Assembly (NCBI RefSeq): GCF_021401245.1
Contig: NZ_JACBFY010000002.1
Location: forward strand, 868,001 to 932,000
Direction of reading: 5' to 3'
Source of the DNA: Pseudacidovorax sp. NFM-22
Lineage (GTDB): Bacteria; Pseudomonadota; Gammaproteobacteria; Burkholderiales; Burkholderiaceae_C
DNA: 64,000 bases
The notes beneath the pieces were generated by a model. It was not told where the DNA came from, ran no database searches, and saw nothing but the letters and a program-made list of their open reading frames with translations. The translations under genes were made by a program, and so were the position numbers. Positions 1 through 64,000 of the stretch are shown piece by piece. How positions within the stretch are numbered: position 1 is the stretch's first letter; every line of letters starts with the position of its first letter.

Positions 1-491
1 CGGCGCTGACCGGCGTGGTGGCCATCGGCACCGCGGTGGGCGCCGTGGTGGCCTCGATGCGCATGCGGCTGGACATGGCGACGCAGGTGATTCCGCTGGG
101 CATCGGCATGGGCCTGCTGGTGATCGCGATGAACTTCATCTCGAACGTGTGGGTGGCCGTGCCCTTCCTGATCCTGCTGGGCGGCCTGGGCGGCTTCCTG
201 GTGGTGCCGATGAATGCACTGCTGCAGCACCGCGGCCACAACCTGATGGGCGCGGGCCGTTCGATCGCCGTGCAGAACTTCAACGAGCAGGCCTGCATCC
301 TGCTGCTGGGGGCCTTCTACAGCGCCTGCACGGGCCTCGGGCTGTCGGCCTTCGGCGCGATCACCGCCTTCGGCATCGTGGTCGCCGGCTTCATGGAACT
401 CATCCGCCGCTGGCACCAGCGCAACCTGAAGGTGCATGGCGAAGAGGTGCAGCGCCTCCTTGAAATCGCGCGCAGCGATAAGCATCACTGA
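1..491 (+). CDS. lplT: Lysophospholipid transporter LplT, C-terminal part (5' end outside window)
   Basis: The frame is open from the first base and codes for the last 162 residues of a major-facilitator membrane protein. The visible stretch has about four hydrophobic segments. It contains the loop PMNALLQHRGH followed by GRSIAVQNFNEQ, which matches LplT, the inner-membrane carrier that flips lysophospholipids inward for re-acylation. In many bacteria LplT is paired with or fused to an acyltransferase; the partner, if any, lies upstream of the window. The C-terminus is a short charged cytoplasmic tail. The family call is firm; substrate and start cannot be judged from a fragment. Confidence 0.85.
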   Translation, partial: ALTGVVAIGTAVGAVVASMRMRLDMATQVIPLGIGMGLLVIAMNFISNVWVAVPFLILLGGLGGFLVVPMNALLQHRGHNLMGAGRSIAVQNFNEQACILLLGAFYSACTGLGLSAFGAITAFGIVVAGFMELIRRWHQRNLKVHGEEVQRLLEIARSDKHH

Positions 492-507
492 CCTTCCGGA
501 GATCGAC

Positions 508-996
<489 letters not shown>

Positions 997-1019
997 GCGG
1001 GCAGGCAGGCCTGCGCGCC

Positions 1020-1056
1020 GTTCTGCCCTTCGACAAGCTCAGGGCGAACGGGTAGA
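1020..1056. repeat. Short dispersed intergenic repeat (CTTCGACAAGCTCAGGGCGA type)
   Basis: The core CTTCGACAAGCTCAGG followed by GCGAACGG is a motif found between genes in many high-GC proteobacteria; when translated by mistake it gives PFDKLRANG or ALSLSKG. It sits in the 133-bp gap between the peroxidase and the DUF2946 gene. Only one copy was noticed in this window. It carries no evident coding function. Confidence 0.6.
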
Positions 1057-1129
1057 ACCCGTTCAACACCCTCGGACAAAAAGTCCGCCGCATCGCGCGA
1101 AGCCCACTCCTAGAATCGCGCGCTCGCCC

Positions 1130-1507
1130 ATGCGCTCCTTCGCACACACCCTCCATCGCCTCGCCCGCGGCCTGCTCGGTCGCGCGGTGCTGCTGTGGTT
1201 CGCGCTGTCGATGGGCGCGGCCATCGCCTCGCCGCTGGTGCATCCGCAGGCCATGGAACTGGTCTGCTCGGCGATGGGCGCCGTCAAGGTGGTGGTGAAG
1301 ACCGACGACGGCGTCCAGGAGATGGGCGCCACGCACATGGACTGCCCGCTGTGCGTCTCCATGGGCGCACCGCCGCCCGTGGCACCCCTGCTGCAGCTGC
1401 CCCAGGCCCAGCCCCTGGGCGCGGCCCTGCAGCCCATCGAGGCCGCCCGCCTGGCGGCGGCCACCGCCGCGCCCCTGCCGGCGCGCGGCCCCCCGGCACT
1501 GCGCTGA
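1130..1507 (+). CDS. DUF2946 family exported protein (copper-associated)
   Basis: A 125-residue protein with an N-terminal hydrophobic segment (about residues 15-33, ending in ASPL) that looks like a signal peptide or anchor. It carries the family motif HMDCPLC, a plausible metal-binding cluster of one His and two Cys. The C-terminal third is Ala/Pro-rich and low in complexity. DUF2946 genes commonly stand upstream of a TonB-dependent receptor and PCuAC-type copper chaperones, which is the order here. A role in periplasmic copper handling is inferred from that context; the family has no settled biochemical function that I know of. Confidence 0.75.
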   Translation: MRSFAHTLHRLARGLLGRAVLLWFALSMGAAIASPLVHPQAMELVCSAMGAVKVVVKTDDGVQEMGATHMDCPLCVSMGAPPPVAPLLQLPQAQPLGAALQPIEAARLAAATAAPLPARGPPALR

Positions 1508-1684
1508 GCTGTCCCCTTCCCGTTCGCCCGCGGTGTTGACCGGCGGCGCGACGGCCCCGGCCCTGCGGGCCGGCCGTCTGCGTCCGACCGCCGAACACCC
1601 GGCGTGGACCCGAACCACAGATCGCCGCGCAGGCCCGGGCCGGACCGACTCCGGCCATCGGCTGCGCGGATGCCAGGCCTCTCC

Positions 1685-4042
1685 ATGAATCCTTCATTGC
1701 ACCCGCGCGCCACCGAGCGCGCCCGCTTGTCGCGGCTCGCCCTGCGCGCCGGCCTTTCGCTGCCGCTGGCCCTGCCTTTGGGCACGCTGGCGCAGCAGGC
1801 CGGCACCACTGCCACCGACACGCCCGAGCGCGTCAAGTCGCTCGGCGTGGTCACCGTCACCGGCGGCCAGCCCACCTCGCTGCCCACGCAGATCCCCACC
1901 ACCATCGAAGGCGTCACGCGCGAGGAGATCGCCACGCGCATCAATGCCACCGACAGCGAGGACGCGCTCAAGTACCTGCCCAGCCTGCTGGTGCGCAAGC
2001 GCTACATCGGCGACTACAACCACGCGATCCTCTCGACCCGCGCCTCGGGCACCGGCAACAGCGCGCGCTCGGCGGTGTATGCGGACGGCATCCTGCTGTC
2101 CAACTACCTGGGCAACGGCATCGCCAACGGCACCAACTTCGCACCGCGCTGGGGACTGGTCTCGCCCGAGGAGATCGAGCGGGTGGACGTGATGTACGGG
2201 CCTTTCTCGGCGGCCTACCCGGGCAATTCGGCCGGCGCGGTGGTCGACTACGTGACGCGCATGCCGACGAAGCTCGAAGCGCATGTGAGCGCCGGCTATT
2301 CGTCGCAGCCCAACCAGCTCTACAACACCAGCAAGACCTTCAACGGCTGGCAGACCAGTGCCTCCCTGGGCAGCCGCGCTGGCGACTGGTCGTGGTGGAT
2401 CCACCTCAACCGCACCCGCAGCGAAGGCCAGCCGCTGACCTTCACCACGGCCACCGTCGCCTCGGGCACGCCCGGCCGTGCCGGCACGCCCGTCACGGGC
2501 TGGGTGGGCGGACTCAACACCACCAACACACCCTGGTACATCCTGGGCACGGGCACGGCCTACCAGACGGTGCAGGACCAGGCCAAGCTCAAGCTGGCCT
2601 ACGACATCACGCCGACGCTGCGCGCCAGCTACACGCTGGGCTGGTGGCAGAACAGTTCGGAAGGCCGCCCGGCCAGCTACCTGACGGGGCCCAACGGCCT
2701 GCCGGTGTACAGCGGCACGGTCAACATCCAGGGCCGCAGCTACACGCTCGCGCCCATGGCCTTCCCGCTGACCAACGACGACCAGACGCACCTGATGCAC
2801 GGCCTGTCGCTCAAGAGCCGTACCGAAGGCGTGTTCGACTGGGAGCTCGCGGCCAGCCTGTACGACTACCGCAAGGACCAGCAGCGTGCGCCCACCGTCG
2901 CACTGCCGCTCGCCGCCTACGGCGGGGCAGGCACGCTGCAGGACCAGGACGGCACCGGCTGGAACACCCTGGCCGCCAAGGGCACCTGGCGTCCCCAGGG
3001 CCTGCAGGGCGCGCACATCGTGGACTTCGGCATCGGCCGCGATGCCTACAAGCTTGCCATCGCCAAGAACAACGTCGTCGGCAGCTGGATCGATGGCCCC
3101 ATCAACCCGCTCTCGCTGGTCAGCAACGTGGGCGGCCGCACGCAGACCGTGAGCGCCTGGGCGCAGGACGCCTGGCGCTTCGCGCCGCGCTGGAAGGCCG
3201 TGCTCGGCCTGCGCTGGGAGGACTGGCAGGCCGAGGACGGCCTGAGCGCCAGCGCCACCACCACCCTGCGCTATGCGCGCCGCAGCGAATCGCACCTTTC
3301 GCCCAAGGCCGCCCTCGCCTTCCAGGCCACCGAGGACACGGTGATCAAGGCCTCGGTCGGCCGCGCGGTGCGCTTTCCGACGGTGGGCGAGCTGTACGGC
3401 GCCACCAGTGGCACGCTGTCCTTCGTCAACGACCCGACGCTCAAGCCCGAGAAGTCCTGGACCGGCGAACTCAGCGCCGAGAAGGACCTCGGCAACGGCC
3501 TGCTGCGCGCCACGCTCTTCCACGAGACCACGCGCGATGCGCTCTTCAGCCAGCTGGTGCCCGGCACCACCACCTCGCGCGTGCAGAACGTGGACAAGGT
3601 GCGCACCACCGGCGTGGAGCTGGCCTACACCGGCACCGATGTCTTCATGCGCGGCCTGGACCTGGGCGGCAGCCTGACCTTCGCCGACTCGCGCACCGTG
3701 GCCAATGCGGCCAATCCGGCGAGCGTGGGCAAGTGGCAGCCGCGCGTGCCGCGCTGGCGCTCCACGGTGTACGCCACCTACCGGCCCACCGACCGATGGT
3801 CCTTCACCGTGGCGGCGCGCTACAGCGGGCGCCAGTACTCCAACCTGGACAACAGCGACGTCAACGCCGATGCCTACTTCGGCGCCAGCAGGTACTTCAC
3901 CGTGGACACGCGCGTGCGCTGGCAGATCGACCGCCACTTCTCGGCGGCCCTCGGCATCGACAACCTCAACAACGCCCAGTACTGGAACTTCCACCCCTAC
4001 CCGCAGCGCACCTACACCGCGTCGCTGCAGTGGGACCTGTGA
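1685..4042 (+). CDS. TonB-dependent outer-membrane receptor, probably copper-related
   Basis: A 785-residue outer-membrane receptor. After a basic N-terminus comes a signal sequence ending near TLAQQA. The plug domain follows (about residues 50-190), with IPTTIEGVTREEI, DALKYLPSLLVRKRY and the conserved VDVMYGPFSAAYPGNSAG. The rest is a 22-strand-type barrel ending in an aromatic strand (SLQWDL). The ATG at 1685 is chosen because the signal peptide then starts normally; an in-frame ATG 15 bases upstream is also possible. It is followed after 28 bp by a copper-binding YcnI-PCuAC protein and preceded by DUF2946, so import or sensing of a copper complex is the likeliest role. The ligand cannot be read from the sequence. 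Confidence 0.88.
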   Translation: MNPSLHPRATERARLSRLALRAGLSLPLALPLGTLAQQAGTTATDTPERVKSLGVVTVTGGQPTSLPTQIPTTIEGVTREEIATRINATDSEDALKYLPSLLVRKRYIGDYNHAILSTRASGTGNSARSAVYADGILLSNYLGNGIANGTNFAPRWGLVSPEEIERVDVMYGPFSAAYPGNSAGAVVDYVTRMPTKLEAHVSAGYSSQPNQLYNTSKTFNGWQTSASLGSRAGDWSWWIHLNRTRSEGQPLTFTTATVASGTPGRAGTPVTGWVGGLNTTNTPWYILGTGTAYQTVQDQAKLKLAYDITPTLRASYTLGWWQNSSEGRPASYLTGPNGLPVYSGTVNIQGRSYTLAPMAFPLTNDDQTHLMHGLSLKSRTEGVFDWELAASLYDYRKDQQRAPTVALPLAAYGGAGTLQDQDGTGWNTLAAKGTWRPQGLQGAHIVDFGIGRDAYKLAIAKNNVVGSWIDGPINPLSLVSNVGGRTQTVSAWAQDAWRFAPRWKAVLGLRWEDWQAEDGLSASATTTLRYARRSESHLSPKAALAFQATEDTVIKASVGRAVRFPTVGELYGATSGTLSFVNDPTLKPEKSWTGELSAEKDLGNGLLRATLFHETTRDALFSQLVPGTTTSRVQNVDKVRTTGVELAYTGTDVFMRGLDLGGSLTFADSRTVANAANPASVGKWQPRVPRWRSTVYATYRPTDRWSFTVAARYSGRQYSNLDNSDVNADAYFGASRYFTVDTRVRWQIDRHFSAALGIDNLNNAQYWNFHPYPQRTYTASLQWDL

Positions 4043-4070
4043 TCCACCCCATCCTCCGGAGACCCGAACC

Positions 4071-4958
4071 ATGAGCCGCTTCAACCGCCCTCTTCTCGCC
4101 CTCGCCCTGCTGGCCGGCACCGGCAGTGCCATCGCGCATGTGACGCTGCCCCCCGGCGGCGCCACCGTCGGCACCGACTACGAGGCCGCCTTCCGCGTCG
4201 GCCATGCCTGCAAGGACGCCACGCTCACCAACGCCCTCACCGTGCGCCTGCCGCAGGGCTTCGCGCTGAAGGACGTGCCTGCGCGCCCCGGCTGGAGCAT
4301 CGAGCAGACGCGCAGCGGCAACGAGGCCGTGGTGCGCTGGACCGCCACCAGCGCGGCCACCGCCGTGCCTGCCGACCAGAAGACCGAGTTCGTGCTGCGC
4401 GGCCACCTGCCCGACAAGCCGGGCCCGCTGTACTTCAAGGTGCTGCAGGGCTGCGACGTGGGCAGCAGCGACTGGGCCCAGCTGCCCACGGGCGCAGCCG
4501 ACGAGAAGCTGCCCCTGCCTGCCGCGAAGCTGGACGTGCTGCCGCGCGGCGTAGCCGCCGTGGACGTGCGTGATGGTTGGGCCCGCATGGCCGTGGCCGG
4601 CCAGAGCGGCACCGGCGCCTTCATGAAGCTGCAGGCGCCTTCGGGCGCGCGCCTGGTGGGCGCCAGCACGCCGGTCGCCGGCATCGCCGAGGTGCACGAG
4701 ATGTCCATGCAGGGCGACCACATGCAGATGCGCGCCGTCGACGAACTGGCGCTGCCCGCGCGCCAGACGGTCGAGCTGCGCCCCGGTGGCCTGCATGTGA
4801 TGCTGATGGACCTGAAGCAGCCGCTGCCCGTCGGCAGCACGCTGCCGCTGACGCTGCGCTTCAAGGACGCGCAGGGCAACGAATCCACGCGCGAGGTGCA
4901 GCTGCCGGTGCGTGCCGCGCCCGCCGCTGCGGCGGGCAGCGGTGGCCATCAGCACTGA
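4071..4958 (+). CDS. YcnI (DUF1775)-PCuAC fusion, periplasmic copper chaperone
   Basis: A 295-residue exported protein made of two copper-binding modules. A signal peptide ends in AIA, so the mature protein would begin with His (HVTLPPGG), as in YcnI proteins where the N-terminal His forms a one-histidine copper brace. Residues about 22-165 are DUF1775. Residues about 170-280 are a PCuAC domain with EVHEMSMQGDHMQM and GGLHVMLMDL, giving the His/Met ligands of this Cu(I) chaperone family. The tail is His-rich (GGHQH). The gene follows the TonB receptor by 28 bp with a GGAG before its ATG. Likely role: accepting copper in the periplasm, perhaps for cytochrome oxidase assembly (inference). Confidence 0.88.
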   Translation: MSRFNRPLLALALLAGTGSAIAHVTLPPGGATVGTDYEAAFRVGHACKDATLTNALTVRLPQGFALKDVPARPGWSIEQTRSGNEAVVRWTATSAATAVPADQKTEFVLRGHLPDKPGPLYFKVLQGCDVGSSDWAQLPTGAADEKLPLPAAKLDVLPRGVAAVDVRDGWARMAVAGQSGTGAFMKLQAPSGARLVGASTPVAGIAEVHEMSMQGDHMQMRAVDELALPARQTVELRPGGLHVMLMDLKQPLPVGSTLPLTLRFKDAQGNESTREVQLPVRAAPAAAAGSGGHQH

Positions 4959-4970
4959 TGGCGCCTTTCT

Positions 4971-5090
4971 TCTCCCCTCTCCCCTTGCGGGAGAGGGGCC
5001 GGGGGAGAGGGGGTGATCCCAACGGGAAGTTGGGCAAGGCGAGCGCCGTCGCCCCCTCTCCCCGACCCTCTCCCGCAAGGGGAGAGGGAG
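4971..5090. repeat. Head-to-head GC-rich palindromic repeat pair
   Basis: Two copies of a palindromic unit lie in opposite orientation. The first (4971-5013) reads CTCTCCCCTTGCGGGAGAGG and continues into a GGGGGAGAGGGGG tail; the second (5052-5090) is its inverted copy. Each unit can fold alone and the pair can fold into one large cruciform. A small hairpin (CCCAAC...GTTGGG, 5018-5035) lies between them. This is a REP/BIME-like architecture typical of proteobacterial intergenic space, here just after the copper operon. Confidence 0.8.
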
Positions 5091-5142
5091 CAAATACCGG
5101 TCGTGCGCCGTCCTTCGACGACGTCGACGCAAGCCCCAATGC

Positions 5143-5172
5143 AAAGAGGCCCCGAAGGGCCTCTCGTTTTTT
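5143..5172. terminator. Bidirectional intrinsic terminator between the copper operon and HU
   Basis: The stem GAGGCCC / GGGCCTC has a tight GAA loop. On the plus strand it is followed by CG and six T; on the minus strand it is followed by TTTGC. It stands between the plus-strand copper genes and the convergent HU gene, so it can end both transcripts, the plus-strand one more strongly. Confidence 0.8.
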
Positions 5173-5203
5173 GCACGGGCACCGCGAAGGTGCCCAAGCG
5201 TCA

Positions 5204-5572
5204 TCAGGCCTTCTTGGCCTTCTTGGCAGCGGGCTTCTTGGCAGCCGGCTTGGCGGCGGCGGCCTTCTCGGCCTTGTCGGCCTTGCGCTTGGCGGCCTTG
5301 GGGTCCACGGCGGCCTTGAAGGCGGCGCCCGGCACGAACTTCGGCACCTTCTGGGCGGCGATCTTGATCTTCTCGCCGGCTTGCGGGTTGAAACCGGTGC
5401 GGGCGGCGCGGGCCACCTGCTTGAAGGTGCCGAAGCCCACCAGGGTCACGCTGTCGCCCTTCTTGACGGCGGTGACGATGCTGCTGGTGATGGTCTCCAG
5501 GATGCGGCCGGCTTCGGCCTTGGAGACGTCATGGGCGGAGGCGATCTTTTCGATGAATTCGAGACGGTTCAA
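5204..5572 (-). CDS. HU family DNA-binding protein with Lys/Ala tail
   Basis: A 122-residue nucleoid protein. It has the HU/IHF fold with the signature VGFGTFKQVARAARTGFNPQAG (the DNA-binding arms follow the conserved Phe-Lys), and after residue 90 a tail of AAAKPAAKKP-type repeats, as in many Burkholderiales HU variants. The start is taken as TTG at 5572 (NRLEFIEKIA follows). An AGGAA lies about ten bases upstream and no ATG is available at the right place. It bends and compacts DNA in the cytoplasm. It is transcribed alone and ends at the hairpin at 5143-5172. Confidence 0.9.
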   Translation of the reverse strand: MNRLEFIEKIASAHDVSKAEAGRILETITSSIVTAVKKGDSVTLVGFGTFKQVARAARTGFNPQAGEKIKIAAQKVPKFVPGAAFKAAVDPKAAKRKADKAEKAAAAKPAAKKPAAKKAKKA

Positions 5573-5794
5573 GATTGGGTTCCTAGAGTTGCTTCGATCT
5601 GCGCCGGGGCCGGCGCGCGGTGCGCGCCCCCGAGCGAGGCGCGAAGTGTAGTGGAGCCGCATGACCCCCGTGCAGCGGGCTGCACAGGCACATCGCGCCG
5701 AAACCCCACTCGTCAGCGGATCGACGCGCTGCGTGCCGAGGACGCACGTCGCGGCATCCCCGGCCCGCCCGGCGCGGCCGGCCGCCGAGCCCAC

Positions 5795-6193
5795 TCAGAA
5801 GCGGAAGTCGGCCGTCTTCGGTCCGCCGCCCAGGCTCAGCTCGCGCCGCTGGGTACGGCCTTCGAAGGTGGCTTCCACCACATAGGCACCGGCGGGCAGG
5901 TCCACCAGGCAGACCGGGCCATCGGCGCGCAGCGAGAGGCCCGCGCCGCCCTGCGCGCCCCGGATCTCCACCGCCACCGACGCGAGGTAGGCCCCATCGG
6001 CCCGCGCGAAGAGCAGCGACAGCGGATGCGACTTCATCGCCGAGCGCATGGCGGTGGATTCGTCCGAGCCGATGCCGCCGCACACGTAGCGGCCCTGGCC
6101 GGCCTCGGTCCACGGTGGCATCTGGGCATGGGCCAGGCCCGCGGTGCAGGCCGCGGCGAGCGCGGCAGACATCAGGAATTGACGTGAAGGCAT
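5795..6193 (-). CDS. Exported protein of unknown function
   Basis: A 132-residue protein that I do not recognise. It starts with a clear signal peptide (SRQFLMSAALAAACTAGLAHA) and the mature part is about 108 residues. A CGGIGSDESTAM stretch near the start contains one of two cysteines, the other being in GPVCLVD; they could form a disulfide. The C-terminal half (VCLVDLPAGAYVVEATFEGR) resembles a small beta-sandwich of the kind seen in carboxypeptidase regulatory-like domains. It is probably periplasmic. It stands alone between HU and glcF with about 110 bp upstream to the glcF end. Confidence 0.65.
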   Translation of the reverse strand: MPSRQFLMSAALAAACTAGLAHAQMPPWTEAGQGRYVCGGIGSDESTAMRSAMKSHPLSLLFARADGAYLASVAVEIRGAQGGAGLSLRADGPVCLVDLPAGAYVVEATFEGRTQRRELSLGGGPKTADFRF

Positions 6194-6304
6194 GGAAGGT
6201 CTCCTCGAAAAAACGGAAGAGATGCTGGCCTCGAAAGGCGCCGACCCGCTGTCGGACCGCAGCGCCCGCCTGCGTGCGGCGGCGCCGGAAGACGCTCGGG
6301 ACGC

Positions 6305-7537
6305 TCAGGCCCGCGGCTGCAGCGCCTCGTCCAGCCACTCCACCCAATGCCGCACCGGCAGCTCGGTGCCGGCCTGCAGATGGGTGATGCAGCCGATGTT
6401 GGCCGAGGCCACGGCCTCGGGCTGGAGCCTCTGCAGATGGCCCAGCTTGCGTTCGCGCAGTTGCGTCGACAGTTCGGGCTGCAGCACCGAGTAGGTGCCG
6501 GCCGAGCCGCAGCAGAGGTGGCTTTCGGTCTGCGTCACGCGCACGTCGAAGCCCAGCGCGCGCAGGCCCGATTCGACGCCCCCACGCAGCTTCTGGCCGT
6601 GCTGCAGCGTGCAGGGCGGGTGATAGGCGATCACGCCCTGCGGCGCCTTCACGCGCTCGCGCAGCAGCGGCACCAGGGCCGGCAGCAGCTCGCCCAGGTC
6701 GCGGGTGAGGCGCGAGACCTCGTGGGCCTTGTCGGCATAGGCGCTGTCGTGCGCCAGCGCATGGCCGTAGTCCTTCAGCGCGGCGCCGCAGCCCGAGGCA
6801 TTGCTGACGATGGCCTCCACGCCGCCGCCCTGCAGCAGCGGCCACCAGGCGTCGATGTTGGCGCGCATCTGGTCCAGCGCACCAGCCTGGTCGTTGAGGT
6901 GGAAGCGGATGGCGCCGCAGCAGCCCCCCGCCTGGGGCACCACGGCCTCGATGCCGGCCGCGTCGAGTACGCGGGCCGTGGCGGCATCGATGGACGGCGC
7001 CATGGCCGGCTGCACGCAACCCATGGGCAGCAGCACCTTGCGCGCATGGCTGTGGCGCGGCCAGGCGCCCGCGGCGCGCGGCGTGGGCACCTTGGCCTTG
7101 AGGCTGGGCGGCAGCAGGCCGCGCACGGCCTGGCCGAGCTTCATGGCGGGTGCGAACAGCGGCGAGTTCAGGCCTTCCTTGAGCAGCCAGCGCGTGGCGC
7201 GTTCGCCGGCCGGCCGCGGCACCTGCTCGTCCACGATCTTGCGGCCGATGTCCACCAGGTGGCCATACTGCACGCCGCTGGGGCAGGTGCTTTCGCAGTT
7301 GCGGCAGGTCAGGCAGCGGTCCAGGTGCTGCTGGGTGGCACGCGTGGGCGTGCGGCCTTCGAGCACCTGCTTGATGAGGTAGATGCGCCCGCGCGGCCCG
7401 TCCAGTTCGTCGCCCAGCAGCTGGTAGGTGGGACAGGTGGCGGTGCAGAAGCCGCAGTGCACGCACTTGCGCAGGATGGCCTCGGCCTCGCGGCCTTCGG
7501 GCGTGCCCTGGTACTGGGGGGAGAGTTCGGTCTGCAT
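6305..7537 (-). CDS. glcF: Glycolate oxidase iron-sulfur subunit
   Basis: A 410-residue subunit of glycolate dehydrogenase, which oxidises glycolate to glyoxylate and feeds electrons to the respiratory chain at the membrane. Two ferredoxin-like [4Fe-4S] motifs are seen: CVHCGFCTATCP (Cys 25, 28, 31, 35) and CLTCRNCESTCP (Cys 75, 78, 81, 85). The C-terminal part carries the paired CCG domains of this family (GGCCGAIRF and HLCCGSAGTYS). It is last in the order glcE, DUF1275, glcF. The FAD subunit glcD is not in this window. Length and motifs are complete. Confidence 0.95.
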   Translation of the reverse strand: MQTELSPQYQGTPEGREAEAILRKCVHCGFCTATCPTYQLLGDELDGPRGRIYLIKQVLEGRTPTRATQQHLDRCLTCRNCESTCPSGVQYGHLVDIGRKIVDEQVPRPAGERATRWLLKEGLNSPLFAPAMKLGQAVRGLLPPSLKAKVPTPRAAGAWPRHSHARKVLLPMGCVQPAMAPSIDAATARVLDAAGIEAVVPQAGGCCGAIRFHLNDQAGALDQMRANIDAWWPLLQGGGVEAIVSNASGCGAALKDYGHALAHDSAYADKAHEVSRLTRDLGELLPALVPLLRERVKAPQGVIAYHPPCTLQHGQKLRGGVESGLRALGFDVRVTQTESHLCCGSAGTYSVLQPELSTQLRERKLGHLQRLQPEAVASANIGCITHLQAGTELPVRHWVEWLDEALQPRA

Positions 7538-7583
7538 CGTGTCTCGTCGTGGGGGTCTGTCGTGGGGCGGGGCAACGCGTCGC

Positions 7584-8420
7584 TCAGGAGGGGGGCCGCT
7601 GCGGCGGCTGCGTCCCGGTGGCGGCGGCGCCCCGTCTGCGCAGCCGCAGCCGGCCCAGCCAGCCGAAGGTCCACGCCCGCAGGGCCTGGTTGTGGCGCAG
7701 GTCGTCCAGGTAGGGCGGCAGCGACAGCCACAGCAGCAGCGCGGCCAGCGGCAGCACGCAGATGAAGCCCAGGTACTTGAAGCCGGTGGCCCCGGCCAGC
7801 CCGCCCGTCACGAAGGCCAGGATCAGGCCGCCGAAGATGCGCACCCGCTCTAGGTTGGGCCGCACCCGCGTGGCATCGGTGCGCCGGCGGTTCCAGTACA
7901 GCGCCTTGCCCAGCTCGATGCCCAGGTCGGTGAAGTTGCCGGTCATGTGCGTGGTGCGGATCTTTCCGCCGGAGATCTTCGACGCCAGCGCGTTCTGCAG
8001 CCCCATGATGAAGGACAGCAGCAGCACCGTCAGCGGCACGGCGAAGGGCGTGTGCCAGCCCAGCGTGAGCGCCCCCATGAGGCCGAAGGGCAGCATGAGC
8101 GCGGCCTCCAGCAGCAGCGGCAGCGCGTAGACATGGGCCAGCCGGTAATGGCGGCCCCAGTTGATCTGGATGGCCGCGGTCGCCGCCCCGGCCAGGAAGG
8201 CCAGGATGGCGCCCAGCGCGCCCAGCAGCAGCGTCATGTCGCCCATCACCAGCGAATCGGCCACCTGCGAGGTGAAGCCGGTCATGTGCGAGGTGTAGCG
8301 ATGCAGCACCAGGAAGCCGCCCGCATTGATGGCGCCGGCGTTGAAGGCCAGCAGCAGGCCCAGCGCCCGGTTGGTCGACGGGGCGCGGTGGCGGCCGGTC
8401 AGGTGGCGCAGGCGGCGCAT
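7584..8420 (-). CDS. DUF1275 (YoaK) family membrane protein
   Basis: A 278-residue inner-membrane protein with about six hydrophobic helices and the family's conserved segments (NAGAINAGGF, TSHMTGF, IMGLQNALASKI, RTTHMTGNFTDLG). The two HMTG motifs are the DUF1275 hallmark. The function is unknown; a transporter has been suggested for the family. It lies inside the glycolate operon between glcE and glcF with gaps of only 16 and 46 bp, so it is very likely co-transcribed. A role in glycolate or glyoxylate transport is a guess from position alone. Confidence 0.85.
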   Translation of the reverse strand: MRRLRHLTGRHRAPSTNRALGLLLAFNAGAINAGGFLVLHRYTSHMTGFTSQVADSLVMGDMTLLLGALGAILAFLAGAATAAIQINWGRHYRLAHVYALPLLLEAALMLPFGLMGALTLGWHTPFAVPLTVLLLSFIMGLQNALASKISGGKIRTTHMTGNFTDLGIELGKALYWNRRRTDATRVRPNLERVRIFGGLILAFVTGGLAGATGFKYLGFICVLPLAALLLWLSLPPYLDDLRHNQALRAWTFGWLGRLRLRRRGAAATGTQPPQRPPS

Positions 8421-8436
8421 GGAGAGGGGAGGACGC

Positions 8437-9543
8437 TCAGAGCCCGGCCACCAGCCGGCCCGGGTTGAAGATGCCGGCGGGATCGAAGGCGGCCTTGAGC
8501 GCGCGATGGATGTCCATCAGCGCGGGCGACAGCGGCGCGGGCTCGGCCCGCCGGCCCGCCGCGGGGCGGAAGGCCGCCGCCCAGCCACCGGCGGCGCGCA
8601 CCGACTCGGCCAGATCCGCGGCACCGCCGGGGGGCACGGCGTACCAGCGCTGTGCGCCATGCCATTCGATCAGCGGCGCGGACAGGCCGGCGGCCGCCAG
8701 CACGGGCGCCGTCTGCGGGACGCTGGCGCGCCAGAGGTCCAGGCCCTGCGCCGCGGCATCGGTGAAGAAGGCATGGTGCTGGTCGCGCAGGCTGCGCCAG
8801 AGGGCCTCGGCCCCCTCGGGCGGCAACACCTCGCCGCCGAGCTGGCGGCCGGCGGCCTGCACGGCGGCGACCGCGCCGCGCAGCCGCAGGTGCAGCCGGC
8901 CGACGGCGCCGCCCCCCGGTCCGGCCTGCCACATGCTGGCATTGAGCGGCAGCGGTTGCCCGCCCCAGGCATTGAGCAGGCGCAGGGCTTCGGCCTGGCT
9001 GCAGTCGAAGACGCGGGTGGCCTCGGCCGGGGCCATGGGCAGCACCTTGAGGCTCAGTTCGGTGATGACGCCCAGCGTGCCCCAGGCGCCGGCCAGCACG
9101 CGCGAGACGTCGTAGCCCGCCACGTTCTTCATCACCTGGCCGCCGAAGGTCAGCAGTTCGCCGCGGCCGTTGATCAGGCTGGCACCGAGCACGTAGTCGC
9201 GCACGGAGCCCACGCTGGCGCGGGCGGGGCCCGCCAGGCCGGCGGCCACCATGCCGCCCACGGTGCCGCCCGCGCCGAAGTGCGGCGGCTCGAAGGGCAG
9301 GCACTGGCCATGGGCCTGCAGCAGTGCCTCCAGCTCGGCCAGGGGCGTGCCGGCCTGCACCGTCACCACCAGCTCGCTGGGCTCGTAGCTGGTGATGCCC
9401 GCCAGCGTGTCGAGCGTCAGCAGCTCGCCATCGAGCGGCCCACCGTGGAAATCCTTGGTGCCCGCGCCACGCAGGCGCAAGGGACGCTTCTGGGCCGCCG
9501 CGGCGCGCACGCGTTCGGCGATCTGGGACTGGGCGGGGGTCAT
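8437..9543 (-). CDS. glcE: Glycolate oxidase FAD-binding subunit
   Basis: A 368-residue protein with an FAD-binding PCMH domain in the N-terminal half: LRLRGAGTKDFHGG, FGAGGTVGGMVAAGLAGP and RVLAGAWGTLGVITELSLKVLP. It ends with HRALKAAFDPAGIFNPGR, the conserved C-terminal motif of the GlcD/GlcE family. GlcE works with GlcD and GlcF in glycolate dehydrogenase. It is the first gene of the three-gene run with DUF1275 and glcF. The SMP-30 gene upstream on the same strand ends 60 bp away and could be part of the same transcript. Confidence 0.93.
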   Translation of the reverse strand: MTPAQSQIAERVRAAAAQKRPLRLRGAGTKDFHGGPLDGELLTLDTLAGITSYEPSELVVTVQAGTPLAELEALLQAHGQCLPFEPPHFGAGGTVGGMVAAGLAGPARASVGSVRDYVLGASLINGRGELLTFGGQVMKNVAGYDVSRVLAGAWGTLGVITELSLKVLPMAPAEATRVFDCSQAEALRLLNAWGGQPLPLNASMWQAGPGGGAVGRLHLRLRGAVAAVQAAGRQLGGEVLPPEGAEALWRSLRDQHHAFFTDAAAQGLDLWRASVPQTAPVLAAAGLSAPLIEWHGAQRWYAVPPGGAADLAESVRAAGGWAAAFRPAAGRRAEPAPLSPALMDIHRALKAAFDPAGIFNPGRLVAGL

Positions 9544-9603
9544 CCGCGGGATGGTACGTCAGGGTCTCTCTTGGACGTCTTGATTCGCACCAGCTCAGGC
9601 CCT

Positions 9604-10563
9604 TCAGTCTTCGAAGAAAGCGACGGGCCGGCCGGGTGCGTCCATGCGCCGCCAGAGCACCTGCCCGGCCATCGGCTGCCGTGCCAGCTCGTCGGCCGGC
9701 CGGCCCTTGCGCGCCGTGGTGACGAAGAGCGTGCACAGGTCGTCGCCGCCGAAGCAGGGCATGGTGGGACAGCGTGCGGGCACGGGCAGCACGTCGGTGG
9801 TGCGGCCCTGGGCGTCCAGCGCCTGCAATTGGCCGCCCTCGAACATGGCCACCCAGTAGCGGCCGTCCGCATCCATCGTCGCGCCGTCGGGGCGGCCGTC
9901 GTAGGGCTGGCCCGATTCGGGCGTCCAGCCAGCGGGCTTGGGGTCGAACTGGCGCAGCAGGCGTTCGCCCGCCAGTCCGTTCGGCTCGGCCACCCAGTCG
10001 TACTGCCGCACGGCATGGGCGTGGGTGTCGGCCCAGTACACCCGCGCCAGCTCGGGCACCAGCACCAGGCCGTTGGCAGTGATGGCCTCGCCGGCCATGC
10101 GCTGCACGCGGGGCGCGCCACCGCCGCGGGCATCGATGCAGTAGAGCGCGGCGATCGGCCGGTCCTTGGGCTCCTGCAGCGTGCCGGCCCACAGGCGCCC
10201 CTGCGGATCGCACTTGCCATCGTTGAAGCGCATGGTGGCCGTGTCGTGGTCGAAGGCGGCGATGCACTGCAGCGCGCCGCCCCATTCGCGGGCGCGGTAG
10301 ATGCCGTCGCGCAGCGCGATCACCAGGCCGCCACGGCGTGCCGGCGCCATGCAGCCCGGCTCCTGCGGCAAGGACCAGCGCTCGACCACGGCCTCGCCTC
10401 TGGCGATGTCGCCGCGCGTGCGCAGCGCCTGGCGCCCCGGGATGTCCAGCCAGTACAGGGCGCGCTCGCCGGGATGCCAGAAGGGCGACTCGCCCAGGGC
10501 GCAGTCGCTGCCCGGCAGGGCGGTCCAACCCTGCGGATCGTTGGGGGGGATGAGGTCAGGCAT
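9604..10563 (-). CDS. SMP-30/gluconolactonase family lactonase
   Basis: A 319-residue six-bladed beta-propeller enzyme. The metal-binding positions of the family can be seen: Glu in ALGESPFWHP, Asn in ITANGLVLV and Asp in GRPDGATMDADG. Such enzymes hydrolyse sugar lactones such as glucono- or arabinono-lactone in the cytoplasm. The ATG at 10563 (PDLIPPNDPQGW) gives the usual length; the frame is open further upstream but no homologous sequence is recognisable there. It is separated from amtB by a strong minus-strand terminator, so it starts its own transcript. The exact lactone is unknown. Confidence 0.85.
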   Translation of the reverse strand: MPDLIPPNDPQGWTALPGSDCALGESPFWHPGERALYWLDIPGRQALRTRGDIARGEAVVERWSLPQEPGCMAPARRGGLVIALRDGIYRAREWGGALQCIAAFDHDTATMRFNDGKCDPQGRLWAGTLQEPKDRPIAALYCIDARGGGAPRVQRMAGEAITANGLVLVPELARVYWADTHAHAVRQYDWVAEPNGLAGERLLRQFDPKPAGWTPESGQPYDGRPDGATMDADGRYWVAMFEGGQLQALDAQGRTTDVLPVPARCPTMPCFGGDDLCTLFVTTARKGRPADELARQPMAGQVLWRRMDAPGRPVAFFED

Positions 10564-10612
10564 GCCCGGGATTATTGAAGGACGGGGCGCGGGGCACTGC
10601 AGGCGCCGGCCC

Positions 10613-10651
10613 AAAAAAAATGGCCCGCTCGTGCCGAAGCACTTGCGGGCC
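10613..10651 (-). terminator. Intrinsic terminator of the torF-glnK-amtB operon
   Basis: On the minus strand the stem GGCCCGC/GCGGGCC, with an inner GTGC/GCAC pairing and a short UUCGG loop, is followed by eight T. It lies 83 bp after the amtB stop codon and just before the SMP-30 gene. The long T run and GC-rich stem make it a textbook terminator. Confidence 0.92.
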
Positions 10652-10733
10652 GAACATCCAAAGGAGACTCTCGCTAAAACATTCTTTCGTCCGTCACGCC
10701 GCCCTCGGGGGGCGCCGTGACGGTGGCAGTCGA

Positions 10734-12272
10734 TCAGCGGTTGTAGGCCGTCTCGCCGTGGGCGGTGATGTCGAGGCCTTCGCGCTCTTCCTCTTCGCTC
10801 ACACGCAGGCCCACCGTCAGGTCGGCGATCTTGTAGGCGATGAAGGAGACCACGGCCGACCACACGATGGTCAGCAGCACGCCCTTGAGCTGGATCCAGA
10901 CCTGGGCGCCGATGCCGTTGGAGCCGACGGTGGCCGTGACCCAGTCGGTCACCAGGCCGGGGCCGCCCAGTGCCTGGGTGTTGAACACACCGGTCAGCAG
11001 GGCACCCACGATGCCGCCGACGCCGTGCACGCCGAACACGTCCAGCGAGTCGTCGGCGCCGAGCAGGCGCTTGAGGCCCGACACGCCCCACAGGCAGGCG
11101 AAGCCGGCGATGAAGCCCATGACGATGGCGCCCATCAGGCCGACGTTACCGGCGGCCGGGGTGATGGCCACCAGGCCGGCGACGGCGCCGGAGGCGGCGC
11201 CCAGCATCGAGGCCTTGCCCTTGTGCAGCGCTTCACCCAGCGACCAGGCCAGCACGGCGGCGGCGGTGGCGGAGAAGGTGTTGATGAAGGCGAGCACGGC
11301 GCTGTTGCCGGCTTCCAGGGCCGAACCGGCGTTGAAGCCGAACCAGCCCACCCACAGCAGCGAGGCACCGACCATGGTCAGCGTCAGCGAGTGCGGCGTG
11401 AACGCTTCCTTGCCGAAGCCGATGCGCTTGCCGATCACGTAGGCACCCACCAGACCGGCGACGGCGGCGTTGATGTGCACCACGGTGCCGCCTGCGAAGT
11501 CGAGCGCGCCCCATTGCCAGATCAGGCCGGCCTTGGCGTTGGTGGCGTCCACCACGTCGGCGGCGGTGTAGGCGTCCGGACCCATCCAGAACCAGACCAT
11601 GTGGGCCAGCGGGGTGTAGCTGAAGGTGAACCAGATCACCATGAACACCAGCACGCCGGAGAACTTGGCACGCTCGGCGAAGGCACCCACGATCAGGCAG
11701 CAGGTGATGCCGGCGAAGGTGGCCTGGAAGGCGGCGAACAGCAGCTCGGGGATGTAGACGCCCTTGCTGAAGGTCGCGCCGGGCGCGAAGGCGCCGGTGG
11801 CCGGGTCGAAGATGCCCTTCATGAACAGCCGGTCGAAGCCGCCGATGAAGGCATTGCCTTCGGTGAAGGCCAGGCTGTAGCCATAGATGCACCACAGCAC
11901 GACGATCAGCGAGAAGGTGACGAACACCTGCATCAGCACGCTGAGCATGTTCTTGCTGCGCACCAGGCCGCCGTAGAACAGGGCCAGGCCGGGGACGGTC
12001 ATCAGGATCACGAGCAGCGTGGACACCAGCATCCAGGCCACGTCGCCCTTGTCGATCTTGGGAGCGGGCGCGGCAGCGGCGGCGGCATCGGCCGGTGCTG
12101 CAGCGGGTGCAGCGGCGGCGGGCGCGGCCGGGGCGGCGGCTGCAGGCGCGGCGGCGGCGGGCGCGGACGCCGCCGGGGCCTCGGTGCTGGCGGCTGGCGC
12201 CTGCGCGAAGCTGGACACGCCAGCCGTGAGGACGCTCAGGCCGAGCGCCAGGGATACAAGGAACTTCTTCAT
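10734..12272 (-). CDS. amtB: Ammonium transporter AmtB
   Basis: A 512-residue inner-membrane ammonium channel. A signal sequence (KFLVSLALGLSVLTAGVSSFAQ) is followed by an unusually long Ala/Pro-rich linker (about residues 24-72), then eleven transmembrane helices. Family motifs include GLALFYGGLVRSKNMLS, the FAGGTVVHINAAVAGLVGA segment with the first pore His, and DDSLDVFGVHGVGGIVGALLTG with the second. The gene follows glnK by 36 bp, the standard pairing in which GlnK plugs AmtB when nitrogen is plentiful. Expression probably depends on the sigma-54-type promoter upstream of torF. Confidence 0.97.
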   Translation of the reverse strand: MKKFLVSLALGLSVLTAGVSSFAQAPAASTEAPAASAPAAAAPAAAAPAAPAAAAPAAAPADAAAAAAPAPKIDKGDVAWMLVSTLLVILMTVPGLALFYGGLVRSKNMLSVLMQVFVTFSLIVVLWCIYGYSLAFTEGNAFIGGFDRLFMKGIFDPATGAFAPGATFSKGVYIPELLFAAFQATFAGITCCLIVGAFAERAKFSGVLVFMVIWFTFSYTPLAHMVWFWMGPDAYTAADVVDATNAKAGLIWQWGALDFAGGTVVHINAAVAGLVGAYVIGKRIGFGKEAFTPHSLTLTMVGASLLWVGWFGFNAGSALEAGNSAVLAFINTFSATAAAVLAWSLGEALHKGKASMLGAASGAVAGLVAITPAAGNVGLMGAIVMGFIAGFACLWGVSGLKRLLGADDSLDVFGVHGVGGIVGALLTGVFNTQALGGPGLVTDWVTATVGSNGIGAQVWIQLKGVLLTIVWSAVVSFIAYKIADLTVGLRVSEEEEREGLDITAHGETAYNR

Positions 12273-12308
12273 CTTGGTCTTTCTTGTGCCTTCTTCTGCT
12301 GCGTCGGT

Positions 12309-13581
<1,273 letters not shown>

Positions 13582-13624
13582 CGGGTAACTCCTCGCAAGT
13601 GGTGTTCGTTGGAGTTCCCCTCAA

Positions 13625-13641
13625 AGCAGGGAGCGTGCCAA
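13625..13641 (-). promoter_or_regulatory. Sigma-54 (-24/-12) promoter for torF-glnK-amtB
   Basis: On the minus strand the sequence TTGGCACGCTCCCTGCT matches the sigma-54 consensus TGGCACG-N4-TTGCA with one change (C for the first T of the -12 element). The invariant GG and GC dinucleotides are present with the required ten bases between them. The expected start of transcription is near 13613, about 30 bases before the torF ATG. A nitrogen-regulated glnK-amtB operon is exactly where RpoN/NtrC control is expected. I found no complete NtrC site upstream by eye. Confidence 0.8.
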
Positions 13642-13784
13642 AAGCCGGTGGCGTCCTACAACGGCGTCCCGCCGGTCCGTCGGCCGCACAATGGTTCCGG
13701 CTTGGAGAACGCGTTGCGCCGCCTGCTTGTTCAATAGCCGAAACAAGCCGGGTCGAGCGCACCAATACAGGGAGTTGAACAACA

Positions 13785-15323
13785 ATGAGCCTTTCTTTGG
13801 TGCAAACACGCGCCTTGGTGGCGCTCGAATCCGCGCCAGTCACCGTCGAGGTGCATCTGGCCAACGGGCTGCCCAGTTTCACGCTGGTCGGACTGGCCGA
13901 TGTGGAGGTGAAGGAAGCGCGAGAGCGCGTGCGCTCCGCCATCCAGAACTCGGGCCTGGCCTTCCCGCACGACCGCCGCATCACCGTCAACCTGGCGCCG
14001 GCCGACCTGCCCAAGGATTCCGGCCGCTTCGACCTGCCGATCGCCCTGGGCATCCTGGCGGCGAGCGGGCAGATCGACGGTGCGCGGCTGGCGGGGCACG
14101 AGTTCGCTGGCGAGCTGTCGCTGTCGGGTGACCTGCGCCCGGTGCGTGGCGCCCTGGCCACCGCCCTGGCGGCCGAGGGGCCTGCGCCACGCCCCGTGCT
14201 GGTGCTGCCGCTGGCCAGCGCGCGCGAGGCCGCGCTGGTGCCCGGTGCCACCGTCTACGGCGCAGCGCACCTGCTCGATGTGGTGCGTCCCTTCCTGCCG
14301 CCCGACACCCTGGCCCAGGTGGAGGACGGCCCCGGCTGGGTGCGGATGGCGCCGCCCGACCTGGCCGGCGGCGCGACGGACGGGCCGGACCTGGCCGATG
14401 TGAAGGGCCAGGCCGCCGCCCGCCGCGCCCTGGAGATTGCCGCCGCGGGCGGCCACAGCCTGCTGATGGTCGGTCCGCCCGGCGCCGGCAAGTCGATGCT
14501 GGCGCAGCGGCTGGCCGGACTGCTGCCGCCCATGGATGTGCAGGAGGCGCTGGAAAGCGCCGCCATCGCCAGCCTGGCCGGGCGCTTCGACCCGCAGCGC
14601 TTCATGCAGCGGGTGGTGGCCAGCCCGCATCACACGGCCAGCGCGGTGGCGCTGGTGGGGGGTGGCTCGCCGCCGAGGCCGGGCGAGATCTCGCTGGCGC
14701 ACCATGGCGTGCTCTTCCTGGACGAACTGCCCGAATTTCCTCGCGCGGCCCTGGAAGCACTGCGCGAGCCGCTGGAGAGCGGCACCATCTCCATCGTGCG
14801 GGCCGCGCGGCGGGCGCAGTTTCCGGCGCGCTTCCAGTTGGTGGCCGCGATGAACCCCTGCCCCTGCGGCCACCTGGGCTCGCGCCTGCATGCCTGCCGC
14901 TGCTCGCCCGACCAGGTGGCGCGCTACCAGGCGCGCATCAGTGGCCCGCTGCTGGACCGCATCGACCTGCATGTGGACGTGCAGGCCATCGACCCGCGGG
15001 AGCTGCTGGGCGCCCCCGCCGGCGAGTCGAGCGCCGCCGTGCGCGAACGCGTGGCCGCGGCGCGCGCCATCGCGCTGCAGCGCCAGGGCAGTGCCAACCA
15101 GGCCCTGGCCGGCCAGGCGCTCGACGCCCACGCGCGGGCCGATGCCGCCGCCCTCGCCTTCCTGCAGAAGGCGGCCACGCGCCTGGGCTGGAGCGCACGG
15201 GCCACGCACCGCGCCTTGCGGGTGGCCCGCACCATCGCCGACCTGGCCGGTGCCGATACCGTCGGCGCCCTGCATGTGGGCGAGGCGATGCAGTACCGGC
15301 GCACGCTGAGCGCCGCGCCCTGA
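13785..15323 (+). CDS. comM: ComM/YifB family Mg-chelatase-like AAA+ ATPase
   Basis: A 512-residue protein. An N-terminal Lon-protease-like domain (about residues 20-170) is followed by an Mg-chelatase-type AAA+ domain with Walker A VGPPGAGKSMLAQ (about residue 228), Walker B GVLFLDELPEF, and the zinc-finger-like CPCGHLGSRLHACRCSPD. The C-terminus is the Mg-chelatase C domain. ComM is a hexameric branch-migration helicase that helps integrate DNA during natural transformation. The gene stands alone, divergent from torF and convergent with nicB, whose stop codon lies only 11 bases beyond its own. Confidence 0.95.
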   Translation: MSLSLVQTRALVALESAPVTVEVHLANGLPSFTLVGLADVEVKEARERVRSAIQNSGLAFPHDRRITVNLAPADLPKDSGRFDLPIALGILAASGQIDGARLAGHEFAGELSLSGDLRPVRGALATALAAEGPAPRPVLVLPLASAREAALVPGATVYGAAHLLDVVRPFLPPDTLAQVEDGPGWVRMAPPDLAGGATDGPDLADVKGQAAARRALEIAAAGGHSLLMVGPPGAGKSMLAQRLAGLLPPMDVQEALESAAIASLAGRFDPQRFMQRVVASPHHTASAVALVGGGSPPRPGEISLAHHGVLFLDELPEFPRAALEALREPLESGTISIVRAARRAQFPARFQLVAAMNPCPCGHLGSRLHACRCSPDQVARYQARISGPLLDRIDLHVDVQAIDPRELLGAPAGESSAAVRERVAAARAIALQRQGSANQALAGQALDAHARADAAALAFLQKAATRLGWSARATHRALRVARTIADLAGADTVGALHVGEAMQYRRTLSAAP

Positions 15324-15334
15324 TCCGGCCGGCG

Positions 15335-18300
15335 TCAGCGCCCGGCCGGCGCGCCGTGCCCCGGCGCCGCCCGCACCCGCGCCACCTGCGCGGGCAGATC
15401 GGCCCAGGCCGGCGCCTGCGGCGCGAAGCGGGCGCGCATGTAGCCCGCCAGCTCGGCAACCTGCGCATCGTCCAGCGCGTCGCGGAAGGCGGGCATGAAG
15501 CCGATGTCCCGCGTGGGCGGCGTGCGCACGCCGTCGAGGATGGTGCGGATCAGGTTGTCGGGCCGCGTACTGGTGAGCTGGCTGTTGAGGGCCAGCGGCA
15601 CGTTCGCGCCCAGCAGCGTGGGGCCGTCGCCGTCGTGGTGGCAGGCGGCGCAGGCGGACTCGAACATCCGCTGCGGCGCGCCCAGCAACGCGCCCTGCCC
15701 GGCGGCGGCGCGCTGCACCGCCTGCGTGGCGATGGCCTGCGCATCGGCCGCGGGCGCCGGGTTGAAGCTGGCCAGATAAGTGGCCATGGCGCGCACGTCG
15801 CCGTCGGGCAGCTGCTGCAGGCCGTGCACCACCTCGGCCATCGGCCCGCCCGCGATGCCGTGGCGCGGCGAGTGGCCGTGACGCAGGTAGGCGTAGAGGC
15901 TCTCCGCGTCCCAGGGCACCGCGTTGGTGGAGCGGGCGGTGAGGGCCGGCGCCTCCCAGCCGTCGATCAGCGCGCCGGACAGGAAGTCAGCGCCGGCTTT
16001 CTCCGCACCCAAGGCGTTGCGCGGGCTGTGGCAGGCGGCGCAGTGGCCCAGGCCGTTCACCAGGTAGGCGCCGCGGTTCCATTCGGCGCTCTGGCCGGCC
16101 ACGGGCTGGTAGGGCGTGGCGTCGTGGAACAGGCCGTTCCAGCCGGCCATGAGCGGGCGCAGGTTGAAGGGAAAGCGCAGGTCGTTGGCCGGCATGAGGG
16201 CCAGCCCCCCGTCCTCGCGCGCGCCGGCCTTCACCGGCGGAAGGGACATGAAGTAGGCGTAGAGCGCCTGCAGGTCGTCGTCGCTGGTCTTGGCGAAGGC
16301 GGTGTACGGGAAGGCCGGGTACAGGTGGCGGCCGTCGCGCGAGATGCCCTCGCGCATCGCGCGCTGGAAGGCAGTGAAGGACCAGCGGCCCAGGCCGGTC
16401 TCGGCATCGGGCGTGAGGTTGGTCGTGTGGATCGTGCCGAAGGGCGTGTGCATGGCCCGGCCGCCCGCGTTGGGCAGGCCGCCCTCGGCCGTGTGGCAGA
16501 CGGCGCAGTCGCCGGCGGCGGCCAGCTGGCGGCCGCGCTCGATGGTCTGCGCGCTGTAGGCCGGCGCGCTGAAGTTGACGGGCGCGATGGCCGGGCGCCA
16601 GCCGAGCAGGCCGGCCACGGTGCCGATGCCGCCGACGAGCAGGCCGGCGATGAGGGCGGGCCAGCCCTTGCGCTTAGGGGCTGGGGTATTGCTCCTTCCC
16701 CCTGTGGGGGAAGGCTGGGATGGGGGCTGCGGCGCTCGATCAGGCGACGGCGTCCGGGTCTGGCCCCCACCCCCGCCCTCCCCCACCGGGGGAGGGAGTG
16801 AAGACAGCGCGGCCAGCACCTTCTCGGGCGTGAAGGGCGGCTCGCGCAGGCGCACACCCGTCGCATCGAAGATGGCATTGGCGATGGCGGCCGTGCCCGG
16901 CACCGAAGCCGACTCGCCCGCGCCCAGCGGCGATTCGCCGGGGCGCGGCATCTGCAGCACCTCGATGACCGGCACTTCGCGGAAATGCAGGATCGGGTAG
17001 CTGCCCCATTCGCGGGTGGCGACCACGCCGGCCGGCGGCATGCCGGGCAGCGGCGTCTTCACGGGAAGCTGCGAAGCCGCGCTCCCGGCCGGCGGCGCGG
17101 CGGGCGCGAAGCGCACCTCCTCCTTCAGCGCGCGGCTGGTGGTCTGGATGACGTTGCCGTGCACCTGGTGCTCGACCCCGGCCGGATTGACCGTCAGGCC
17201 TGCATCGTGGCCGACGACCACGCGGCGCACATGCACTTCGCCGGTCCGGCGGTTGACCTCCACATCGGCGACCCAGGCGGCCCAGGCGGCGCCGAAGCCG
17301 GGCCACTTGCTGTGGATGTAGCGGGCGTACGCAAAGCCCTGTCCAAAAAGGATGTCGCCGCCGGGTCCGACCCGAGACTGCGGCGGCCGCGAGGGATGGT
17401 CCCCATGCGCATCCTCCTGCGGCCCGGTGCGCCAGCGCCAGCCGGCCTTCCGGGCCGTGGCCTCGATCAGCTCGCGCGCCCGCTCGTCGGGCAGGTGGCG
17501 CAGGCGGAACTGCACCGGGTCCACGCCCGCGGCGGTGGCCAGTTCGTCGATGAAGCTCTCGTGCGCAAAGGAGTTGGGCAGGGCCGAGACGCCGCGCAGC
17601 CACGAGGCTCGCACGATGGGCGCCATGTCGCGCACCTGCACCCGCAGGTGGTCGTAGGCGTAGGGCGGCCGCGCGGTGCGGTCGCCCATCTCGTAGGCCT
17701 GGGCCAGGGGCTCCACGGTGCGGGTGAGCAGCAGGGCCAGCGTGGGCGCGCCGTTGCTCGGGTAGCTGGTTTGGAAGTCGTAGGCCGCGATGCCGCCTTC
17801 GGGCGACAGTGCGCCGGCCACCTCCATCAGTTGGGCAGTGCCCTTGGGCTCCCACAGGTGCTCCTGCTCGCGGCTGAGCTGCACGCGCACCGGCGCATCG
17901 ACCGCGCGGGCCAGCAACGCGGCATCGGCCGCGACGTCGTCGGCGCCGTTGCGGCCGTAGCAGCCGGCGGCCTCCAGGCGGACCACGTCGACTTCGACGT
18001 CCTGCAGGGCCAGCAGGCGGGCCAGGTCGGCGCGCAGCACATGCGGGTTCTGCGTGCCGGCCCAGCAGCGCAGGCGGACGGCGGGTCCGCCTTCGCGGCC
18101 TGCGCCCTTCTGGCCACCGCCACTGCCATTGCCCGTGCCATGCCCGCTGCCATCACCGTCGCGGTCGTCGTCTGGCTCCCACTGCGCCACCGCGCAGGAC
18201 GGCCCGATGGACGCATGCAGCTGGTACGGCCACAGGTAGGTGCGTCGAAGCGTGCCATCACCCTGCAGCGCAGCCTCGACGTCCCCCTCGTCCACCAGCG

Positions 18301-19255
18301 TGCGCGTCGTCGCGGGGTTGGCGCGGATGGCCTCGGCCACCTTGCCCGCGCCGGCGAGGTCGGGCATGCCGGGCCAGGCCTTCCAGCGGACGCGCAGCTC
18401 GCGCATCGCCTGCTCGGCGTGCTCCTCGCGCTCGGCCACCACGCCGACGAAGTCGCGGATGACGACCACGGCGCGGATGCCGGGGATGTGGGCGATGGAT
18501 GACTCGTCCACCGACTCCAGCGTGTTGCCGATGAAGTCGCCATGGTCCGCGCCGGCATAGGGCGGGCGAATCACGCGGCCGTGCAGCATGCCGGGCAGGC
18601 GCATGTCGTGCACGAAGGCCAGTTCGCCGGCCAGCTTGGCGGGGATGTCGATGCGCGGCTGCGGGGTGCCGACCAGGCGGTAGTCCTCGGGGCGCTTGAG
18701 CAGCGTGGCCGTGTCCAGCCGCAGCACCGTGCGCTGGCCGGCCAGCAGATCGGCCAGAGCCAGAGCCGCGCCCTCGGCCACGATGCGTCCGCCATCGATG
18801 GTCAGTTCGCTCGCCGGCCGGCCGAGCCGCTCGGCGGCACGCGCCAGCAGCCAGTGCCGTGCCTGCGCCGCTGCCAGCCGCAGCGGCTGGGCGTGGATCT
18901 GGATGGACGCACTGGCAATGGTGGCGCCCTGGTTGGGCACCTGCGCCGTGTGGCCCAGCGCCATGGCGACGCAGGCCATGGGCACGTCCAGTTCCTCGGC
19001 CACGATCTGGGCCAGGGCGGTCTGGATGCCGGTGCCCAGGTCCACGTGGCCGTTGAGGGCGGTGACGCTGCCGTCGTCCCAGACGGCCAGCAGGACTTCG
19101 TCGCCCTCCGCCGGATTGCCGGGCACGGCGGCGGGCTGGCCCTTGGCGGGCGGCGGCGGAACCGGCGTGTCGCGCACGACGACCAGCACGCCCTCGGCGC
19201 CCAGGAAGTCGGCGCGCGTGCGGGGCTGGGCGGCGCGGCGCGGGTCGGCGGTCAA
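15335..19255 (-). CDS. nicB: Molybdenum hydroxylase large subunit with triheme cytochrome c domain, NicB-like
   Basis: A 1306-residue protein with three parts. Residues about 40-810 are the molybdopterin-binding region of the isoquinoline/nicotinate oxidoreductase family (DGSVTALNGHVDLGTGIQTA, DIPAKLAGELAFVHDMRLPGM, RASWLRGVSALPNSFAHESF, AGESASVPGTAAIANA). Next come a low-complexity linker and a membrane helix (WPALIAGLLVGGIGTVAGLL, about 860-885). The C-terminal part has three heme sites, CAVCH, CAACH and CAACH, near residues 917, 1072 and 1202. This matches nicotinate dehydrogenase subunit B, which passes electrons to the respiratory chain through hemes. The TTG start overlaps the nicA stop as TTGA, implying coupling. 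A palindromic repeat pair sits in frame in the linker. Other N-heterocycles are possible substrates. Confidence 0.82.
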   Translation of the reverse strand: MTADPRRAAQPRTRADFLGAEGVLVVVRDTPVPPPPAKGQPAAVPGNPAEGDEVLLAVWDDGSVTALNGHVDLGTGIQTALAQIVAEELDVPMACVAMALGHTAQVPNQGATIASASIQIHAQPLRLAAAQARHWLLARAAERLGRPASELTIDGGRIVAEGAALALADLLAGQRTVLRLDTATLLKRPEDYRLVGTPQPRIDIPAKLAGELAFVHDMRLPGMLHGRVIRPPYAGADHGDFIGNTLESVDESSIAHIPGIRAVVVIRDFVGVVAEREEHAEQAMRELRVRWKAWPGMPDLAGAGKVAEAIRANPATTRTLVDEGDVEAALQGDGTLRRTYLWPYQLHASIGPSCAVAQWEPDDDRDGDGSGHGTGNGSGGGQKGAGREGGPAVRLRCWAGTQNPHVLRADLARLLALQDVEVDVVRLEAAGCYGRNGADDVAADAALLARAVDAPVRVQLSREQEHLWEPKGTAQLMEVAGALSPEGGIAAYDFQTSYPSNGAPTLALLLTRTVEPLAQAYEMGDRTARPPYAYDHLRVQVRDMAPIVRASWLRGVSALPNSFAHESFIDELATAAGVDPVQFRLRHLPDERARELIEATARKAGWRWRTGPQEDAHGDHPSRPPQSRVGPGGDILFGQGFAYARYIHSKWPGFGAAWAAWVADVEVNRRTGEVHVRRVVVGHDAGLTVNPAGVEHQVHGNVIQTTSRALKEEVRFAPAAPPAGSAASQLPVKTPLPGMPPAGVVATREWGSYPILHFREVPVIEVLQMPRPGESPLGAGESASVPGTAAIANAIFDATGVRLREPPFTPEKVLAALSSLPPPVGEGGGGGQTRTPSPDRAPQPPSQPSPTGGRSNTPAPKRKGWPALIAGLLVGGIGTVAGLLGWRPAIAPVNFSAPAYSAQTIERGRQLAAAGDCAVCHTAEGGLPNAGGRAMHTPFGTIHTTNLTPDAETGLGRWSFTAFQRAMREGISRDGRHLYPAFPYTAFAKTSDDDLQALYAYFMSLPPVKAGAREDGGLALMPANDLRFPFNLRPLMAGWNGLFHDATPYQPVAGQSAEWNRGAYLVNGLGHCAACHSPRNALGAEKAGADFLSGALIDGWEAPALTARSTNAVPWDAESLYAYLRHGHSPRHGIAGGPMAEVVHGLQQLPDGDVRAMATYLASFNPAPAADAQAIATQAVQRAAAGQGALLGAPQRMFESACAACHHDGDGPTLLGANVPLALNSQLTSTRPDNLIRTILDGVRTPPTRDIGFMPAFRDALDDAQVAELAGYMRARFAPQAPAWADLPAQVARVRAAPGHGAPAGR
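16692..16798. repeat. Head-to-head palindromic repeat pair inside nicB
   Basis: Two copies of a palindromic unit stand in opposite orientation: 16692-16727 (CCTTCCCCCTGTGGGGGAAG with a GGCTGGGATGGGGGC tail) and 16760-16798 (the inverted copy). The unit belongs to the same general class as intergenic repeats of this genome, yet here it is translated in frame as the Pro/Gly-rich linker between the molybdenum domain and the membrane helix of NicB (LPPPVGEGGGGG...QPSPTGGRSN). Confidence 0.8.
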
Positions 19256-19743
19256 CGCGGCGCCTCCGGCACAGCCGCGGCGCCGAGCCGGGCCGCGGCC
19301 AGGCTCACCGCACGCAGGATCTCCACATGCGTGCCGCAGCGGCACAGGTTGCCCGACAGCTCGCTGCGGATACGGGCCTCGTCGGCCTGCGGCTCACGTG
19401 CCAGCAATGCCGCGGCCTGCATCACCATGCCGTTGAGGCAGTAGCCGCACTGGGCGGCCTGCGCGTCTTCGAACGCCTGCTGCACGGGATGGAAGTGGCC
19501 ACGGCGGCCCAGCCCTTCCAGCGTGGTGATGGCGCGCCCCGCCACGCCATGGGCCGGGATCACGCAGGCCCGCGCCGCGGTACCGTCCACATGCACCGTG
19601 CAGGCGCCGCACTGGCCCAGGCCGCAGCCGTACTTGGGGCCGTTGAGCCCCAGGTCGTTGCGCAGCAGGTGCAGCAGCGAGGCCTGGCGCGGTACCTCGC
19701 CCGCGAAGGGCTGGCCGTTGACGGTGAGCTGGAGCGCGGGCAA
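19252..19743 (-). CDS. nicA: [2Fe-2S] small subunit of molybdenum hydroxylase, NicA-like
   Basis: A 163-residue iron-sulfur subunit. The first cluster is plant-ferredoxin type, YGCGLGQCGACTVHVDG with Cys 40, 45, 48 and 60. The second is the helical type, CGYCLNGM and CRCGTH. It passes electrons from the molybdenum centre of NicB to its hemes. The sequence closely follows the NicA pattern (LRNDLGLNGPKYGCGLGQCGACT; SGNLCRCGTHVEILRAV). No ATG is available; TTG at 19743 gives the usual length, but its AGAAGG lies about 15 bases upstream, so the start is uncertain. It lies 20 bp after the nicotinamidase gene and overlaps nicB. Confidence 0.87.
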   Translation of the reverse strand: MPALQLTVNGQPFAGEVPRQASLLHLLRNDLGLNGPKYGCGLGQCGACTVHVDGTAARACVIPAHGVAGRAITTLEGLGRRGHFHPVQQAFEDAQAAQCGYCLNGMVMQAAALLAREPQADEARIRSELSGNLCRCGTHVEILRAVSLAAARLGAAAVPEAPR

Positions 19744-19763
19744 GGCAGGTCGCTCGAACCTTC

Positions 19764-20507
19764 TCAGGCGACGTCGGCCGACTGGATGCGCTTGACGCCC
19801 TTGGCCTGCATCTGCTGCCAGGCCTTGGCGAGCGAACCGTTGAGGTCGATGGCGCGGGTGGCGTCCTCGATCACGTAGACATTGAAGCCGGCGGCGCGCG
19901 CATCCAGCGCCGTCCAGGCCACGCAGAAATCGGTGGCCAGGCCGGTGACGTACACCGTCTTGATGCCGCGCGCTTTGAGGTAGCCGGCCAGGCCGGTGAC
20001 GGTCTTGCGGTCGGCCTCCTGGAAGGCGGAGTAGCTGTCCACGCCCTTGTTGTAGCCCTTGCGGATGATGAGCTGCGCGGTGGGCAGCTTCAGGTCCTTG
20101 TGCAGGGCCGCGTCGTCGGTGCCCTGCACGCAGTGGTCGGGCCACAGCACCTGGTTGCCGTAGTTCAGCTTGACGCTGTCGAAGGGCTTGGTGCCGTTGT
20201 GGGCGCTGGCGAAGGAGGTGTGGCCCGGCGTGTGCCAGTCCTGCGTGACGATGATGTTCTGGAACTTGGGTGCCAGCGCATTGATGACCGGCACCACGTC
20301 GGCCCCGCCCTTGACGGGCAGCGTGCCGCCGTCGACGAAGCAGTTCTGCACGTCCACCACGATCAGCGCGGCCTGGGCGCTGGGGCTGATCTTCTTCGCG
20401 TCGGCCGCCAGCAGCGGCGGCGCGATGGCGGCCGCGCCGAGGGCGGCGGCGGCCTGCAGGAAGTGGCGGCGTTGGGGTGCGTTGCGCAGCATGGTCATCG
20501 TCATCAT
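19764..20507 (-). CDS. Tat-exported nicotinamidase (isochorismatase family)
   Basis: A 247-residue cysteine hydrolase that matches PncA-type nicotinamidases. The catalytic triad is Asp52 (IVVDVQNCF), Lys150 (IIRKGYNKG) and Cys195 (GLATDFCVAWTA). The metal ligands are Asp90, His92, His96 (QDWHTPGH) and His125 (LWPDHC). Unlike ordinary PncA it begins with a twin-arginine signal, QRRHFLQAAAALGAAAIAPP, ending in LLAADA, so it should work in the periplasm. It would turn nicotinamide into nicotinate beside the nicAB genes that follow. The ATG at 20507 is backed by GGAGGG; a second ATG follows directly. Another amide is possible, but all PncA key residues are present. Confidence 0.87.
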   Translation of the reverse strand: MMTMTMLRNAPQRRHFLQAAAALGAAAIAPPLLAADAKKISPSAQAALIVVDVQNCFVDGGTLPVKGGADVVPVINALAPKFQNIIVTQDWHTPGHTSFASAHNGTKPFDSVKLNYGNQVLWPDHCVQGTDDAALHKDLKLPTAQLIIRKGYNKGVDSYSAFQEADRKTVTGLAGYLKARGIKTVYVTGLATDFCVAWTALDARAAGFNVYVIEDATRAIDLNGSLAKAWQQMQAKGVKRIQSADVA

Positions 20508-20533
20508 CAGTCCCTCCGAGGACAGGTTGGAAA

Positions 20534-21268
20534 TCAGACGCTCAGGTAGGCCCGTCGAACCTCGTCGTTGGCGGCCAGCTCGTCCATGGTGGCCTGGTAG
20601 CGGATCTGGCCTTTCTCCAGCACGTAGGCGCGGTCCGAGACGAGTTCGGCGAAGTGCATGTTCTGCTCCGACAGCAGGATGGACACGCCCTGGGCCTTGA
20701 GCTCCAGGATCATCTGCGCCATCTGCTCCACGATGACCGGTGCGACGCCTTCGGAGGGTTCGTCGAGCAGCACGAGGTAGGGGTTGCCCATGAGCGTGCG
20801 GGCGACGGTGAGCATCTGCTGCTCGCCGCCGCTCATGCGGCCGCCGGGGCGGTCGGGCATCTCGCCGAGGTTGGGGAAGAGCTTGAACAGCTTCTCGGGC
20901 GTCCACAGCGGCGCGGCACCGCCATCGGCCCATTGGCGGCCGGCCTGGCGGCCGACTTCGAGGTTCTCCATGACCGTGAGGTCGGTGAAGACGCGCCGGT
21001 CTTCGGGCACGAAGCCCAGGCCCAGACGGGCGGCATGGTGCGGCTCGGTCTTCGAGATGTCGTGACCCAGGAAGCGGATGCTGCCGCGGCGCTTGGCGAG
21101 CATGCCCATGAGGGCCTTGAGCGTGGTCGACTTGCCGGCGCCGTTGCGGCCCATGAGGGCGACGACTTCGCCGCGGCGCACTTCCAGGTCCACGTCGTAG
21201 AGGATCTGGGCGGCGCCGTACCAGGCGCAGAGGGACTTGGCTTCGAGCAGGACGGGCGGGGTGCTCAC
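20534..21268 (-). CDS. Branched-chain-type ABC transporter ATPase (LivF-like)
   Basis: A 244-residue ATP-binding subunit of the LivF class. Walker A is GRNGAGKSTT, the signature is MSGGEQQML, Walker B is LVLLDEPSEGV, followed by the switch His region (LLSEQNMHF). Typical LivF features include LCAWYGAAQILYDVDLEV and VPEDRRVFTDLTVMENL. It belongs with the LivG, permease and binding-protein genes upstream on the same strand but is separated from livG by a 770-bp repeat-rich stretch. The nicotinamidase gene begins 26 bp after it. Confidence 0.92.
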   Translation of the reverse strand: MSTPPVLLEAKSLCAWYGAAQILYDVDLEVRRGEVVALMGRNGAGKSTTLKALMGMLAKRRGSIRFLGHDISKTEPHHAARLGLGFVPEDRRVFTDLTVMENLEVGRQAGRQWADGGAAPLWTPEKLFKLFPNLGEMPDRPGGRMSGGEQQMLTVARTLMGNPYLVLLDEPSEGVAPVIVEQMAQMILELKAQGVSILLSEQNMHFAELVSDRAYVLEKGQIRYQATMDELAANDEVRRAYLSV

Positions 21269-22040
21269 TGGTGGGGCCTTGTTGTGGGTGTCGTTGCGAA
21301 CGTTGGAAGCGTCCGGTTCTGAATGACTTTCGCAGTGGTGCGCGTGCTCGCAGCTTCACTGGCGGTGGGGGCGGCGCGGTGGGGCCGGGCTGCCAGGGGC
21401 TCAGACGGTGGCGGTCGATGCTGCGCATCGACTCCGCTGCGATGCTCGGTCAGGGGGCGCGTCGCATAACTCGCTGCGCTGCCTGCGGCAGCTCCGCTCA
21501 GACAAATGCGACGAGTCAGATCACGAAGCGCGCGTGTCTTCGCACGCGCGCCGCCCCCTGCCCTGCGCTTCTCGCCACCACCGAAATCGCCCCTGGCAGC
21601 CCAGCCCCGCCGCGCGGATACGTCGCGCTCGATGGGACGCACAAATGCCCGCGGCTCTGGCGAGGCAACGGGGCGAACTGAGGTCGGGACCGGGGCGCTG
21701 GTGGCGGCAGAGGCGGAAGCGCCAGCGTCACCGCCGTAACTGACCACGGCGTGTCCCGCCCTGGTCGGGGCCTGGCCTGGGGCGGCTGCGTGTGCGTCGC
21801 CGAGAAGCGCAGGTTGGCCGGGCTGCGGGCCTGCCGGAGGACAGGCCCGCTTCGTGAACTGACTCGCGGCGTTTGTTTGAGCGGAGCTGCCGCAGGCAGC
21901 GCAGCGAGTTATGCCGCGGCCCGGCCGACCGAGCATCGCAGGGGAGTCGGCCCGCAGGGCCGACCGACGAACTCGCAGCCGCCCCAGGCCAGGCCCCGGC
22001 CAGGGCGCGCCCCGAACAGAACCAGCACCAATAACCAACA
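21269..22040. repeat. Noncoding island with nested inverted repeats between livF and livG
   Basis: No gene is supported in these 772 bases. A long inverted repeat of about 109 bases has arms at 21430-21538 and 21839-21948; both share cores such as CATAACTCGCTGCGCTGCCT and GCAGCTCCGCTCA. Nested around the right arm is a second inverted repeat of 33 bases with one mismatch (21758-21790 and 21974-22006, core GGCCTGGCCTGGGGCGGCTG). The homology between the arms weakens but continues inward past CTGCGCTTCTCG. Open frames on both strands translate the same repeat (ITRCAACGSSAQTNA) and are not genes. The island interrupts what would otherwise be a contiguous transporter operon. Confidence 0.85.
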
Positions 22041-22805
22041 TCAAGCAGCCTTCTTCTCAAAGGTCTTGCCAGACCCGAAGTACACCTCCTGCACCTTCGG
22101 ATGGTCCCGGATCTCCAGCGGCTTGCCCTCGGCGATCAGGCGCCCGCGCGCCAGCACGATCATGCGGTCGGCGTACGCGAACACCACGTCCATGCTGTGC
22201 TCGGTGAACAGCACCGCCATGCCGCGGTCGATCACCAGCTGCTTGGTCAGCGCCATCAGCGAATTGCGCTCCTTGGGCGCCATGCCGGCCGTGGGCTCGT
22301 CCATCAGCAGCAGCTTGGGGTCGTTGGCCATCGCGATGGCCAACTCCACCCGCTTGACGTCGCCATAGGCCAGCACGCTGCAGGGCCGGTCGGCCTGTGA
22401 CTTCATGCCCACCTGGTCGAGCAGCGCCAGCGCCTCGTCGCGCTTGTGGTCGGACGCCCGCCGCCACATGGCAAACAGCTTGGCGTCGTGCGACAGCAGC
22501 GCCATCTGCACGTTCTCGACCACCGTCAGCGACGAAAAAGTTTCGGCGATCTGGAAGGTGCGGCCCACGCCCAGGCGCCAGATCTCGCGCGGCTTCTTGC
22601 CGACCAGCTCGGTGCCGCCCAGCGTGATGGAGCCTTGGTCGGCCTTGAGCTGACCGTTGACCATGTTGAAGGTGGTGGACTTGCCGGCACCGTTGGGGCC
22701 GATCAACGCCAGCAGCTCGCCCTTGGCCAGCGTGAAGCTGATGCCGTCGACGGCCTTCACACCGCCGAAGGACTTGCCCAGGTTCTGGACATGCAGCAGG
22801 GACAT
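22041..22805 (-). CDS. Branched-chain-type ABC transporter ATPase (LivG-like)
   Basis: A 254-residue ATP-binding subunit of the LivG class: Walker A GPNGAGKSTTFNM, the LivG-typical FGGVKAVDGISF and VGRTFQIAETFSSLTVVENV, and Walker B LLLMDEPTAGMAPKE. The canonical LSGG signature is replaced by LAYGDVKRVELA, a variant also seen in urea- and aromatic-compound transporters of this class. It starts 50 bp after the fused permease gene and is probably co-transcribed with it. It partners the LivF-like subunit across the repeat island. Confidence 0.92.
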   Translation of the reverse strand: MSLLHVQNLGKSFGGVKAVDGISFTLAKGELLALIGPNGAGKSTTFNMVNGQLKADQGSITLGGTELVGKKPREIWRLGVGRTFQIAETFSSLTVVENVQMALLSHDAKLFAMWRRASDHKRDEALALLDQVGMKSQADRPCSVLAYGDVKRVELAIAMANDPKLLLMDEPTAGMAPKERNSLMALTKQLVIDRGMAVLFTEHSMDVVFAYADRMIVLARGRLIAEGKPLEIRDHPKVQEVYFGSGKTFEKKAA

Positions 22806-22857
22806 CAGAGCACCTCCAGGCCGATGAAGAACATGAAGAAGCAGGACGACAGGCGGC

Positions 22858-24813
22858 TCATCGCGCACCCTCCCCGGCCGCAGCCGCGGCCTGCATCGGC
22901 GCCTTGGCGGCCTCGTCGGCGGCCACGTCGTCGCGCCGGCCACGCCACTTGTCGGCCAGTTGCTTGATCGAGCCCGCGATGCCTTGCGGGAACAGCAGCA
23001 CCAGGATCAGGATGATGGCGCCCAGCATGGCGCGCCAGTAGTCGGTGTTGCGCGCCACCATGTCGTGCAGCCAGGTGAAGGTGAAGGCGCCCACCACCGG
23101 GCCGGCCAGTGTCTGGATGCCGCCCAGCAGCACCATCACCAGGCCGTCGACCGAGCGGCCCACCGCCAGGGTCTCGGGCGAGATGCTGCCCTTGGAGTAC
23201 GCGAACAGCCCGCCCGCCAGGCCCGCCACCGCGCCGGCCACCACGAAGGCCGCCCATTGCATGCGCTTGACGTCGATGCCGATGGCGTCGGCGCGCAGCA
23301 CCGAGTCGCGGCCCGCGCGCAGCGCATAGCCGAAGGGCGAGAACAGCACGCGGCGCAGCCACCACAGGCCACCGCCCACCAGCACCAGCGTGAGCCAGTA
23401 GTAGGCGCGCTTGTCATTGAGCCATTCCGACGGCCACACACCCGTGAGGCCGTTGCTGCCGCCGGTGAAGCTGTCCCACTGGTAGACGATGGCCCAGGTG
23501 ATCTGTGCGAAGGCCAGCGTGAGCATGGCCAGGTACACGCCCGACAGCCGCACGGCAAACCAGCCGTAGACCAGCGCGCCCAGGCCCGCAACCACCGGTG
23601 CCAGCACCAGCGTGAGTTCCATCGGCAGGCCGGCGGCGCGCGCCAGCAGCGCAGCGCCGTACGCACCCAGGCCGAAGTAGGCGGCGTGGCCGAAGGAATG
23701 CATGCCCGCCGGGCCCATGATGAAGTGCAGGCTCGCCGCGAACAGCGCCGCGATCAGCAGGTCGATCATCAGCACCGTGGTGTAGGGCGAGCTGGCCGTG
23801 AGCACCGGCATGGCGGCCAGCACCAGGGCCAGCACGCCGACGGCGGCCACGTAGGAGCCGCCCGCGCGGCGCAGCGGCTCTTCCTGCATACCCACGTAGC
23901 GGCTGGGCGCCTGCGGCCGGCCCATCAGGCCCCAGGGGCGCCACACCAGCACCGCGGCCATGACCAGGAAGTCGACCACCAGCGTGAGCTTGGAAAAGGA
24001 AATGGCGATGCCCGCGATCTCGACCACGCCCAGCCAGATGCACAGGGCCTTGATCTCCGCGATCAGCAATGCGGCCACGTAGGCGCCGGGCAGCGAGCCC
24101 ATGCCGCCCACCACCACCACCACGAAGGCCGCGCCGATGGTGTTGAGGTCCATCTCCAGCGTGGCCGGCTCGCGCGGCAGCTGCAGCGCACCGCCCAGGC
24201 CGGCCAGCAGCGCGCCCAGCGCGAACACGGCTGTGAACAGCCAGGCCTGGTTGACGCCCAGGGCGCTGACCATCTCGCGGTCCTGCGTGGCCGCGCGCAC
24301 CAGCGTGCCGAAGCGCGTGCGGGTGAGCAGCAGCCACACCAGGCCCAGCACCACCGGGCCGACGACGATCAGGAACAGGTCGTAGGCCGGGAACTGCCGG
24401 CCCAGGATCTCGACCGAGCCGCGCAGGCCCGGCGCACGCGGACCCAGCAGCTCGTCGGGGCCCCACAGCCACAGCACCGCGTCTTTGATGACCAGCACCA
24501 GCGCGAAGGTGGCCAGCAGCTGGAAGAGCTCGGGCGCCTTGTAGATGCGCCGCAGCAGCACGACCTCGATCAGCCCGCCGAGCACGCCGACCGCGATGGC
24601 CGCCAGCGGCAGCGCCACCCAGAAGCCGGCGCCGCCCAGCTTGTCGGCCAGGGTGTAGGCGACGTAGATGCCCACCATGAAGAAGGAGCCATGCGCGAAG
24701 TTGACGATGCGCGTCACACCGAAGATCAGCGACAGACCCGCCGCGACCAGGAACAGCGAAGACGCAGACGCCAGCCCGTTGAGGAGCTGGACGATCAGGC
24801 CGGAAAAACTCAT
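22858..24813 (-). CDS. Fused LivH-LivM-type ABC transporter permease
   Basis: A 651-residue inner-membrane permease in which the two permeases of the branched-chain family are joined. Residues about 1-290 are LivH-like (NGLASASSLFLVAAGLSLIFG, RIVNFAHGSFFMVG, GGMGSLPGAYVAAL). Residues about 330-610 are LivM-like (FIMGPAGMHSFGHAAYFGLGAYGAAL, AYSKGSISPETLAVGRSVDGLVMV). The C-terminus is an Ala-rich cytoplasmic tail. Fusion makes a heterodimer in one chain. It lies 30 bp after the binding-protein gene. Uptake of nicotinate, nicotinamide or a related acid is inferred from the neighbours. Confidence 0.93.
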   Translation of the reverse strand: MSFSGLIVQLLNGLASASSLFLVAAGLSLIFGVTRIVNFAHGSFFMVGIYVAYTLADKLGGAGFWVALPLAAIAVGVLGGLIEVVLLRRIYKAPELFQLLATFALVLVIKDAVLWLWGPDELLGPRAPGLRGSVEILGRQFPAYDLFLIVVGPVVLGLVWLLLTRTRFGTLVRAATQDREMVSALGVNQAWLFTAVFALGALLAGLGGALQLPREPATLEMDLNTIGAAFVVVVVGGMGSLPGAYVAALLIAEIKALCIWLGVVEIAGIAISFSKLTLVVDFLVMAAVLVWRPWGLMGRPQAPSRYVGMQEEPLRRAGGSYVAAVGVLALVLAAMPVLTASSPYTTVLMIDLLIAALFAASLHFIMGPAGMHSFGHAAYFGLGAYGAALLARAAGLPMELTLVLAPVVAGLGALVYGWFAVRLSGVYLAMLTLAFAQITWAIVYQWDSFTGGSNGLTGVWPSEWLNDKRAYYWLTLVLVGGGLWWLRRVLFSPFGYALRAGRDSVLRADAIGIDVKRMQWAAFVVAGAVAGLAGGLFAYSKGSISPETLAVGRSVDGLVMVLLGGIQTLAGPVVGAFTFTWLHDMVARNTDYWRAMLGAIILILVLLFPQGIAGSIKQLADKWRGRRDDVAADEAAKAPMQAAAAAGEGAR

Positions 24814-24843
24814 GGCAAGGCTCTCTTCAGGGGGCAGCAGTCG

Positions 24844-26058
24844 TCAGTCCGCGCTGCGGGACTTCTTCACGTCAGCCGCGGGCGGCTGGAAGCGGGCATC
24901 GGCGCCGTCGTAGTAGACGTAGTCCACCATCACGCCCTTGCCGCCGTCGTTCTTGGTCTTGCCCACGAAGGCGCCCATGGTCGACTGGTGATCTTCGGCG
25001 CGGTAGCTGATCTTGCCGAAGGGGCTGTCCACCTGCAGGCCCTTGAAGGCGGCGACCAGCTTGTCGGCGTCGGTGCTGCCGGCCTTGGCGATGCCGGCGG
25101 CGGCCGACTTGATCATGCTGTAGCCCACCACCGAGCCCAGGCGCGGGTAGTCCTTGAACTTGGCCTGGTAGGCATCGAGGAAGGCCTTGTGCTCGGGCGT
25201 CTTGATGCCGTAGTACGGGTAGCCGGTCACGATCCAGCCATCGGGCGCCTCGTCCTTGAGCGGGTCGAGGTACTCGGGCTCGCCGGTCAGCACGCTGACC
25301 ACGGTGCGGTCCTTGAACAGGCCGCGGGTGTTGCCCTCGCGCACGAACTTCGACAGGTCGGCGCCGAACAGCACGTTGAAGATGGCGTCGGGCTTGGCAT
25401 CGGCCAGGGCCTGCACCACGCTGCCCGCGTCGACCTTGCCCAGCGGCGTGGCCTGTTCGGTGACGAACTCCACGTCGGGCTGCGCGGCCTTCAGCAGGTT
25501 CTTGAAGGCGGCCACGGCCGACTGGCCGTATTCGTAGTTGGGGTAGACCAGCGCCCAGCGCTTCTTCTTCTGCTTGACGGCCTCGGGCACCAGCATGGCG
25601 GCCTGCATGTAGGTGCCGGGGCGCAGGCGGAAGGTGTACTGGTTGCCGCCCTGCCAGGTCATCTTGTCGGTCAGCGGCTCGCCGGCCAGGTAGAAGAATT
25701 TTTTCTGCTTGGCGAAGTCGGCCAGCGCCAGGCCGGTGTTGGACAGGAAGGCGCCGGCCAGCACGTCCACCTTCTCGCGCGAGACCAGTTCCTCGGCCAT
25801 GCGGACGGCGTCGCCCGGGTTGGCGTTGTCGTCGCGGGTGATCAGCTCGATCTTCTTGCCGTTGACGCCGCCCTTGGCGTTGATTTCGTCCACCGCCAGT
25901 TCCATGCCCTTCTTGTAGGGCTCCAGGAAGGCCGGCTGGGCCTTGTAGCTGTTGACCTCGCCGATCTTGATGACGTTCTGGGCGTGGGCCGGCATCAGCG
26001 TGCCGGCAGCCAGGGCCAGCGCAGCGGCGGCGCCAAAGTTGAGGCGGAAGGGTTGCAT
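24844..26058 (-). CDS. ABC transporter periplasmic substrate-binding protein (branched-chain class)
   Basis: A 404-residue type-I periplasmic binding protein. A signal peptide ends in PAHA/Q and the mature protein begins NVIKIGEVNSYKAQPAFLEPYKKGMELAVDEINAKGGVNGKKIEL, typical of the LivK/amide-urea family. It would capture the solute for the fused permease and two ATPases that follow. Its position, 69 bp after the DUF1185 genes and upstream of nicotinamidase and nicAB, suggests a pyridine carboxylate or related ligand, but family members bind very different solutes and the specificity cannot be read. Confidence 0.9.
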   Translation of the reverse strand: MQPFRLNFGAAAALALAAGTLMPAHAQNVIKIGEVNSYKAQPAFLEPYKKGMELAVDEINAKGGVNGKKIELITRDDNANPGDAVRMAEELVSREKVDVLAGAFLSNTGLALADFAKQKKFFYLAGEPLTDKMTWQGGNQYTFRLRPGTYMQAAMLVPEAVKQKKKRWALVYPNYEYGQSAVAAFKNLLKAAQPDVEFVTEQATPLGKVDAGSVVQALADAKPDAIFNVLFGADLSKFVREGNTRGLFKDRTVVSVLTGEPEYLDPLKDEAPDGWIVTGYPYYGIKTPEHKAFLDAYQAKFKDYPRLGSVVGYSMIKSAAAGIAKAGSTDADKLVAAFKGLQVDSPFGKISYRAEDHQSTMGAFVGKTKNDGGKGVMVDYVYYDGADARFQPPAADVKKSRSAD

Positions 26059-26127
26059 GGGGAACTCCTCGTCGGATGGGATGGAAAACCGGGGAAATGA
26101 AGCAGGCGAAGAATAGCCGCGCCGCGT

Positions 26128-26712
26128 TCAGCGAAGACCGTCCACGCCCTTGATCTCGGACACCTGCAGGCCGCCGATGCGCGGCAGCGGACGGCCGCTG
26201 TCGGTCACGGCCACGGCCACCACGATCTCGCCCGCACGCGGGGCATCGCTCACGCGGGCCTCGACGGCATCGAAATGGCTGCGCACGAAGGCGGCGTCCT
26301 TGTGGCCCAGCGGCACGTCGATGGCGGTGCCCAGCGTGCCCTGCTTCTTCGCCGAAGGCACCAGCGCGGCGCCCTTTTCGACCGCCACGCGCAGTGGCGC
26401 GCCCAGCTTGGGATGGAGAATGGCCGCGGCATGCTCCAGCTCGCCGGCCTCGCCCACGATGGCGGCCTTGCCGTAGCTCTGTGCCTGGCCGGGCTCGATG
26501 CCCAGCGCCTTCACGGCCTTCTGGCCGAGCAGGCCGCCGAGTTCCTCGCCGATGGCGATGAGCTCGTCCAGGTTCTCGCTGTAGCGACCGGCGTAAGGGT
26601 TGGCGATGACGGCGATGGCGACGGCACGGCGCGTGGGCGGGTCGATGGTCTGGCCCATCTCCTTGCGGGTTTCGTCGACTTGCACGATGAGCTTGCGGAT
26701 GTCTGCGGGCAT
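26128..26712 (-). CDS. DUF1185 'amino acid synthesis' family protein, copy 2
   Basis: A 194-residue cytoplasmic protein of family DUF1185 (annotated elsewhere as amino acid synthesis protein, without a proven reaction). Conserved blocks are NPYAGRY, SYGKAAIVGEAGELEHAA and GTAIDVPLGHKDAAFVRSHFDAVEARV. It is a shorter paralogue of the next gene upstream: both share NP(Y/F)AGRY, YGK(A/G)AIVG.AGELEH and (I/L)DVPL. The two are separated by 26 bp and clearly arose by tandem duplication. They lie between the UPF0280 gene and the transporter. A catabolic role with the 6-hydroxynicotinate-reductase-like protein is inferred from linkage. Confidence 0.82.
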   Translation of the reverse strand: MPADIRKLIVQVDETRKEMGQTIDPPTRRAVAIAVIANPYAGRYSENLDELIAIGEELGGLLGQKAVKALGIEPGQAQSYGKAAIVGEAGELEHAAAILHPKLGAPLRVAVEKGAALVPSAKKQGTLGTAIDVPLGHKDAAFVRSHFDAVEARVSDAPRAGEIVVAVAVTDSGRPLPRIGGLQVSEIKGVDGLR

Positions 26713-26738
26713 GGGTTCTCCTCGTTCTGTGGCGCGCC

Positions 26739-27380
26739 TCAGCGCAGGCCGTTCCATTGGCTGATGTCCTCGGCCTTGAGGCCGCCGACGCGGGCATGCA
26801 CGCGGTAGCCGGTGGTCATGGCGAGGATGAAGACGATCTCGTCGGCCGCGGGCGCGCCGGGCACGCGCACCTCGATGGCGTCGAACTGGCCGCGCACATA
26901 GCTGGCGTTGATGTTGGTGAGCGGCACGTCCAGCGCGGCGCCGGGCGGGCCCACCTTCTTGGTCGAGGGCACGATGGACAGCGCATTGCCGGGCTGGCCG
27001 CTCTTGGCCTCGCCCTTGCCGGCGGTATAGGCGGCGCGGTCGCCCTTCCAGCCCAGCAGCTCGCGCATGGCGTAGCCGCCCGGCACATGCCACAGCGCAC
27101 CATGCTCCAGCTCGCCTGCCGCACCGACGATGGCGCCCTTGCCGTAGGTGGCGATGGCCTCGCGCGGCACGTCCATGGCGGCCAGCAGGCGCTGGGCCAT
27201 GTCCACGCCCACCGGGTCCAGCAGCGCCATCATGGGCAGGATGTCCGACTCGTAGCGGCCGGCGAACGGGTTGGCGAGCACGGCCGCGATGGCGCCGCGC
27301 ACCAGCGGCTGCTCGGCGCGGGGGCCGAACTCGTGGTGAATCTGCTCGACCTGGGTGAAGACGCGGCGGATGTCGATCAT
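26739..27380 (-). CDS. DUF1185 'amino acid synthesis' family protein, copy 1
   Basis: A 213-residue member of the same family as its downstream neighbour, longer by an insert around residues 110-130 (GWKGDRAAYTAGKGEAKSG). Conserved blocks are NPFAGRYESDILPMM, TYGKGAIVGAAGELEHGA, PSTKKVGPPGAALDVPL and YVRGQFDAIEVRVPGAP. No catalytic residue can be assigned from sequence. The pair may form a hetero-oligomer, since tandem retention of diverged copies often reflects that (inference). The gap of 24 bp to the UPF0280 gene indicates one transcript. Confidence 0.82.
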   Translation of the reverse strand: MIDIRRVFTQVEQIHHEFGPRAEQPLVRGAIAAVLANPFAGRYESDILPMMALLDPVGVDMAQRLLAAMDVPREAIATYGKGAIVGAAGELEHGALWHVPGGYAMRELLGWKGDRAAYTAGKGEAKSGQPGNALSIVPSTKKVGPPGAALDVPLTNINASYVRGQFDAIEVRVPGAPAADEIVFILAMTTGYRVHARVGGLKAEDISQWNGLR

Positions 27381-27404
27381 CGTGGTGAAGGGGTGTGCAA
27401 TTCG

Positions 27405-28295
27405 TTAAGCAAATACTGAACCAACGGCCGGCGCCAGCACGGCCTCGTCGCGTGCCGACAGCACTCTCCATTGCCCTTGGCACACGATCACGGCGGCGTG
27501 GATGAGGCCGCGCGACTGCAGTTCCGTCGCGCGTCGCAGCCCCGATTCGACCGCATCGCGCACCACGGTGGTGGGCAGCGGCGGCACCTGCACGGTGACG
27601 GGCAGCGCACCGAGGTCGCTGTCGTCCTTGCATTCGTTGGCGGGGCGACGCTCGATGGCGGGGTGGTCCGCATCGACCGCGTTGGCGACGATGGACGCCG
27701 CCGCATCGGCCTGCGCGGCCGTGGCCGCGAGGATGGTCACGCTGTCCGCGATGCCGAGCGAGAAACTGCGGCCCCGCCAGCCGCTGGTGGCGATGCCGCG
27801 CACCGGGTCGGCCGCCGCGACGCTGAACTGGCCGTCGGTGCGCAGGCGCTGCGCGTCTTGCGGCGCGAAGCGGGCCAGGTCGGCATAGAGGCCGACGCGC
27901 GCCTCGGTGCCGGGCGCGAGATGCAGCGCGATGTCGCCCCCATTGTTGATCCAGGCGCGGGCAATGCCGGGCCGCTGGTAGAAGGCGATCAACTCCTGCG
28001 CCACCGCGCCCGCCACGGCCGCCATCGGCGTGATGAAGGCGGGCAGGAAGGGCAGGCAGGCGGCCTGCATGCGCTTGGCTACGGGTCCATGCAGGCTCGC
28101 ATGCTCGGACACCGGGCGACGCAGCGCGGGCAGCTCGGCGACCAGCTCGTCCAGCAGGCCTTCGAAGCGCATCCATGCCGACTCGTGCGCCTCGGCCACG
28201 GCACGCGGCTCGCCCTCGGCCTGGACCACGAGGTCGATGGGACCGTGGTGCCAGTGCCAGCGCTCGGCATCGAGGGCGTGACGTTGGGCGGGCAT
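27405..28295 (-). CDS. UPF0280 family protein (ApbE-like fold)
   Basis: A 296-residue protein of the UPF0280 family, which is related in fold to ApbE flavin transferases. It shows VAGAVAQELIAFYQRPGIARAWINNGGDIALHL, similar to the ApbE core with its NNGGDI, then GIATSGWRGRSFSLGIADSVTILA, and a C-terminal ADAAASIVANAVD. ApbE proteins attach FMN to a Thr or Ser of a partner. The gene lies 23 bp after the 6-hydroxynicotinate-reductase-like gene, so flavinylation or another maturation of that enzyme is an attractive but untested idea. The ATG at 28295 gives the standard length. Confidence 0.8.
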   Translation of the reverse strand: MPAQRHALDAERWHWHHGPIDLVVQAEGEPRAVAEAHESAWMRFEGLLDELVAELPALRRPVSEHASLHGPVAKRMQAACLPFLPAFITPMAAVAGAVAQELIAFYQRPGIARAWINNGGDIALHLAPGTEARVGLYADLARFAPQDAQRLRTDGQFSVAAADPVRGIATSGWRGRSFSLGIADSVTILAATAAQADAAASIVANAVDADHPAIERRPANECKDDSDLGALPVTVQVPPLPTTVVRDAVESGLRRATELQSRGLIHAAVIVCQGQWRVLSARDEAVLAPAVGSVFA

Positions 28296-28318
28296 GCGTC
28301 GCGGCAAGAAGAGGCCGG

Positions 28319-29947
28319 TCAGCCCAGCATGGGCTTGTGGCCCAGCGGCCAGGGGTTGTCGCTGGACTGGCCGACGAAGCGGCGGGCGAGCGGCGCACCG
28401 TCGTCCTGCCAGGCGCCGCGGCGCAGCGCCTGCTCCAGCGACATCACATGCTCCATGTGGCCGCCCAGGTCTGCGTAGTCCTGCAGCCGCATGCTGAATT
28501 CGATGGGCGCGATGATGGCCGGCGTGGGCACGGTGCCGAAGCTGTTGTCGGGCATGCGCATCACGTCGGCCATGACGGTGATGCCGCCGCCCGGCCACAC
28601 ATAGGCCGGCGCACCACCGCAGGTCACGTTGACCAGCGCGCGCTTGATCGCCCGCGTGAGCAGGATCGGGTTCTCGGTCACGCCCGCGCGCAGGCTGCCG
28701 CCTGCACCGCCGAGGAAGAGCACCGTGGTGAGCGAAGGCTCGCAGTTCTCGCCGATGCGCTCGACCACCTTGCGCACGGCCTCGGGCATGGGCTGCGGCA
28801 CGGGGCGCAGCTCGTCGTCCAGCACGTACCACTCGGCCTGTTCGCCGGTGGTGGAGGTCATCAGCAGCTTGAGGCCCGGCCTGGCCACGCCGGGCTCCCA
28901 GCCTTCGATGATGGCCAGCGGGTCGGCGATGTCGGTGCCGCCCCAGCCGCTGCCCGGATTGGCCACCTGGAAGTAGCGTCCGGGCGTGGACTTGCGCCCG
29001 CGCATCTGGATGCCCGAGGGCGGCATGGCCAGGCAGCGGCCGGCCTGGTGCTCGGTGAGCACGCCGGTGATGTGGTCGTCGACCACCACCACCTCGTCGG
29101 CCAGCCCCAGCAGCTGCTTGGCGAAGATGCCCACCGTGGCCGAGCCGCAGCCCACGCGCATGCGCTGCTCTTCCACGCCGTTGACGATGGGCGCGCGGCC
29201 GGCCTGGATCACCAGGCTGGCGCCGCCGTCGATGGTGCATTCGGCCGCCTGCTTGTTGCACAGCCGCTGCATCATCTCCAGCGTCATGCGGCCTTCCTTC
29301 TTGCTGCCGCCGGTGAGGTGGTGCACGCCGCCCAGCGACAGCATCTGCGAGCCGTACTCGGCCGTGGTCACATGGCCCACCACCTCGCCCTTGTAGCGGA
29401 CGTTGGCCTGCTCGCTGCCGAGGAAGCGGTCGGTGTCGATCTTCACCTTCACGCTGCAGTAGCTGAAGATGCCTTCGGTGACCACGGTGACCATGTCCAC
29501 GCCCTGGGCCTTGGAGGCCACGATGAAGGGCGCGGGCTTGTAGTCGGGGTAGGTGGTGGAACTGCCGATGCCGGTGACGAAGACCTGGTCGGCCAGCAGC
29601 AGGTCGCCGTTCCAGTCGTCCTGCGGTGCATCGGCCGCGGCGGCTTCGACCGTGTCGGCCGCCGGACGGGCGAAGGGCACCAGGGCCGGCTCGGGCGAGT
29701 CCAGCTCGCGCCGCAGCATGACCACCGGGTCGGTGCGCACCAGCACGCCGTCGCGGTTGGCGTAGCGGTCGCAGGCGCCGGTGCGGCCGTCGGAGATCTG
29801 GCACAGCACCGGGCAGGCATTGCATTCGACCTTGCTCGTGCTCATGCGCTCGTTGCGCGCGGGCGCGCGGCCCAGGCCGTCGGGCGTAGTGGGCAGGGCC
29901 GGCACGTCGATGCCGGGCAGGCCGTCGGTCTTGGTGTGTTCTGTCAT
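28319..29947 (-). CDS. 6-hydroxynicotinate reductase-like iron-sulfur protein
   Basis: A 542-residue cytoplasmic protein. Near residue 40 it has a four-cysteine motif, VECNACPVLCQISDGRTGAC, which fits a [4Fe-4S] site, followed by several Gly-rich blocks (GIGSSTTYPDYKP, LGGVHHLTGGSKKEGRMTLEMM, VTCGGAPAYVWPGGG). It matches the family annotated as 6-hydroxynicotinate reductase, the E. barkeri enzyme that uses ferredoxin to make 1,4,5,6-tetrahydro-6-oxonicotinate. Context supports the call: an enamidase-like gene, a ferredoxin-NADP reductase and nicAB are all linked. ATG 29947 is preferred; the frame stays open about 240 bases further upstream without recognisable sequence. It is the first gene of the long minus-strand run. 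Confidence 0.75.
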   Translation of the reverse strand: MTEHTKTDGLPGIDVPALPTTPDGLGRAPARNERMSTSKVECNACPVLCQISDGRTGACDRYANRDGVLVRTDPVVMLRRELDSPEPALVPFARPAADTVEAAAADAPQDDWNGDLLLADQVFVTGIGSSTTYPDYKPAPFIVASKAQGVDMVTVVTEGIFSYCSVKVKIDTDRFLGSEQANVRYKGEVVGHVTTAEYGSQMLSLGGVHHLTGGSKKEGRMTLEMMQRLCNKQAAECTIDGGASLVIQAGRAPIVNGVEEQRMRVGCGSATVGIFAKQLLGLADEVVVVDDHITGVLTEHQAGRCLAMPPSGIQMRGRKSTPGRYFQVANPGSGWGGTDIADPLAIIEGWEPGVARPGLKLLMTSTTGEQAEWYVLDDELRPVPQPMPEAVRKVVERIGENCEPSLTTVLFLGGAGGSLRAGVTENPILLTRAIKRALVNVTCGGAPAYVWPGGGITVMADVMRMPDNSFGTVPTPAIIAPIEFSMRLQDYADLGGHMEHVMSLEQALRRGAWQDDGAPLARRFVGQSSDNPWPLGHKPMLG

Positions 29948-30236
29948 CGTGGGCTTTCGTGCAACGCGGCCTGTGTGTGCAACAAGCATGCCGGAAATCG
30001 GCTTGGCGGCGATGCACCGTTTGTGTAGCATCCGCTCCATATTCATGTTGTGATCGCTACATGAAACGAATCTAGCGGCCCGGCGCGATGCTTGCATGGG
30101 TGTTTTCCAGAGTGCACGACTCCCCTTCCTGGTGCGTCGTGAACGAAAATGGGCAGCACCAGCCAGTGGCGCCGCAAGCCTGATGCGCATGCCCTCGTGC
30201 CACCCGCCAGCTTCCCTTTCATTTGGTTATTAGCTT
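29948..30236. promoter_or_regulatory. Divergent control region with an inverted repeat TGTAGC...GCTACA
   Basis: This 289-bp gap drives the minus-strand catabolic operon and the plus-strand ferredoxin-NADP reductase/TetR/enamidase genes. TGTAGC at 30024-30029 and GCTACA at 30056-30061 form an inverted repeat whose centres are 32 bp apart (three helical turns), with partial symmetry beyond (TTGTGTAGCATC against TTCATGTAGCGATC). It lies in a locally AT-richer stretch and may be the operator of the TetR protein. No convincing -35/-10 pair could be fixed by eye. Confidence 0.4.
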
Positions 30237-31010
30237 ATGAGTGCCTTCGCCGAAGAACGCGTCCTGACCGTCCACCACTGGACCGACCGCCTGTTCAGCT
30301 TCACCACCACGCGCGACGCTGCCCTGCGCTTCTCCAACGGGCACTTCACGATGATCGGGCTCAAGGTCGACGGCAAGCCGCTGCTGCGCGCCTACAGCAT
30401 CGTGAGCGCGAACTACGAGGAGCACCTCGAGTTCCTGAGCATCAAGGTGCCCGACGGCCCGCTCACCTCGCGGCTGCAGCACATCAAGGTCGGCGACACC
30501 ATCGTGGTGGGCCGCAAGCCCACGGGCACGCTGCTGATCGACTACACCCTGCCCGGCAAGCGCCTGTACCTGTTCGGCACCGGCACCGGCGTGGCGCCCT
30601 TCCTGAGCGTGATCCGCGACCCCGAGACCTATGAGAAGTTCGAGAAGGTGATCCTGGTGCACGGCGTGCGCGAGGTGGCCGAGCTGGCCTACCACGACAC
30701 CATCACGCAGGACCTGCCGCACCACGAGTTCCTGGGCGAGATGGTGAGCGAGCAGCTCCTGTACTACCCCACCGTCACGCGCGAGCCCTTCCGCAACCAG
30801 GGCCGCATCACCGACCTGATCACCAGCAACAAGCTCACCGACGACCTGGGCCTGCCGCCGCTCAACCCCGCGGAAGACCGCGTGATGCTGTGCGGCAGCC
30901 CCATGCTGCTGGCCGACATGAAGCTGATCCTGGAGCAGCGCGCCTTCCACGAAGGCAATACCACGACCCCCGGCGACTACGTGGTCGAGCGCGCCTTCGT
31001 CGAAAAATGA
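30237..31010 (+). CDS. Ferredoxin/flavodoxin-NADP+ reductase
   Basis: A 257-residue FAD enzyme of the bacterial FNR (Fpr) class. The FAD motif is LLRAYSIVSA (RxYS), the NADP motif is FGTGTGVAPFLSVIRD, and MLCGSPMLLADM is the third conserved block. The C-terminus YVVERAFVEK is the usual subclass I ending with a terminal basic residue after an aromatic-containing stretch. It moves electrons between NADPH and ferredoxin. Placed divergently from a ferredoxin-dependent-type 6-hydroxynicotinate reductase, it is a natural electron donor for it (inference). The region just before its ATG is AT-rich with no clear Shine-Dalgarno. Confidence 0.93.
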   Translation: MSAFAEERVLTVHHWTDRLFSFTTTRDAALRFSNGHFTMIGLKVDGKPLLRAYSIVSANYEEHLEFLSIKVPDGPLTSRLQHIKVGDTIVVGRKPTGTLLIDYTLPGKRLYLFGTGTGVAPFLSVIRDPETYEKFEKVILVHGVREVAELAYHDTITQDLPHHEFLGEMVSEQLLYYPTVTREPFRNQGRITDLITSNKLTDDLGLPPLNPAEDRVMLCGSPMLLADMKLILEQRAFHEGNTTTPGDYVVERAFVEK

Positions 31011-31014
31011 CCGC

Positions 31015-31093
31015 CCCCCGGCTTTTCACGCGCTGCGCGCGTGTAACGCCACCCCCCGAGGGGGAGGCGCGGCCGGCTTGGGGCGGCCCGGCG
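31015..31093. repeat. GC-rich intergenic repeat with hairpins
   Basis: The stretch holds the perfect hairpin CACGCGC-TGC-GCGCGTG (31027-31043), then CACCCCCCGAGGGGGAGGCG and CGGCTTGGGGCGGCCCGGCG. Similar Gly/Pro-coding palindromic sequences recur elsewhere in the window. It separates the reductase gene from the TetR gene and could weaken read-through. Confidence 0.55.
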
Positions 31094-31124
31094 CTCGGCC
31101 GCATCTTTTCGAGGACCTGATACC

Positions 31125-31883
31125 TTGGCCACGCGCAAGACGCCCGCCAAGCCGCAGCGCAAGACCGGCGTGCGCGAGGCGCAGGCGCAGGCCTCGCGCG
31201 AGGCCATCCTGCGTGCGGCCACCAAGGTGTTCGCCAAATACGGCTACGAGGGCGGCAGCGTGGAGAAGATCTCGCGCGCGGCCAAGTCGTACGACCGGAT
31301 GATCTATTACTACTTCGGCAGCAAGGAAGGCCTGTTCGTGGCCGTGCTGGAGGGCATCTACCAGCGCATGGACGAGGCCGAGGCCGCCATGGCGCTGGAC
31401 ATGGCCCGCCCGGTCGAGGCGCTGACCGAAGTGATCCGCTTCGTGCTGGGCTACTACCGGCGCAACCCCGACTTCGTCACCCTGCTCAACACCGAGAACC
31501 TGCACAAGGGGCGGCACATCGCCAAGTCGGTGCGGGCCCGCGAATACTCGTCGCGGGCGGTGGCGGTGATCGCCTCGATCCTGGAGAGCGGTACGGCCCA
31601 GGGCCTGTTCCGCCCCGACCTGGCCGCGCGCGACGTGTACCTGCTGATCGCGGCGACAGGCTATTTCTACATGTCCAACCGCTACACGCTCGCCAGCTTC
31701 CTGGGCGAGCAGCTCGATGCGCCCGAGGCCGCCCAGCACTGGGAGGCCTTCGTGACCGAGACGGTGCTGCGCACCGTGCGGCAGGACGACAGCACGGAAT
31801 CTCTCCCACCCCACGAGGAAACCCAAAAATGGCAGAAGTCGCCGCCGCCGGCAAGTCGGGCAAGGTCGTCATCCAGAACATAG
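31125..31883 (+). CDS. TetR family transcriptional regulator
   Basis: A 252-residue regulator. The helix-turn-helix is at about residues 22-70 (ASREAILRAATKVFAKYGYEGGSVEKISRAAKSYDRMIYYYFGSKEGLF), followed by a TetR C-terminal ligand-binding domain. The start is TTG at 31125 with GAGGA nine bases upstream. The 3' end overlaps the enamidase-like gene by 55 bases in another frame, so the last 18 residues (ending RARSSSRT) are probably an unstructured by-product. It lies between the reductase and amidohydrolase genes and is the only regulator in the catabolic island, so it likely controls the divergent region upstream. Confidence 0.88.
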   Translation: MATRKTPAKPQRKTGVREAQAQASREAILRAATKVFAKYGYEGGSVEKISRAAKSYDRMIYYYFGSKEGLFVAVLEGIYQRMDEAEAAMALDMARPVEALTEVIRFVLGYYRRNPDFVTLLNTENLHKGRHIAKSVRAREYSSRAVAVIASILESGTAQGLFRPDLAARDVYLLIAATGYFYMSNRYTLASFLGEQLDAPEAAQHWEAFVTETVLRTVRQDDSTESLPPHEETQKWQKSPPPASRARSSSRT

Positions 31884-33028
31884 GGCTGCTGCTCTCGGGC
31901 GACATCGACCAGCCCATCCTGCAGGCCGACACCATCGTGGTCCAGGACGGCCTGATCGCCGCCGTGGGCCGCTACAAGGACTGCGATGTCGAAGGCGCCA
32001 CCACCGTCATCGACGCGCGCCAGACCTGCGTCGCGCCGGGCCTGATCGACAGCCACGTGCACCCGGTGGCCGGCGACTGGACGCCGCGCCAGAGCCAGCT
32101 CAACTGGATCGAGTCCAGCATGAACGGCGGCGTCACGACCATGATCTCCGCCGGCGAGGTGCACTACCCCGGCCGGCCCAAGGACATCGTGGGCCTCAAG
32201 GCCCTGGCCATCACCGCGCAGCGCGCCTTCGACGCCTTCCGCCCCGGCGGCGTGAAGGTGCTGGCCGGCGCGCCGGTCATCGAGAAGGGCATGGTCGAGA
32301 GCGACTTCAAGGAACTCGCCGAGGCCGGCGTCAGCCTGCTGGGCGAGGTGGGCCTGGGCAGCGTCAAGGCCGGCTACGAGGCCAAGGAGATGGTGGCCTG
32401 GGCCCGCAAGTACGGCATCCAGAGCACCATCCACACGGGCGGCCCGTCGATCCCGGGCTCGGGCCTGATCGACAAGGACGTGGTGCTGGAGGCCGACGCC
32501 GACATCATCGGCCACATCAACGGCGGCCACACCTCGCTGCCCGAGGCGCATGTGTGCGAGCTGTGCGAGAAGAGCACGCGCGGCATCGAGATCGTGCACA
32601 ACGGCAACGAGCGCGTGGCCATCGCCGCGGCCAAGGCAGCGCTGGAACTCAAGTGCCCGCACCGCGTGATCCTGGGCACCGACGGCCCCGCCGGCTCGGG
32701 CGTGCAGCCGCTGGGCATCCTGCGCATGATCGCCATGCTTTCGTCGCTGGCCAACATCCCGGCCGAGCTGGTGTTCTGCTTCGCCACCGGCAACACGGCC
32801 CGCATGCGCAAGCTCAACTGCGGCCTGATCGACAAGGGCTATGCGGCCGACTTCGTCTTCCTGGATCGCGCCCAGCACACGGCCGGCCGCACGCTGCTCG
32901 AAAGCGTGCAGCTGGGCGATCTGCCGGGTGTGGGCATGGTGATGATCGATGGCATCGTGCGCTGCGGCCGCAGCCGCAACACGCCGCCGGCCACGGAAGT
33001 GCCCGTGGTGGTGTCCGGCGCGCATTGA
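31829..33028 (+). CDS. Enamidase-like metal-dependent amidohydrolase
   Basis: A 399-residue amidohydrolase-superfamily enzyme. Metal ligands are suggested by His76 and His78 (LIDSHVHP), His in STIHTGG, His in GHINGGH and Asp in ILGTDGPAGSG; a Glu in LLGEVGLGSVK fits the bridging position. The sequence follows enamidase of E. barkeri, which opens 1,4,5,6-tetrahydro-6-oxonicotinate to 2-formylglutarate and ammonia. It starts inside the 3' end of the TetR gene, implying coupled translation. It would supply the step after the 6-hydroxynicotinate-reductase-like protein. Related cyclic amidases (dihydroorotase-like) are the alternative. Confidence 0.82.
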   Translation: MAEVAAAGKSGKVVIQNIGLLLSGDIDQPILQADTIVVQDGLIAAVGRYKDCDVEGATTVIDARQTCVAPGLIDSHVHPVAGDWTPRQSQLNWIESSMNGGVTTMISAGEVHYPGRPKDIVGLKALAITAQRAFDAFRPGGVKVLAGAPVIEKGMVESDFKELAEAGVSLLGEVGLGSVKAGYEAKEMVAWARKYGIQSTIHTGGPSIPGSGLIDKDVVLEADADIIGHINGGHTSLPEAHVCELCEKSTRGIEIVHNGNERVAIAAAKAALELKCPHRVILGTDGPAGSGVQPLGILRMIAMLSSLANIPAELVFCFATGNTARMRKLNCGLIDKGYAADFVFLDRAQHTAGRTLLESVQLGDLPGVGMVMIDGIVRCGRSRNTPPATEVPVVVSGAH

Positions 33029-33047
33029 GCCAACGCGCCCGCCTGGC

Positions 33048-33443
33048 TCAGCGTCGGAAGACCAGGTAGCGCGCCGACAGGTAGTTGACGCCCATGCCGG
33101 CGATGCTGCCGGCGGCCACGCCGAGCAGCGGTGCCGCCGGGCCCTGCAGCGCATGCAGCACGGCCACGTAGGCCGCATAGTTGACGAGGGCGCCGCCCAG
33201 CATGGCGGCGAGGTAGCGCAGGTATTCGTGCCACAGCGGCAGGCGCCGCGCGCCATCGGCAAAGGTGAAGCGCCGGTTGATCAGCCAGGTGGCGGTGGCC
33301 GCACCCCAGAAGGACAGCACCCGCCCCGCATACCAGCCCACATGCGGCGCCAGCAGGTACAGCAGGCCGGCATCGACGGCGAAGCCGATGACGCCCGCGA
33401 TGCCGAAGCTCAGCAGGCGGCGCAGCAGCGGGCCGGAGATCAC
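33048..33443 (-). CDS. GtrA family membrane protein
   Basis: A 131-residue inner-membrane protein with four hydrophobic helices and the GtrA hallmarks LLSFGIAGVIGFAVDAGLLYLL, SFWGAATATWLINRRFTFAD and GMGVNYLSARYLVFR. GtrA proteins are thought to flip polyprenyl-linked sugars across the membrane. It is the last gene of a three-gene run with a family 2 glycosyltransferase and a large membrane protein, the same composition as gtrABC serotype-conversion operons. Confidence 0.9.
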   Translation of the reverse strand: MISGPLLRRLLSFGIAGVIGFAVDAGLLYLLAPHVGWYAGRVLSFWGAATATWLINRRFTFADGARRLPLWHEYLRYLAAMLGGALVNYAAYVAVLHALQGPAAPLLGVAAGSIAGMGVNYLSARYLVFRR

Positions 33444-33477
33444 CGCAGCACTTTCGCCGGAGCGGCCGGGCGGACGC

Positions 33478-34425
33478 TCACTGCACGCTCACCGGCGTTG
33501 CCAGCCGCGCCGCGCCGGGAATGGCGAGGTAGGCGATGCGCTTGACCTCGCGGCGCCCCAGCGTGACGGTGCGCAGCACGGCGCCGCAGCTGGCCGACAG
33601 CATGGCGGCGAGCATCAGGCCGGTGGCCAGCACCGCGGTGGGCAGGCGCGGCACCAGCCCGGTGTGCAGGTAGGTCAGCAGCAGCGGGAAGGCCAGACCC
33701 AGCGAGGCCAGCGCCAATACCGCCGTCACGATCATGAAGAACAGCAGCGGCCGCTCGCTCACGAACAACTTGGTGATGGTGACCAGGATGCGCCAGCCGT
33801 CACGGTAGGTCGACAGCTTGCTTTCCGAGCCCTCGGGACGCGCGAGATAGCGCACCGGCAGCTCGTCCCAGGGCATGCGCAGTTCCAGCGCGTGCACCGT
33901 GAGCTCGGTCTCGGTCTCGAAGCCCTGCGACAGCGCCGGGAAGGACTTCACATACCGGCGCGAAAAGACACGCAGGCCCGACAGCATGTCGCTGAACTCG
34001 CCGCCGAAGAGCTTGACCACGGCCCCCGTCAGCATGCGGTTGCCGAGGCGATGGCCGCGGCGGTAGGTCTGCGCGTCCTGTTGATCGTCCTGCCGGGCAC
34101 CCACCACCATGTCGAGGTTGCCCTGCACCAGCATGTCGATCATCTCGGGCAGCCGGGCCAGGTCGTAGGTGGCGTCGCCGTCGACCATGATGTAGATGTC
34201 GGCCTCGACGTCGGCGAACATGCGCCGCACCACGTTGCCCTTGCCGCGCAGGCGCACGGTGGTCACCCGCGCCCCATGGGCCCGGGCCACGGCGGCGGTG
34301 TCGTCGCTGGACGCGTTGTCGAACACATGCACCTGGGCCTGCGGCAGATGGGTGCGGAAGCCCTCGATCACCTGGGCGATGGCCAGGGCTTCGTTGTAGC
34401 AGGGGATGACGGCGGCAATGCGCAT
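33478..34425 (-). CDS. Glycosyltransferase family 2, polyprenyl-phosphate sugar synthase type
   Basis: A 315-residue GT-A enzyme. It begins MRIAAVIPCYNEALAIAQVIEGF, has the DXD-like segment MVDGDATYDLARLPEM and ends with two hydrophobic segments (about residues 230-255 and 267-290). This layout is that of GtrB/dolichol-phosphate-mannose-synthase-like enzymes, which load a sugar onto a polyprenyl phosphate. The gap to gtrA is 34 bp and to the upstream membrane protein 49 bp. The sugar is unknown. Confidence 0.88.
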   Translation of the reverse strand: MRIAAVIPCYNEALAIAQVIEGFRTHLPQAQVHVFDNASSDDTAAVARAHGARVTTVRLRGKGNVVRRMFADVEADIYIMVDGDATYDLARLPEMIDMLVQGNLDMVVGARQDDQQDAQTYRRGHRLGNRMLTGAVVKLFGGEFSDMLSGLRVFSRRYVKSFPALSQGFETETELTVHALELRMPWDELPVRYLARPEGSESKLSTYRDGWRILVTITKLFVSERPLLFFMIVTAVLALASLGLAFPLLLTYLHTGLVPRLPTAVLATGLMLAAMLSASCGAVLRTVTLGRREVKRIAYLAIPGAARLATPVSVQ

Positions 34426-34474
34426 GCGGGCAGATCGGTGGTGGTGACGAGGCGGCGGAAGAGCGGCCGAGGAA

Positions 34475-36244
34475 TCAGGACGGGTCCGGGACGATCCGGT
34501 ACGCCTTCACGCCATCGCGCTCGACCAGCAGCTTGAAGTGGTGCTCGAAGCCGGGCTTGCCATCGACATAGGGCCCGAGCGCCGTCTGGACGACGATGGT
34601 ACCGAAGCCGTGCTGCACCAACTTGCGCGCCATCTCGGGAGCGGGCAGCAGCAGGAAGTCGACGTAGCGGTAGGGGCCGAACACATCACCCCAGACCGGG
34701 TTGGGCGCGAAGTAGATCGCGTCGCTCAGGCCCACCTGATAGAGGCGGCCGGGCTGCGGATGCGCACGCAGCCAGCTCAGCACCACGTAACCCGGCACGT
34801 TGCGGGCCAGGAAGGCCTCGCGCGTCTCGGGCGTGGGCGCGATCTGGCGGACGTGGTTCCACAGCCGCACCCCGCCGGCAATGACGAGCACGGACAGAAG
34901 CGCGACGCCCAGCCCGGCCACCGACCGGGCGCGCGCCCGGTCGCCGACGCGCCGCTGCAGCGCGGCAGCGGCCCAGCGCCACAGCTGGCACCAGCCGATG
35001 GCGCCCAGCCAGGCCAGGATCGGGAACGAGGCCGCCATGTAGCGCGGATAGCGCGAGGTGGCCAGCCACACCAGCACCGACCAGGCGCCGAACAGCGCCG
35101 CGGCGCGCACCGCGGGCCGCGTCTTCCAGACCGCCGCGAAGGGCACCAGCAGCGCCGGCCACAGCATGACGTTGGGCAGCGCGGCATGGGCACGCACGTC
35201 GTCGACCTGGCGCTGATAGTCGTCCAGGTTCCAGTTCGTGAAGCCGAACACCTTGGCGCCGATGGGATTGAAGGGGTCGCCGGTCTGCAGCCAGTTGCGG
35301 CCGAACCAGTAGATGCACGGCAGCAGAAAGCAGCCCAGCGCCAGCAGCCAGGGCCCCGGCCGGCGCTCGCGCCAGGCCACGCACACGGCCACCAGCGGCA
35401 GGAAGGTGAGCGCCTGGTACTTGCTGCCTGCCGCCACGCCCAGGTAGAAGGCGGCCAGGCCCAGCCAGCGCGCCGGCCGCCGCGGCTGCGCCGGCGTGAC
35501 CGGCGTGCTCCACCACAGCCAGAGCACGGTGAAGGCCGCCACCACGAACAGCGCCACGCCCATGTCGATGAGGGCGTTGAAGAACTCGCCCATCATCAGC
35601 CATACCGCCGCCGCAATCGCGGCGCAGATGCGGTCGGTGTGCGTCACGGCCAGGCGCCACACCAGCGCAGCCGCCAGCCAGCCGCCCAGCGCGTGCAGCA
35701 GATGCGGGAACACGTCCCCCGCGAGCGGCAGGGCCGCCGCATAGAGCAGGTCGTAGTTGTAGGGGAACCAGGGATAGCGCAGCCAGTCGTGGATGCCCAG
35801 CGCGCCGCTCTCGGCCACCTGCCGCGCATAGGGCAGGTGGTACATCATCTCGTCGAAGGCATGCGGCGGTGCCATCGGCTCGAAGAGGCTGATGATGAAG
35901 GCGCCGATGGCGACCAGCGTCGCCACGCGCTCGGCGCGGCCCAGCGGCGGGCCTGACGGCAGGGCGCGCAGCAGCCGCCACTGCGCGGGCAGGCGCCAGA
36001 GCGCCAGCGCCAGCCCGATGGCCAGCAGCGCCAGCGTGCCGGGCGGCTTCAGCAGGCCCGCGATGCCCAGCGCCTGCAGCGCCAGGATGGCCAGGCCCAG
36101 GCCGGTGGCGGCGGACAGCGCCATGCGCAGCCAGGGGTCCTCGCGACCGGGTGTGTCGCCGGCGCTTGCCCACATGCGCCGCATCAGCGCGTCGCCCGCG
36201 CCCCAGAGCGCCAACAGCACCACGGCCACGCCGGCCAGGTGCAC
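34475..36244 (-). CDS. Large membrane glycosyltransferase-like protein (ArnT/PMT-like, GtrC-type role)
   Basis: A 589-residue protein with about ten to twelve membrane helices. The first periplasmic loop holds PMAPPHAFDEMMYHLPYARQVAESGAL, with the acidic residues expected of GT-C transferases that use polyprenyl-linked sugars. A soluble C-terminal part of about 110 residues follows (ARNVPGYVVLSWLRAHPQPG). With the GtrB- and GtrA-like proteins encoded after it, it would transfer the flipped sugar to an envelope acceptor. The assignment to GT39 is by topology and context; sequence motifs are weak. Confidence 0.7.
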   Translation of the reverse strand: MHLAGVAVVLLALWGAGDALMRRMWASAGDTPGREDPWLRMALSAATGLGLAILALQALGIAGLLKPPGTLALLAIGLALALWRLPAQWRLLRALPSGPPLGRAERVATLVAIGAFIISLFEPMAPPHAFDEMMYHLPYARQVAESGALGIHDWLRYPWFPYNYDLLYAAALPLAGDVFPHLLHALGGWLAAALVWRLAVTHTDRICAAIAAAVWLMMGEFFNALIDMGVALFVVAAFTVLWLWWSTPVTPAQPRRPARWLGLAAFYLGVAAGSKYQALTFLPLVAVCVAWRERRPGPWLLALGCFLLPCIYWFGRNWLQTGDPFNPIGAKVFGFTNWNLDDYQRQVDDVRAHAALPNVMLWPALLVPFAAVWKTRPAVRAAALFGAWSVLVWLATSRYPRYMAASFPILAWLGAIGWCQLWRWAAAALQRRVGDRARARSVAGLGVALLSVLVIAGGVRLWNHVRQIAPTPETREAFLARNVPGYVVLSWLRAHPQPGRLYQVGLSDAIYFAPNPVWGDVFGPYRYVDFLLLPAPEMARKLVQHGFGTIVVQTALGPYVDGKPGFEHHFKLLVERDGVKAYRIVPDPS

Positions 36245-36334
36245 GGCCGTGAAGCTCAGCTTCTGCAGAATGGCAGCCTCCAGTGGGGATCAAGAAGTTC
36301 AGGCGAGCGGCACCGCTCGGCGGACCTCGCCAGA

Positions 36335-36432
36335 GCACCCGCTGAACTGGCTTCGCCAGGCCGCAGGGTGTGCCCCCCCTCCAAGCCGAAGGCGCCAGAG
36401 AGGGGGGGAGCCGCGAAGCGGCTTGGGGGGGA
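36335..36432. repeat. GC-rich intergenic repeat between metH and the glycosyl-transfer operon
   Basis: It contains GAACTGGCTTCGCCAGGCC (a CTGG-CTTCG-CCAG hairpin near 36344-36362) and the inverted stretches CCCCCCCTCC and GAGAGGGGGGGAG around 36375-36410, then GCCGCGAAGCGGC (36411-36423). The GAACTGGCTT(C/T)GCCAGGCC core recurs at 41007-41025 next to moaC. No gene is supported here. Confidence 0.6.
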
Positions 36433-36434
36433 GT

Positions 36435-39191
<2,757 letters not shown>

Positions 39192-39210
39192 ACCTGGGGG
39201 CGGGAATCAG

Positions 39211-39331
39211 GTGAGCGTCGTTGCAGCCGGCGCCTGGCGGCCGGCGTCCGGTCCCGCCAAGCCTCACGGTCCGGGCCGCTCGGGCGCCACCGCAGGTGGT
39301 GTGCCGGGGCCCGCCGTTGCAACGCTCCTTG
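39211..39331 (-). promoter_or_regulatory. S-adenosylhomocysteine (SAH) riboswitch upstream of metH
   Basis: On the minus strand the leader has AAGGAGCGTTGCAACG (39330-39315), GTGAGGCTTGGC (39266-39255) and GCTGCAACGACGCTCAC (39227-39211). These are the three conserved blocks of the SAH riboswitch; GAGCGT pairs with ACGCTC to close P1. A TATAAA box at 39353-39348 stands where a -10 element for this leader is expected. SAH riboswitches turn genes on when SAH builds up, which fits methionine regeneration. Confidence 0.85.
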
Positions 39332-39424
39332 CGCGGGGAGCGCGGATTTTATAGGGCGCGACCCGGGATAACCCCGAAAGACCGGCGCGCGCCCCCGGCC
39401 TCCATCAGCGCAGCGCGGCGGCCC

Positions 39425-39865
39425 TCAGGTGGCGCTGGCCGGCCGTGCCGCCGCCGAGGCAGGCAGCCCGAACACCGCGTCGAACACCCAGTTGAAGACG
39501 AAGGTGTAGACCAGGAAGAACACCACCAGCGCCAGATCCATCACCAGCGCCTCCCACAGGCTGATCTCCAGCCACCAGGCGATGGTGGGCACCAGCAGCA
39601 TCACCAGCCCGCCCTCGAAGCCGATGGCATGCGCCACCCGGCGGCCCAGGCTGCGGCCGCGCTTGGCCTGGCGCGCCTCCCAACGCTCGAACAGGGTGTT
39701 GAACAGCAGGTTCCAGGCGATCGCGATGGCCGATGCCATCACCGCCACCACGCCGGAATGGCCCACGCCCTGCCCCGACATCCAGGCCAGCCCCAGGCTG
39801 GCCACCACGATGGCGATGCCTTCGTAGAGGCTGATGTAGACGACGCGGCGCTTGATGCCCTGCAT
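39425..39865 (-). CDS. PACE family efflux transporter
   Basis: A 146-residue inner-membrane protein with four helices arranged as two tandem BTP (bacterial transmembrane pair) domains. The first has RRVVYISLYEGIAIV and NLLFNTLFERWEAR; the second repeats the pattern (RVAHAIGFEGGLVMLLVPTIAWW and YTFVFNWVFDAVFG). This is the AceI/PACE fold, which pumps out biocides such as chlorhexidine or short diamines. It is divergent from a LysR gene that probably controls it, a common arrangement for PACE pumps. Confidence 0.9.
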   Translation of the reverse strand: MQGIKRRVVYISLYEGIAIVVASLGLAWMSGQGVGHSGVVAVMASAIAIAWNLLFNTLFERWEARQAKRGRSLGRRVAHAIGFEGGLVMLLVPTIAWWLEISLWEALVMDLALVVFFLVYTFVFNWVFDAVFGLPASAAARPASAT

Positions 39866-39973
39866 GGCTTTCTTCTTTCTGTCTGCTCGAAACACGTTGG
39901 ATGACGGTGTCACTTTATTTCTCCTGCACTGACACATAAAGTCAGCTTCTTTCAGATTCACTGAAAGATCGGC
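39866..39973. promoter_or_regulatory. Divergent PACE/LysR control region with LysR-type boxes
   Basis: The perfect palindrome CTTTCAG-ATTCA-CTGAAAG (39949-39967) contains the T-N11-A core of LysR sites and ends six bases before the LysR ATG, suiting autorepression. Further toward the pump gene, GTGTCA/TGACAC (39908-39913 and 39930-39935) and the overlapping ACTTTAT/ATAAAGT (39912-39918 and 39936-39942) form a second dyad. Confidence 0.6.
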
Positions 39974-40882
39974 ATGCTCAACAGCGACGATGTCGCCCTT
40001 TTCCTCGCGGTGCTCGACCACGGTTCCTTCTCGGCGGCCGCCCGCGCCCTGCGGCGCGTGCCCTCGGCGGTGAGCATGGGCATCGCCCAGCTCGAGGCCG
40101 AGCTGGACCTGCAACTCTTCGACCGCAGCGGCCGTGAGCCCCGCCCCACCGCCGCCGCCCGCTCACTGGAGCCGCAGGCCCGTCTGCTCGCCGCCCAGCT
40201 CAAGGCGCTGGAGGTGCAGGCGCTGGCCCTGACGCAGGGGCTGGAGGAGCGGCTGACGCTCGCCATCGCGCCCGAACTGCTGAGCGGCCCCTGGAGCCAG
40301 CCGCTGGCCGCATTGGCGCAGTCGCATCCCTCGCTGGAGGTGGAAGTGCTGGCGGCCCCGCAGGCCGATGCGCTGGCCCTGCTGCACAGCGGCCGGGCGC
40401 AGCTCGCGCTGGTCTTCGAGCGGCCCAGCCTCGATGGCCGCGAGGGCTTCCAGGAGGTGGCGACCGAGACGCTGGTCGCCGTGATGGCGCCGGACCATCC
40501 GGTGCTGGTCGCCGCCGGCGGCCGGCTGCGCGAGCAGCACCTGATCGACACCCGCCAGATCGTGGTGGCCGGCCGCGACCCGGCGCAGCGAGATCCGCGC
40601 ACCGTGTTCGCCCGTCACACCTGGCGCACCGACAACGCGCTGGCGGCGCTGAGCCTGCTGACGGCCGGCCTGGGCTGGGGCTGGTTGCCCAGGCCCTCCG
40701 TGCAGCCGCATGTGGCGGCGGGCGCACTGGTGGAGATCCCGTTCGAGAACCTCAGCAACCGGCTGGACCTGTGGGTGGACGTGGTCTGGTCCAAGGAGCG
40801 CCCGCTGGGGCTGGGCGCGCGGCAGGTGATCGAGGCGCTGCGGCGCAAGCGGCCGGACGAGGAGGAACGCAACGGAAGCTGA
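39974..40882 (+). CDS. LysR family transcriptional regulator
   Basis: A 302-residue regulator. The winged helix-turn-helix is at residues 1-60 (LNSDDVALFLAVLDHGSFSAAARALRRVPSAVSMGIAQLEAELDLQLFDRSGR). The C-terminal part is a periplasmic-binding-protein-like effector domain. It is divergent from the PACE efflux gene with 108 bp between, the standard layout for a pump and its activator. The palindrome beside its start codon suggests self-control. The inducer is unknown. Confidence 0.9.
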   Translation: MLNSDDVALFLAVLDHGSFSAAARALRRVPSAVSMGIAQLEAELDLQLFDRSGREPRPTAAARSLEPQARLLAAQLKALEVQALALTQGLEERLTLAIAPELLSGPWSQPLAALAQSHPSLEVEVLAAPQADALALLHSGRAQLALVFERPSLDGREGFQEVATETLVAVMAPDHPVLVAAGGRLREQHLIDTRQIVVAGRDPAQRDPRTVFARHTWRTDNALAALSLLTAGLGWGWLPRPSVQPHVAAGALVEIPFENLSNRLDLWVDVVWSKERPLGLGARQVIEALRRKRPDEEERNGS

Positions 40883-41036
40883 AGGCGCTCATCGTCCCAC
40901 CGTCCTGGCCCTTCGGACTCCGAATGCGAAGCCACGCCTTGCGCTTGCTACGGCCGCGCGCTGACGATCAAGCGGCGTCGGAGCAGGCCGTGCCAGGGCA
41001 CCCGAGGAACTGGCTTTGCCAGGCCTCTGGGGGGTG

Positions 41037-41519
41037 TCAGCGCGCGATGTACGAGCCCGACTTCCCGCCGTGCTTCTCGAGCACCTGCACACCGTCGATC
41101 ACCATGCCGCGGTCGGCCGCCTTGCACATGTCGTAGATGGTCAGCAGCGCCACCTGCACGGCGGTGAGCGCTTCCATCTCCACACCCGTCGGCCCCACGG
41201 TTTCGACCGTCGCGCGGCAGCGCACGGCGGGCTCGGCGCCTGGCTCGGTGGCGAACTCGACCGCCACGCGGGTGATGGCCAGCGGATGGCACAGCGGGAT
41301 CAGGTCGCTGGTCTTCTTGGCCGCCTGGATGCCGGCGATGCGCGCCACGCCCAGCACGTCGCCCTTCTTGGCCGTGCCCGACTCGACCAGCGCCAGCGTG
41401 GCCGCCTGCATGCGGATGCGCCCTTGTGCGATCGCGATGCGGTGCGTGGCGGGCTTGGCCGCCACGTCCACCATGTGGGCCTGGCCCTGAGCGTCGAAAT
41501 GGGTGAGGGGTGAGGACAT
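41037..41519 (-). CDS. moaC: Cyclic pyranopterin monophosphate synthase
   Basis: A 160-residue molybdenum-cofactor enzyme that rearranges the MoaA product to cyclic pyranopterin monophosphate. Conserved blocks are [71 protein letters not shown] and KSGSY. It stands alone rather than in a moa cluster. The cofactor it helps to make is needed by NicB encoded 22 kb away. It is divergent from the M48 protease gene with 53 bp between. Confidence 0.96.
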
Positions 41520-41572
41520 GAGGCTGAACGATCCGGCGGGAGGCGCATCATACGGGCCGGAAAAAGCCACCG

Positions 41573-43219
41573 ATGCCGCGTCCGATGCCGTCTTCTGCCA
41601 CCCTCCGCGACATGCCTGCCCCGCCGTCCGCCGCTGCGCGCGGTACCTCTTCGCTGCCTGGGCAGCGACGACCGCGGCGGGGTGCGCGCGTCGCGCTGGC
41701 CGTGGCCCTGGCGGCCGCCCAGCTCGCTGCGGTGCCCCTCCATGCCCAGACCCTGACGCCTGCCCGCCCGCTGCCCGGCCTGGGCGATGGCGCCGAAATG
41801 AGCACCGGCACCGAGCGCGAACTGGGCGACCGCATCGCCCGCGAGCTCTACCGCGACCCGGACTTCGTGGACGACCCGGTGCTTGCCGACTACGTCCAGG
41901 GCATCTGGCAGCCGCTGCTGGCCGCGGCCCGCCAGCGCGGCGAGCTCACGCCGGAACTGGACGAACGCTTCGCCTGGGTGCTGCTGATCGGCCGCGACCG
42001 CAGCATCAATGCCTTCGCGCTACCAGGCGGCTACCTGGGCGTGAACACCGGGCTCATCGCCATCGTCGGCAGCCGCGACGAGCTCGCCTCGGTGCTGGCC
42101 CACGAACTCACCCACGTCACGCAGCGGCACATCTCCCGCATGCTCACGCAGCAGAGCCGGCAGATGCCGCTGATGCTGGCGGCCATGCTGCTGGGCGGCC
42201 TGGCGATGAGCAAGAGCGGCCGCAGCGGGGGCGACCTGGGCTCGGCCATGATGGTCGGCGGCCAGGCCATGGCCATGCAGAAGCAGCTGGACTTCTCGCG
42301 CGACATGGAGCGCGAGGCCGACCGCATCGGCTTCGGCGTGATGAGCCAGGCCGGCTTCGCGCCGCAGGGCGCCGCCGTCATGTTCGAGAAGCTGCAGTAC
42401 GCCTCGCGGCTGAACGACAACGGCAGCTATCCCTACCTGCGCAGCCACCCGCTGACCAGCGAGCGCATCACCGAAATGCAGGCGCGCGTGCAGTTCCGCG
42501 AAGGGGCGCCCCCGCCGACCGTGGCCCTGACCCCCGAGCACGCCATGATCGCGGCCCGTGCCCGCGTACTGGGCCGCCCGGGCGTAGACCTGCTGCGCCA
42601 GTGGGTGCAGGCCGCGCAGGGCAGCACGGCACCGGCCAGTGCGGCCACGGCCGGCACCCTCTATGCAGGCGCCATGGCCGCCAGGGAACTGCGCGATCTG
42701 CCCGCTGCGCGCAGCCTGGCGCAGAAGCTGCGCACGCAGGTCGGCACGGCCGGCGAACCGGCCCGGCTGGCGCGGCTGCTGGCGGCCGAGATCGAGATGG
42801 GCGCCGGCAATGCGCCCGCGGCCGTCGCGTTGCTCGACGTGCGCGCCAAGACGCGGGGCGAGATGCTGATGGCCGGCCAGGCCGCGCTGCTGACCCGCAC
42901 CCATGCCGCGGAGGCGGCGCCGGTGCTGCGCGACTGGGTGGCCACGCATCCGCGCGACGCGACCGTGTGGCGGCTGCTGGGCGGGCTGTACGACGTGGAA
43001 GGCGACACCCTGCGCGCCATCCGCGCCGAGGCCGAGGCGCAGGTCGCCCAGCTGGACTACGTGGCCGCGCGCGACCGCTTCCGGGCCGCCCAGGACTACG
43101 TGCGCGAGACCACCGCCAAGGGTGGCCGCGTCGACCACATCGAGGCCTCGATCGTGGACGTGCGTGCGCGCGAGATCGAACGCCTCGCGCGCGAGCAGAT
43201 GGAAGAGAAGCCGATGTAG
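41573..43219 (+). CDS. Periplasmic M48 metalloprotease, BepA/YfgC-like, with TPR tail
   Basis: A 548-residue protein. A basic N-terminus and hydrophobic stretch ([20 protein letters not shown], about 40-60) form the signal peptide. The protease domain has HELTH (in [13 protein letters not shown]) and the third zinc ligand in [11 protein letters not shown]. The C-terminal half is helical and TPR-like, as in BepA, which degrades or helps fold outer-membrane proteins such as LptD. ATG 41573 is the longest start; ATGs at 41588 and 41612 would also keep the signal peptide. Confidence 0.9.
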
Positions 43220-43269
43220 CCGGCCGAGCCGCCCAACAGGCGGGGTGGCACATCAGCGGTGCCGCGGCC

Positions 43270-43617
43270 TCAGCGGCGGCTGGCGCCGATGGCGGCCTCG
43301 ATGATCACGCCGAAGATCGAGTACAGCAGCGAGCCGAACAGCGCCGCCCAGAAGCCGTCGACATGGAAGCCCGGCAGCAGTCCAGAAGCCATCCAGAAGA
43401 TGAGCGCATTGACGACGAAGAGGAACAGCCCGAGCGTGATCAGCGTGACCGGCAGGGTCAGGATCACCAGCACGGGCCGCACGAAGACGTTGAGCAGTGC
43501 GAGCACGGCCGCGGCGATCATCGCGCTGCCGAATCCCGAGATCTGCACCCCGCCGTAGAGGTAGGTGACCATCAGCAGCGCCAAGGCGCTGAGCACCCAT
43601 TTGAGGATCAATCGCAT
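43270..43617 (-). CDS. Phage holin family (YvlD-like) four-helix membrane protein
   Basis: A 115-residue inner-membrane protein with four hydrophobic helices. Conserved features include YLYGGVQISGFGSAMIAAAVLALLNVFVRPVL and LPVTLITLGLFLFVVNALIFW. The family is named after a holin but is chromosomal and of unknown function; no phage genes are near. It ends convergently with the M48 gene, 50 bp apart. Confidence 0.85.
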   Translation of the reverse strand: MRLILKWVLSALALLMVTYLYGGVQISGFGSAMIAAAVLALLNVFVRPVLVILTLPVTLITLGLFLFVVNALIFWMASGLLPGFHVDGFWAALFGSLLYSIFGVIIEAAIGASRR

Positions 43618-43678
43618 GGCGCCAGCATAGCCGGTGGACCTGACGACGGGCCGCATGCCGGCCCGGCCGGCACGCCGC

Positions 43679-44152
43679 TCAGTCGGCCAGGCCGGGCGCC
43701 AGCAGCAGGAAGGCAGCGAGCCCTGCCAAGCCACCCGGCAGCGCACGTGCGCCCGGAACGAGCGGACGGCGAGGCGCCGAATCCGCTGCCGCCGGCACCA
43801 GGGGCTCCATGGCCGAGCCGATGCGGGGACGGCGCGCATCCACCACGCGGGCGGCGCCGTGCTCCAGATGCAGCCGCTGGGTCAGCTCGACCAGCGGCCC
43901 CTTGGCCAGCACAGCGGTCGTCTGCGCACCCTCGCGGGCCAGCAGCGGCGCCAGCGCCTCCTGCACGCGGGCAAACCACTTGGCGCGCCAGTTCTCGCGC
44001 GCGCTGTGGCTCACCCACTTGCTGATGCGGTGGGTCATGCGCGGTGCGCAGGCCACCACGATCCAGTGCCGGCCCCGCGCGGCCGGCGCCAGCTGGTCCA
44101 GGTGTTCCACGGCATAGGCCGCGTCGTCCACGTACAGGATGATCTTGTCCAT
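43679..44152 (-). CDS. Uncharacterised protein, possible universal-stress-like fold with C-terminal membrane anchor
   Basis: A 157-residue protein. It starts MDKIILYVDDAAYAVEHLDQL, a strand-helix opening like nucleotide-binding alpha/beta folds, continues with WIVVACAPRMTHRISKWVSHSARENW and AKGPLVELTQRLHLEHGAARVVDARRPRIG, and ends in one hydrophobic helix (ALPGGLAGLAAFLLLAP). It lies 82 bp after terC on the same strand. I cannot name its activity. Confidence 0.6.
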   Translation of the reverse strand: MDKIILYVDDAAYAVEHLDQLAPAARGRHWIVVACAPRMTHRISKWVSHSARENWRAKWFARVQEALAPLLAREGAQTTAVLAKGPLVELTQRLHLEHGAARVVDARRPRIGSAMEPLVPAAADSAPRRPLVPGARALPGGLAGLAAFLLLAPGLAD

Positions 44153-44234
44153 CGAGGGGCTCCTTGGGCCGGGAAAGTGGGGATGACAGAAGGAGGCCGG
44201 CCCACCGAAAAGGTTCAGCCGGCCTCGGGCGCGA

Positions 44235-44960
44235 TCAGTGCACGGCCACCTGCTTGCTGCGGCGGGCCAGCACGGCCTTGCCGATGGCCAGCACCAGCAG
44301 CGCACCGGCAATCTGGGCACCGTACCTGATCACGTCGGTCTGCGGCAGCTTGAACATCCACTGCCAGCGGTCGGGGTTGGCCAGCACGGGGTCGGTGACC
44401 AGCATGCCACCAGCGATCCAGCCCAGCAGCATGCCGCCCAGCGTGATGATCAGCGGATAGCGCTCCATCAGCTTGATGACCAGCTGGCTGCCCCAGACGA
44501 TGATCGGAATCGAGATCACGAGGCCCAGCACCACCAGCAGCAGCGAGTGCTCGCCCGCGTTCTGGGCGGCGCCGGCGATCGCGATGACGTTGTCCACGCT
44601 CATCACCAGGTCGGCCACGATGATGGTCTTGATGGCGGCGAACAGGCGGTCGCTGCTCGCGACTTCGCCGTGGCCCTCTTCATCGGGCGCCAGCAGCTTG
44701 ATGCCGATCCACACCAGCAGCAGTGCGCCGACCAGCTTCAGGAAGGGCAGGTTCAGCAGCGTCATCGCAAAGGCGATGAGCACCACCCGCAGGATGATGG
44801 CACCGGCGGTGCCCCAGATGATGCCCTTGGTGCGCTGCGCGGGCGGCAGCTTGCGGCAGGCCAGCGCGATCACGACCGCGTTGTCGCCGCCCAGCAGGAT
44901 GTCGATGATGATGATCTGCCCGAGTGCGACCCAGAACTCGGGAGAAGTCAGAAAGTCCAT
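44235..44960 (-). CDS. TerC family membrane protein (YkoY-like)
   Basis: A 241-residue inner-membrane protein with seven helices and the TerC motifs IIIIDILLGGDNAVVIALACRKLP and IIVADLVMSVDNVIAIAGAA; the two acidic DN pairs are the family's likely metal-handling residues. A yybP-ykoY manganese riboswitch lies upstream, so manganese export, perhaps to load secreted enzymes, is the best supported role. After the gene a 9-bp stem GAGGCCGGC/GCCGGCCTC (44193-44226) may act as a weak terminator. Confidence 0.92.
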   Translation of the reverse strand: MDFLTSPEFWVALGQIIIIDILLGGDNAVVIALACRKLPPAQRTKGIIWGTAGAIILRVVLIAFAMTLLNLPFLKLVGALLLVWIGIKLLAPDEEGHGEVASSDRLFAAIKTIIVADLVMSVDNVIAIAGAAQNAGEHSLLLVVLGLVISIPIIVWGSQLVIKLMERYPLIITLGGMLLGWIAGGMLVTDPVLANPDRWQWMFKLPQTDVIRYGAQIAGALLVLAIGKAVLARRSKQVAVH

Positions 44961-45094
44961 AGATTCCTCAATACCTGTGACCGATGAGCAGGCGGCTGGC
45001 GCCTGCCGGGGAGGGCAGCCCGCTGCGGGCTGATCGAGGAAGGTGCACCGAGGGGTGCACCATGGAACCGAAGGACGGCCTTGATCAGCCCGAA

Positions 45095-45235
45095 GCGGGC
45101 TCATCAAAGGTCTTGCTCGGAACGGCTCCTTTGCGGATACCGGACCCGGAACTGCCGGAAGCTTGCGCTTCGTACTGACGACAGGACCGACAGCGCCGGC
45201 GTGGGGCCGGGCCGGGAGCTACTCCCCTTCGAACG
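45095..45235 (-). promoter_or_regulatory. yybP-ykoY (manganese) riboswitch upstream of terC
   Basis: On the minus strand AAGGGGAGTAGCTCC (from 45229), CGTCAGTACG (45180-45171) and CAAGACCTTTGATG (45115-45102) are the conserved blocks of the yybP-ykoY element, in order and with GC-rich stems between. The ACCTTTGAT strand can instead pair with ATCAAGG near 45077-45083 in a hairpin GAGCCCG-CTT-CGGGCT, a likely expression switch. Two further hairpins (GGTGCACC repeats at 45041-45062; CAGCCCGCTGCGGGCTG at 45017-45033) lie before the terC ATG. Together these account for the 396-bp gap between terC and the next gene. Confidence 0.85.
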
Positions 45236-45356
45236 GCGCGATTGGAACACAGCGCCCTTGCGAGGCGCAAGGCGGGAACCATGGCGATAAGATCGCCCGC
45301 CCTCATTTCGATCGAGACGGCATTCCGGCCGTCGCGGTCGCCACGTTTCCTCCTGC

Positions 45357-45833
45357 ATGGCCGGCATCCACATCACCGACATCGAGGCCGCCATCAACCA
45401 CTGGCGGCGACTGAAGCCCTCGCCCGACGGCATCAGCCTGGCACCCGAGGTGCGCGCGCTGGCCGAGGTCTATGCGCTGATGGTCTTCCACCGCGAAGAC
45501 GAGGCCGACGAGTTCGGCTTTCCGCCGAAGGCCTGGGCGGCGTGGACGGCCTGGTATGAGACCACCCCCGACACGCCGTGCATCGCCATCTGCTCGACCA
45601 GCCAGGGCGATGACGAATGCAAGGGTTGCGGACGCAGCTTCGACGAGGTGCAGCACTGGCCGGCCATGAGCCCGGCCGAGAAGCGGCAGACCTGGCGCCG
45701 CATCACCATGCAGGACACGGCGTGGCGCTTCAACCGCTATGCCGAACGTGCGCGCGAGGCGGATGCGCCTGCCGCAGACGAGCCGCCGCCCTCGGACCCT
45801 GCCGCGCCAGCGGGCGGCGATCCGACGCCCTGA
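45357..45833 (+). CDS. DUF3717-DUF1289 fusion protein
   Basis: A 158-residue cytoplasmic protein. Residues about 1-65 are DUF3717 (MAGIHITDIEAAINHWRRLKP). Residues about 78-122 are DUF1289, with CIAICSTSQGDDECKGCGRSFDEVQHWPAMSPAEKR, whose four cysteines probably bind a metal or Fe-S cluster. The C-terminus is a Pro/Ala-rich tail. Both families are small and uncharacterised. The gene is divergent from terC and followed after 18 bp by a zinc-ribbon protein that may share its transcript. Confidence 0.85.
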   Translation: MAGIHITDIEAAINHWRRLKPSPDGISLAPEVRALAEVYALMVFHREDEADEFGFPPKAWAAWTAWYETTPDTPCIAICSTSQGDDECKGCGRSFDEVQHWPAMSPAEKRQTWRRITMQDTAWRFNRYAERAREADAPAADEPPPSDPAAPAGGDPTP

Positions 45834-45851
45834 GCGGATCCCCGCACGCCC

Positions 45852-46157
45852 ATGCGCCGCCTGGCCCAGGCCCCCAATCTGGCATTGGCCACCCTGTGGG
45901 CCGATGCCCTCCGGGCACAGGGGCTGTCGGTGAGCGTGCAGCGCGAGTACTTGGGCGCCGCCGCAGGCCAGCTGCCGCCGGACCAGTGCCTGCCGGAGCT
46001 GTGGATCGAGCACGACGACGACCACAGCCGCGCCCTGCGCCTGCTGGGCGCGCTGCAGCGGCCACCGCAGCGCCAGTGGCACTGCCGTTGCGGCGAGTTC
46101 GTGGAGGGCGGGTTCGAGCAGTGCTGGAACTGCGGCGCGCCGATGCCGGGGCTCTGA
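45852..46157 (+). CDS. DUF2007-like protein with C-terminal zinc ribbon
   Basis: A 101-residue protein. The N-terminal part (LATLWADALRAQGLSVSVQREYLGAA, ELWIEHDDDHSRALRLLGAL) fits the DUF2007 ferredoxin-like fold of putative signal-transducing proteins. The C-terminus has a CRCG and CWNCG pair (WHCRCGEFVEGGFEQCWNCG), a zinc ribbon. Its job is unknown. It ends 47 bp before the convergent yaeQ gene. Confidence 0.78.
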   Translation: MRRLAQAPNLALATLWADALRAQGLSVSVQREYLGAAAGQLPPDQCLPELWIEHDDDHSRALRLLGALQRPPQRQWHCRCGEFVEGGFEQCWNCGAPMPGL

Positions 46158-46204
46158 GTGCGCTGCGGCTCTCAGAACCGAAGGCGCTGGAGCCGCGCGG
46201 GGAC

Positions 46205-46764
46205 CTACTTCAGCCTTTGCGGCTCGATGTCGACGGAGCGCTCACCATCGCCCAGCATCAGCACGCCTTCCTGCACCGTCGCCTGCAATTGCATGCTGCG
46301 CTGGGCCAGCCCGGCCAGTTGCTGGGACGCCGCGGTCGGAATGCGCCACACCTGCAGGTTCTGCGGCCGGGTCAGCTTGGTCTCGATGCCGCGCCACCAG
46401 ACCTCGGCGGAGCTGGCGAAGGCATACACAACCACCTGGTCGGCCTTGCCGCAGGCCTTGGTCACCGGCTTGTCCTCGGGCTGACCCACTTCGATCCACA
46501 GCCGCGTGCGGCCGGTGAAGTCGCGCAGCCAGACATCGGGCTCGTCCGGGTCGGACAGGCCGGCACCGAAAGCCAGCTGGCCGTCGCCGCCGCACATCGC
46601 CTGCAGCTGGTGCGCCTGCAGGGCCAGGGCCGCCAGGCGGATCATCATGCGCTCGTCGGTCTCGCTCGGGTGGCGGGCCAGGGTCAGCGCATGGTCGGCG
46701 TAGTAGCCGTGGTCGATGTCGGCCACGGCCAGGTTGGCCTTGAAGATGGTGGACTTGAGCGCCA

Positions 46765-46765
<1 letters not shown>
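46205..46765 (-). CDS. yaeQ: YaeQ family protein
   Basis: A 186-residue protein of the YaeQ family, which has a PD-(D/E)XK nuclease-like fold. Conserved parts are ALKSTIFKANLAVADIDHGYYADHALTLARHPSETDERMMIRLAA, DPDEPDVWLRDFTGRTRLWIEVGQPEDKPVTKAC and ADQVVVYAF. The precise function is not settled; a link to transcription elongation (RfaH suppression) was reported for the E. coli protein. Its ATG overlaps the purB stop by one base (TGATG), so the two are translationally coupled. Confidence 0.92.
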
Positions 46766-48219
<1,454 letters not shown>

Positions 48220-48274
48220 CTAGAATCCGCCGCGCCCCCGCCTCCCCTGGCCCACTTTCGAGGATCCTGCCTGC

Positions 48275-48889
48275 ATGAAACTCATCGGATCGACGTCCAG
48301 CCCCTACGTGCGTAAGGTGCGCGTCGTCATGGCCGAGAAGCGCCTGGACTACGAGTTCGTGCAGGAAGACGTGTGGGCCGACGACACCAGCATCGCCACC
48401 TCCAACCCCCTGGGCAAGGTGCCCTGCCTGGTGATGGACGGCGGCGACGCCATGTTCGACTCGCGCGTGATCGTCGAGTACCTCGACACCCTGTCGCCGG
48501 TGGGCAAGCTCATCCCCGGCTCCGGCCGGGAGCGCGCCGAGGTGAAGACCTGGGAAGCCCTGGCCGACGGCGTGATGGACGCCGGCGTGCTCTGGCGCAT
48601 GGAAGCCGTCTGGCCCAAGCGCGCCGACAGCGAGCGCAGCCAGGCCTGGATGGACCGCCAGCGCGGCAAGGTCGAGGCCGGCATCGCCGCCATGGCCAAG
48701 GGCCTGGGCGACAAGCCTTTCTGCAGCGGCATCCACCTGAGCCTCTCGGACATCGCGGTCGTTTGCGCCCTGGACTGGATCGGCTTCCGCTTTCCCGAGC
48801 TGGACTGGCGCACCGAACATCCTTTGCTGGCCCGCCTGTGCGACAAGCTCCACCAGCGACCGAGCATCAAGGACACCGCCCCCCGCTGA
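48275..48889 (+). CDS. Glutathione S-transferase family protein
   Basis: A 204-residue two-domain GST. The N-terminal thioredoxin-like domain shows KLIGSTSSPYVRKVRVVMAEKRLDYEFV, with the catalytic Ser in SSPYVRK, NPLGKVPCLVMDGG (cis-Pro) and DSRVIVEYLD (glutathione gamma-glutamyl site). The C-terminal domain is all-helical with LSLSDIAVVCALDWIGFRFPE. It is a beta/YibF-like soluble enzyme; substrate unknown. It is preceded by a 115-bp gap shared with purB. Confidence 0.92.
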   Translation: MKLIGSTSSPYVRKVRVVMAEKRLDYEFVQEDVWADDTSIATSNPLGKVPCLVMDGGDAMFDSRVIVEYLDTLSPVGKLIPGSGRERAEVKTWEALADGVMDAGVLWRMEAVWPKRADSERSQAWMDRQRGKVEAGIAAMAKGLGDKPFCSGIHLSLSDIAVVCALDWIGFRFPELDWRTEHPLLARLCDKLHQRPSIKDTAPR

Positions 48890-48920
48890 GCGCCGCGCGC
48901 CGGCGATACACCACCGGCAA

Positions 48921-48951
48921 ATAAAAAGGCGCGATGGAGAAATCGCGCCTT
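48921..48951 (-). terminator. Strong intrinsic terminator on the minus strand
   Basis: The perfect 10-bp stem AAGGCGCGAT/ATCGCGCCTT (48926-48935 with 48942-48951) has a five- to six-base loop. On the minus strand it is followed by TTTTTAT. It cannot serve the purB transcript, which starts 760 bp further along, so it marks the end of a transcript from 49.0-49.2 kb. On the plus strand it may also end the GST transcript, with a weaker T tract. Confidence 0.85.
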
Positions 48952-49104
48952 GAGGGGCAGCATCGCGGCGCGACAAGGCGCCGGTGCCAATTGTTAAAAA
49001 GATGCTGCGAGATATCCCGACACGAAGGAGGGAGGGAGGGAGGAGGAGAAGAGTCGCCTCGGGATGCTTCGACCGGCTCTGAATCCGGAAGACCTCGCAG
49101 CATC
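48921..49104 (-). ncRNA. Candidate structured small RNA with anti-Shine-Dalgarno loop
   Basis: On the minus strand GATGCTGCGAG (49104-49094) pairs perfectly with CTCGCAGCATC (49011-49001), followed by TTTTT. Inside it are a small CCGG hairpin (49088-49073) and a second 7-bp stem, ATCCCGA/TCGGGAT (49065-49059 with 49020-49014). That stem presents a 38-nt loop of CTCCTCCTCCCTCCCTCCCT type, repeating the anti-Shine-Dalgarno CCUCC. A strong terminator follows at 48921-48951. No protein gene on this strand would use that terminator. The region between the GST and ferritin-like genes (48890-49300) is otherwise empty. No promoter could be fixed. The idea of translation interference is inference. Confidence 0.5.
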
Positions 49105-49300
49105 GAAAACCGTTGAGCGCATGGTCCGCGCTCACCCTTTCTCGGAGCGTAGGCGGACTTCCATGGTTCCCGTGGGAGTCTGTAAATTTCCGTAAGCCCG
49201 TCTTCGCAGCACGGCGGAAGACCCCGCGGCGGCTCGGACAACGGCACCAATGCGCCCGGGTGACCGGGACAATGCAAGGCTCACCCACAGACCTTCGGAC

Positions 49301-50164
49301 ATGCTTTACCCCGATCTCTTCAAGCAGCTCGAATCGGTTCGCTGGGACATGGCGACCGACATCCCCTGGCAGGACTTCGACGGCGCGCGCCTTTCGGACG
49401 AACAGGCGCAGACCATCAAGATGAATGCCATCACCGAATGGGCCGCGCTGCCGGCGACCGAGATGTTCCTTCGGGACAACCGGCACGACAGCGACTTCAG
49501 CGCCTTCATGTCCATCTGGTTCTTCGAGGAGCAGAAGCATTCGCTGGTGCTGATGGAGTACCTGCGGCGCTTCCGCCCCGACTGCGTGCCCAGCGAGGAA
49601 GAACTCCACCAGGTGCGCTTCGACTTCGACCCCGCGCCGCCGCTGGAGACGCTGATGCTGCACTTCTGCGGCGAGATCCGGCTGAACCACTGGTACCGCC
49701 GCGCGGCCGAGTGGCACAGCGAGCCGGTCATCAAGCACATCTACACCACGCTCTCGCAGGACGAGGCGCGCCACGGCGGCGCCTACCTGCGCTACATGCG
49801 CCGTGCGCTCGAGAAGTGCGGCGACGAGGCCCGCGCGGCCTTCGCCAAGGTCGGCGTGCTGATGGCCAGCGCCCGCCGTACTGCCCAGGCGCTGCACCCC
49901 ACCAACCTGCACGTCAACAAGACCCTTTTCCCGCGCGACACGGTGCAAAGCCGCATGCCCGACCCGGACTGGCTGGAGCACTGGCTCGACCAGCAGATCC
50001 GCTTCGACGCCACGTGGGAAGGCAAGGTGGGCGAGCGGATCCTGCACAACCTGGGACTGCTGTTCAACCGCAGCTTCAAGACGGTGCAGGACCTGAATCG
50101 CTACCGCAAGGAGCTGACGAGCCGGCTCGGCTCGCCGGCCGGCGCCGCCCCGCAGGGCACCTGA
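49301..50164 (+). CDS. Ferritin-like diiron protein
   Basis: A 287-residue helical protein of the ferritin-like/acyl-ACP-desaturase superfamily. Diiron ligands can be suggested: Glu in ITEWAALPATEMF, the FEEQKHSLVLMEYLRRF motif (EE..H), Glu in GEIRLNHWY and DEARHGGAYLRYMRR (D/E-ARH). These repeat the ExxH pattern of two metal sites. The reaction could be desaturation or oxygenation; I cannot choose. The ATG at 49301 is taken, being where the recognisable sequence (LYPDLFKQLESVRWDM) begins; the frame is open for 51 more bases upstream. Confidence 0.78.
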   Translation: MLYPDLFKQLESVRWDMATDIPWQDFDGARLSDEQAQTIKMNAITEWAALPATEMFLRDNRHDSDFSAFMSIWFFEEQKHSLVLMEYLRRFRPDCVPSEEELHQVRFDFDPAPPLETLMLHFCGEIRLNHWYRRAAEWHSEPVIKHIYTTLSQDEARHGGAYLRYMRRALEKCGDEARAAFAKVGVLMASARRTAQALHPTNLHVNKTLFPRDTVQSRMPDPDWLEHWLDQQIRFDATWEGKVGERILHNLGLLFNRSFKTVQDLNRYRKELTSRLGSPAGAAPQGT

Positions 50165-50222
50165 GCCTCGCTCGGCCGCTGCGCCCGGATCGGCCCGAGG
50201 CGGAAGCCGCCGGGCCAGGCCT

Positions 50223-51467
50223 TCAGCGGCGTTCCACCGCGAAGGGCGACAGGCCCAGCGCACCGCGCAGGGGCCCGACCGCCGCCTGCGCGGCGTCGCG
50301 CGTGGCATAGGGGCCGACCTGCACCTTGTGCGCCCCCGCTTCTTCCACGATGCGCAGGCGGCCCGCCAGTTCGGGCTGGGAGGCGGCCACGCGCGCCAGC
50401 AGCGTCTGCGCCCCATCGCGTTCGCGGAAGGCACCGAGTTGCATCCATACGCCTGCAGCGATGGCTGACGAGGCGGACGCTGCCGCGCCTGCGGCGGACG
50501 GTGGCGATGCGCCAGCGGAGGCCGCCGAGCCAGGCAGCGTTGCGGCCGGTGCAGCCGGCGAGGCAGGCGCAGCCGCCGCGGGCGCCGGCACAGGCGCTGG
50601 CGTCATCGGCGCCAGGGGCGCGACTTCCATGTTGCGGAAACGCGGCGGCGGCTCGGCGGGCAGTGCCGCCGCGGGCGGAATGGCGGTGGCCGGCTCGGGC
50701 GCCGCTGACGCAGGCGCCGCATCGCTGGCCACGGACGTGGACGCCTGCGCCAGCCGCCAGACCGGCACGGGTGCGGACGCCGAAGGCGACGCCGCTGCAC
50801 CCGACGGCACGGCCGCGACCGGCTGCACCCAGGCGGCCGGCACGGGCACGGCCTCGGCCCGAGCCGGCGAGGCAGGCGATGCCGCCAGTTGCGTGTCCGA
50901 CGGCCGGCGCCAGGCGCCGGTGCGGATCGCCTCGTTGGTCAGCCGCTCGACCTCCACCGGCGCCACGCCGCGCAGCAGGTCCAGCCGCAGCGCCGCCGTG
51001 TAGCTCAGGTCGATGATGCGGTCGTCGCGGAAGGGGCCGCGGTCGTTCACCCGCACGATCACCTCGCGCCCATTGGCCGGGTTGCGCACCCGCGCGTAAC
51101 TGGGCAACGGCATGGTGCGATGGGCGGCCGTCATGGCATACATGTCGTAGGGCTCGCCGGTGGCGGTGGAGCGCGCATGGAAGCCCTGGCCGTACCACGA
51201 GGCCAGACCGCGCTCGACCAGCGGCCGGTCATCGGTGAGCGGCGTGTAGCTGCGGCCAGCGACGGTGTAGGGCCGGCTGGTCCCGCCCTCGGCGCGGATG
51301 GGCTCGACACGGGGCTCGGCATCGGGCGTCTGCGCCAGGCCCGCGGGTGGATTGCGGGGCGGGCCGTCGCGCGGCGCACTGGCGCATCCGGCCAGCACGG
51401 CGGCGGCGCAGGCCGCCGCCCAGGTCGCCCAGCGCAAGGGCATGCCGACGGGCGCGTGGCCGCGCAT
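50223..51467 (-). CDS. rlpA: Septal ring lytic transglycosylase RlpA with SPOR domain
   Basis: A 414-residue lipoprotein. The lipobox is AAVLAGC (Cys near residue 27). A double-psi beta-barrel follows (ERGLASWYGQGFHARSTATGEPYDMYAMTAAHRTMPLPSYARVRN ... VNDRGPF; catalytic Asp in NDRGPF), then a long Ala/Pro linker of about 150 residues and a SPOR domain (WMQLGAFRERDGAQTLLARV ... VQVGPY). RlpA cleaves denuded glycan at the septum. ATG 51467 has GAGG close by, made by the end of glnE, so translation is coupled to glnE; an ATG at 51443 is the alternative. Confidence 0.93.
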   Translation of the reverse strand: MRGHAPVGMPLRWATWAAACAAAVLAGCASAPRDGPPRNPPAGLAQTPDAEPRVEPIRAEGGTSRPYTVAGRSYTPLTDDRPLVERGLASWYGQGFHARSTATGEPYDMYAMTAAHRTMPLPSYARVRNPANGREVIVRVNDRGPFRDDRIIDLSYTAALRLDLLRGVAPVEVERLTNEAIRTGAWRRPSDTQLAASPASPARAEAVPVPAAWVQPVAAVPSGAAASPSASAPVPVWRLAQASTSVASDAAPASAAPEPATAIPPAAALPAEPPPRFRNMEVAPLAPMTPAPVPAPAAAAPASPAAPAATLPGSAASAGASPPSAAGAAASASSAIAAGVWMQLGAFRERDGAQTLLARVAASQPELAGRLRIVEEAGAHKVQVGPYATRDAAQAAVGPLRGALGLSPFAVERR

Positions 51468-51474
51468 GCCCGCC

Positions 51475-54210
51475 TCAGCCAAAGACCGCCTCCCACAGCG
51501 CCAGCATGGCGGCGCGCTCGCGGGCCGCCAGCTCGGGCGGCACCTGCGTGGGCGCCTCGTCCAGGCGCGCGCGATGCTGCAGGCGGCGGAGCTCGCGGTA
51601 GGCATCGCCGGCGGCATGGCCCACGCCCGCCGGCAGCAGGCCGGCGGCCTCGGCACGCTGAAGCAGCGCGATGTTGCCCACGTTGTCCAGCAACGCCGGC
51701 ACCTCGCCGGAATGGGCCAGCACCAGGTACTGCACGGCGAACTCGGCATCCACCATGCCGCCCGCGCTGTGCTTGACGTCGAAACGGCCGGCGCGCACCG
51801 GATGGGCCGCGCGCACCTTCTCGCGCATGGCCACGATCTCCTGGCGCAGCGCGGCGCGGTCACGCGGGGCGGCGATGACGGCGTGGCGCACCTCGTTGAA
51901 GCGCGCGCCGAGTTCGGCGCTGCCCAGCACATAGCGGGCGCGTGTCATGGCCTGGTGTTCCCAGGTCCAGGCGGTGTTGCTGCCGCGGCCGAGCTGGTAT
52001 TTCTCGTAGGCGTCGAAGGTGATGGTCAGCAGGCCCGAGTTGCCGTTGGGCCGCAGCGCTGTGTCGATCTCGAACAGGTCGCCTTCGCGCGTCTTGATGG
52101 TCAGCCAGTTGATGAGCTTGCGCACGTAGGCGGCGTAGACCTCAGGCGCCCGCTCGTCCTCGTCGTCGTAGACGAACACGATGTCCAGGTCGCTGCCGTA
52201 GCCCAGCTCCTTGCCGCCGAGCTTGCCGTAGCCGATGACGGCGAAGCGCGGCAGCTCGCGATGGCGGTTGCGCACATGCGGCCAGCACCAGCGCGCGGTG
52301 ATGGCCAGCACGGTGTCGGCCAGGGCGCTCAGGTCGTCGGCCACCTGCTCGACCGTCAGCCGGCCTTCGAGGTCGCGCGCCAGGATGCGAAAGACCTCGG
52401 CATGGTGGGCGCGGCGCAGCAGGTTCATCAGCGCCTCCTCGTCGGCCTCGCCGGTGCGCGAGAGCGAGCGGTGGCGCGCATCCAGTTCGCCCTCGAATTC
52501 CAGGGCCGAGAAGCGAGCGGCCAGCATGTCGGGGCTGGCGAGTTCGTCGATCACGCCGGGGTGCTGCAGCAGGTAGCGCGCCGGCCACTTGGCCGCGCCC
52601 AGCAGGCGCAGCAGGCGCTCGTGCACGCCGGGGCGCTCGACCAGCAGCGCCAGGTAGCTTTCGCGGCGCAGCAGCGGCTCGATCCAGTCGGCCCAGCGCA
52701 GGGCGGCGTCGACCGGATGGGCACAACGGTCGCCCGCGGTCGAGGCCTCGGCCTCCTCCAGCCAGCGGCCGGTGCGGATCACCAGTTGCCGCAGCCGCGC
52801 GCGGGCCTCGTCGCGCAGGGCGGCGATGCGCGGGTTGTCTGCCCAATGGCGCACGCGCTCGGCGAAGGGCGCGGGGAGGCTGGCCAGCAGTTCGCCCAGG
52901 TCCTGTGGCGCCGCACGCTGGCCGGCGCCGCCGCGCTGGCAGCTGCCGCCGCTGCAGCGCTTTTCGCCGCCGAGCAGGGTGTCGAATTCCTGCGCGACGA
53001 ACTCGCGGTAGGTGTCCAGCTTTTCGAGGAAGGCGCAGCAGTCCGGAAAGTCCAGCGTGGCGGAGATCCAGCGCAGGTCGTCGTCCGCCACGGGCAGCAT
53101 GTGGGTCTGCTGGTCGTCCAGGTACTGGATGCGGTGCTCCACCTGACGCAGGAAGCGGTAGGCGCGGTCCAGCTCGTCGGCGGTGGCCTGGGGCATGAGG
53201 CCGGCGCGCGCCAGGCGCTGCAGGGCGTCCAGCGTGGGCCGGGTGCGCAGCTCGGGAAATTGCCCGCCGCGCACCACCTGCAGCAGCTGGACGATGAATT
53301 CGATCTCGCGGATGCCGCCGCGCGAGAGCTTGACGTCGTTGGCCCGCTCGGGCCGGCCGGCGCTGCGGCGCATGGCCTGCTCGCGGATCTGGCGGTGCAG
53401 CGAACGCAGCGCGTCGAACACGCTGTAGTCCAGGTAGCGGCGGAAGACGAAGGGCAGCACCACGCCGCGCAGGGCCTGGGCGCTGCCCGATTCGATGGCG
53501 GCCGTCGGCGCCACCACGCGGCTCTTGAGCCAGGCGAAGCGCTCCCATTCGCGGCCCTGGACCTGGAAGTACTCCTCCAGCGCATCGAGCGAGACCACGC
53601 TGGGCCCCGAGTTGCCGTTGGGCCGCAGCGCCAGGTCGACGCGGAAGACGAAGCCGTGCTCGGTGGTGTCGCCCACCAGCTGGTAGATGCGCTTGACCGC
53701 GCGGCCGAAGTAATCCTGGTTGGCGATGCTGCCGCGGCCCTGGGCGTCGCCGGCGGTGTCGCCGTCCTGGTCGTACAGGTAGATGAGGTCGATGTCGCTG
53801 GAGACGTTGAGCTCGCGCGCGCCCAGCTTGCCCATGCCCACGATCCACAGCTGGGCCCGCTGGCCGTCGGCGGTGCGCGGCGCGCCGTGCACCATGTCGA
53901 GTTCGGCGCAGGCCTCGCGGCAGGCGGTGTCGAGCGCGAACTCGGCCAGCTCGGTGACGGCCTGCAGCACTTCCTCAAGGGGCGCGCGCTCATCGCAGTC
54001 GCGGGCGATCAGGCGCTCCATGACCAGCTGGCGCACGATGCGCAGCGCATCGCCCGTGGGCCGGCCGGCCGCGCGCAATGCGGCGAACGCGCTCTCCATA
54101 TGGAGGCGGCGGGGCGCCCCGGGGGGCAGCAGCGCCAGTTCGTCGGCGTAGCGCCGGCGCAGCCGCTGCACGAAACGAGAGCCCGATGAAAGCCCTCGCG
54201 AGGGCGGCAT
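51475..54210 (-). CDS. glnE: Bifunctional glutamine synthetase adenylyltransferase/deadenylase
   Basis: A 911-residue enzyme that adenylylates glutamine synthetase and removes the AMP again under PII control. The two nucleotidyltransferase domains are clear: the N-terminal GMGKLGARELNVSSDIDLIYLYD (adenylyl removase) and the C-terminal GYGKLGGKELGYGSDLDIVFVYDD (adenylylase), each followed by a GlnD-type helical domain (KLSRGGIREIEFIVQLLQ; DVKHSAGGMVDAEFAVQYLV). The start is uncertain. ATG 54210 (PPSRGLSSGSRFVQRL) gives the usual short N-terminus and leaves room for divergent promoters; ATG 54312 with a weak GGAA is possible. It acts with the PII system seen at 12 kb. Confidence 0.95.
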   Translation of the reverse strand: MPPSRGLSSGSRFVQRLRRRYADELALLPPGAPRRLHMESAFAALRAAGRPTGDALRIVRQLVMERLIARDCDERAPLEEVLQAVTELAEFALDTACREACAELDMVHGAPRTADGQRAQLWIVGMGKLGARELNVSSDIDLIYLYDQDGDTAGDAQGRGSIANQDYFGRAVKRIYQLVGDTTEHGFVFRVDLALRPNGNSGPSVVSLDALEEYFQVQGREWERFAWLKSRVVAPTAAIESGSAQALRGVVLPFVFRRYLDYSVFDALRSLHRQIREQAMRRSAGRPERANDVKLSRGGIREIEFIVQLLQVVRGGQFPELRTRPTLDALQRLARAGLMPQATADELDRAYRFLRQVEHRIQYLDDQQTHMLPVADDDLRWISATLDFPDCCAFLEKLDTYREFVAQEFDTLLGGEKRCSGGSCQRGGAGQRAAPQDLGELLASLPAPFAERVRHWADNPRIAALRDEARARLRQLVIRTGRWLEEAEASTAGDRCAHPVDAALRWADWIEPLLRRESYLALLVERPGVHERLLRLLGAAKWPARYLLQHPGVIDELASPDMLAARFSALEFEGELDARHRSLSRTGEADEEALMNLLRRAHHAEVFRILARDLEGRLTVEQVADDLSALADTVLAITARWCWPHVRNRHRELPRFAVIGYGKLGGKELGYGSDLDIVFVYDDEDERAPEVYAAYVRKLINWLTIKTREGDLFEIDTALRPNGNSGLLTITFDAYEKYQLGRGSNTAWTWEHQAMTRARYVLGSAELGARFNEVRHAVIAAPRDRAALRQEIVAMREKVRAAHPVRAGRFDVKHSAGGMVDAEFAVQYLVLAHSGEVPALLDNVGNIALLQRAEAAGLLPAGVGHAAGDAYRELRRLQHRARLDEAPTQVPPELAARERAAMLALWEAVFG

Positions 54211-54337
54211 GGCGGCCGACGAGACAGCCGACTGCGCATGCTCCGAAATCGGACGGTTTGAGGGGCCTTCTCCGCCGGCCGGCTCGGAACCGGGCCAGGG
54301 GCGGCCGGTCATAATTTCCGACACAGCGCGATCCTTC

Positions 54338-57300
54338 ATGAATGTCACGACGCCATCTCCTCCACGTCTGCTCAGGATCGCAGCTGCCGCAGCACGCTGG
54401 CTGCTGGCCCTGGTGGTGGCCGGCTGGTTGCTCGTCGGCCTGTGCGTCGTCGTCCTACACGCGTGGATTGTGCCGCGGATCGGCGAGTGGCGCGGCGCGC
54501 TGGAGGCGCAAGCCAGCCGTCTCGCAGGGGTACCCGTTCGCATCGGCTCGCTGGAGGCGTACTCCAGGAGCCTGTTTCCGACCATCGAGCTGCACGACGT
54601 CGTGCTGGAAGACCCTGGCCGCGGCGAGGCGTTGCGGCTGGCGCGCGTGGTGGCCAGCGTGTCGCCGCGCTCGCTGTGGCACCGCGGCTTCGAGCAGCTC
54701 TACATCGAGCGGCCCGAGCTCGACGTGCGGCGCGATGCCGACGGCCGGCTGCGCATCGCCGGCGTGGTGCTCAATCCCGACGACCGCAAGGACGACAGCC
54801 CGGGCGCCGACTGGCTCTTCTCGCAGCGCGAAGTGGTGGTCGAGCATGGCACGGTGCGCTGGACCGATGAGACACGCGATGCGCCCACGCTCACGTTGGC
54901 AGACGTGCGCTTCGTGGTGCGCAATGGCGTGCGCAGCCACGCGATGCGGCTGGACGCCACGCCGCCCGAAGGCTGGGGGCGGCGCTTCTCCATCAACGGC
55001 CGCTTCCGCCAGCCGCTGCTGAGCCTGCGCAGCGGCGACTGGCGCGACTGGAGCGGCCAGCTCTATGCCGACTTGCCCGCCATCGACGTCACCCGGCTGG
55101 GCCAGTACGTCAAGCTCGACGCCCGCATCCGCGAGGGCGAAGGCGCCGTGCGGGCCTGGATCGACGTCGAATCCGGCCGGGCCGTGGGCGGCGCGGCCGA
55201 CCTGGCCCTGTCGCGCATCGACGCCGTGCTCGGGGCCCAGCTCGAGCCGCTGCAACTGCGCGACCTGACCGGGCGCCTGGCGGTACGCGCCACCGACCAG
55301 CTGTTCGAGTTCTCGACCCAGAACCTGCAGTTCGCCACCGGCGACGGACAGCGCTGGCCCGGCGGCAACTTCTGGCTGCGCACGCACCCGGCCAACGGCC
55401 GCACACCCGAGAGCGGCGCCCTGCGGGCGGACCAGCTCGACCTGGGCGCGATGGCCCTCATTGCCGACCGGCTACCCATCGGCACCCAGGTGCGGCGCCT
55501 GCTCGCGGTGCGGGCGCCGCGCGGCCTGCTCGAACACATCGAGGGCAGCTGGCAGGGCCCGGCCGATTCGCCCACGCGCTACCAGGCCAAGCTGCGTGTG
55601 AAAGGCCTGGCGGTGGCCGCGGACGGTCGCAACGCCACGCCCGATGGCCACCACCTGGGTTCGCCTGGCGTGCGTGGCCTGGACGCCGAGGTCGACCTGA
55701 ACCAGGCCGGCGGCACCGCCCGGGTGGCGATCCGCAACGGCGCGGTCGACGTGCCGGGCGTGTTCGAGGAACCGTCGGTGCCGGTCGACCGGCTCGACAC
55801 CACCGTGCACTGGACCCGCAAGGACGAGGACATCGACGTGCGGCTGCCCGACCTGCGCCTGGCCAATGCCGACGCGGAAGGCAGCGCGCAGATCCGCTGG
55901 CACACCGGGCAGCCCGCGCCCGCCGGGCAGGGCCGCTTTCCGGGCGTGCTCGATCTCACGGCCCAGCTCACCCGCGCCGACGGCACCCGCGTGCACCGCT
56001 ACCTGCCACTGGGCATCCCGGCCGAGACGCGCCATTACGTGCGCGACGCCGTGGTCAAGGGCCGCGCCAGCGACGTGCAGTTCCGCATCCGCGGCGACCT
56101 GCACCATGTGCCTTCGGCGGCGCCGCAGGACGCCTTCCGCATCACGGCCCAGGTGCAGGACGTGCACTTCAACTACGTGCCGCAGGTGCCCGCGGGCCAT
56201 GCAACCTGGCCGGTCGTCACCGGCCTGTCGGGCGAACTGGTGTTCGACCGGCAGACGATGCAGGTGCTGAACGCCCGGGGCCGCATGGCGGGGGCGCCCT
56301 CCATCGAGCTGGTCAAGGGCGAGGCCCGCATTCCCGACCTCGCCCATGCGCCCCGGCTGCTGCTGCAGTTGCAGGCCCGCGGCCCGGTGGCCGACCTGCT
56401 GCGCCAGGGCGCCCCGCTCACCGGCGACGCCCGCAGCTTCATCGGGGGCATCCAGGCCAGCGGCAACGCCGACTACCGCTTCGACATGGACATGCCGCTC
56501 ACGCAGATGGCGCAGACGCAAGTCAAGGCCAGCGTCGCCCTGCCGGGCAACGACGTGCGGCTGGTGCCGAATTCGCCACCCTTCACGCAGGTCAAGGGCA
56601 CCCTCCAGTTCACCGACAGCGGCTTCTCGCTGGCCGGCGTGCAGGCCCAGCTGGCCGGCGGCCCCATCCGCATCGAAGGCCAGGGCGGCTACGGCGGCAG
56701 CGCCAAGCCGCTTGCGCTCAAGGCCCAGGGCCAGTTCACGGCCGAAGGCCTGCGCACGGTGGAAGGCCAGCCCGAACTCAACGGTCTGGCCGGCCGGCTG
56801 CAGGGCGGCAGCAGCTACACGGCCAGCCTGCAGCTGCAGAACGGCGTCCCCGACTTCCAGTTCGAAAGCAGCCTGCAGGGCCTGGGCATGGACCTGCCGG
56901 CGCCCCTGGGCAAGTCTGCCGAAGCGACGCGCCCGCTTCGCCTCGGCCTGCGCCAGGCCGAGGAAGTGCGCCGCGGCCGCACCGAGACCATCGACGTGCG
57001 CCTGGGCGACGTGGCCTCGGCCGAGTACGTGCGCGAGCTCGACGCGCCCCAGCCCACCGTGGTGCGCGGCGCGCTGCGTGTCGGCACGGCCGTGGCAGGC
57101 TCGAAGACGCTGCCCGCCAGCGGCGTGCTGGCGCAGATCCACCTGGACGACATCGACGTGGACGCCTGGCGCGCCCTGGCGACGCAGAAGGCGCCGGCCG
57201 CCCCGGCCACGCCCGCGCCGCCGGGCACCGCCCAGGCCGTGGCCGCTTCGCCCTGGCTGCCGAACCGCGTCGCGCTGCAGGCCGGCCGCCTGCAGGTGGC

Positions 57301-58387
57301 CGGCCGCACGCTGCACGACCTGAGCGTGGACGGCACCATCGACGGCAATCTCTACAAGGCCAAGGTGCAGGCCCGCGAGCTGAGCGGCACCGTCGAATAC
57401 CGCAACCAGGCGCCCGCCCAGGTGAAGGCGCGGCTGGCCTATCTGCGCATCGCGCCGGGCGAGTCGCGCGAGCAGGTCGAATCGCTGCTCGACACCGCAC
57501 CGCCCGAGGACCTGCCGGCGCTGGACGTGGTGGTGGACGACCTGGAACTGCTGGGCCGCCACCTGGGCCGGGCCGAGGTCGTGGCCGCCACGCAGGCGGC
57601 CGAGAGCGGCCGGCGTGAATGGCGTCTCGACAAGCTGGCTTTCACGCTGCCCGAGGCGCGCCTGGACGCCAAGGGCCGCTGGGCACCGCCCACCTCCACG
57701 GGCGCCAAGCGCCACATGACGCTGGACTTCACGCTCGACATGCAGGATGCCGGCGCGCTGCTCGGCCGCTTCGGCATGCCGGGCGTGCTGGCCTCCGGCA
57801 AGGGCCGGCTGGGCGGCGACGTCCATTGGCAGGGCTCGCCCTTCGACCTGGACCTGGCCTCGTTGGGCGGCAACCTGCACCTGGACGTCACCAGCGGCCA
57901 GTTCCTCAAGGCCGAGCCCGGCATCGCCAAGCTGCTGGGCGTGATCAACCTGCAGGCGCTGCCGCGCCGGCTGACGCTGGACTTCCGCGACCTGTTCAGC
58001 GCCGGCTTCGCCTTCGACCAGATCCGCGGCGACGCGCGCATCGCCAACGGCATCGCCAGCACCAACAACCTGCAGATGAAGGGCGTGAACGCCGCCGTCT
58101 TCATGGACGGCTCGGCCGACATCGCGCACGAGACGCAGCAGCTGCGCGTGGTGGTGATCCCCGAGATCAACGCCGGCACGGCCGCGCTGGTGGCCACGGC
58201 CATCAACCCGGCGGTGGGCCTGGGCACCTTCCTGGCGCAGATGGTGCTGAGCCGCCCGCTGGTGGCCGCCACCACGCAGGAGTTCCTGATCGACGGCACC
58301 TGGACCGATCCGCGCGTGGTCAAGGTGCCGCGCGCCGCAGCACAACCCGGCCCCGGCACCGCCACCGACAACGAAGCCAAACCATGA
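54338..58387 (+). CDS. yhdP: YhdP family AsmA-like envelope protein (TIGR02099)
   Basis: A 1349-residue protein. One N-terminal membrane helix (about residues 17-42, RWLLALVVAGWLLVGLCVVV) is followed by a very long periplasmic beta-rich body (ending GTFLAQMVLSRPLVAATTQEFLIDGTW), as in YhdP/TamB/YdbH bridge proteins. These carry phospholipids between the inner and outer membranes; YhdP also affects fatty-acid saturation sorting in E. coli. The gene is divergent from glnE. Its stop overlaps the next gene's start as ATGA, so the nitrilase is coupled to it. Confidence 0.92.
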   Translation: MNVTTPSPPRLLRIAAAAARWLLALVVAGWLLVGLCVVVLHAWIVPRIGEWRGALEAQASRLAGVPVRIGSLEAYSRSLFPTIELHDVVLEDPGRGEALRLARVVASVSPRSLWHRGFEQLYIERPELDVRRDADGRLRIAGVVLNPDDRKDDSPGADWLFSQREVVVEHGTVRWTDETRDAPTLTLADVRFVVRNGVRSHAMRLDATPPEGWGRRFSINGRFRQPLLSLRSGDWRDWSGQLYADLPAIDVTRLGQYVKLDARIREGEGAVRAWIDVESGRAVGGAADLALSRIDAVLGAQLEPLQLRDLTGRLAVRATDQLFEFSTQNLQFATGDGQRWPGGNFWLRTHPANGRTPESGALRADQLDLGAMALIADRLPIGTQVRRLLAVRAPRGLLEHIEGSWQGPADSPTRYQAKLRVKGLAVAADGRNATPDGHHLGSPGVRGLDAEVDLNQAGGTARVAIRNGAVDVPGVFEEPSVPVDRLDTTVHWTRKDEDIDVRLPDLRLANADAEGSAQIRWHTGQPAPAGQGRFPGVLDLTAQLTRADGTRVHRYLPLGIPAETRHYVRDAVVKGRASDVQFRIRGDLHHVPSAAPQDAFRITAQVQDVHFNYVPQVPAGHATWPVVTGLSGELVFDRQTMQVLNARGRMAGAPSIELVKGEARIPDLAHAPRLLLQLQARGPVADLLRQGAPLTGDARSFIGGIQASGNADYRFDMDMPLTQMAQTQVKASVALPGNDVRLVPNSPPFTQVKGTLQFTDSGFSLAGVQAQLAGGPIRIEGQGGYGGSAKPLALKAQGQFTAEGLRTVEGQPELNGLAGRLQGGSSYTASLQLQNGVPDFQFESSLQGLGMDLPAPLGKSAEATRPLRLGLRQAEEVRRGRTETIDVRLGDVASAEYVRELDAPQPTVVRGALRVGTAVAGSKTLPASGVLAQIHLDDIDVDAWRALATQKAPAAPATPAPPGTAQAVAASPWLPNRVALQAGRLQVAGRTLHDLSVDGTIDGNLYKAKVQARELSGTVEYRNQAPAQVKARLAYLRIAPGESREQVESLLDTAPPEDLPALDVVVDDLELLGRHLGRAEVVAATQAAESGRREWRLDKLAFTLPEARLDAKGRWAPPTSTGAKRHMTLDFTLDMQDAGALLGRFGMPGVLASGKGRLGGDVHWQGSPFDLDLASLGGNLHLDVTSGQFLKAEPGIAKLLGVINLQALPRRLTLDFRDLFSAGFAFDQIRGDARIANGIASTNNLQMKGVNAAVFMDGSADIAHETQQLRVVVIPEINAGTAALVATAINPAVGLGTFLAQMVLSRPLVAATTQEFLIDGTWTDPRVVKVPRAAAQPGPGTATDNEAKP

Positions 58388-59202
58388 AGATCGCCGCCAT
58401 CCAGATGGTCTCGGGCCCCGTGCGCGAGGACAACCTCGCGCGGGCCCGCGCCCTGCTCGCCCAGGCCGCCGAGGCCGGCGCCGAACTGGCCGCGCTGCCC
58501 GAATATTTCTGCCTCATGGGCCACCGCGACACCGACAAGCTGCCGCTGCGCGAAGCACCGGGCCGGGGGCCCGTGCAGGACTTCCTGGCGGCCTGCGCCC
58601 GCGAGTTCGGCCTGTGGATCGTGGGCGGCACGCTGCCCCTGCAGGCGGCGGACGAGGCCCATGTGTTCAACACCTCGCTCGCCTATGCGCCCACGGGCGA
58701 ATGCGTGGCGCGCTACGACAAGATCCATCTCTTCTGCTTCGACAACGGCCGCGAGCGCTACGACGAGTCGCGCGTGATCGCACCCGGCGGCACGCCGACG
58801 CTGTTCGAGCTGCCCTCGCGCGACGGCCACCGCTGGAAGGTGGGCCTCTCGGTCTGCTACGACCTGCGCTTTCCGGAGCTGTACCGCCAGCTGTCGGCCA
58901 AGGGCGCCGAGCTGCTGCTGGTGCCCGCCGCCTTCACCCACACCACCGGCCAGGCCCACTGGGAGCTGCTGCTGCGCGCCCGCGCGGTCGAGAACCTCGC
59001 CTTCGTCGCCGCGCCGGCCCAGGGCGGCCGGCACGAGAACGGCCGGCGCACCTGGGGCCAGACGCTGGTGGCCGAACCCTGGGGCCAGTTGCTGGCCGAA
59101 CGCCGCGAGGACGGCGAAGGCGTGGTGATCGCCGAGCTGGACATCGCGCGCCTGGCCGCCTGCCGCGAACAGCTGCCGGCGCTGGGCCACCGCGTGCTGT
59201 GA
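58384..59202 (+). CDS. Carbon-nitrogen hydrolase (nitrilase family, Nit1/Nit2-like)
   Basis: A 272-residue nitrilase-superfamily amidase. The catalytic triad is Glu in ALPEYFCLM, Lys in [10 protein letters not shown] and Cys in [15 protein letters not shown]. This subgroup resembles Nit1, which cleaves deaminated glutathione as metabolite repair, and omega-amidase. The start codon overlaps the yhdP stop by four bases. The pair yhdP-nitrilase is conserved in order in related bacteria, but no functional link is known to me. Confidence 0.92.
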
Positions 59203-59218
59203 GCCGGGCCCTTCGTCG

Positions 59219-61291
59219 ATGAGCGCCAGCCTGCCCGCCGCCGAGCTGCCGATCGAGGCCGCCGCATTGCCGCCTCCCGGCTGGCGGCGCCTGCGCTCGA
59301 TGTGGCGCCGCTGGTTCCTGTGGGTGCTGATGGCGCTGCTGGTGATGGGCCTGCTCATCACAGTGGTCTGGCTGGCGGGGCGCCACGAGATCGAGCAGGT
59401 GCAGCAGCGGCTGGAGCGCGACACCGCCGACGCCACCTCGGAGCTGCGCTCGGCGCTCGCGCGCAACCTGCAGAGCCTGCAGGCCACCGATGCCGACCCG
59501 CAGCGCTTTTCCGCCGAGGCGGCGCAACTGCTGCGCGGCCACCGGGAGTGGCTGCGCATCGAGCGGCGCGACGCCTCGCTGGTGCTGCAGACGGCCGAGG
59601 ACACGCCCTACCGGCCGCATCCGCTGGACCTGCAGCAGCGCCCGTCCAGCCTGCCGGAACTGGTGCAGGCCTGCACTGCGGCCGAGCGCCAGCGCGGCGG
59701 CGCCTATGCGCCCTCGCACTACCTGCCGCTGCCCGGCGGCGGCGGCATCGAGGTGCTGGAGGTCTGCCTGCCCTCCCGCCACGGCGGCTACCTGATCGCC
59801 CTCTATTCGCTGCGCGGCGTGCTCTCGGAGTTGCTGGATGCGAGCATGACGCGCGGCCAGGAGGTCTCGCTGCTGGAGCTGGATGGCACGCGCCTGGCCA
59901 GCATCGGCACCGCCCGGCGCGCCGGCAACCGCGTGTTCACGGCGCAGCAGGCGCTGGAACTGCCCGGCCTCACGCTGATGCTGCGCGTGGACGGCTGGCG
60001 CAGCGCGCCGGATCTCTTCCCCAACCTGCTCACCGGCCTGGTCACGGCCATGTCCATCGCGCTGGTGTCGGTGCTGGTGCTGCTGGCGCGCGACACGCGC
60101 CGGCGGCTGCGCGTGGAACACGACCTCTCGAACACCCTCGCCTTTCGCAAGGCGATGGAGGACTCGGTGCTCACCGGACTGCGCGCGCGGGATCTGGACG
60201 GCCGCGTCACCTACGTCAATGCCGCCTTCTGCGACATGGTGGGCTTCACGGCCGAGGAGCTGCTGGGCCGCGCCGACGAGATGCCCTACTGGCCGCCGGA
60301 ACTGTCGGCCGAATACCGCAACCGCCAGCACATGCGCCAGGCCAGCGGCGGCACGGCGCGCGAGGGCTACGAGTCGGTCTTCCGCCGCAAGGACGGCAGC
60401 CGCTTCCCGGTGCTGATCTTCGAGACGCCGCTGATCGACGACCGGCGGGTGCAGACCGGCTGGATGAGCGCCATCGTCGACCTGAGCGAGCAGCGCCGCA
60501 TCGAGGAAATGTCGCGCGCCAGCCAGGAGCGGCTGCAGGCCACCGCGCGCCTGGCCACAGTGGGCGAGATGGCCTCGCTGCTGAGCCACGAGCTCAACCA
60601 GCCCCTGGCCGCCATCGCCAGCTATGCGACCGGCTCCATCAACCTGCTCGAAAGCCCGCCGCTGCCCGGCCAGGAGGCGGAGGACCGCCATCAACTGGCG
60701 CTGGCCATGCGCCGCATCGCCGAGCAGGCCGAGCGCGCCGGCCGCGTGATCCGCAGCGTGCACGACTTCGTGCGCCGCCGCGAGCGTGCGCGCGAGTTGG
60801 TGACGCCACTGCAGCTCTTCGAGGCCGTGATGCCGCTGGTGCAGCTGCAGGCCCGCAAGCTGGACGTGCGCGTCGAACTGCAGGTGCCCGCGAACCTGCC
60901 GCCGGTGCTGTGCGACCGCTCGCTGGTCGAGCAGGTGCTGCTCAACCTGGCCCGCAACGGCATGCAGGCCATGGACCGGCCCGAGCTGCGCCGCCGCGTG
61001 CTCACCCTGAGTGCAGAACCCGCGGCCGGCAGCGCCGGCGACACGCGCCGCTGGATCGCCTTCAGCGTGGCCGACGAGGGCTGCGGCATCGACGCGGAGG
61101 TGCAGGAGCGCCTGTTCACCCCCTTCTTCACCACCCGCCGAGACGGCATGGGCCTCGGCCTGAGCCTGTGCCGCACGGTGGTCGAGCAGCACGGCGGCGC
61201 CCTCGGGCACGCGCCCAACCGCCCGCGCGGCACCGTCTTCCGCTTCACGCTGCCGACGGGCCGCGGCGACGCGGCGCCCCTTTCCTTCTGA
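59219..61291 (+). CDS. Membrane sensor histidine kinase with PAS domain (DctS/FixL-like)
   Basis: A 690-residue kinase. Two membrane helices (about residues 34-57 and 268-292) frame a periplasmic sensing domain of about 210 residues. A PAS domain follows (about 305-425, RDLDGRVTYVNAAFCDMVGFTAEELLG). The H-box is MASLLSHELNQPLAAIASYA (His near 456), and the ATPase has LNLARNGMQAM (N box) and DEGCGIDAEVQERLFTPFFTTRRDGMGLGLSLC. The H-box is of the FixL/DctS class. The signal is unknown; no transporter gene is adjacent. It is followed after 4 bp by its response regulator. Confidence 0.93.
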   Translation: MSASLPAAELPIEAAALPPPGWRRLRSMWRRWFLWVLMALLVMGLLITVVWLAGRHEIEQVQQRLERDTADATSELRSALARNLQSLQATDADPQRFSAEAAQLLRGHREWLRIERRDASLVLQTAEDTPYRPHPLDLQQRPSSLPELVQACTAAERQRGGAYAPSHYLPLPGGGGIEVLEVCLPSRHGGYLIALYSLRGVLSELLDASMTRGQEVSLLELDGTRLASIGTARRAGNRVFTAQQALELPGLTLMLRVDGWRSAPDLFPNLLTGLVTAMSIALVSVLVLLARDTRRRLRVEHDLSNTLAFRKAMEDSVLTGLRARDLDGRVTYVNAAFCDMVGFTAEELLGRADEMPYWPPELSAEYRNRQHMRQASGGTAREGYESVFRRKDGSRFPVLIFETPLIDDRRVQTGWMSAIVDLSEQRRIEEMSRASQERLQATARLATVGEMASLLSHELNQPLAAIASYATGSINLLESPPLPGQEAEDRHQLALAMRRIAEQAERAGRVIRSVHDFVRRRERARELVTPLQLFEAVMPLVQLQARKLDVRVELQVPANLPPVLCDRSLVEQVLLNLARNGMQAMDRPELRRRVLTLSAEPAAGSAGDTRRWIAFSVADEGCGIDAEVQERLFTPFFTTRRDGMGLGLSLCRTVVEQHGGALGHAPNRPRGTVFRFTLPTGRGDAAPLSF

Positions 61292-61295
61292 CCCC

Positions 61296-61931
61296 ATGCA
61301 ACCCCTCATCGACGCCCTCATCTTCATCGTCGACGACGACGCGAGCGTGCGCGAGGCCTTGGCCTGGCTGCTGCGCTCGCGCCGCCTGGCCAGCGAGCAT
61401 TTCGCCAGTGCCGACGCCTTCACCGCCCGGCTGGAGGAAAGCACCGCCTTCCGCAACCAGCCCCGCTGCCTGCTGCTGGATGTGCGCATGCCCGGCACCA
61501 GCGGCCTGGCGCTGTTCGACCGGCTGGCCGGCGCCGGCCAGCTGGACGAGATGCCCGTGATCTTTCTCACCGGCCATGCCGACGTGCCCACGGCGGTCGA
61601 TGCCGTCAAGCGCGGCGCCTTCGATTTCTGCGAGAAGCCCTTCTCGGACAACGCCCTGGTGGACCGCGTGGAGGAGGCGCTGCGCCTGTCGCAGGCCGCC
61701 ATCGACGTGCGGCAGGCGCGCCAGCGCATCCAGCAACGGCTGGAGGAGCTGACCGAGCGCGAGCGCGAGGTATTGCGCCGTGTGGTGCGCGGCCTGCCCA
61801 ACAAGCTGATCGCCGACGAACTGTCGATCAGCGTGCGCACGGTGGAAGTGCACCGTGCGCGAGTGTTCGACAAGATGGAAGTGAAGTCGGCCGTCGAGCT
61901 GGCCAACCTGCTGCGCGGCGCGGACGCCTGA
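61296..61931 (+). CDS. FixJ/DctR-type response regulator
   Basis: A 211-residue regulator. The receiver domain has the acidic pocket DDD (residues 13-15), the phospho-acceptor Asp62 (LLLDVRMPG), Thr in FLTGHAD and Lys in CEKPF. A LuxR-type helix-turn-helix fills residues about 140-205 (LTEREREVLRRVVRGLPNKLIADELSISVRTVEVHRARVFDKM). It lies 4 bp after the kinase gene and must be its partner. This class activates transcription as a dimer; target genes are not evident here. Confidence 0.95.
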   Translation: MQPLIDALIFIVDDDASVREALAWLLRSRRLASEHFASADAFTARLEESTAFRNQPRCLLLDVRMPGTSGLALFDRLAGAGQLDEMPVIFLTGHADVPTAVDAVKRGAFDFCEKPFSDNALVDRVEEALRLSQAAIDVRQARQRIQQRLEELTEREREVLRRVVRGLPNKLIADELSISVRTVEVHRARVFDKMEVKSAVELANLLRGADA

Positions 61932-61958
61932 GTGCGCCGCGCCCGGCCGGACGCGACA

Positions 61959-61996
61959 ACGCCGTGGTCAGTCCCGAGGGACCGGTCCACGGCGTT
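61959..61996. terminator. Inverted repeat between convergent response-regulator and OmpA genes
   Basis: The perfect 10-bp stem AACGCCGTGG/CCACGGCGTT encloses an inner GGTC...GGACC pairing. It lies 28 bases after the response-regulator stop and 46 bases beyond the OmpA-type stop on the other strand. T tracts are weak on both sides, so it may work as a bidirectional terminator or only as an mRNA end-hairpin. Confidence 0.6.
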
Positions 61997-62041
61997 TCGT
62001 CATCTGCCGCCGCCCCCCGGTGGAGCAGGCGGTGCTGCGGA

Positions 62042-62710
62042 TCAACCGCGGTTGGGCGCGCGCTCGCCGACGTAGATCTCGACGCGGCGGTTCTGCGCGC
62101 GGCCGGCGTCGGTGGCGTTGCTGGCCACGGGCTCGCGCGAGCCGCGGCCATCGATCTGGATGGCCCGGGCGGGCACGCCGCGCGAGGTCAGGTAGTCGCG
62201 GGTGGCGGCGGCGCGCTGCACCGACAGCGGGTCGTTGATGGCGTCGGTGCCCGTGTTGTCGGTGTGTCCGATGATGCGCACTTCGGCATTCGGGTTGTTG
62301 CGCAGGCCGGTGGCGAACTGGTCCAGCACGCCCGCCAGTGTCGGGCGGATGTTGGCGCGGCCGGTGTCGAAGCCGGCATCGCTCGGGATCGCCAGCTTCA
62401 GCTCGTTGTTGGCGGTCTGGGACACGGCGATGCCGGTGCCCTGCGTGGCCTGCTCCATCTGGCGCTTCTGGTTCTCCATGCGCTGCGACCACAGGTAGCC
62501 GCCCAGGGCGCCCACGCCGGCACCGATGGCCGCGCCGGTGGCGGCACTGCGGCTGTTGCCGGTGGCCGCGCCGATGGCCGCGCCGCCCAGCGCGCCGATG
62601 CCGGCGCCCATGCCGGTGTTGCGCTGGGTGTCGCTCATGCCGGCACAGCCAGTGAGGAAGACGGCCAGGGCGGCGGAGCTGAGGACGAGCTTGCCCGAGA
62701 GTTTCTGCAT
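62042..62710 (-). CDS. OmpA family lipoprotein with glycine-zipper segment
   Basis: A 222-residue outer-membrane lipoprotein. The lipobox is AVFLTGC, with Cys near residue 22. A glycine-zipper stretch follows (GMGAGIGALGGAAIGAATGN and GAAIGAGVGALGGYLWSQRM), then a C-terminal OmpA peptidoglycan-binding domain with NPNAEVRIIGHTDNTGTDAIN and NRRVEIYV. It likely anchors the outer membrane to the wall. The ATG at 62710 has AGGAG seven bases upstream. Confidence 0.92.
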   Translation of the reverse strand: MQKLSGKLVLSSAALAVFLTGCAGMSDTQRNTGMGAGIGALGGAAIGAATGNSRSAATGAAIGAGVGALGGYLWSQRMENQKRQMEQATQGTGIAVSQTANNELKLAIPSDAGFDTGRANIRPTLAGVLDQFATGLRNNPNAEVRIIGHTDNTGTDAINDPLSVQRAAATRDYLTSRGVPARAIQIDGRGSREPVASNATDAGRAQNRRVEIYVGERAPNRG

Positions 62711-62962
62711 GGTTGTTTCTCCTTGGATGGCACCCGCCTCACCATGGCCGGGACGTCCGTCCACCCGGCGGGTTGGCGCCATTATGGGAGGCGCCCAGGG
62801 CGGCGGCGAGCCAGGGAGGATGGCCTGTCAGCGCCCCTGAAAACCTGACATACGCCTTTATCCATCATTATTGACCGCTATCAAAAGTGAATCGCTTGCC
62901 CCTTGGCACCGCCGAGGTCGCATGCCCTTCCCACAGGCCGCTGGCCGACTGTCCGACAGGGT

Positions 62963-63091
62963 TCAGGGCTTCTTGTCGGGGTCCTCGTCCGGCGGCAGTT
63001 CACCCCCGCGGCGACCGTGGAACATGGTCCACCACACAATCAGCACCAGCACCGCCAATGCGGCGAATGCCTCCAGCAAAATCAAGTACAT
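62963..63091 (-). CDS. Small single-pass membrane protein, 42 residues
   Basis: A 42-residue open frame too short for most gene callers. It starts MYLILLEAFAALAVLVLIVWWTMF, one membrane helix, and ends with an acidic/basic tail (GRRGGELPPDEDPDKKP). The composition is that of a real membrane peptide, with a charged C-terminus. It is divergent from mltA; its ATG and an mltA in-frame ATG share bases. A role in the envelope is a guess. I judge it real on sequence character alone. Confidence 0.6.
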   Translation of the reverse strand: MYLILLEAFAALAVLVLIVWWTMFHGRRGGELPPDEDPDKKP

Positions 63092-63167
63092 GCGTCCCAA
63101 TGCTCCACAAGTTTCACGGCTGTTCCTCCTGCAGGGCCGCCTTGCCACCGCGCCTGGACCGGCGCCC

Positions 63168-64000
63168 GTGCAGGACGGCACATCCCTGCGCCGGCAGGGC
63201 GCGGGGCGCTGGCGCGGCTTGGCGGCCCTGGCCGCGGCGGCCATCGTAGCGGTGCTGGCCGGCTGCGCCTCGGCGCCGGTGCCCCCGGCCCGCACGGTGG
63301 CGCCCACCGCGCCGCCGCCCCAGCCGCCGCTGGCGCCGCTCACCGGGCCCCTCACCCATCCCAAGAGCCGCTGGGTGCCGGTGGACTGGTCCGAACTGCC
63401 CGGCGTGCAGGACGATGCGATGCACGAGGCCTGGATCGTGCTCATGGCCAACTGCCAGCGTCCCAACGCCGTGATCTCGCCGCTGTGCCAGGAACTGCGC
63501 CGGCTGTCGATCGGCACGCCCGAGGAGCAGCGCGCCTTCCTGATGGAGCGGCTGCAGCCCTACCGCGTGGAGGCGGCCGATGGCCAGTCGCAGGGCATGC
63601 TCACCAGCTACTACGAGCCCGTCTTCGAGGCGAGCCGCACGCCCTCCTCCGCCTATGCCGTGCCGCTCTACCAGACCCCGGCCGGCTGGGCGCCGCGCCG
63701 GCCCTGGTACACCCGCCAGCAGATCGACACCCTGCCCGAGGCCCAGGCCGCACTGCGCGGGCGCGAGATCGCCTGGCTGTCCGACCCGGTCGATGCACTG
63801 ATGCTGCACATCCAGGGCTCGGGCCGGCTGCAGATCACCGAGCCCGACGGCAGCCGCCGCACGGTGCGCCTGGCCTTCGCCGGCACCAACGAGCAGCCCT
63901 ACCGCAGCGTGCAGCAGTGGCTGGCCAGCCAGGGCGTCTCGCCCATCGGCCGCTGGCCAGAGGATGTGAAGGACTGGGCGCGCCAGAACCCCCAGCGCGT
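63168..64000 (+). CDS. mltA: Membrane-bound lytic murein transglycosylase A (3' end outside window)
   Basis: The frame is open to the window's end. It encodes a lipoprotein signal (GRWRGLAALAAAAIVAVLAGC) and then the MltA domain: SRWVPVDWSELPGVQDDAM, GMLTSYYEPVFEAS, YAVPLYQTP, WLSDPVDALMLHIQGSGRLQITEPDG. MltA cleaves peptidoglycan with 1,6-anhydro product formation; the SYYEP and HIQGSGR segments are family signatures. GTG at 63168 gives a normal signal peptide; an in-frame ATG at 63090 would add 26 residues and overlap the divergent small gene. At least 277 residues are present; the 3D and C-terminal catalytic Asp region lies beyond. Confidence 0.92.
   Translation, partial: MQDGTSLRRQGAGRWRGLAALAAAAIVAVLAGCASAPVPPARTVAPTAPPPQPPLAPLTGPLTHPKSRWVPVDWSELPGVQDDAMHEAWIVLMANCQRPNAVISPLCQELRRLSIGTPEEQRAFLMERLQPYRVEAADGQSQGMLTSYYEPVFEASRTPSSAYAVPLYQTPAGWAPRRPWYTRQQIDTLPEAQAALRGREIAWLSDPVDALMLHIQGSGRLQITEPDGSRRTVRLAFAGTNEQPYRSVQQWLASQGVSPIGRWPEDVKDWARQNPQR

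Follow-up and report, generated by a model that had tools for sequence, protein, structure and literature searches.

Positions 15335-33028 of the 64,000-nucleotide stretch of Pseudacidovorax sp. NFM-22 DNA analysed here (the window) hold one divergent gene block, which we judge with considerable confidence to be the reductive nicotinate cluster already known from proteobacteria, here in a Burkholderiales host, with the pathway and helper roles proposed below. The cluster itself is ordinary and known in kind. What is new is the co-occurrence of hnr, the gene for a 6-hydroxynicotinate reductase homologue (Hnr), with a gene of the UPF0280 family, the context of the PF06684 proteins, and the enzyme swaps around the hnr-UPF0280 core. 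What is established is which genes are present, their homology, the conservation of the neighbourhood and the co-occurrence.

Gene content of the cluster

The sequence-only reading had described a nicotinamidase, NicAB, Hnr, a ferredoxin-NADP reductase (FNR), an enamidase-like amidohydrolase, an ABC importer and a TetR regulator. Every one of these genes was found by domain and sequence comparison, which also revealed three overlooked genes, one of the UPF0280 family and a tandem pair of PF06684.

The minus strand carries the nicB-type nicotinate dehydrogenase large subunit (15335-19255; MoCoBD_1/2, Cytochrom_C and Cytochrome_CBB3), whose TTG start overlaps the stop of the nicA-type [2Fe-2S] subunit (19252-19743; Fer2 and Fer2_2, with a TTG start read by eye), and an isochorismatase-family nicotinamidase (19764-20507; PRK11609 and Isochorismatase). 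The importer genes, all assigned by domain or family matches, encode a LivF/UrtE-like ATPase (20534-21268), a LivG/UrtD-like ATPase (22041-22805), a fused LivH+LivM or UrtB+UrtC-like permease (22858-24813) and a periplasmic substrate-binding protein (24844-26058); a non-coding dispersed repeat (21269-22040) lies between the two ATPase genes. Further along the same strand are PF06684 (AA_synth) copy 2 (26128-26712), which is close to the crystallised SPO0826 (2QTP, E 2e-83), copy 1 (26739-27380; domain match), the UPF0280 gene (27405-28295), which is named from annotated relatives and scores 390 bits with NF003322 against a cut-off of 290, and hnr (28319-29947). The plus strand carries FNR (30237-31010), a likely electron feed to Hnr, the TetR gene (31125-31883; TTG start) and the enamidase homologue (31829-33028). 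A tRNA-Val call at 15275-15374 was disbelieved, as it has no Rfam match and overlaps coding ends.

The GC3 coding signal lists 10 of the 14 cluster genes; nicA, the nicotinamidase gene, the UPF0280 gene and PF06684 copy 2 are missing from the list because their frames extend upstream. The cluster is not a product of chance, since hnr is carried by all 14 other genomes of the host's genus and a Comamonadaceae plasmid, which lacks the nicotinamidase, otherwise has the identical gene order. In our neighbourhood comparison, the same block is kept by most of the named genomes with a long enough contig.

Nicotinamidase and nicotinate dehydrogenase

The nicotinamidase scores 180.6 bits with PRK11609, barely above the cut-off of 174. 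It contains RRHFLQ, a putative twin-arginine signal read by eye, and therefore the enzyme is probably periplasmic.

NicB consists of a Mo-cofactor domain, one membrane-like helix and a cytochrome c domain with three CxxCH motifs (three-heme). In protein comparison, NicA matched a gene in locus L025 at 85% and those of three nicC clusters at 63-69%. The plasmid search for NicB relatives gave 883 records; seven were chosen by hand from the 39 listed after the syntenic plasmid, and all seven lie in nicCDEF-type clusters, with relatives of NicC, NicD, NicE, NicF and NicX confirmed against the proteins of one cluster (L030) in the other six. Among the matches listed, the NicB relatives in nicC clusters are 50-57% to the window protein, and the hnr-linked NicB of alpha-proteobacterial plasmids are no closer, at 48-50%. 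A tree from 17 candidate sequences, three of which were dropped (below 500 aa), interleaves hnr-linked and nicC-linked NicB. The assignment of the nicotinate dehydrogenase as NicAB is supported by domains, relatives and tree.

Hnr and enamidase

The amidohydrolase was compared directly with 2VUN, the enamidase of E. barkeri, and the match (E 1.9e-106 across 380 residues) upheld the enamidase-like reading. For hnr, relatives occur in 26 plasmid records at 57-82%, and 17 of the 26 are annotated as 6-hydroxynicotinate reductase; Pfam and NCBIfam gave no match, and the PDB sequences no good one. The E. barkeri Hnr contains iron-sulfur clusters and carries a covalent flavin. Only seven Cys are invariant among 38 aligned Hnr sequences, which seems few for such iron-sulfur clusters and would count against the Hnr reading. 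We claim no fold for Hnr, because its model is poor (pLDDT 65.5, pTM 0.57) and the best PDB fold match has an E of 0.64.

UPF0280 as a partner of hnr

Our genome sample consisted of 397 Pseudomonadota genomes, the host's own included. It was found that hnr occurs in 38 of them, and UPF0280 in all of these 38; among the 359 others, UPF0280 is absent except for one 18.8-bit match. The partnership at the genome level is without exception in the sample, and is new here.

The UPF0280 model has a pLDDT of 92.7. When it was searched against PDB, the matches ranked 3-41, after 2O34, were all ApbE, FmnB or Ftp (E 7.9e-5 to 1.4e-2), with modest TM-scores of 0.34-0.52. The pattern GxATSG...ADxA is present in 50/51 and 52/52 rows of two alignments, and was equated by eye with the Ser and Asp of ApbE. 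Because the model resembles the ApbE and FmnB flavin transferases, in predicted fold and in the ATSG and ADxA motifs, UPF0280 may supply flavin to Hnr in a non-canonical way. It differs from ApbE in that the catalytic His is mostly missing: a His between the Ser and the Asp occurs in 5/50 and 7/52 rows of the two alignments, and not in the window protein. The ApbE target motif is given as D-x-x-[ST]-G-A-[ST] in the passage concerned of PMC12052999, and none of the rows in two Hnr alignments (0/38 and 0/38) contains it. Canonical ApbE flavinylation of Hnr was rejected in its simple form because the target motif in Hnr, and in most rows the His of UPF0280, are missing.

PF06684 and variable cluster composition

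PF06684 is present in 37 of the 38 hnr genomes and also in 37 of the 359 genomes without hnr. It is absent from two hnr loci with more than 9 kb of room (L125 and L158), and from the whole genome of the latter (G172). Owing to these absences and to its presence in hnr-free genomes, PF06684 was rejected as an obligatory part of the hnr cluster. Away from hnr, 12 of 20 sampled PF06684 loci lie in a trigonelline-like gene set, where the queries were taken from one locus (L201) that matches by construction and the alpha/beta hydrolase matches of the other loci are weak (30-56%). This context suggests that PF06684 acts on 2-formyl-dicarboxylates. The other Pfam-scanned surroundings of the family (L187, L188 and L189) indicated no single chemistry. 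In the coumarin pathway, the protein HcdD belongs to the PF06684 family and no effect of it was seen, as stated in a section of PMC7913881; a decarboxylase role of the family is a poor fit with HcdD.

The hnr-UPF0280 core is fixed, while the hydroxylase and the ring-opening enzyme are exchanged between clusters. Elsewhere, a CoxL-type Mo enzyme replaces NicAB, HyuAB replaces the enamidase, or both. CoxL-type enzymes were scored only above 450 bits, because the CoxL query includes a [2Fe-2S] domain. Because stretches of 8.5 kb can lose nicB or the enamidase, the class with neither is to be taken as a maximum. There is overlap among the four locus sets (L123 and L069 are apparently one contig), which contain many close relatives.

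Absence of the classical route

The reading had found no NicC, NicD, NicE, NicF or NicX in the window, and indeed no relative was detected at E 1e-3 across its whole length. It had also proposed a genome search for nicC: the best match in the host genome is 34%, compared with 62-72% among the NicC of six nic clusters. For NicE, the best match in the host genome is 25%, against 76-82% among the same number of nic-cluster sequences. On these figures the reading withstood the genome-based part of its own refutation test. The genome has one NicX-like gene (51%), in a picolinate-type cluster at G000:C15. It is probably a real dioxygenase, since the NicX of rhizobial nic clusters are no closer to the query (45-47%; real NicX range 45-81%). 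Its neighbours are NicD-like (55%) and NicF-like (40%), and the locus also holds a Mo hydroxylase, a Rieske oxygenase with ferredoxin and reductase, and an Amidohydro_2 protein. According to the passages of PMC10142695 on the picolinate pathway, that pathway uses enzymes of these kinds. Although its identity fits real NicX, we set the gene aside as proof of the classical path because of these surroundings and the lack of close NicC and NicE.

Comparison with known systems

The implied surprise of a hybrid between NicAB and the reductive route does not stand, as PMC3511419 described such clusters in 2012 for Azorhizobium and for Bradyrhizobiaceae, with nicotinate degradation by one of their strains seen in growth tests. 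As far as the passages of that paper on Azorhizobium caulinodans and Bradyrhizobiaceae SG-6C go, these aerobes, like the window, have the first three steps and an ABC transporter in one cluster, which also holds two conserved unknown proteins; these are likely UPF0280 and PF06684. The window differs in its Burkholderiales host and in having the nicotinamidase, TetR and FNR genes in the block, which those passages of PMC3511419 do not mention.

The window shares with the nicotinate fermentation of Eubacterium barkeri, reportedly described by Alhapel in 2006 in work that PMC3511419 cites, the Hnr and enamidase families (the enamidase by the 2VUN match, Hnr by annotated relatives). The aerobic pathway of Pseudomonas putida is nicABCDEFX; compared via annotated nic clusters (L029-L031), it has in common with the window the NicA/NicB-type first enzyme, whereas NicC to NicF and NicX are absent here. 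The E. barkeri hydroxylase is the four-subunit NdhFSLM, in contrast to NicAB with cytochromes in the window (PMC10331938, in the section concerned).

Discussion

The route proposed earlier, from nicotinamide through nicotinate, 6-hydroxynicotinate and 1,4,5,6-tetrahydro-6-oxonicotinate to 2-formylglutarate, is supported by homology and context. All of the reactions, the importer substrate and the functions of UPF0280 and PF06684 are our inference. The exported nicotinamidase would produce nicotinate, which the Liv/Urt-like importer would take into the cell. Membrane-anchored NicAB would hydroxylate C6 and pass the electrons to cytochrome c; Hnr, with electrons from FNR, would reduce 6-hydroxynicotinate to 1,4,5,6-tetrahydro-6-oxonicotinate; and the enamidase would open the ring to 2-formylglutarate and ammonia, with carbon presumably leaving toward glutarate. 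UPF0280, a constant companion of Hnr, would help it, most likely with its flavin. The two PF06684 proteins probably have their place at ring opening or directly after it.

The cluster might instead degrade another N-heterocycle, its NicAB, Hnr and enamidase being relatives with shifted specificity. The CoxL-type and HyuAB swaps are in favour of this, since an Hnr core around which these enzymes are exchanged may serve several substrates. We nevertheless consider it improbable: the nicotinamidase sits in the same operon, the enamidase is very close to 2VUN, NicC and NicE have no close counterpart in the genome, and NicB is closest, syntenic plasmid aside, to the NicB of nicotinate clusters among the plasmid matches listed. 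Still less credible, and in our opinion very improbable, is an island yielding only 6-hydroxynicotinate, with the genome completing the classical 2,5-dihydroxypyridine path through the G000:C15 gene. That gene lies within the real NicX range and adjoins NicD-like and NicF-like genes, but its locus resembles the picolinate pathway as outlined in PMC10142695, and NicC and NicE do not exceed 34% and 25% in the genome.

A stronger competitor concerns UPF0280 alone, which could be a structural subunit or electron-transfer adaptor of Hnr rather than a flavin factor. We regard this as a realistic possibility that falls somewhat short of even. The ApbE His being gone from most rows, the absence of the target motif from Hnr and the modest TM-scores agree with it, whereas the ApbE, FmnB and Ftp structures filling ranks 3-41, the retained ATSG and ADxA motifs and the covalent flavin of the E. 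barkeri Hnr argue for the flavin role. A more specific proposal, which we hold only tentatively and rather doubt, combines UPF0280 as a dedicated non-canonical flavin installer for Hnr from the ApbE superfamily with PF06684 proteins as decarboxylases or tautomer-handling enzymes of 2-formyl-dicarboxylates, with glutarate semialdehyde formed from 2-formylglutarate in hnr clusters and succinate semialdehyde formed from 2-formylsuccinate in the trigonelline-like ones. If it is true, two uncharacterised families would gain functions, and HyuAB would take the place of the enamidase at the cost of ATP.

The presence of hnr in 38 of the 397 genomes shows that the genes for reductive nicotinate degradation are widely distributed among Pseudomonadota. 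The naming of PF06684 as an amino-acid-synthesis family is called into question. The UPF0280-Hnr partnership, and the presence of PF06684 in two apparently nicotinate-derived pathways, make two unknown families testable.

Cluster layout and pathway enzymes

In minus-strand transcription order, the cluster starts with hnr, the gene of the 6-hydroxynicotinate reductase homologue Hnr (28319-29947), followed by UPF0280 (27405-28295), two tandem PF06684 genes (copy 1, 26739-27380; copy 2, 26128-26712), a Liv/Urt-like ABC importer (26058 down to 20534), the nicotinamidase gene (19764-20507), and finally nicA and then nicB (19743 down to 15335). The genes of the ferredoxin-NADP reductase (FNR), a TetR regulator and the enamidase lie on the opposite, plus strand (30237-33028). 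Several genes are closely spaced and the nicA stop is overlapped by the nicB start, an operon-like arrangement. The nicotinamidase bears a twin-arginine signal, read by eye, so nicotinamide cleavage probably takes place outside the cytoplasm. Between the two ABC ATPase genes lies 0.77 kb of non-coding DNA containing long inverted repeats (21269-22040; 49 matches in the own genome, itself counted, mostly partial), unlike in the Comamonadaceae plasmid locus L025, where these genes abut. Near the cluster, beyond YifB, an ammonium transporter and a P-II gene (10734-12695) hint at a nitrogen-use neighbourhood.

The enamidase-like amidohydrolase and the reductase-like gene proposed in the sequence-only reading both held up: the former matches the E. 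barkeri enamidase 2VUN (E 1.9e-106, 380 residues), and among 26 plasmid records with Hnr relatives, 17 are annotated as 6-hydroxynicotinate reductase, the rest being hypothetical or unannotated. For Hnr itself, neither Pfam nor NCBIfam gave a match, and a PDB-sequence search gave none of good quality. The FNR is near bacterial ferredoxin-NADP reductases, e.g. 2QDX (E 2.8e-113).

The same reading saw no NicC in the window and suggested a genome search; in the 6.4 Mb own genome, NicC gave 10 matches, the best at 34%, none near the 62-72% of six nic-cluster NicC proteins. NicE gave 2 weak matches (at most 25%, versus 76-82% for nic-cluster NicE). The single NicX match has 51%, where NicX of nic clusters span 45-81%, and lies at 7475-8500 of locus L137 (G000:C15:786001-805647), amid genes of picolinate-pathway type, as typed by the enzyme kinds in an excerpt of PMC10142695. 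L137 holds a Mo hydroxylase, a Rieske oxygenase with ferredoxin and reductase, an Amidohydro_2 protein, NicX-, NicD- and NicF-like genes and ABC transporter genes. In a congener genome, L138 (G004:C1:411001-431000) has NicX-, NicD- and NicF-like genes, an 80% NicE relative and a 37% NicC-like monooxygenase, a set that probably represents a different pyridine route.

Exchange of modules around hnr

At 100 hnr loci flanked on each side by 8.5 kb or more, the enamidase was found at 67, HyuAB at 19, both at 1 and neither at 15, while NicB occurred at 54 and a CoxL-type Mo enzyme at 26; these counts are neither independent nor complete, as the loci share ancestry and a gene may fall beyond the end of a stretch. 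HyuAB is an ATP-dependent ring-opening family, and on these counts it is likely a stand-in for the enamidase. In Roseobacter-group hnr clusters (L032, L143, L144, L145), a Rieske-type ring-hydroxylating oxygenase subunit is encoded close to the PF06684 genes and possibly serves another upstream substrate.

NicB matched 883 plasmid records, of which the best 40 were listed. All seven non-hnr NicB neighbourhoods opened, hand-chosen among the matches listed, were nicC-type, with FAD monooxygenase, alpha/beta hydrolase and maleamate-amidase-type neighbours; an Asp/Glu racemase was annotated in six, and in the seventh (L133, on a plasmid) a hypothetical protein with 77% to NicE takes that slot. Mapping the cluster type onto a tree of 25 NicB sequences (18 hnr-linked, 7 nicC-linked) took 3 label changes, and supported branches require 2 or more of them; the two routes thus share a single type of upstream enzyme. 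No N-terminal signal was visible by eye in NicB of the window (15335-19255) or of L025-L136, and in 10 of 11 proteins checked a membrane-like helix directly precedes the three-heme part. With the helix there, the Mo site would face one side of the membrane and the hemes the other, an arrangement with no obvious electron path.

Accessory families

Among 397 Pseudomonadota genomes (232 genera, own genome included), hnr was found in 38, the own genome counted, from 20 genera; all 14 other same-genus genomes searched have it. The 142 hnr loci comprise 11 from plasmids, 80 from named genomes, 14 from relatives and 37 from the phylum sample. UPF0280 adjoins hnr at 141, the sole exception having 145 bases of contig left, and its profile recovered the same 38 genomes of the 397 (E at most 1.4e-75) plus one 18.8-bit match. 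PF06684 is present at 138 loci; the misses are cut contigs (L063, L089) and real absences (L125, L158). In the phylum sample it occurs in 74 genomes (37/38 with hnr, 37/359 without). Two loci show decay or sequence errors: hnr matches as two pieces in different frames in G055 (L186), and UPF0280 has one in-frame TGA in G367 (L155).

A 2006 E. barkeri paper reportedly describes covalently bound flavin in Hnr. The predicted UPF0280 model (pLDDT 92.7) retrieved 2O34 on top of a PDB structure search (E 3e-11), and ranks 3-41 were ApbE, FmnB and Ftp only (E 7.9e-5 to 1.4e-2, TM 0.34-0.52). The ATSG and ADxA motifs retained in the alignments would, read by eye, correspond to the ApbE Ser and Asp. 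With reference to the catalytic triad and target motif in an excerpt of PMC12052999, a His between the motifs is rare and the ApbE target motif was not found in Hnr. The literature searched did not mention the word UPF0280, nor, among the matches listed, 6-hydroxynicotinate beside flavin-transferase terms.

PF06684 copy 2 is very near the crystallised SPO0826 (2QTP, E 2e-83), a family assigned to amino-acid metabolism partly via adjacent branched-chain transporter genes, according to an excerpt of PMC2954203. Twenty PF06684 loci away from hnr were considered, 18 from hnr-less genomes (picked from 37) and 2 being further own-genome copies. Relatives of an alpha/beta hydrolase, a luciferase-like oxygenase and an aldehyde dehydrogenase, which we take to be the trigonelline gene set, all lie within 12 kb at 12 of them (11/19 excluding the query locus); 3 have two of the three, and 5 have different surroundings. 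TgnF of Acinetobacter baylyi is described as a homologue, one stimulating succinate semialdehyde oxidation, in an excerpt of PMC7913881, which cites the trigonelline paper. Across 258 sequences in three groups, residues at least 95% conserved in every group include Lys82, Glu91, Glu93, His94, Arg108, Arg174 and Arg178 (numbered as in copy 2 of the window), which looks like the set of an enzyme. Since the hnr and trigonelline-like pathways would both pass through a 2-formyl-dicarboxylate, we infer that PF06684 may act on such compounds.

Relation to known clusters

For Azorhizobium and Bradyrhizobiaceae, an excerpt of PMC3511419 places the first three steps, an ABC transporter and two conserved proteins of unknown function within a single cluster; it also reports a nicotinate-degrading strain and 42% identity between the Bradyrhizobiaceae and E. 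barkeri Hnr. Azorhizobium is listed together with E. barkeri in an excerpt of PMC9304392 too. The hybrid of NicAB and the reductive route is therefore already known: the observation of such an island was sound, while the novelty of the combination does not stand. The window cluster is of an already known type, and its two accessory families merit bench work.
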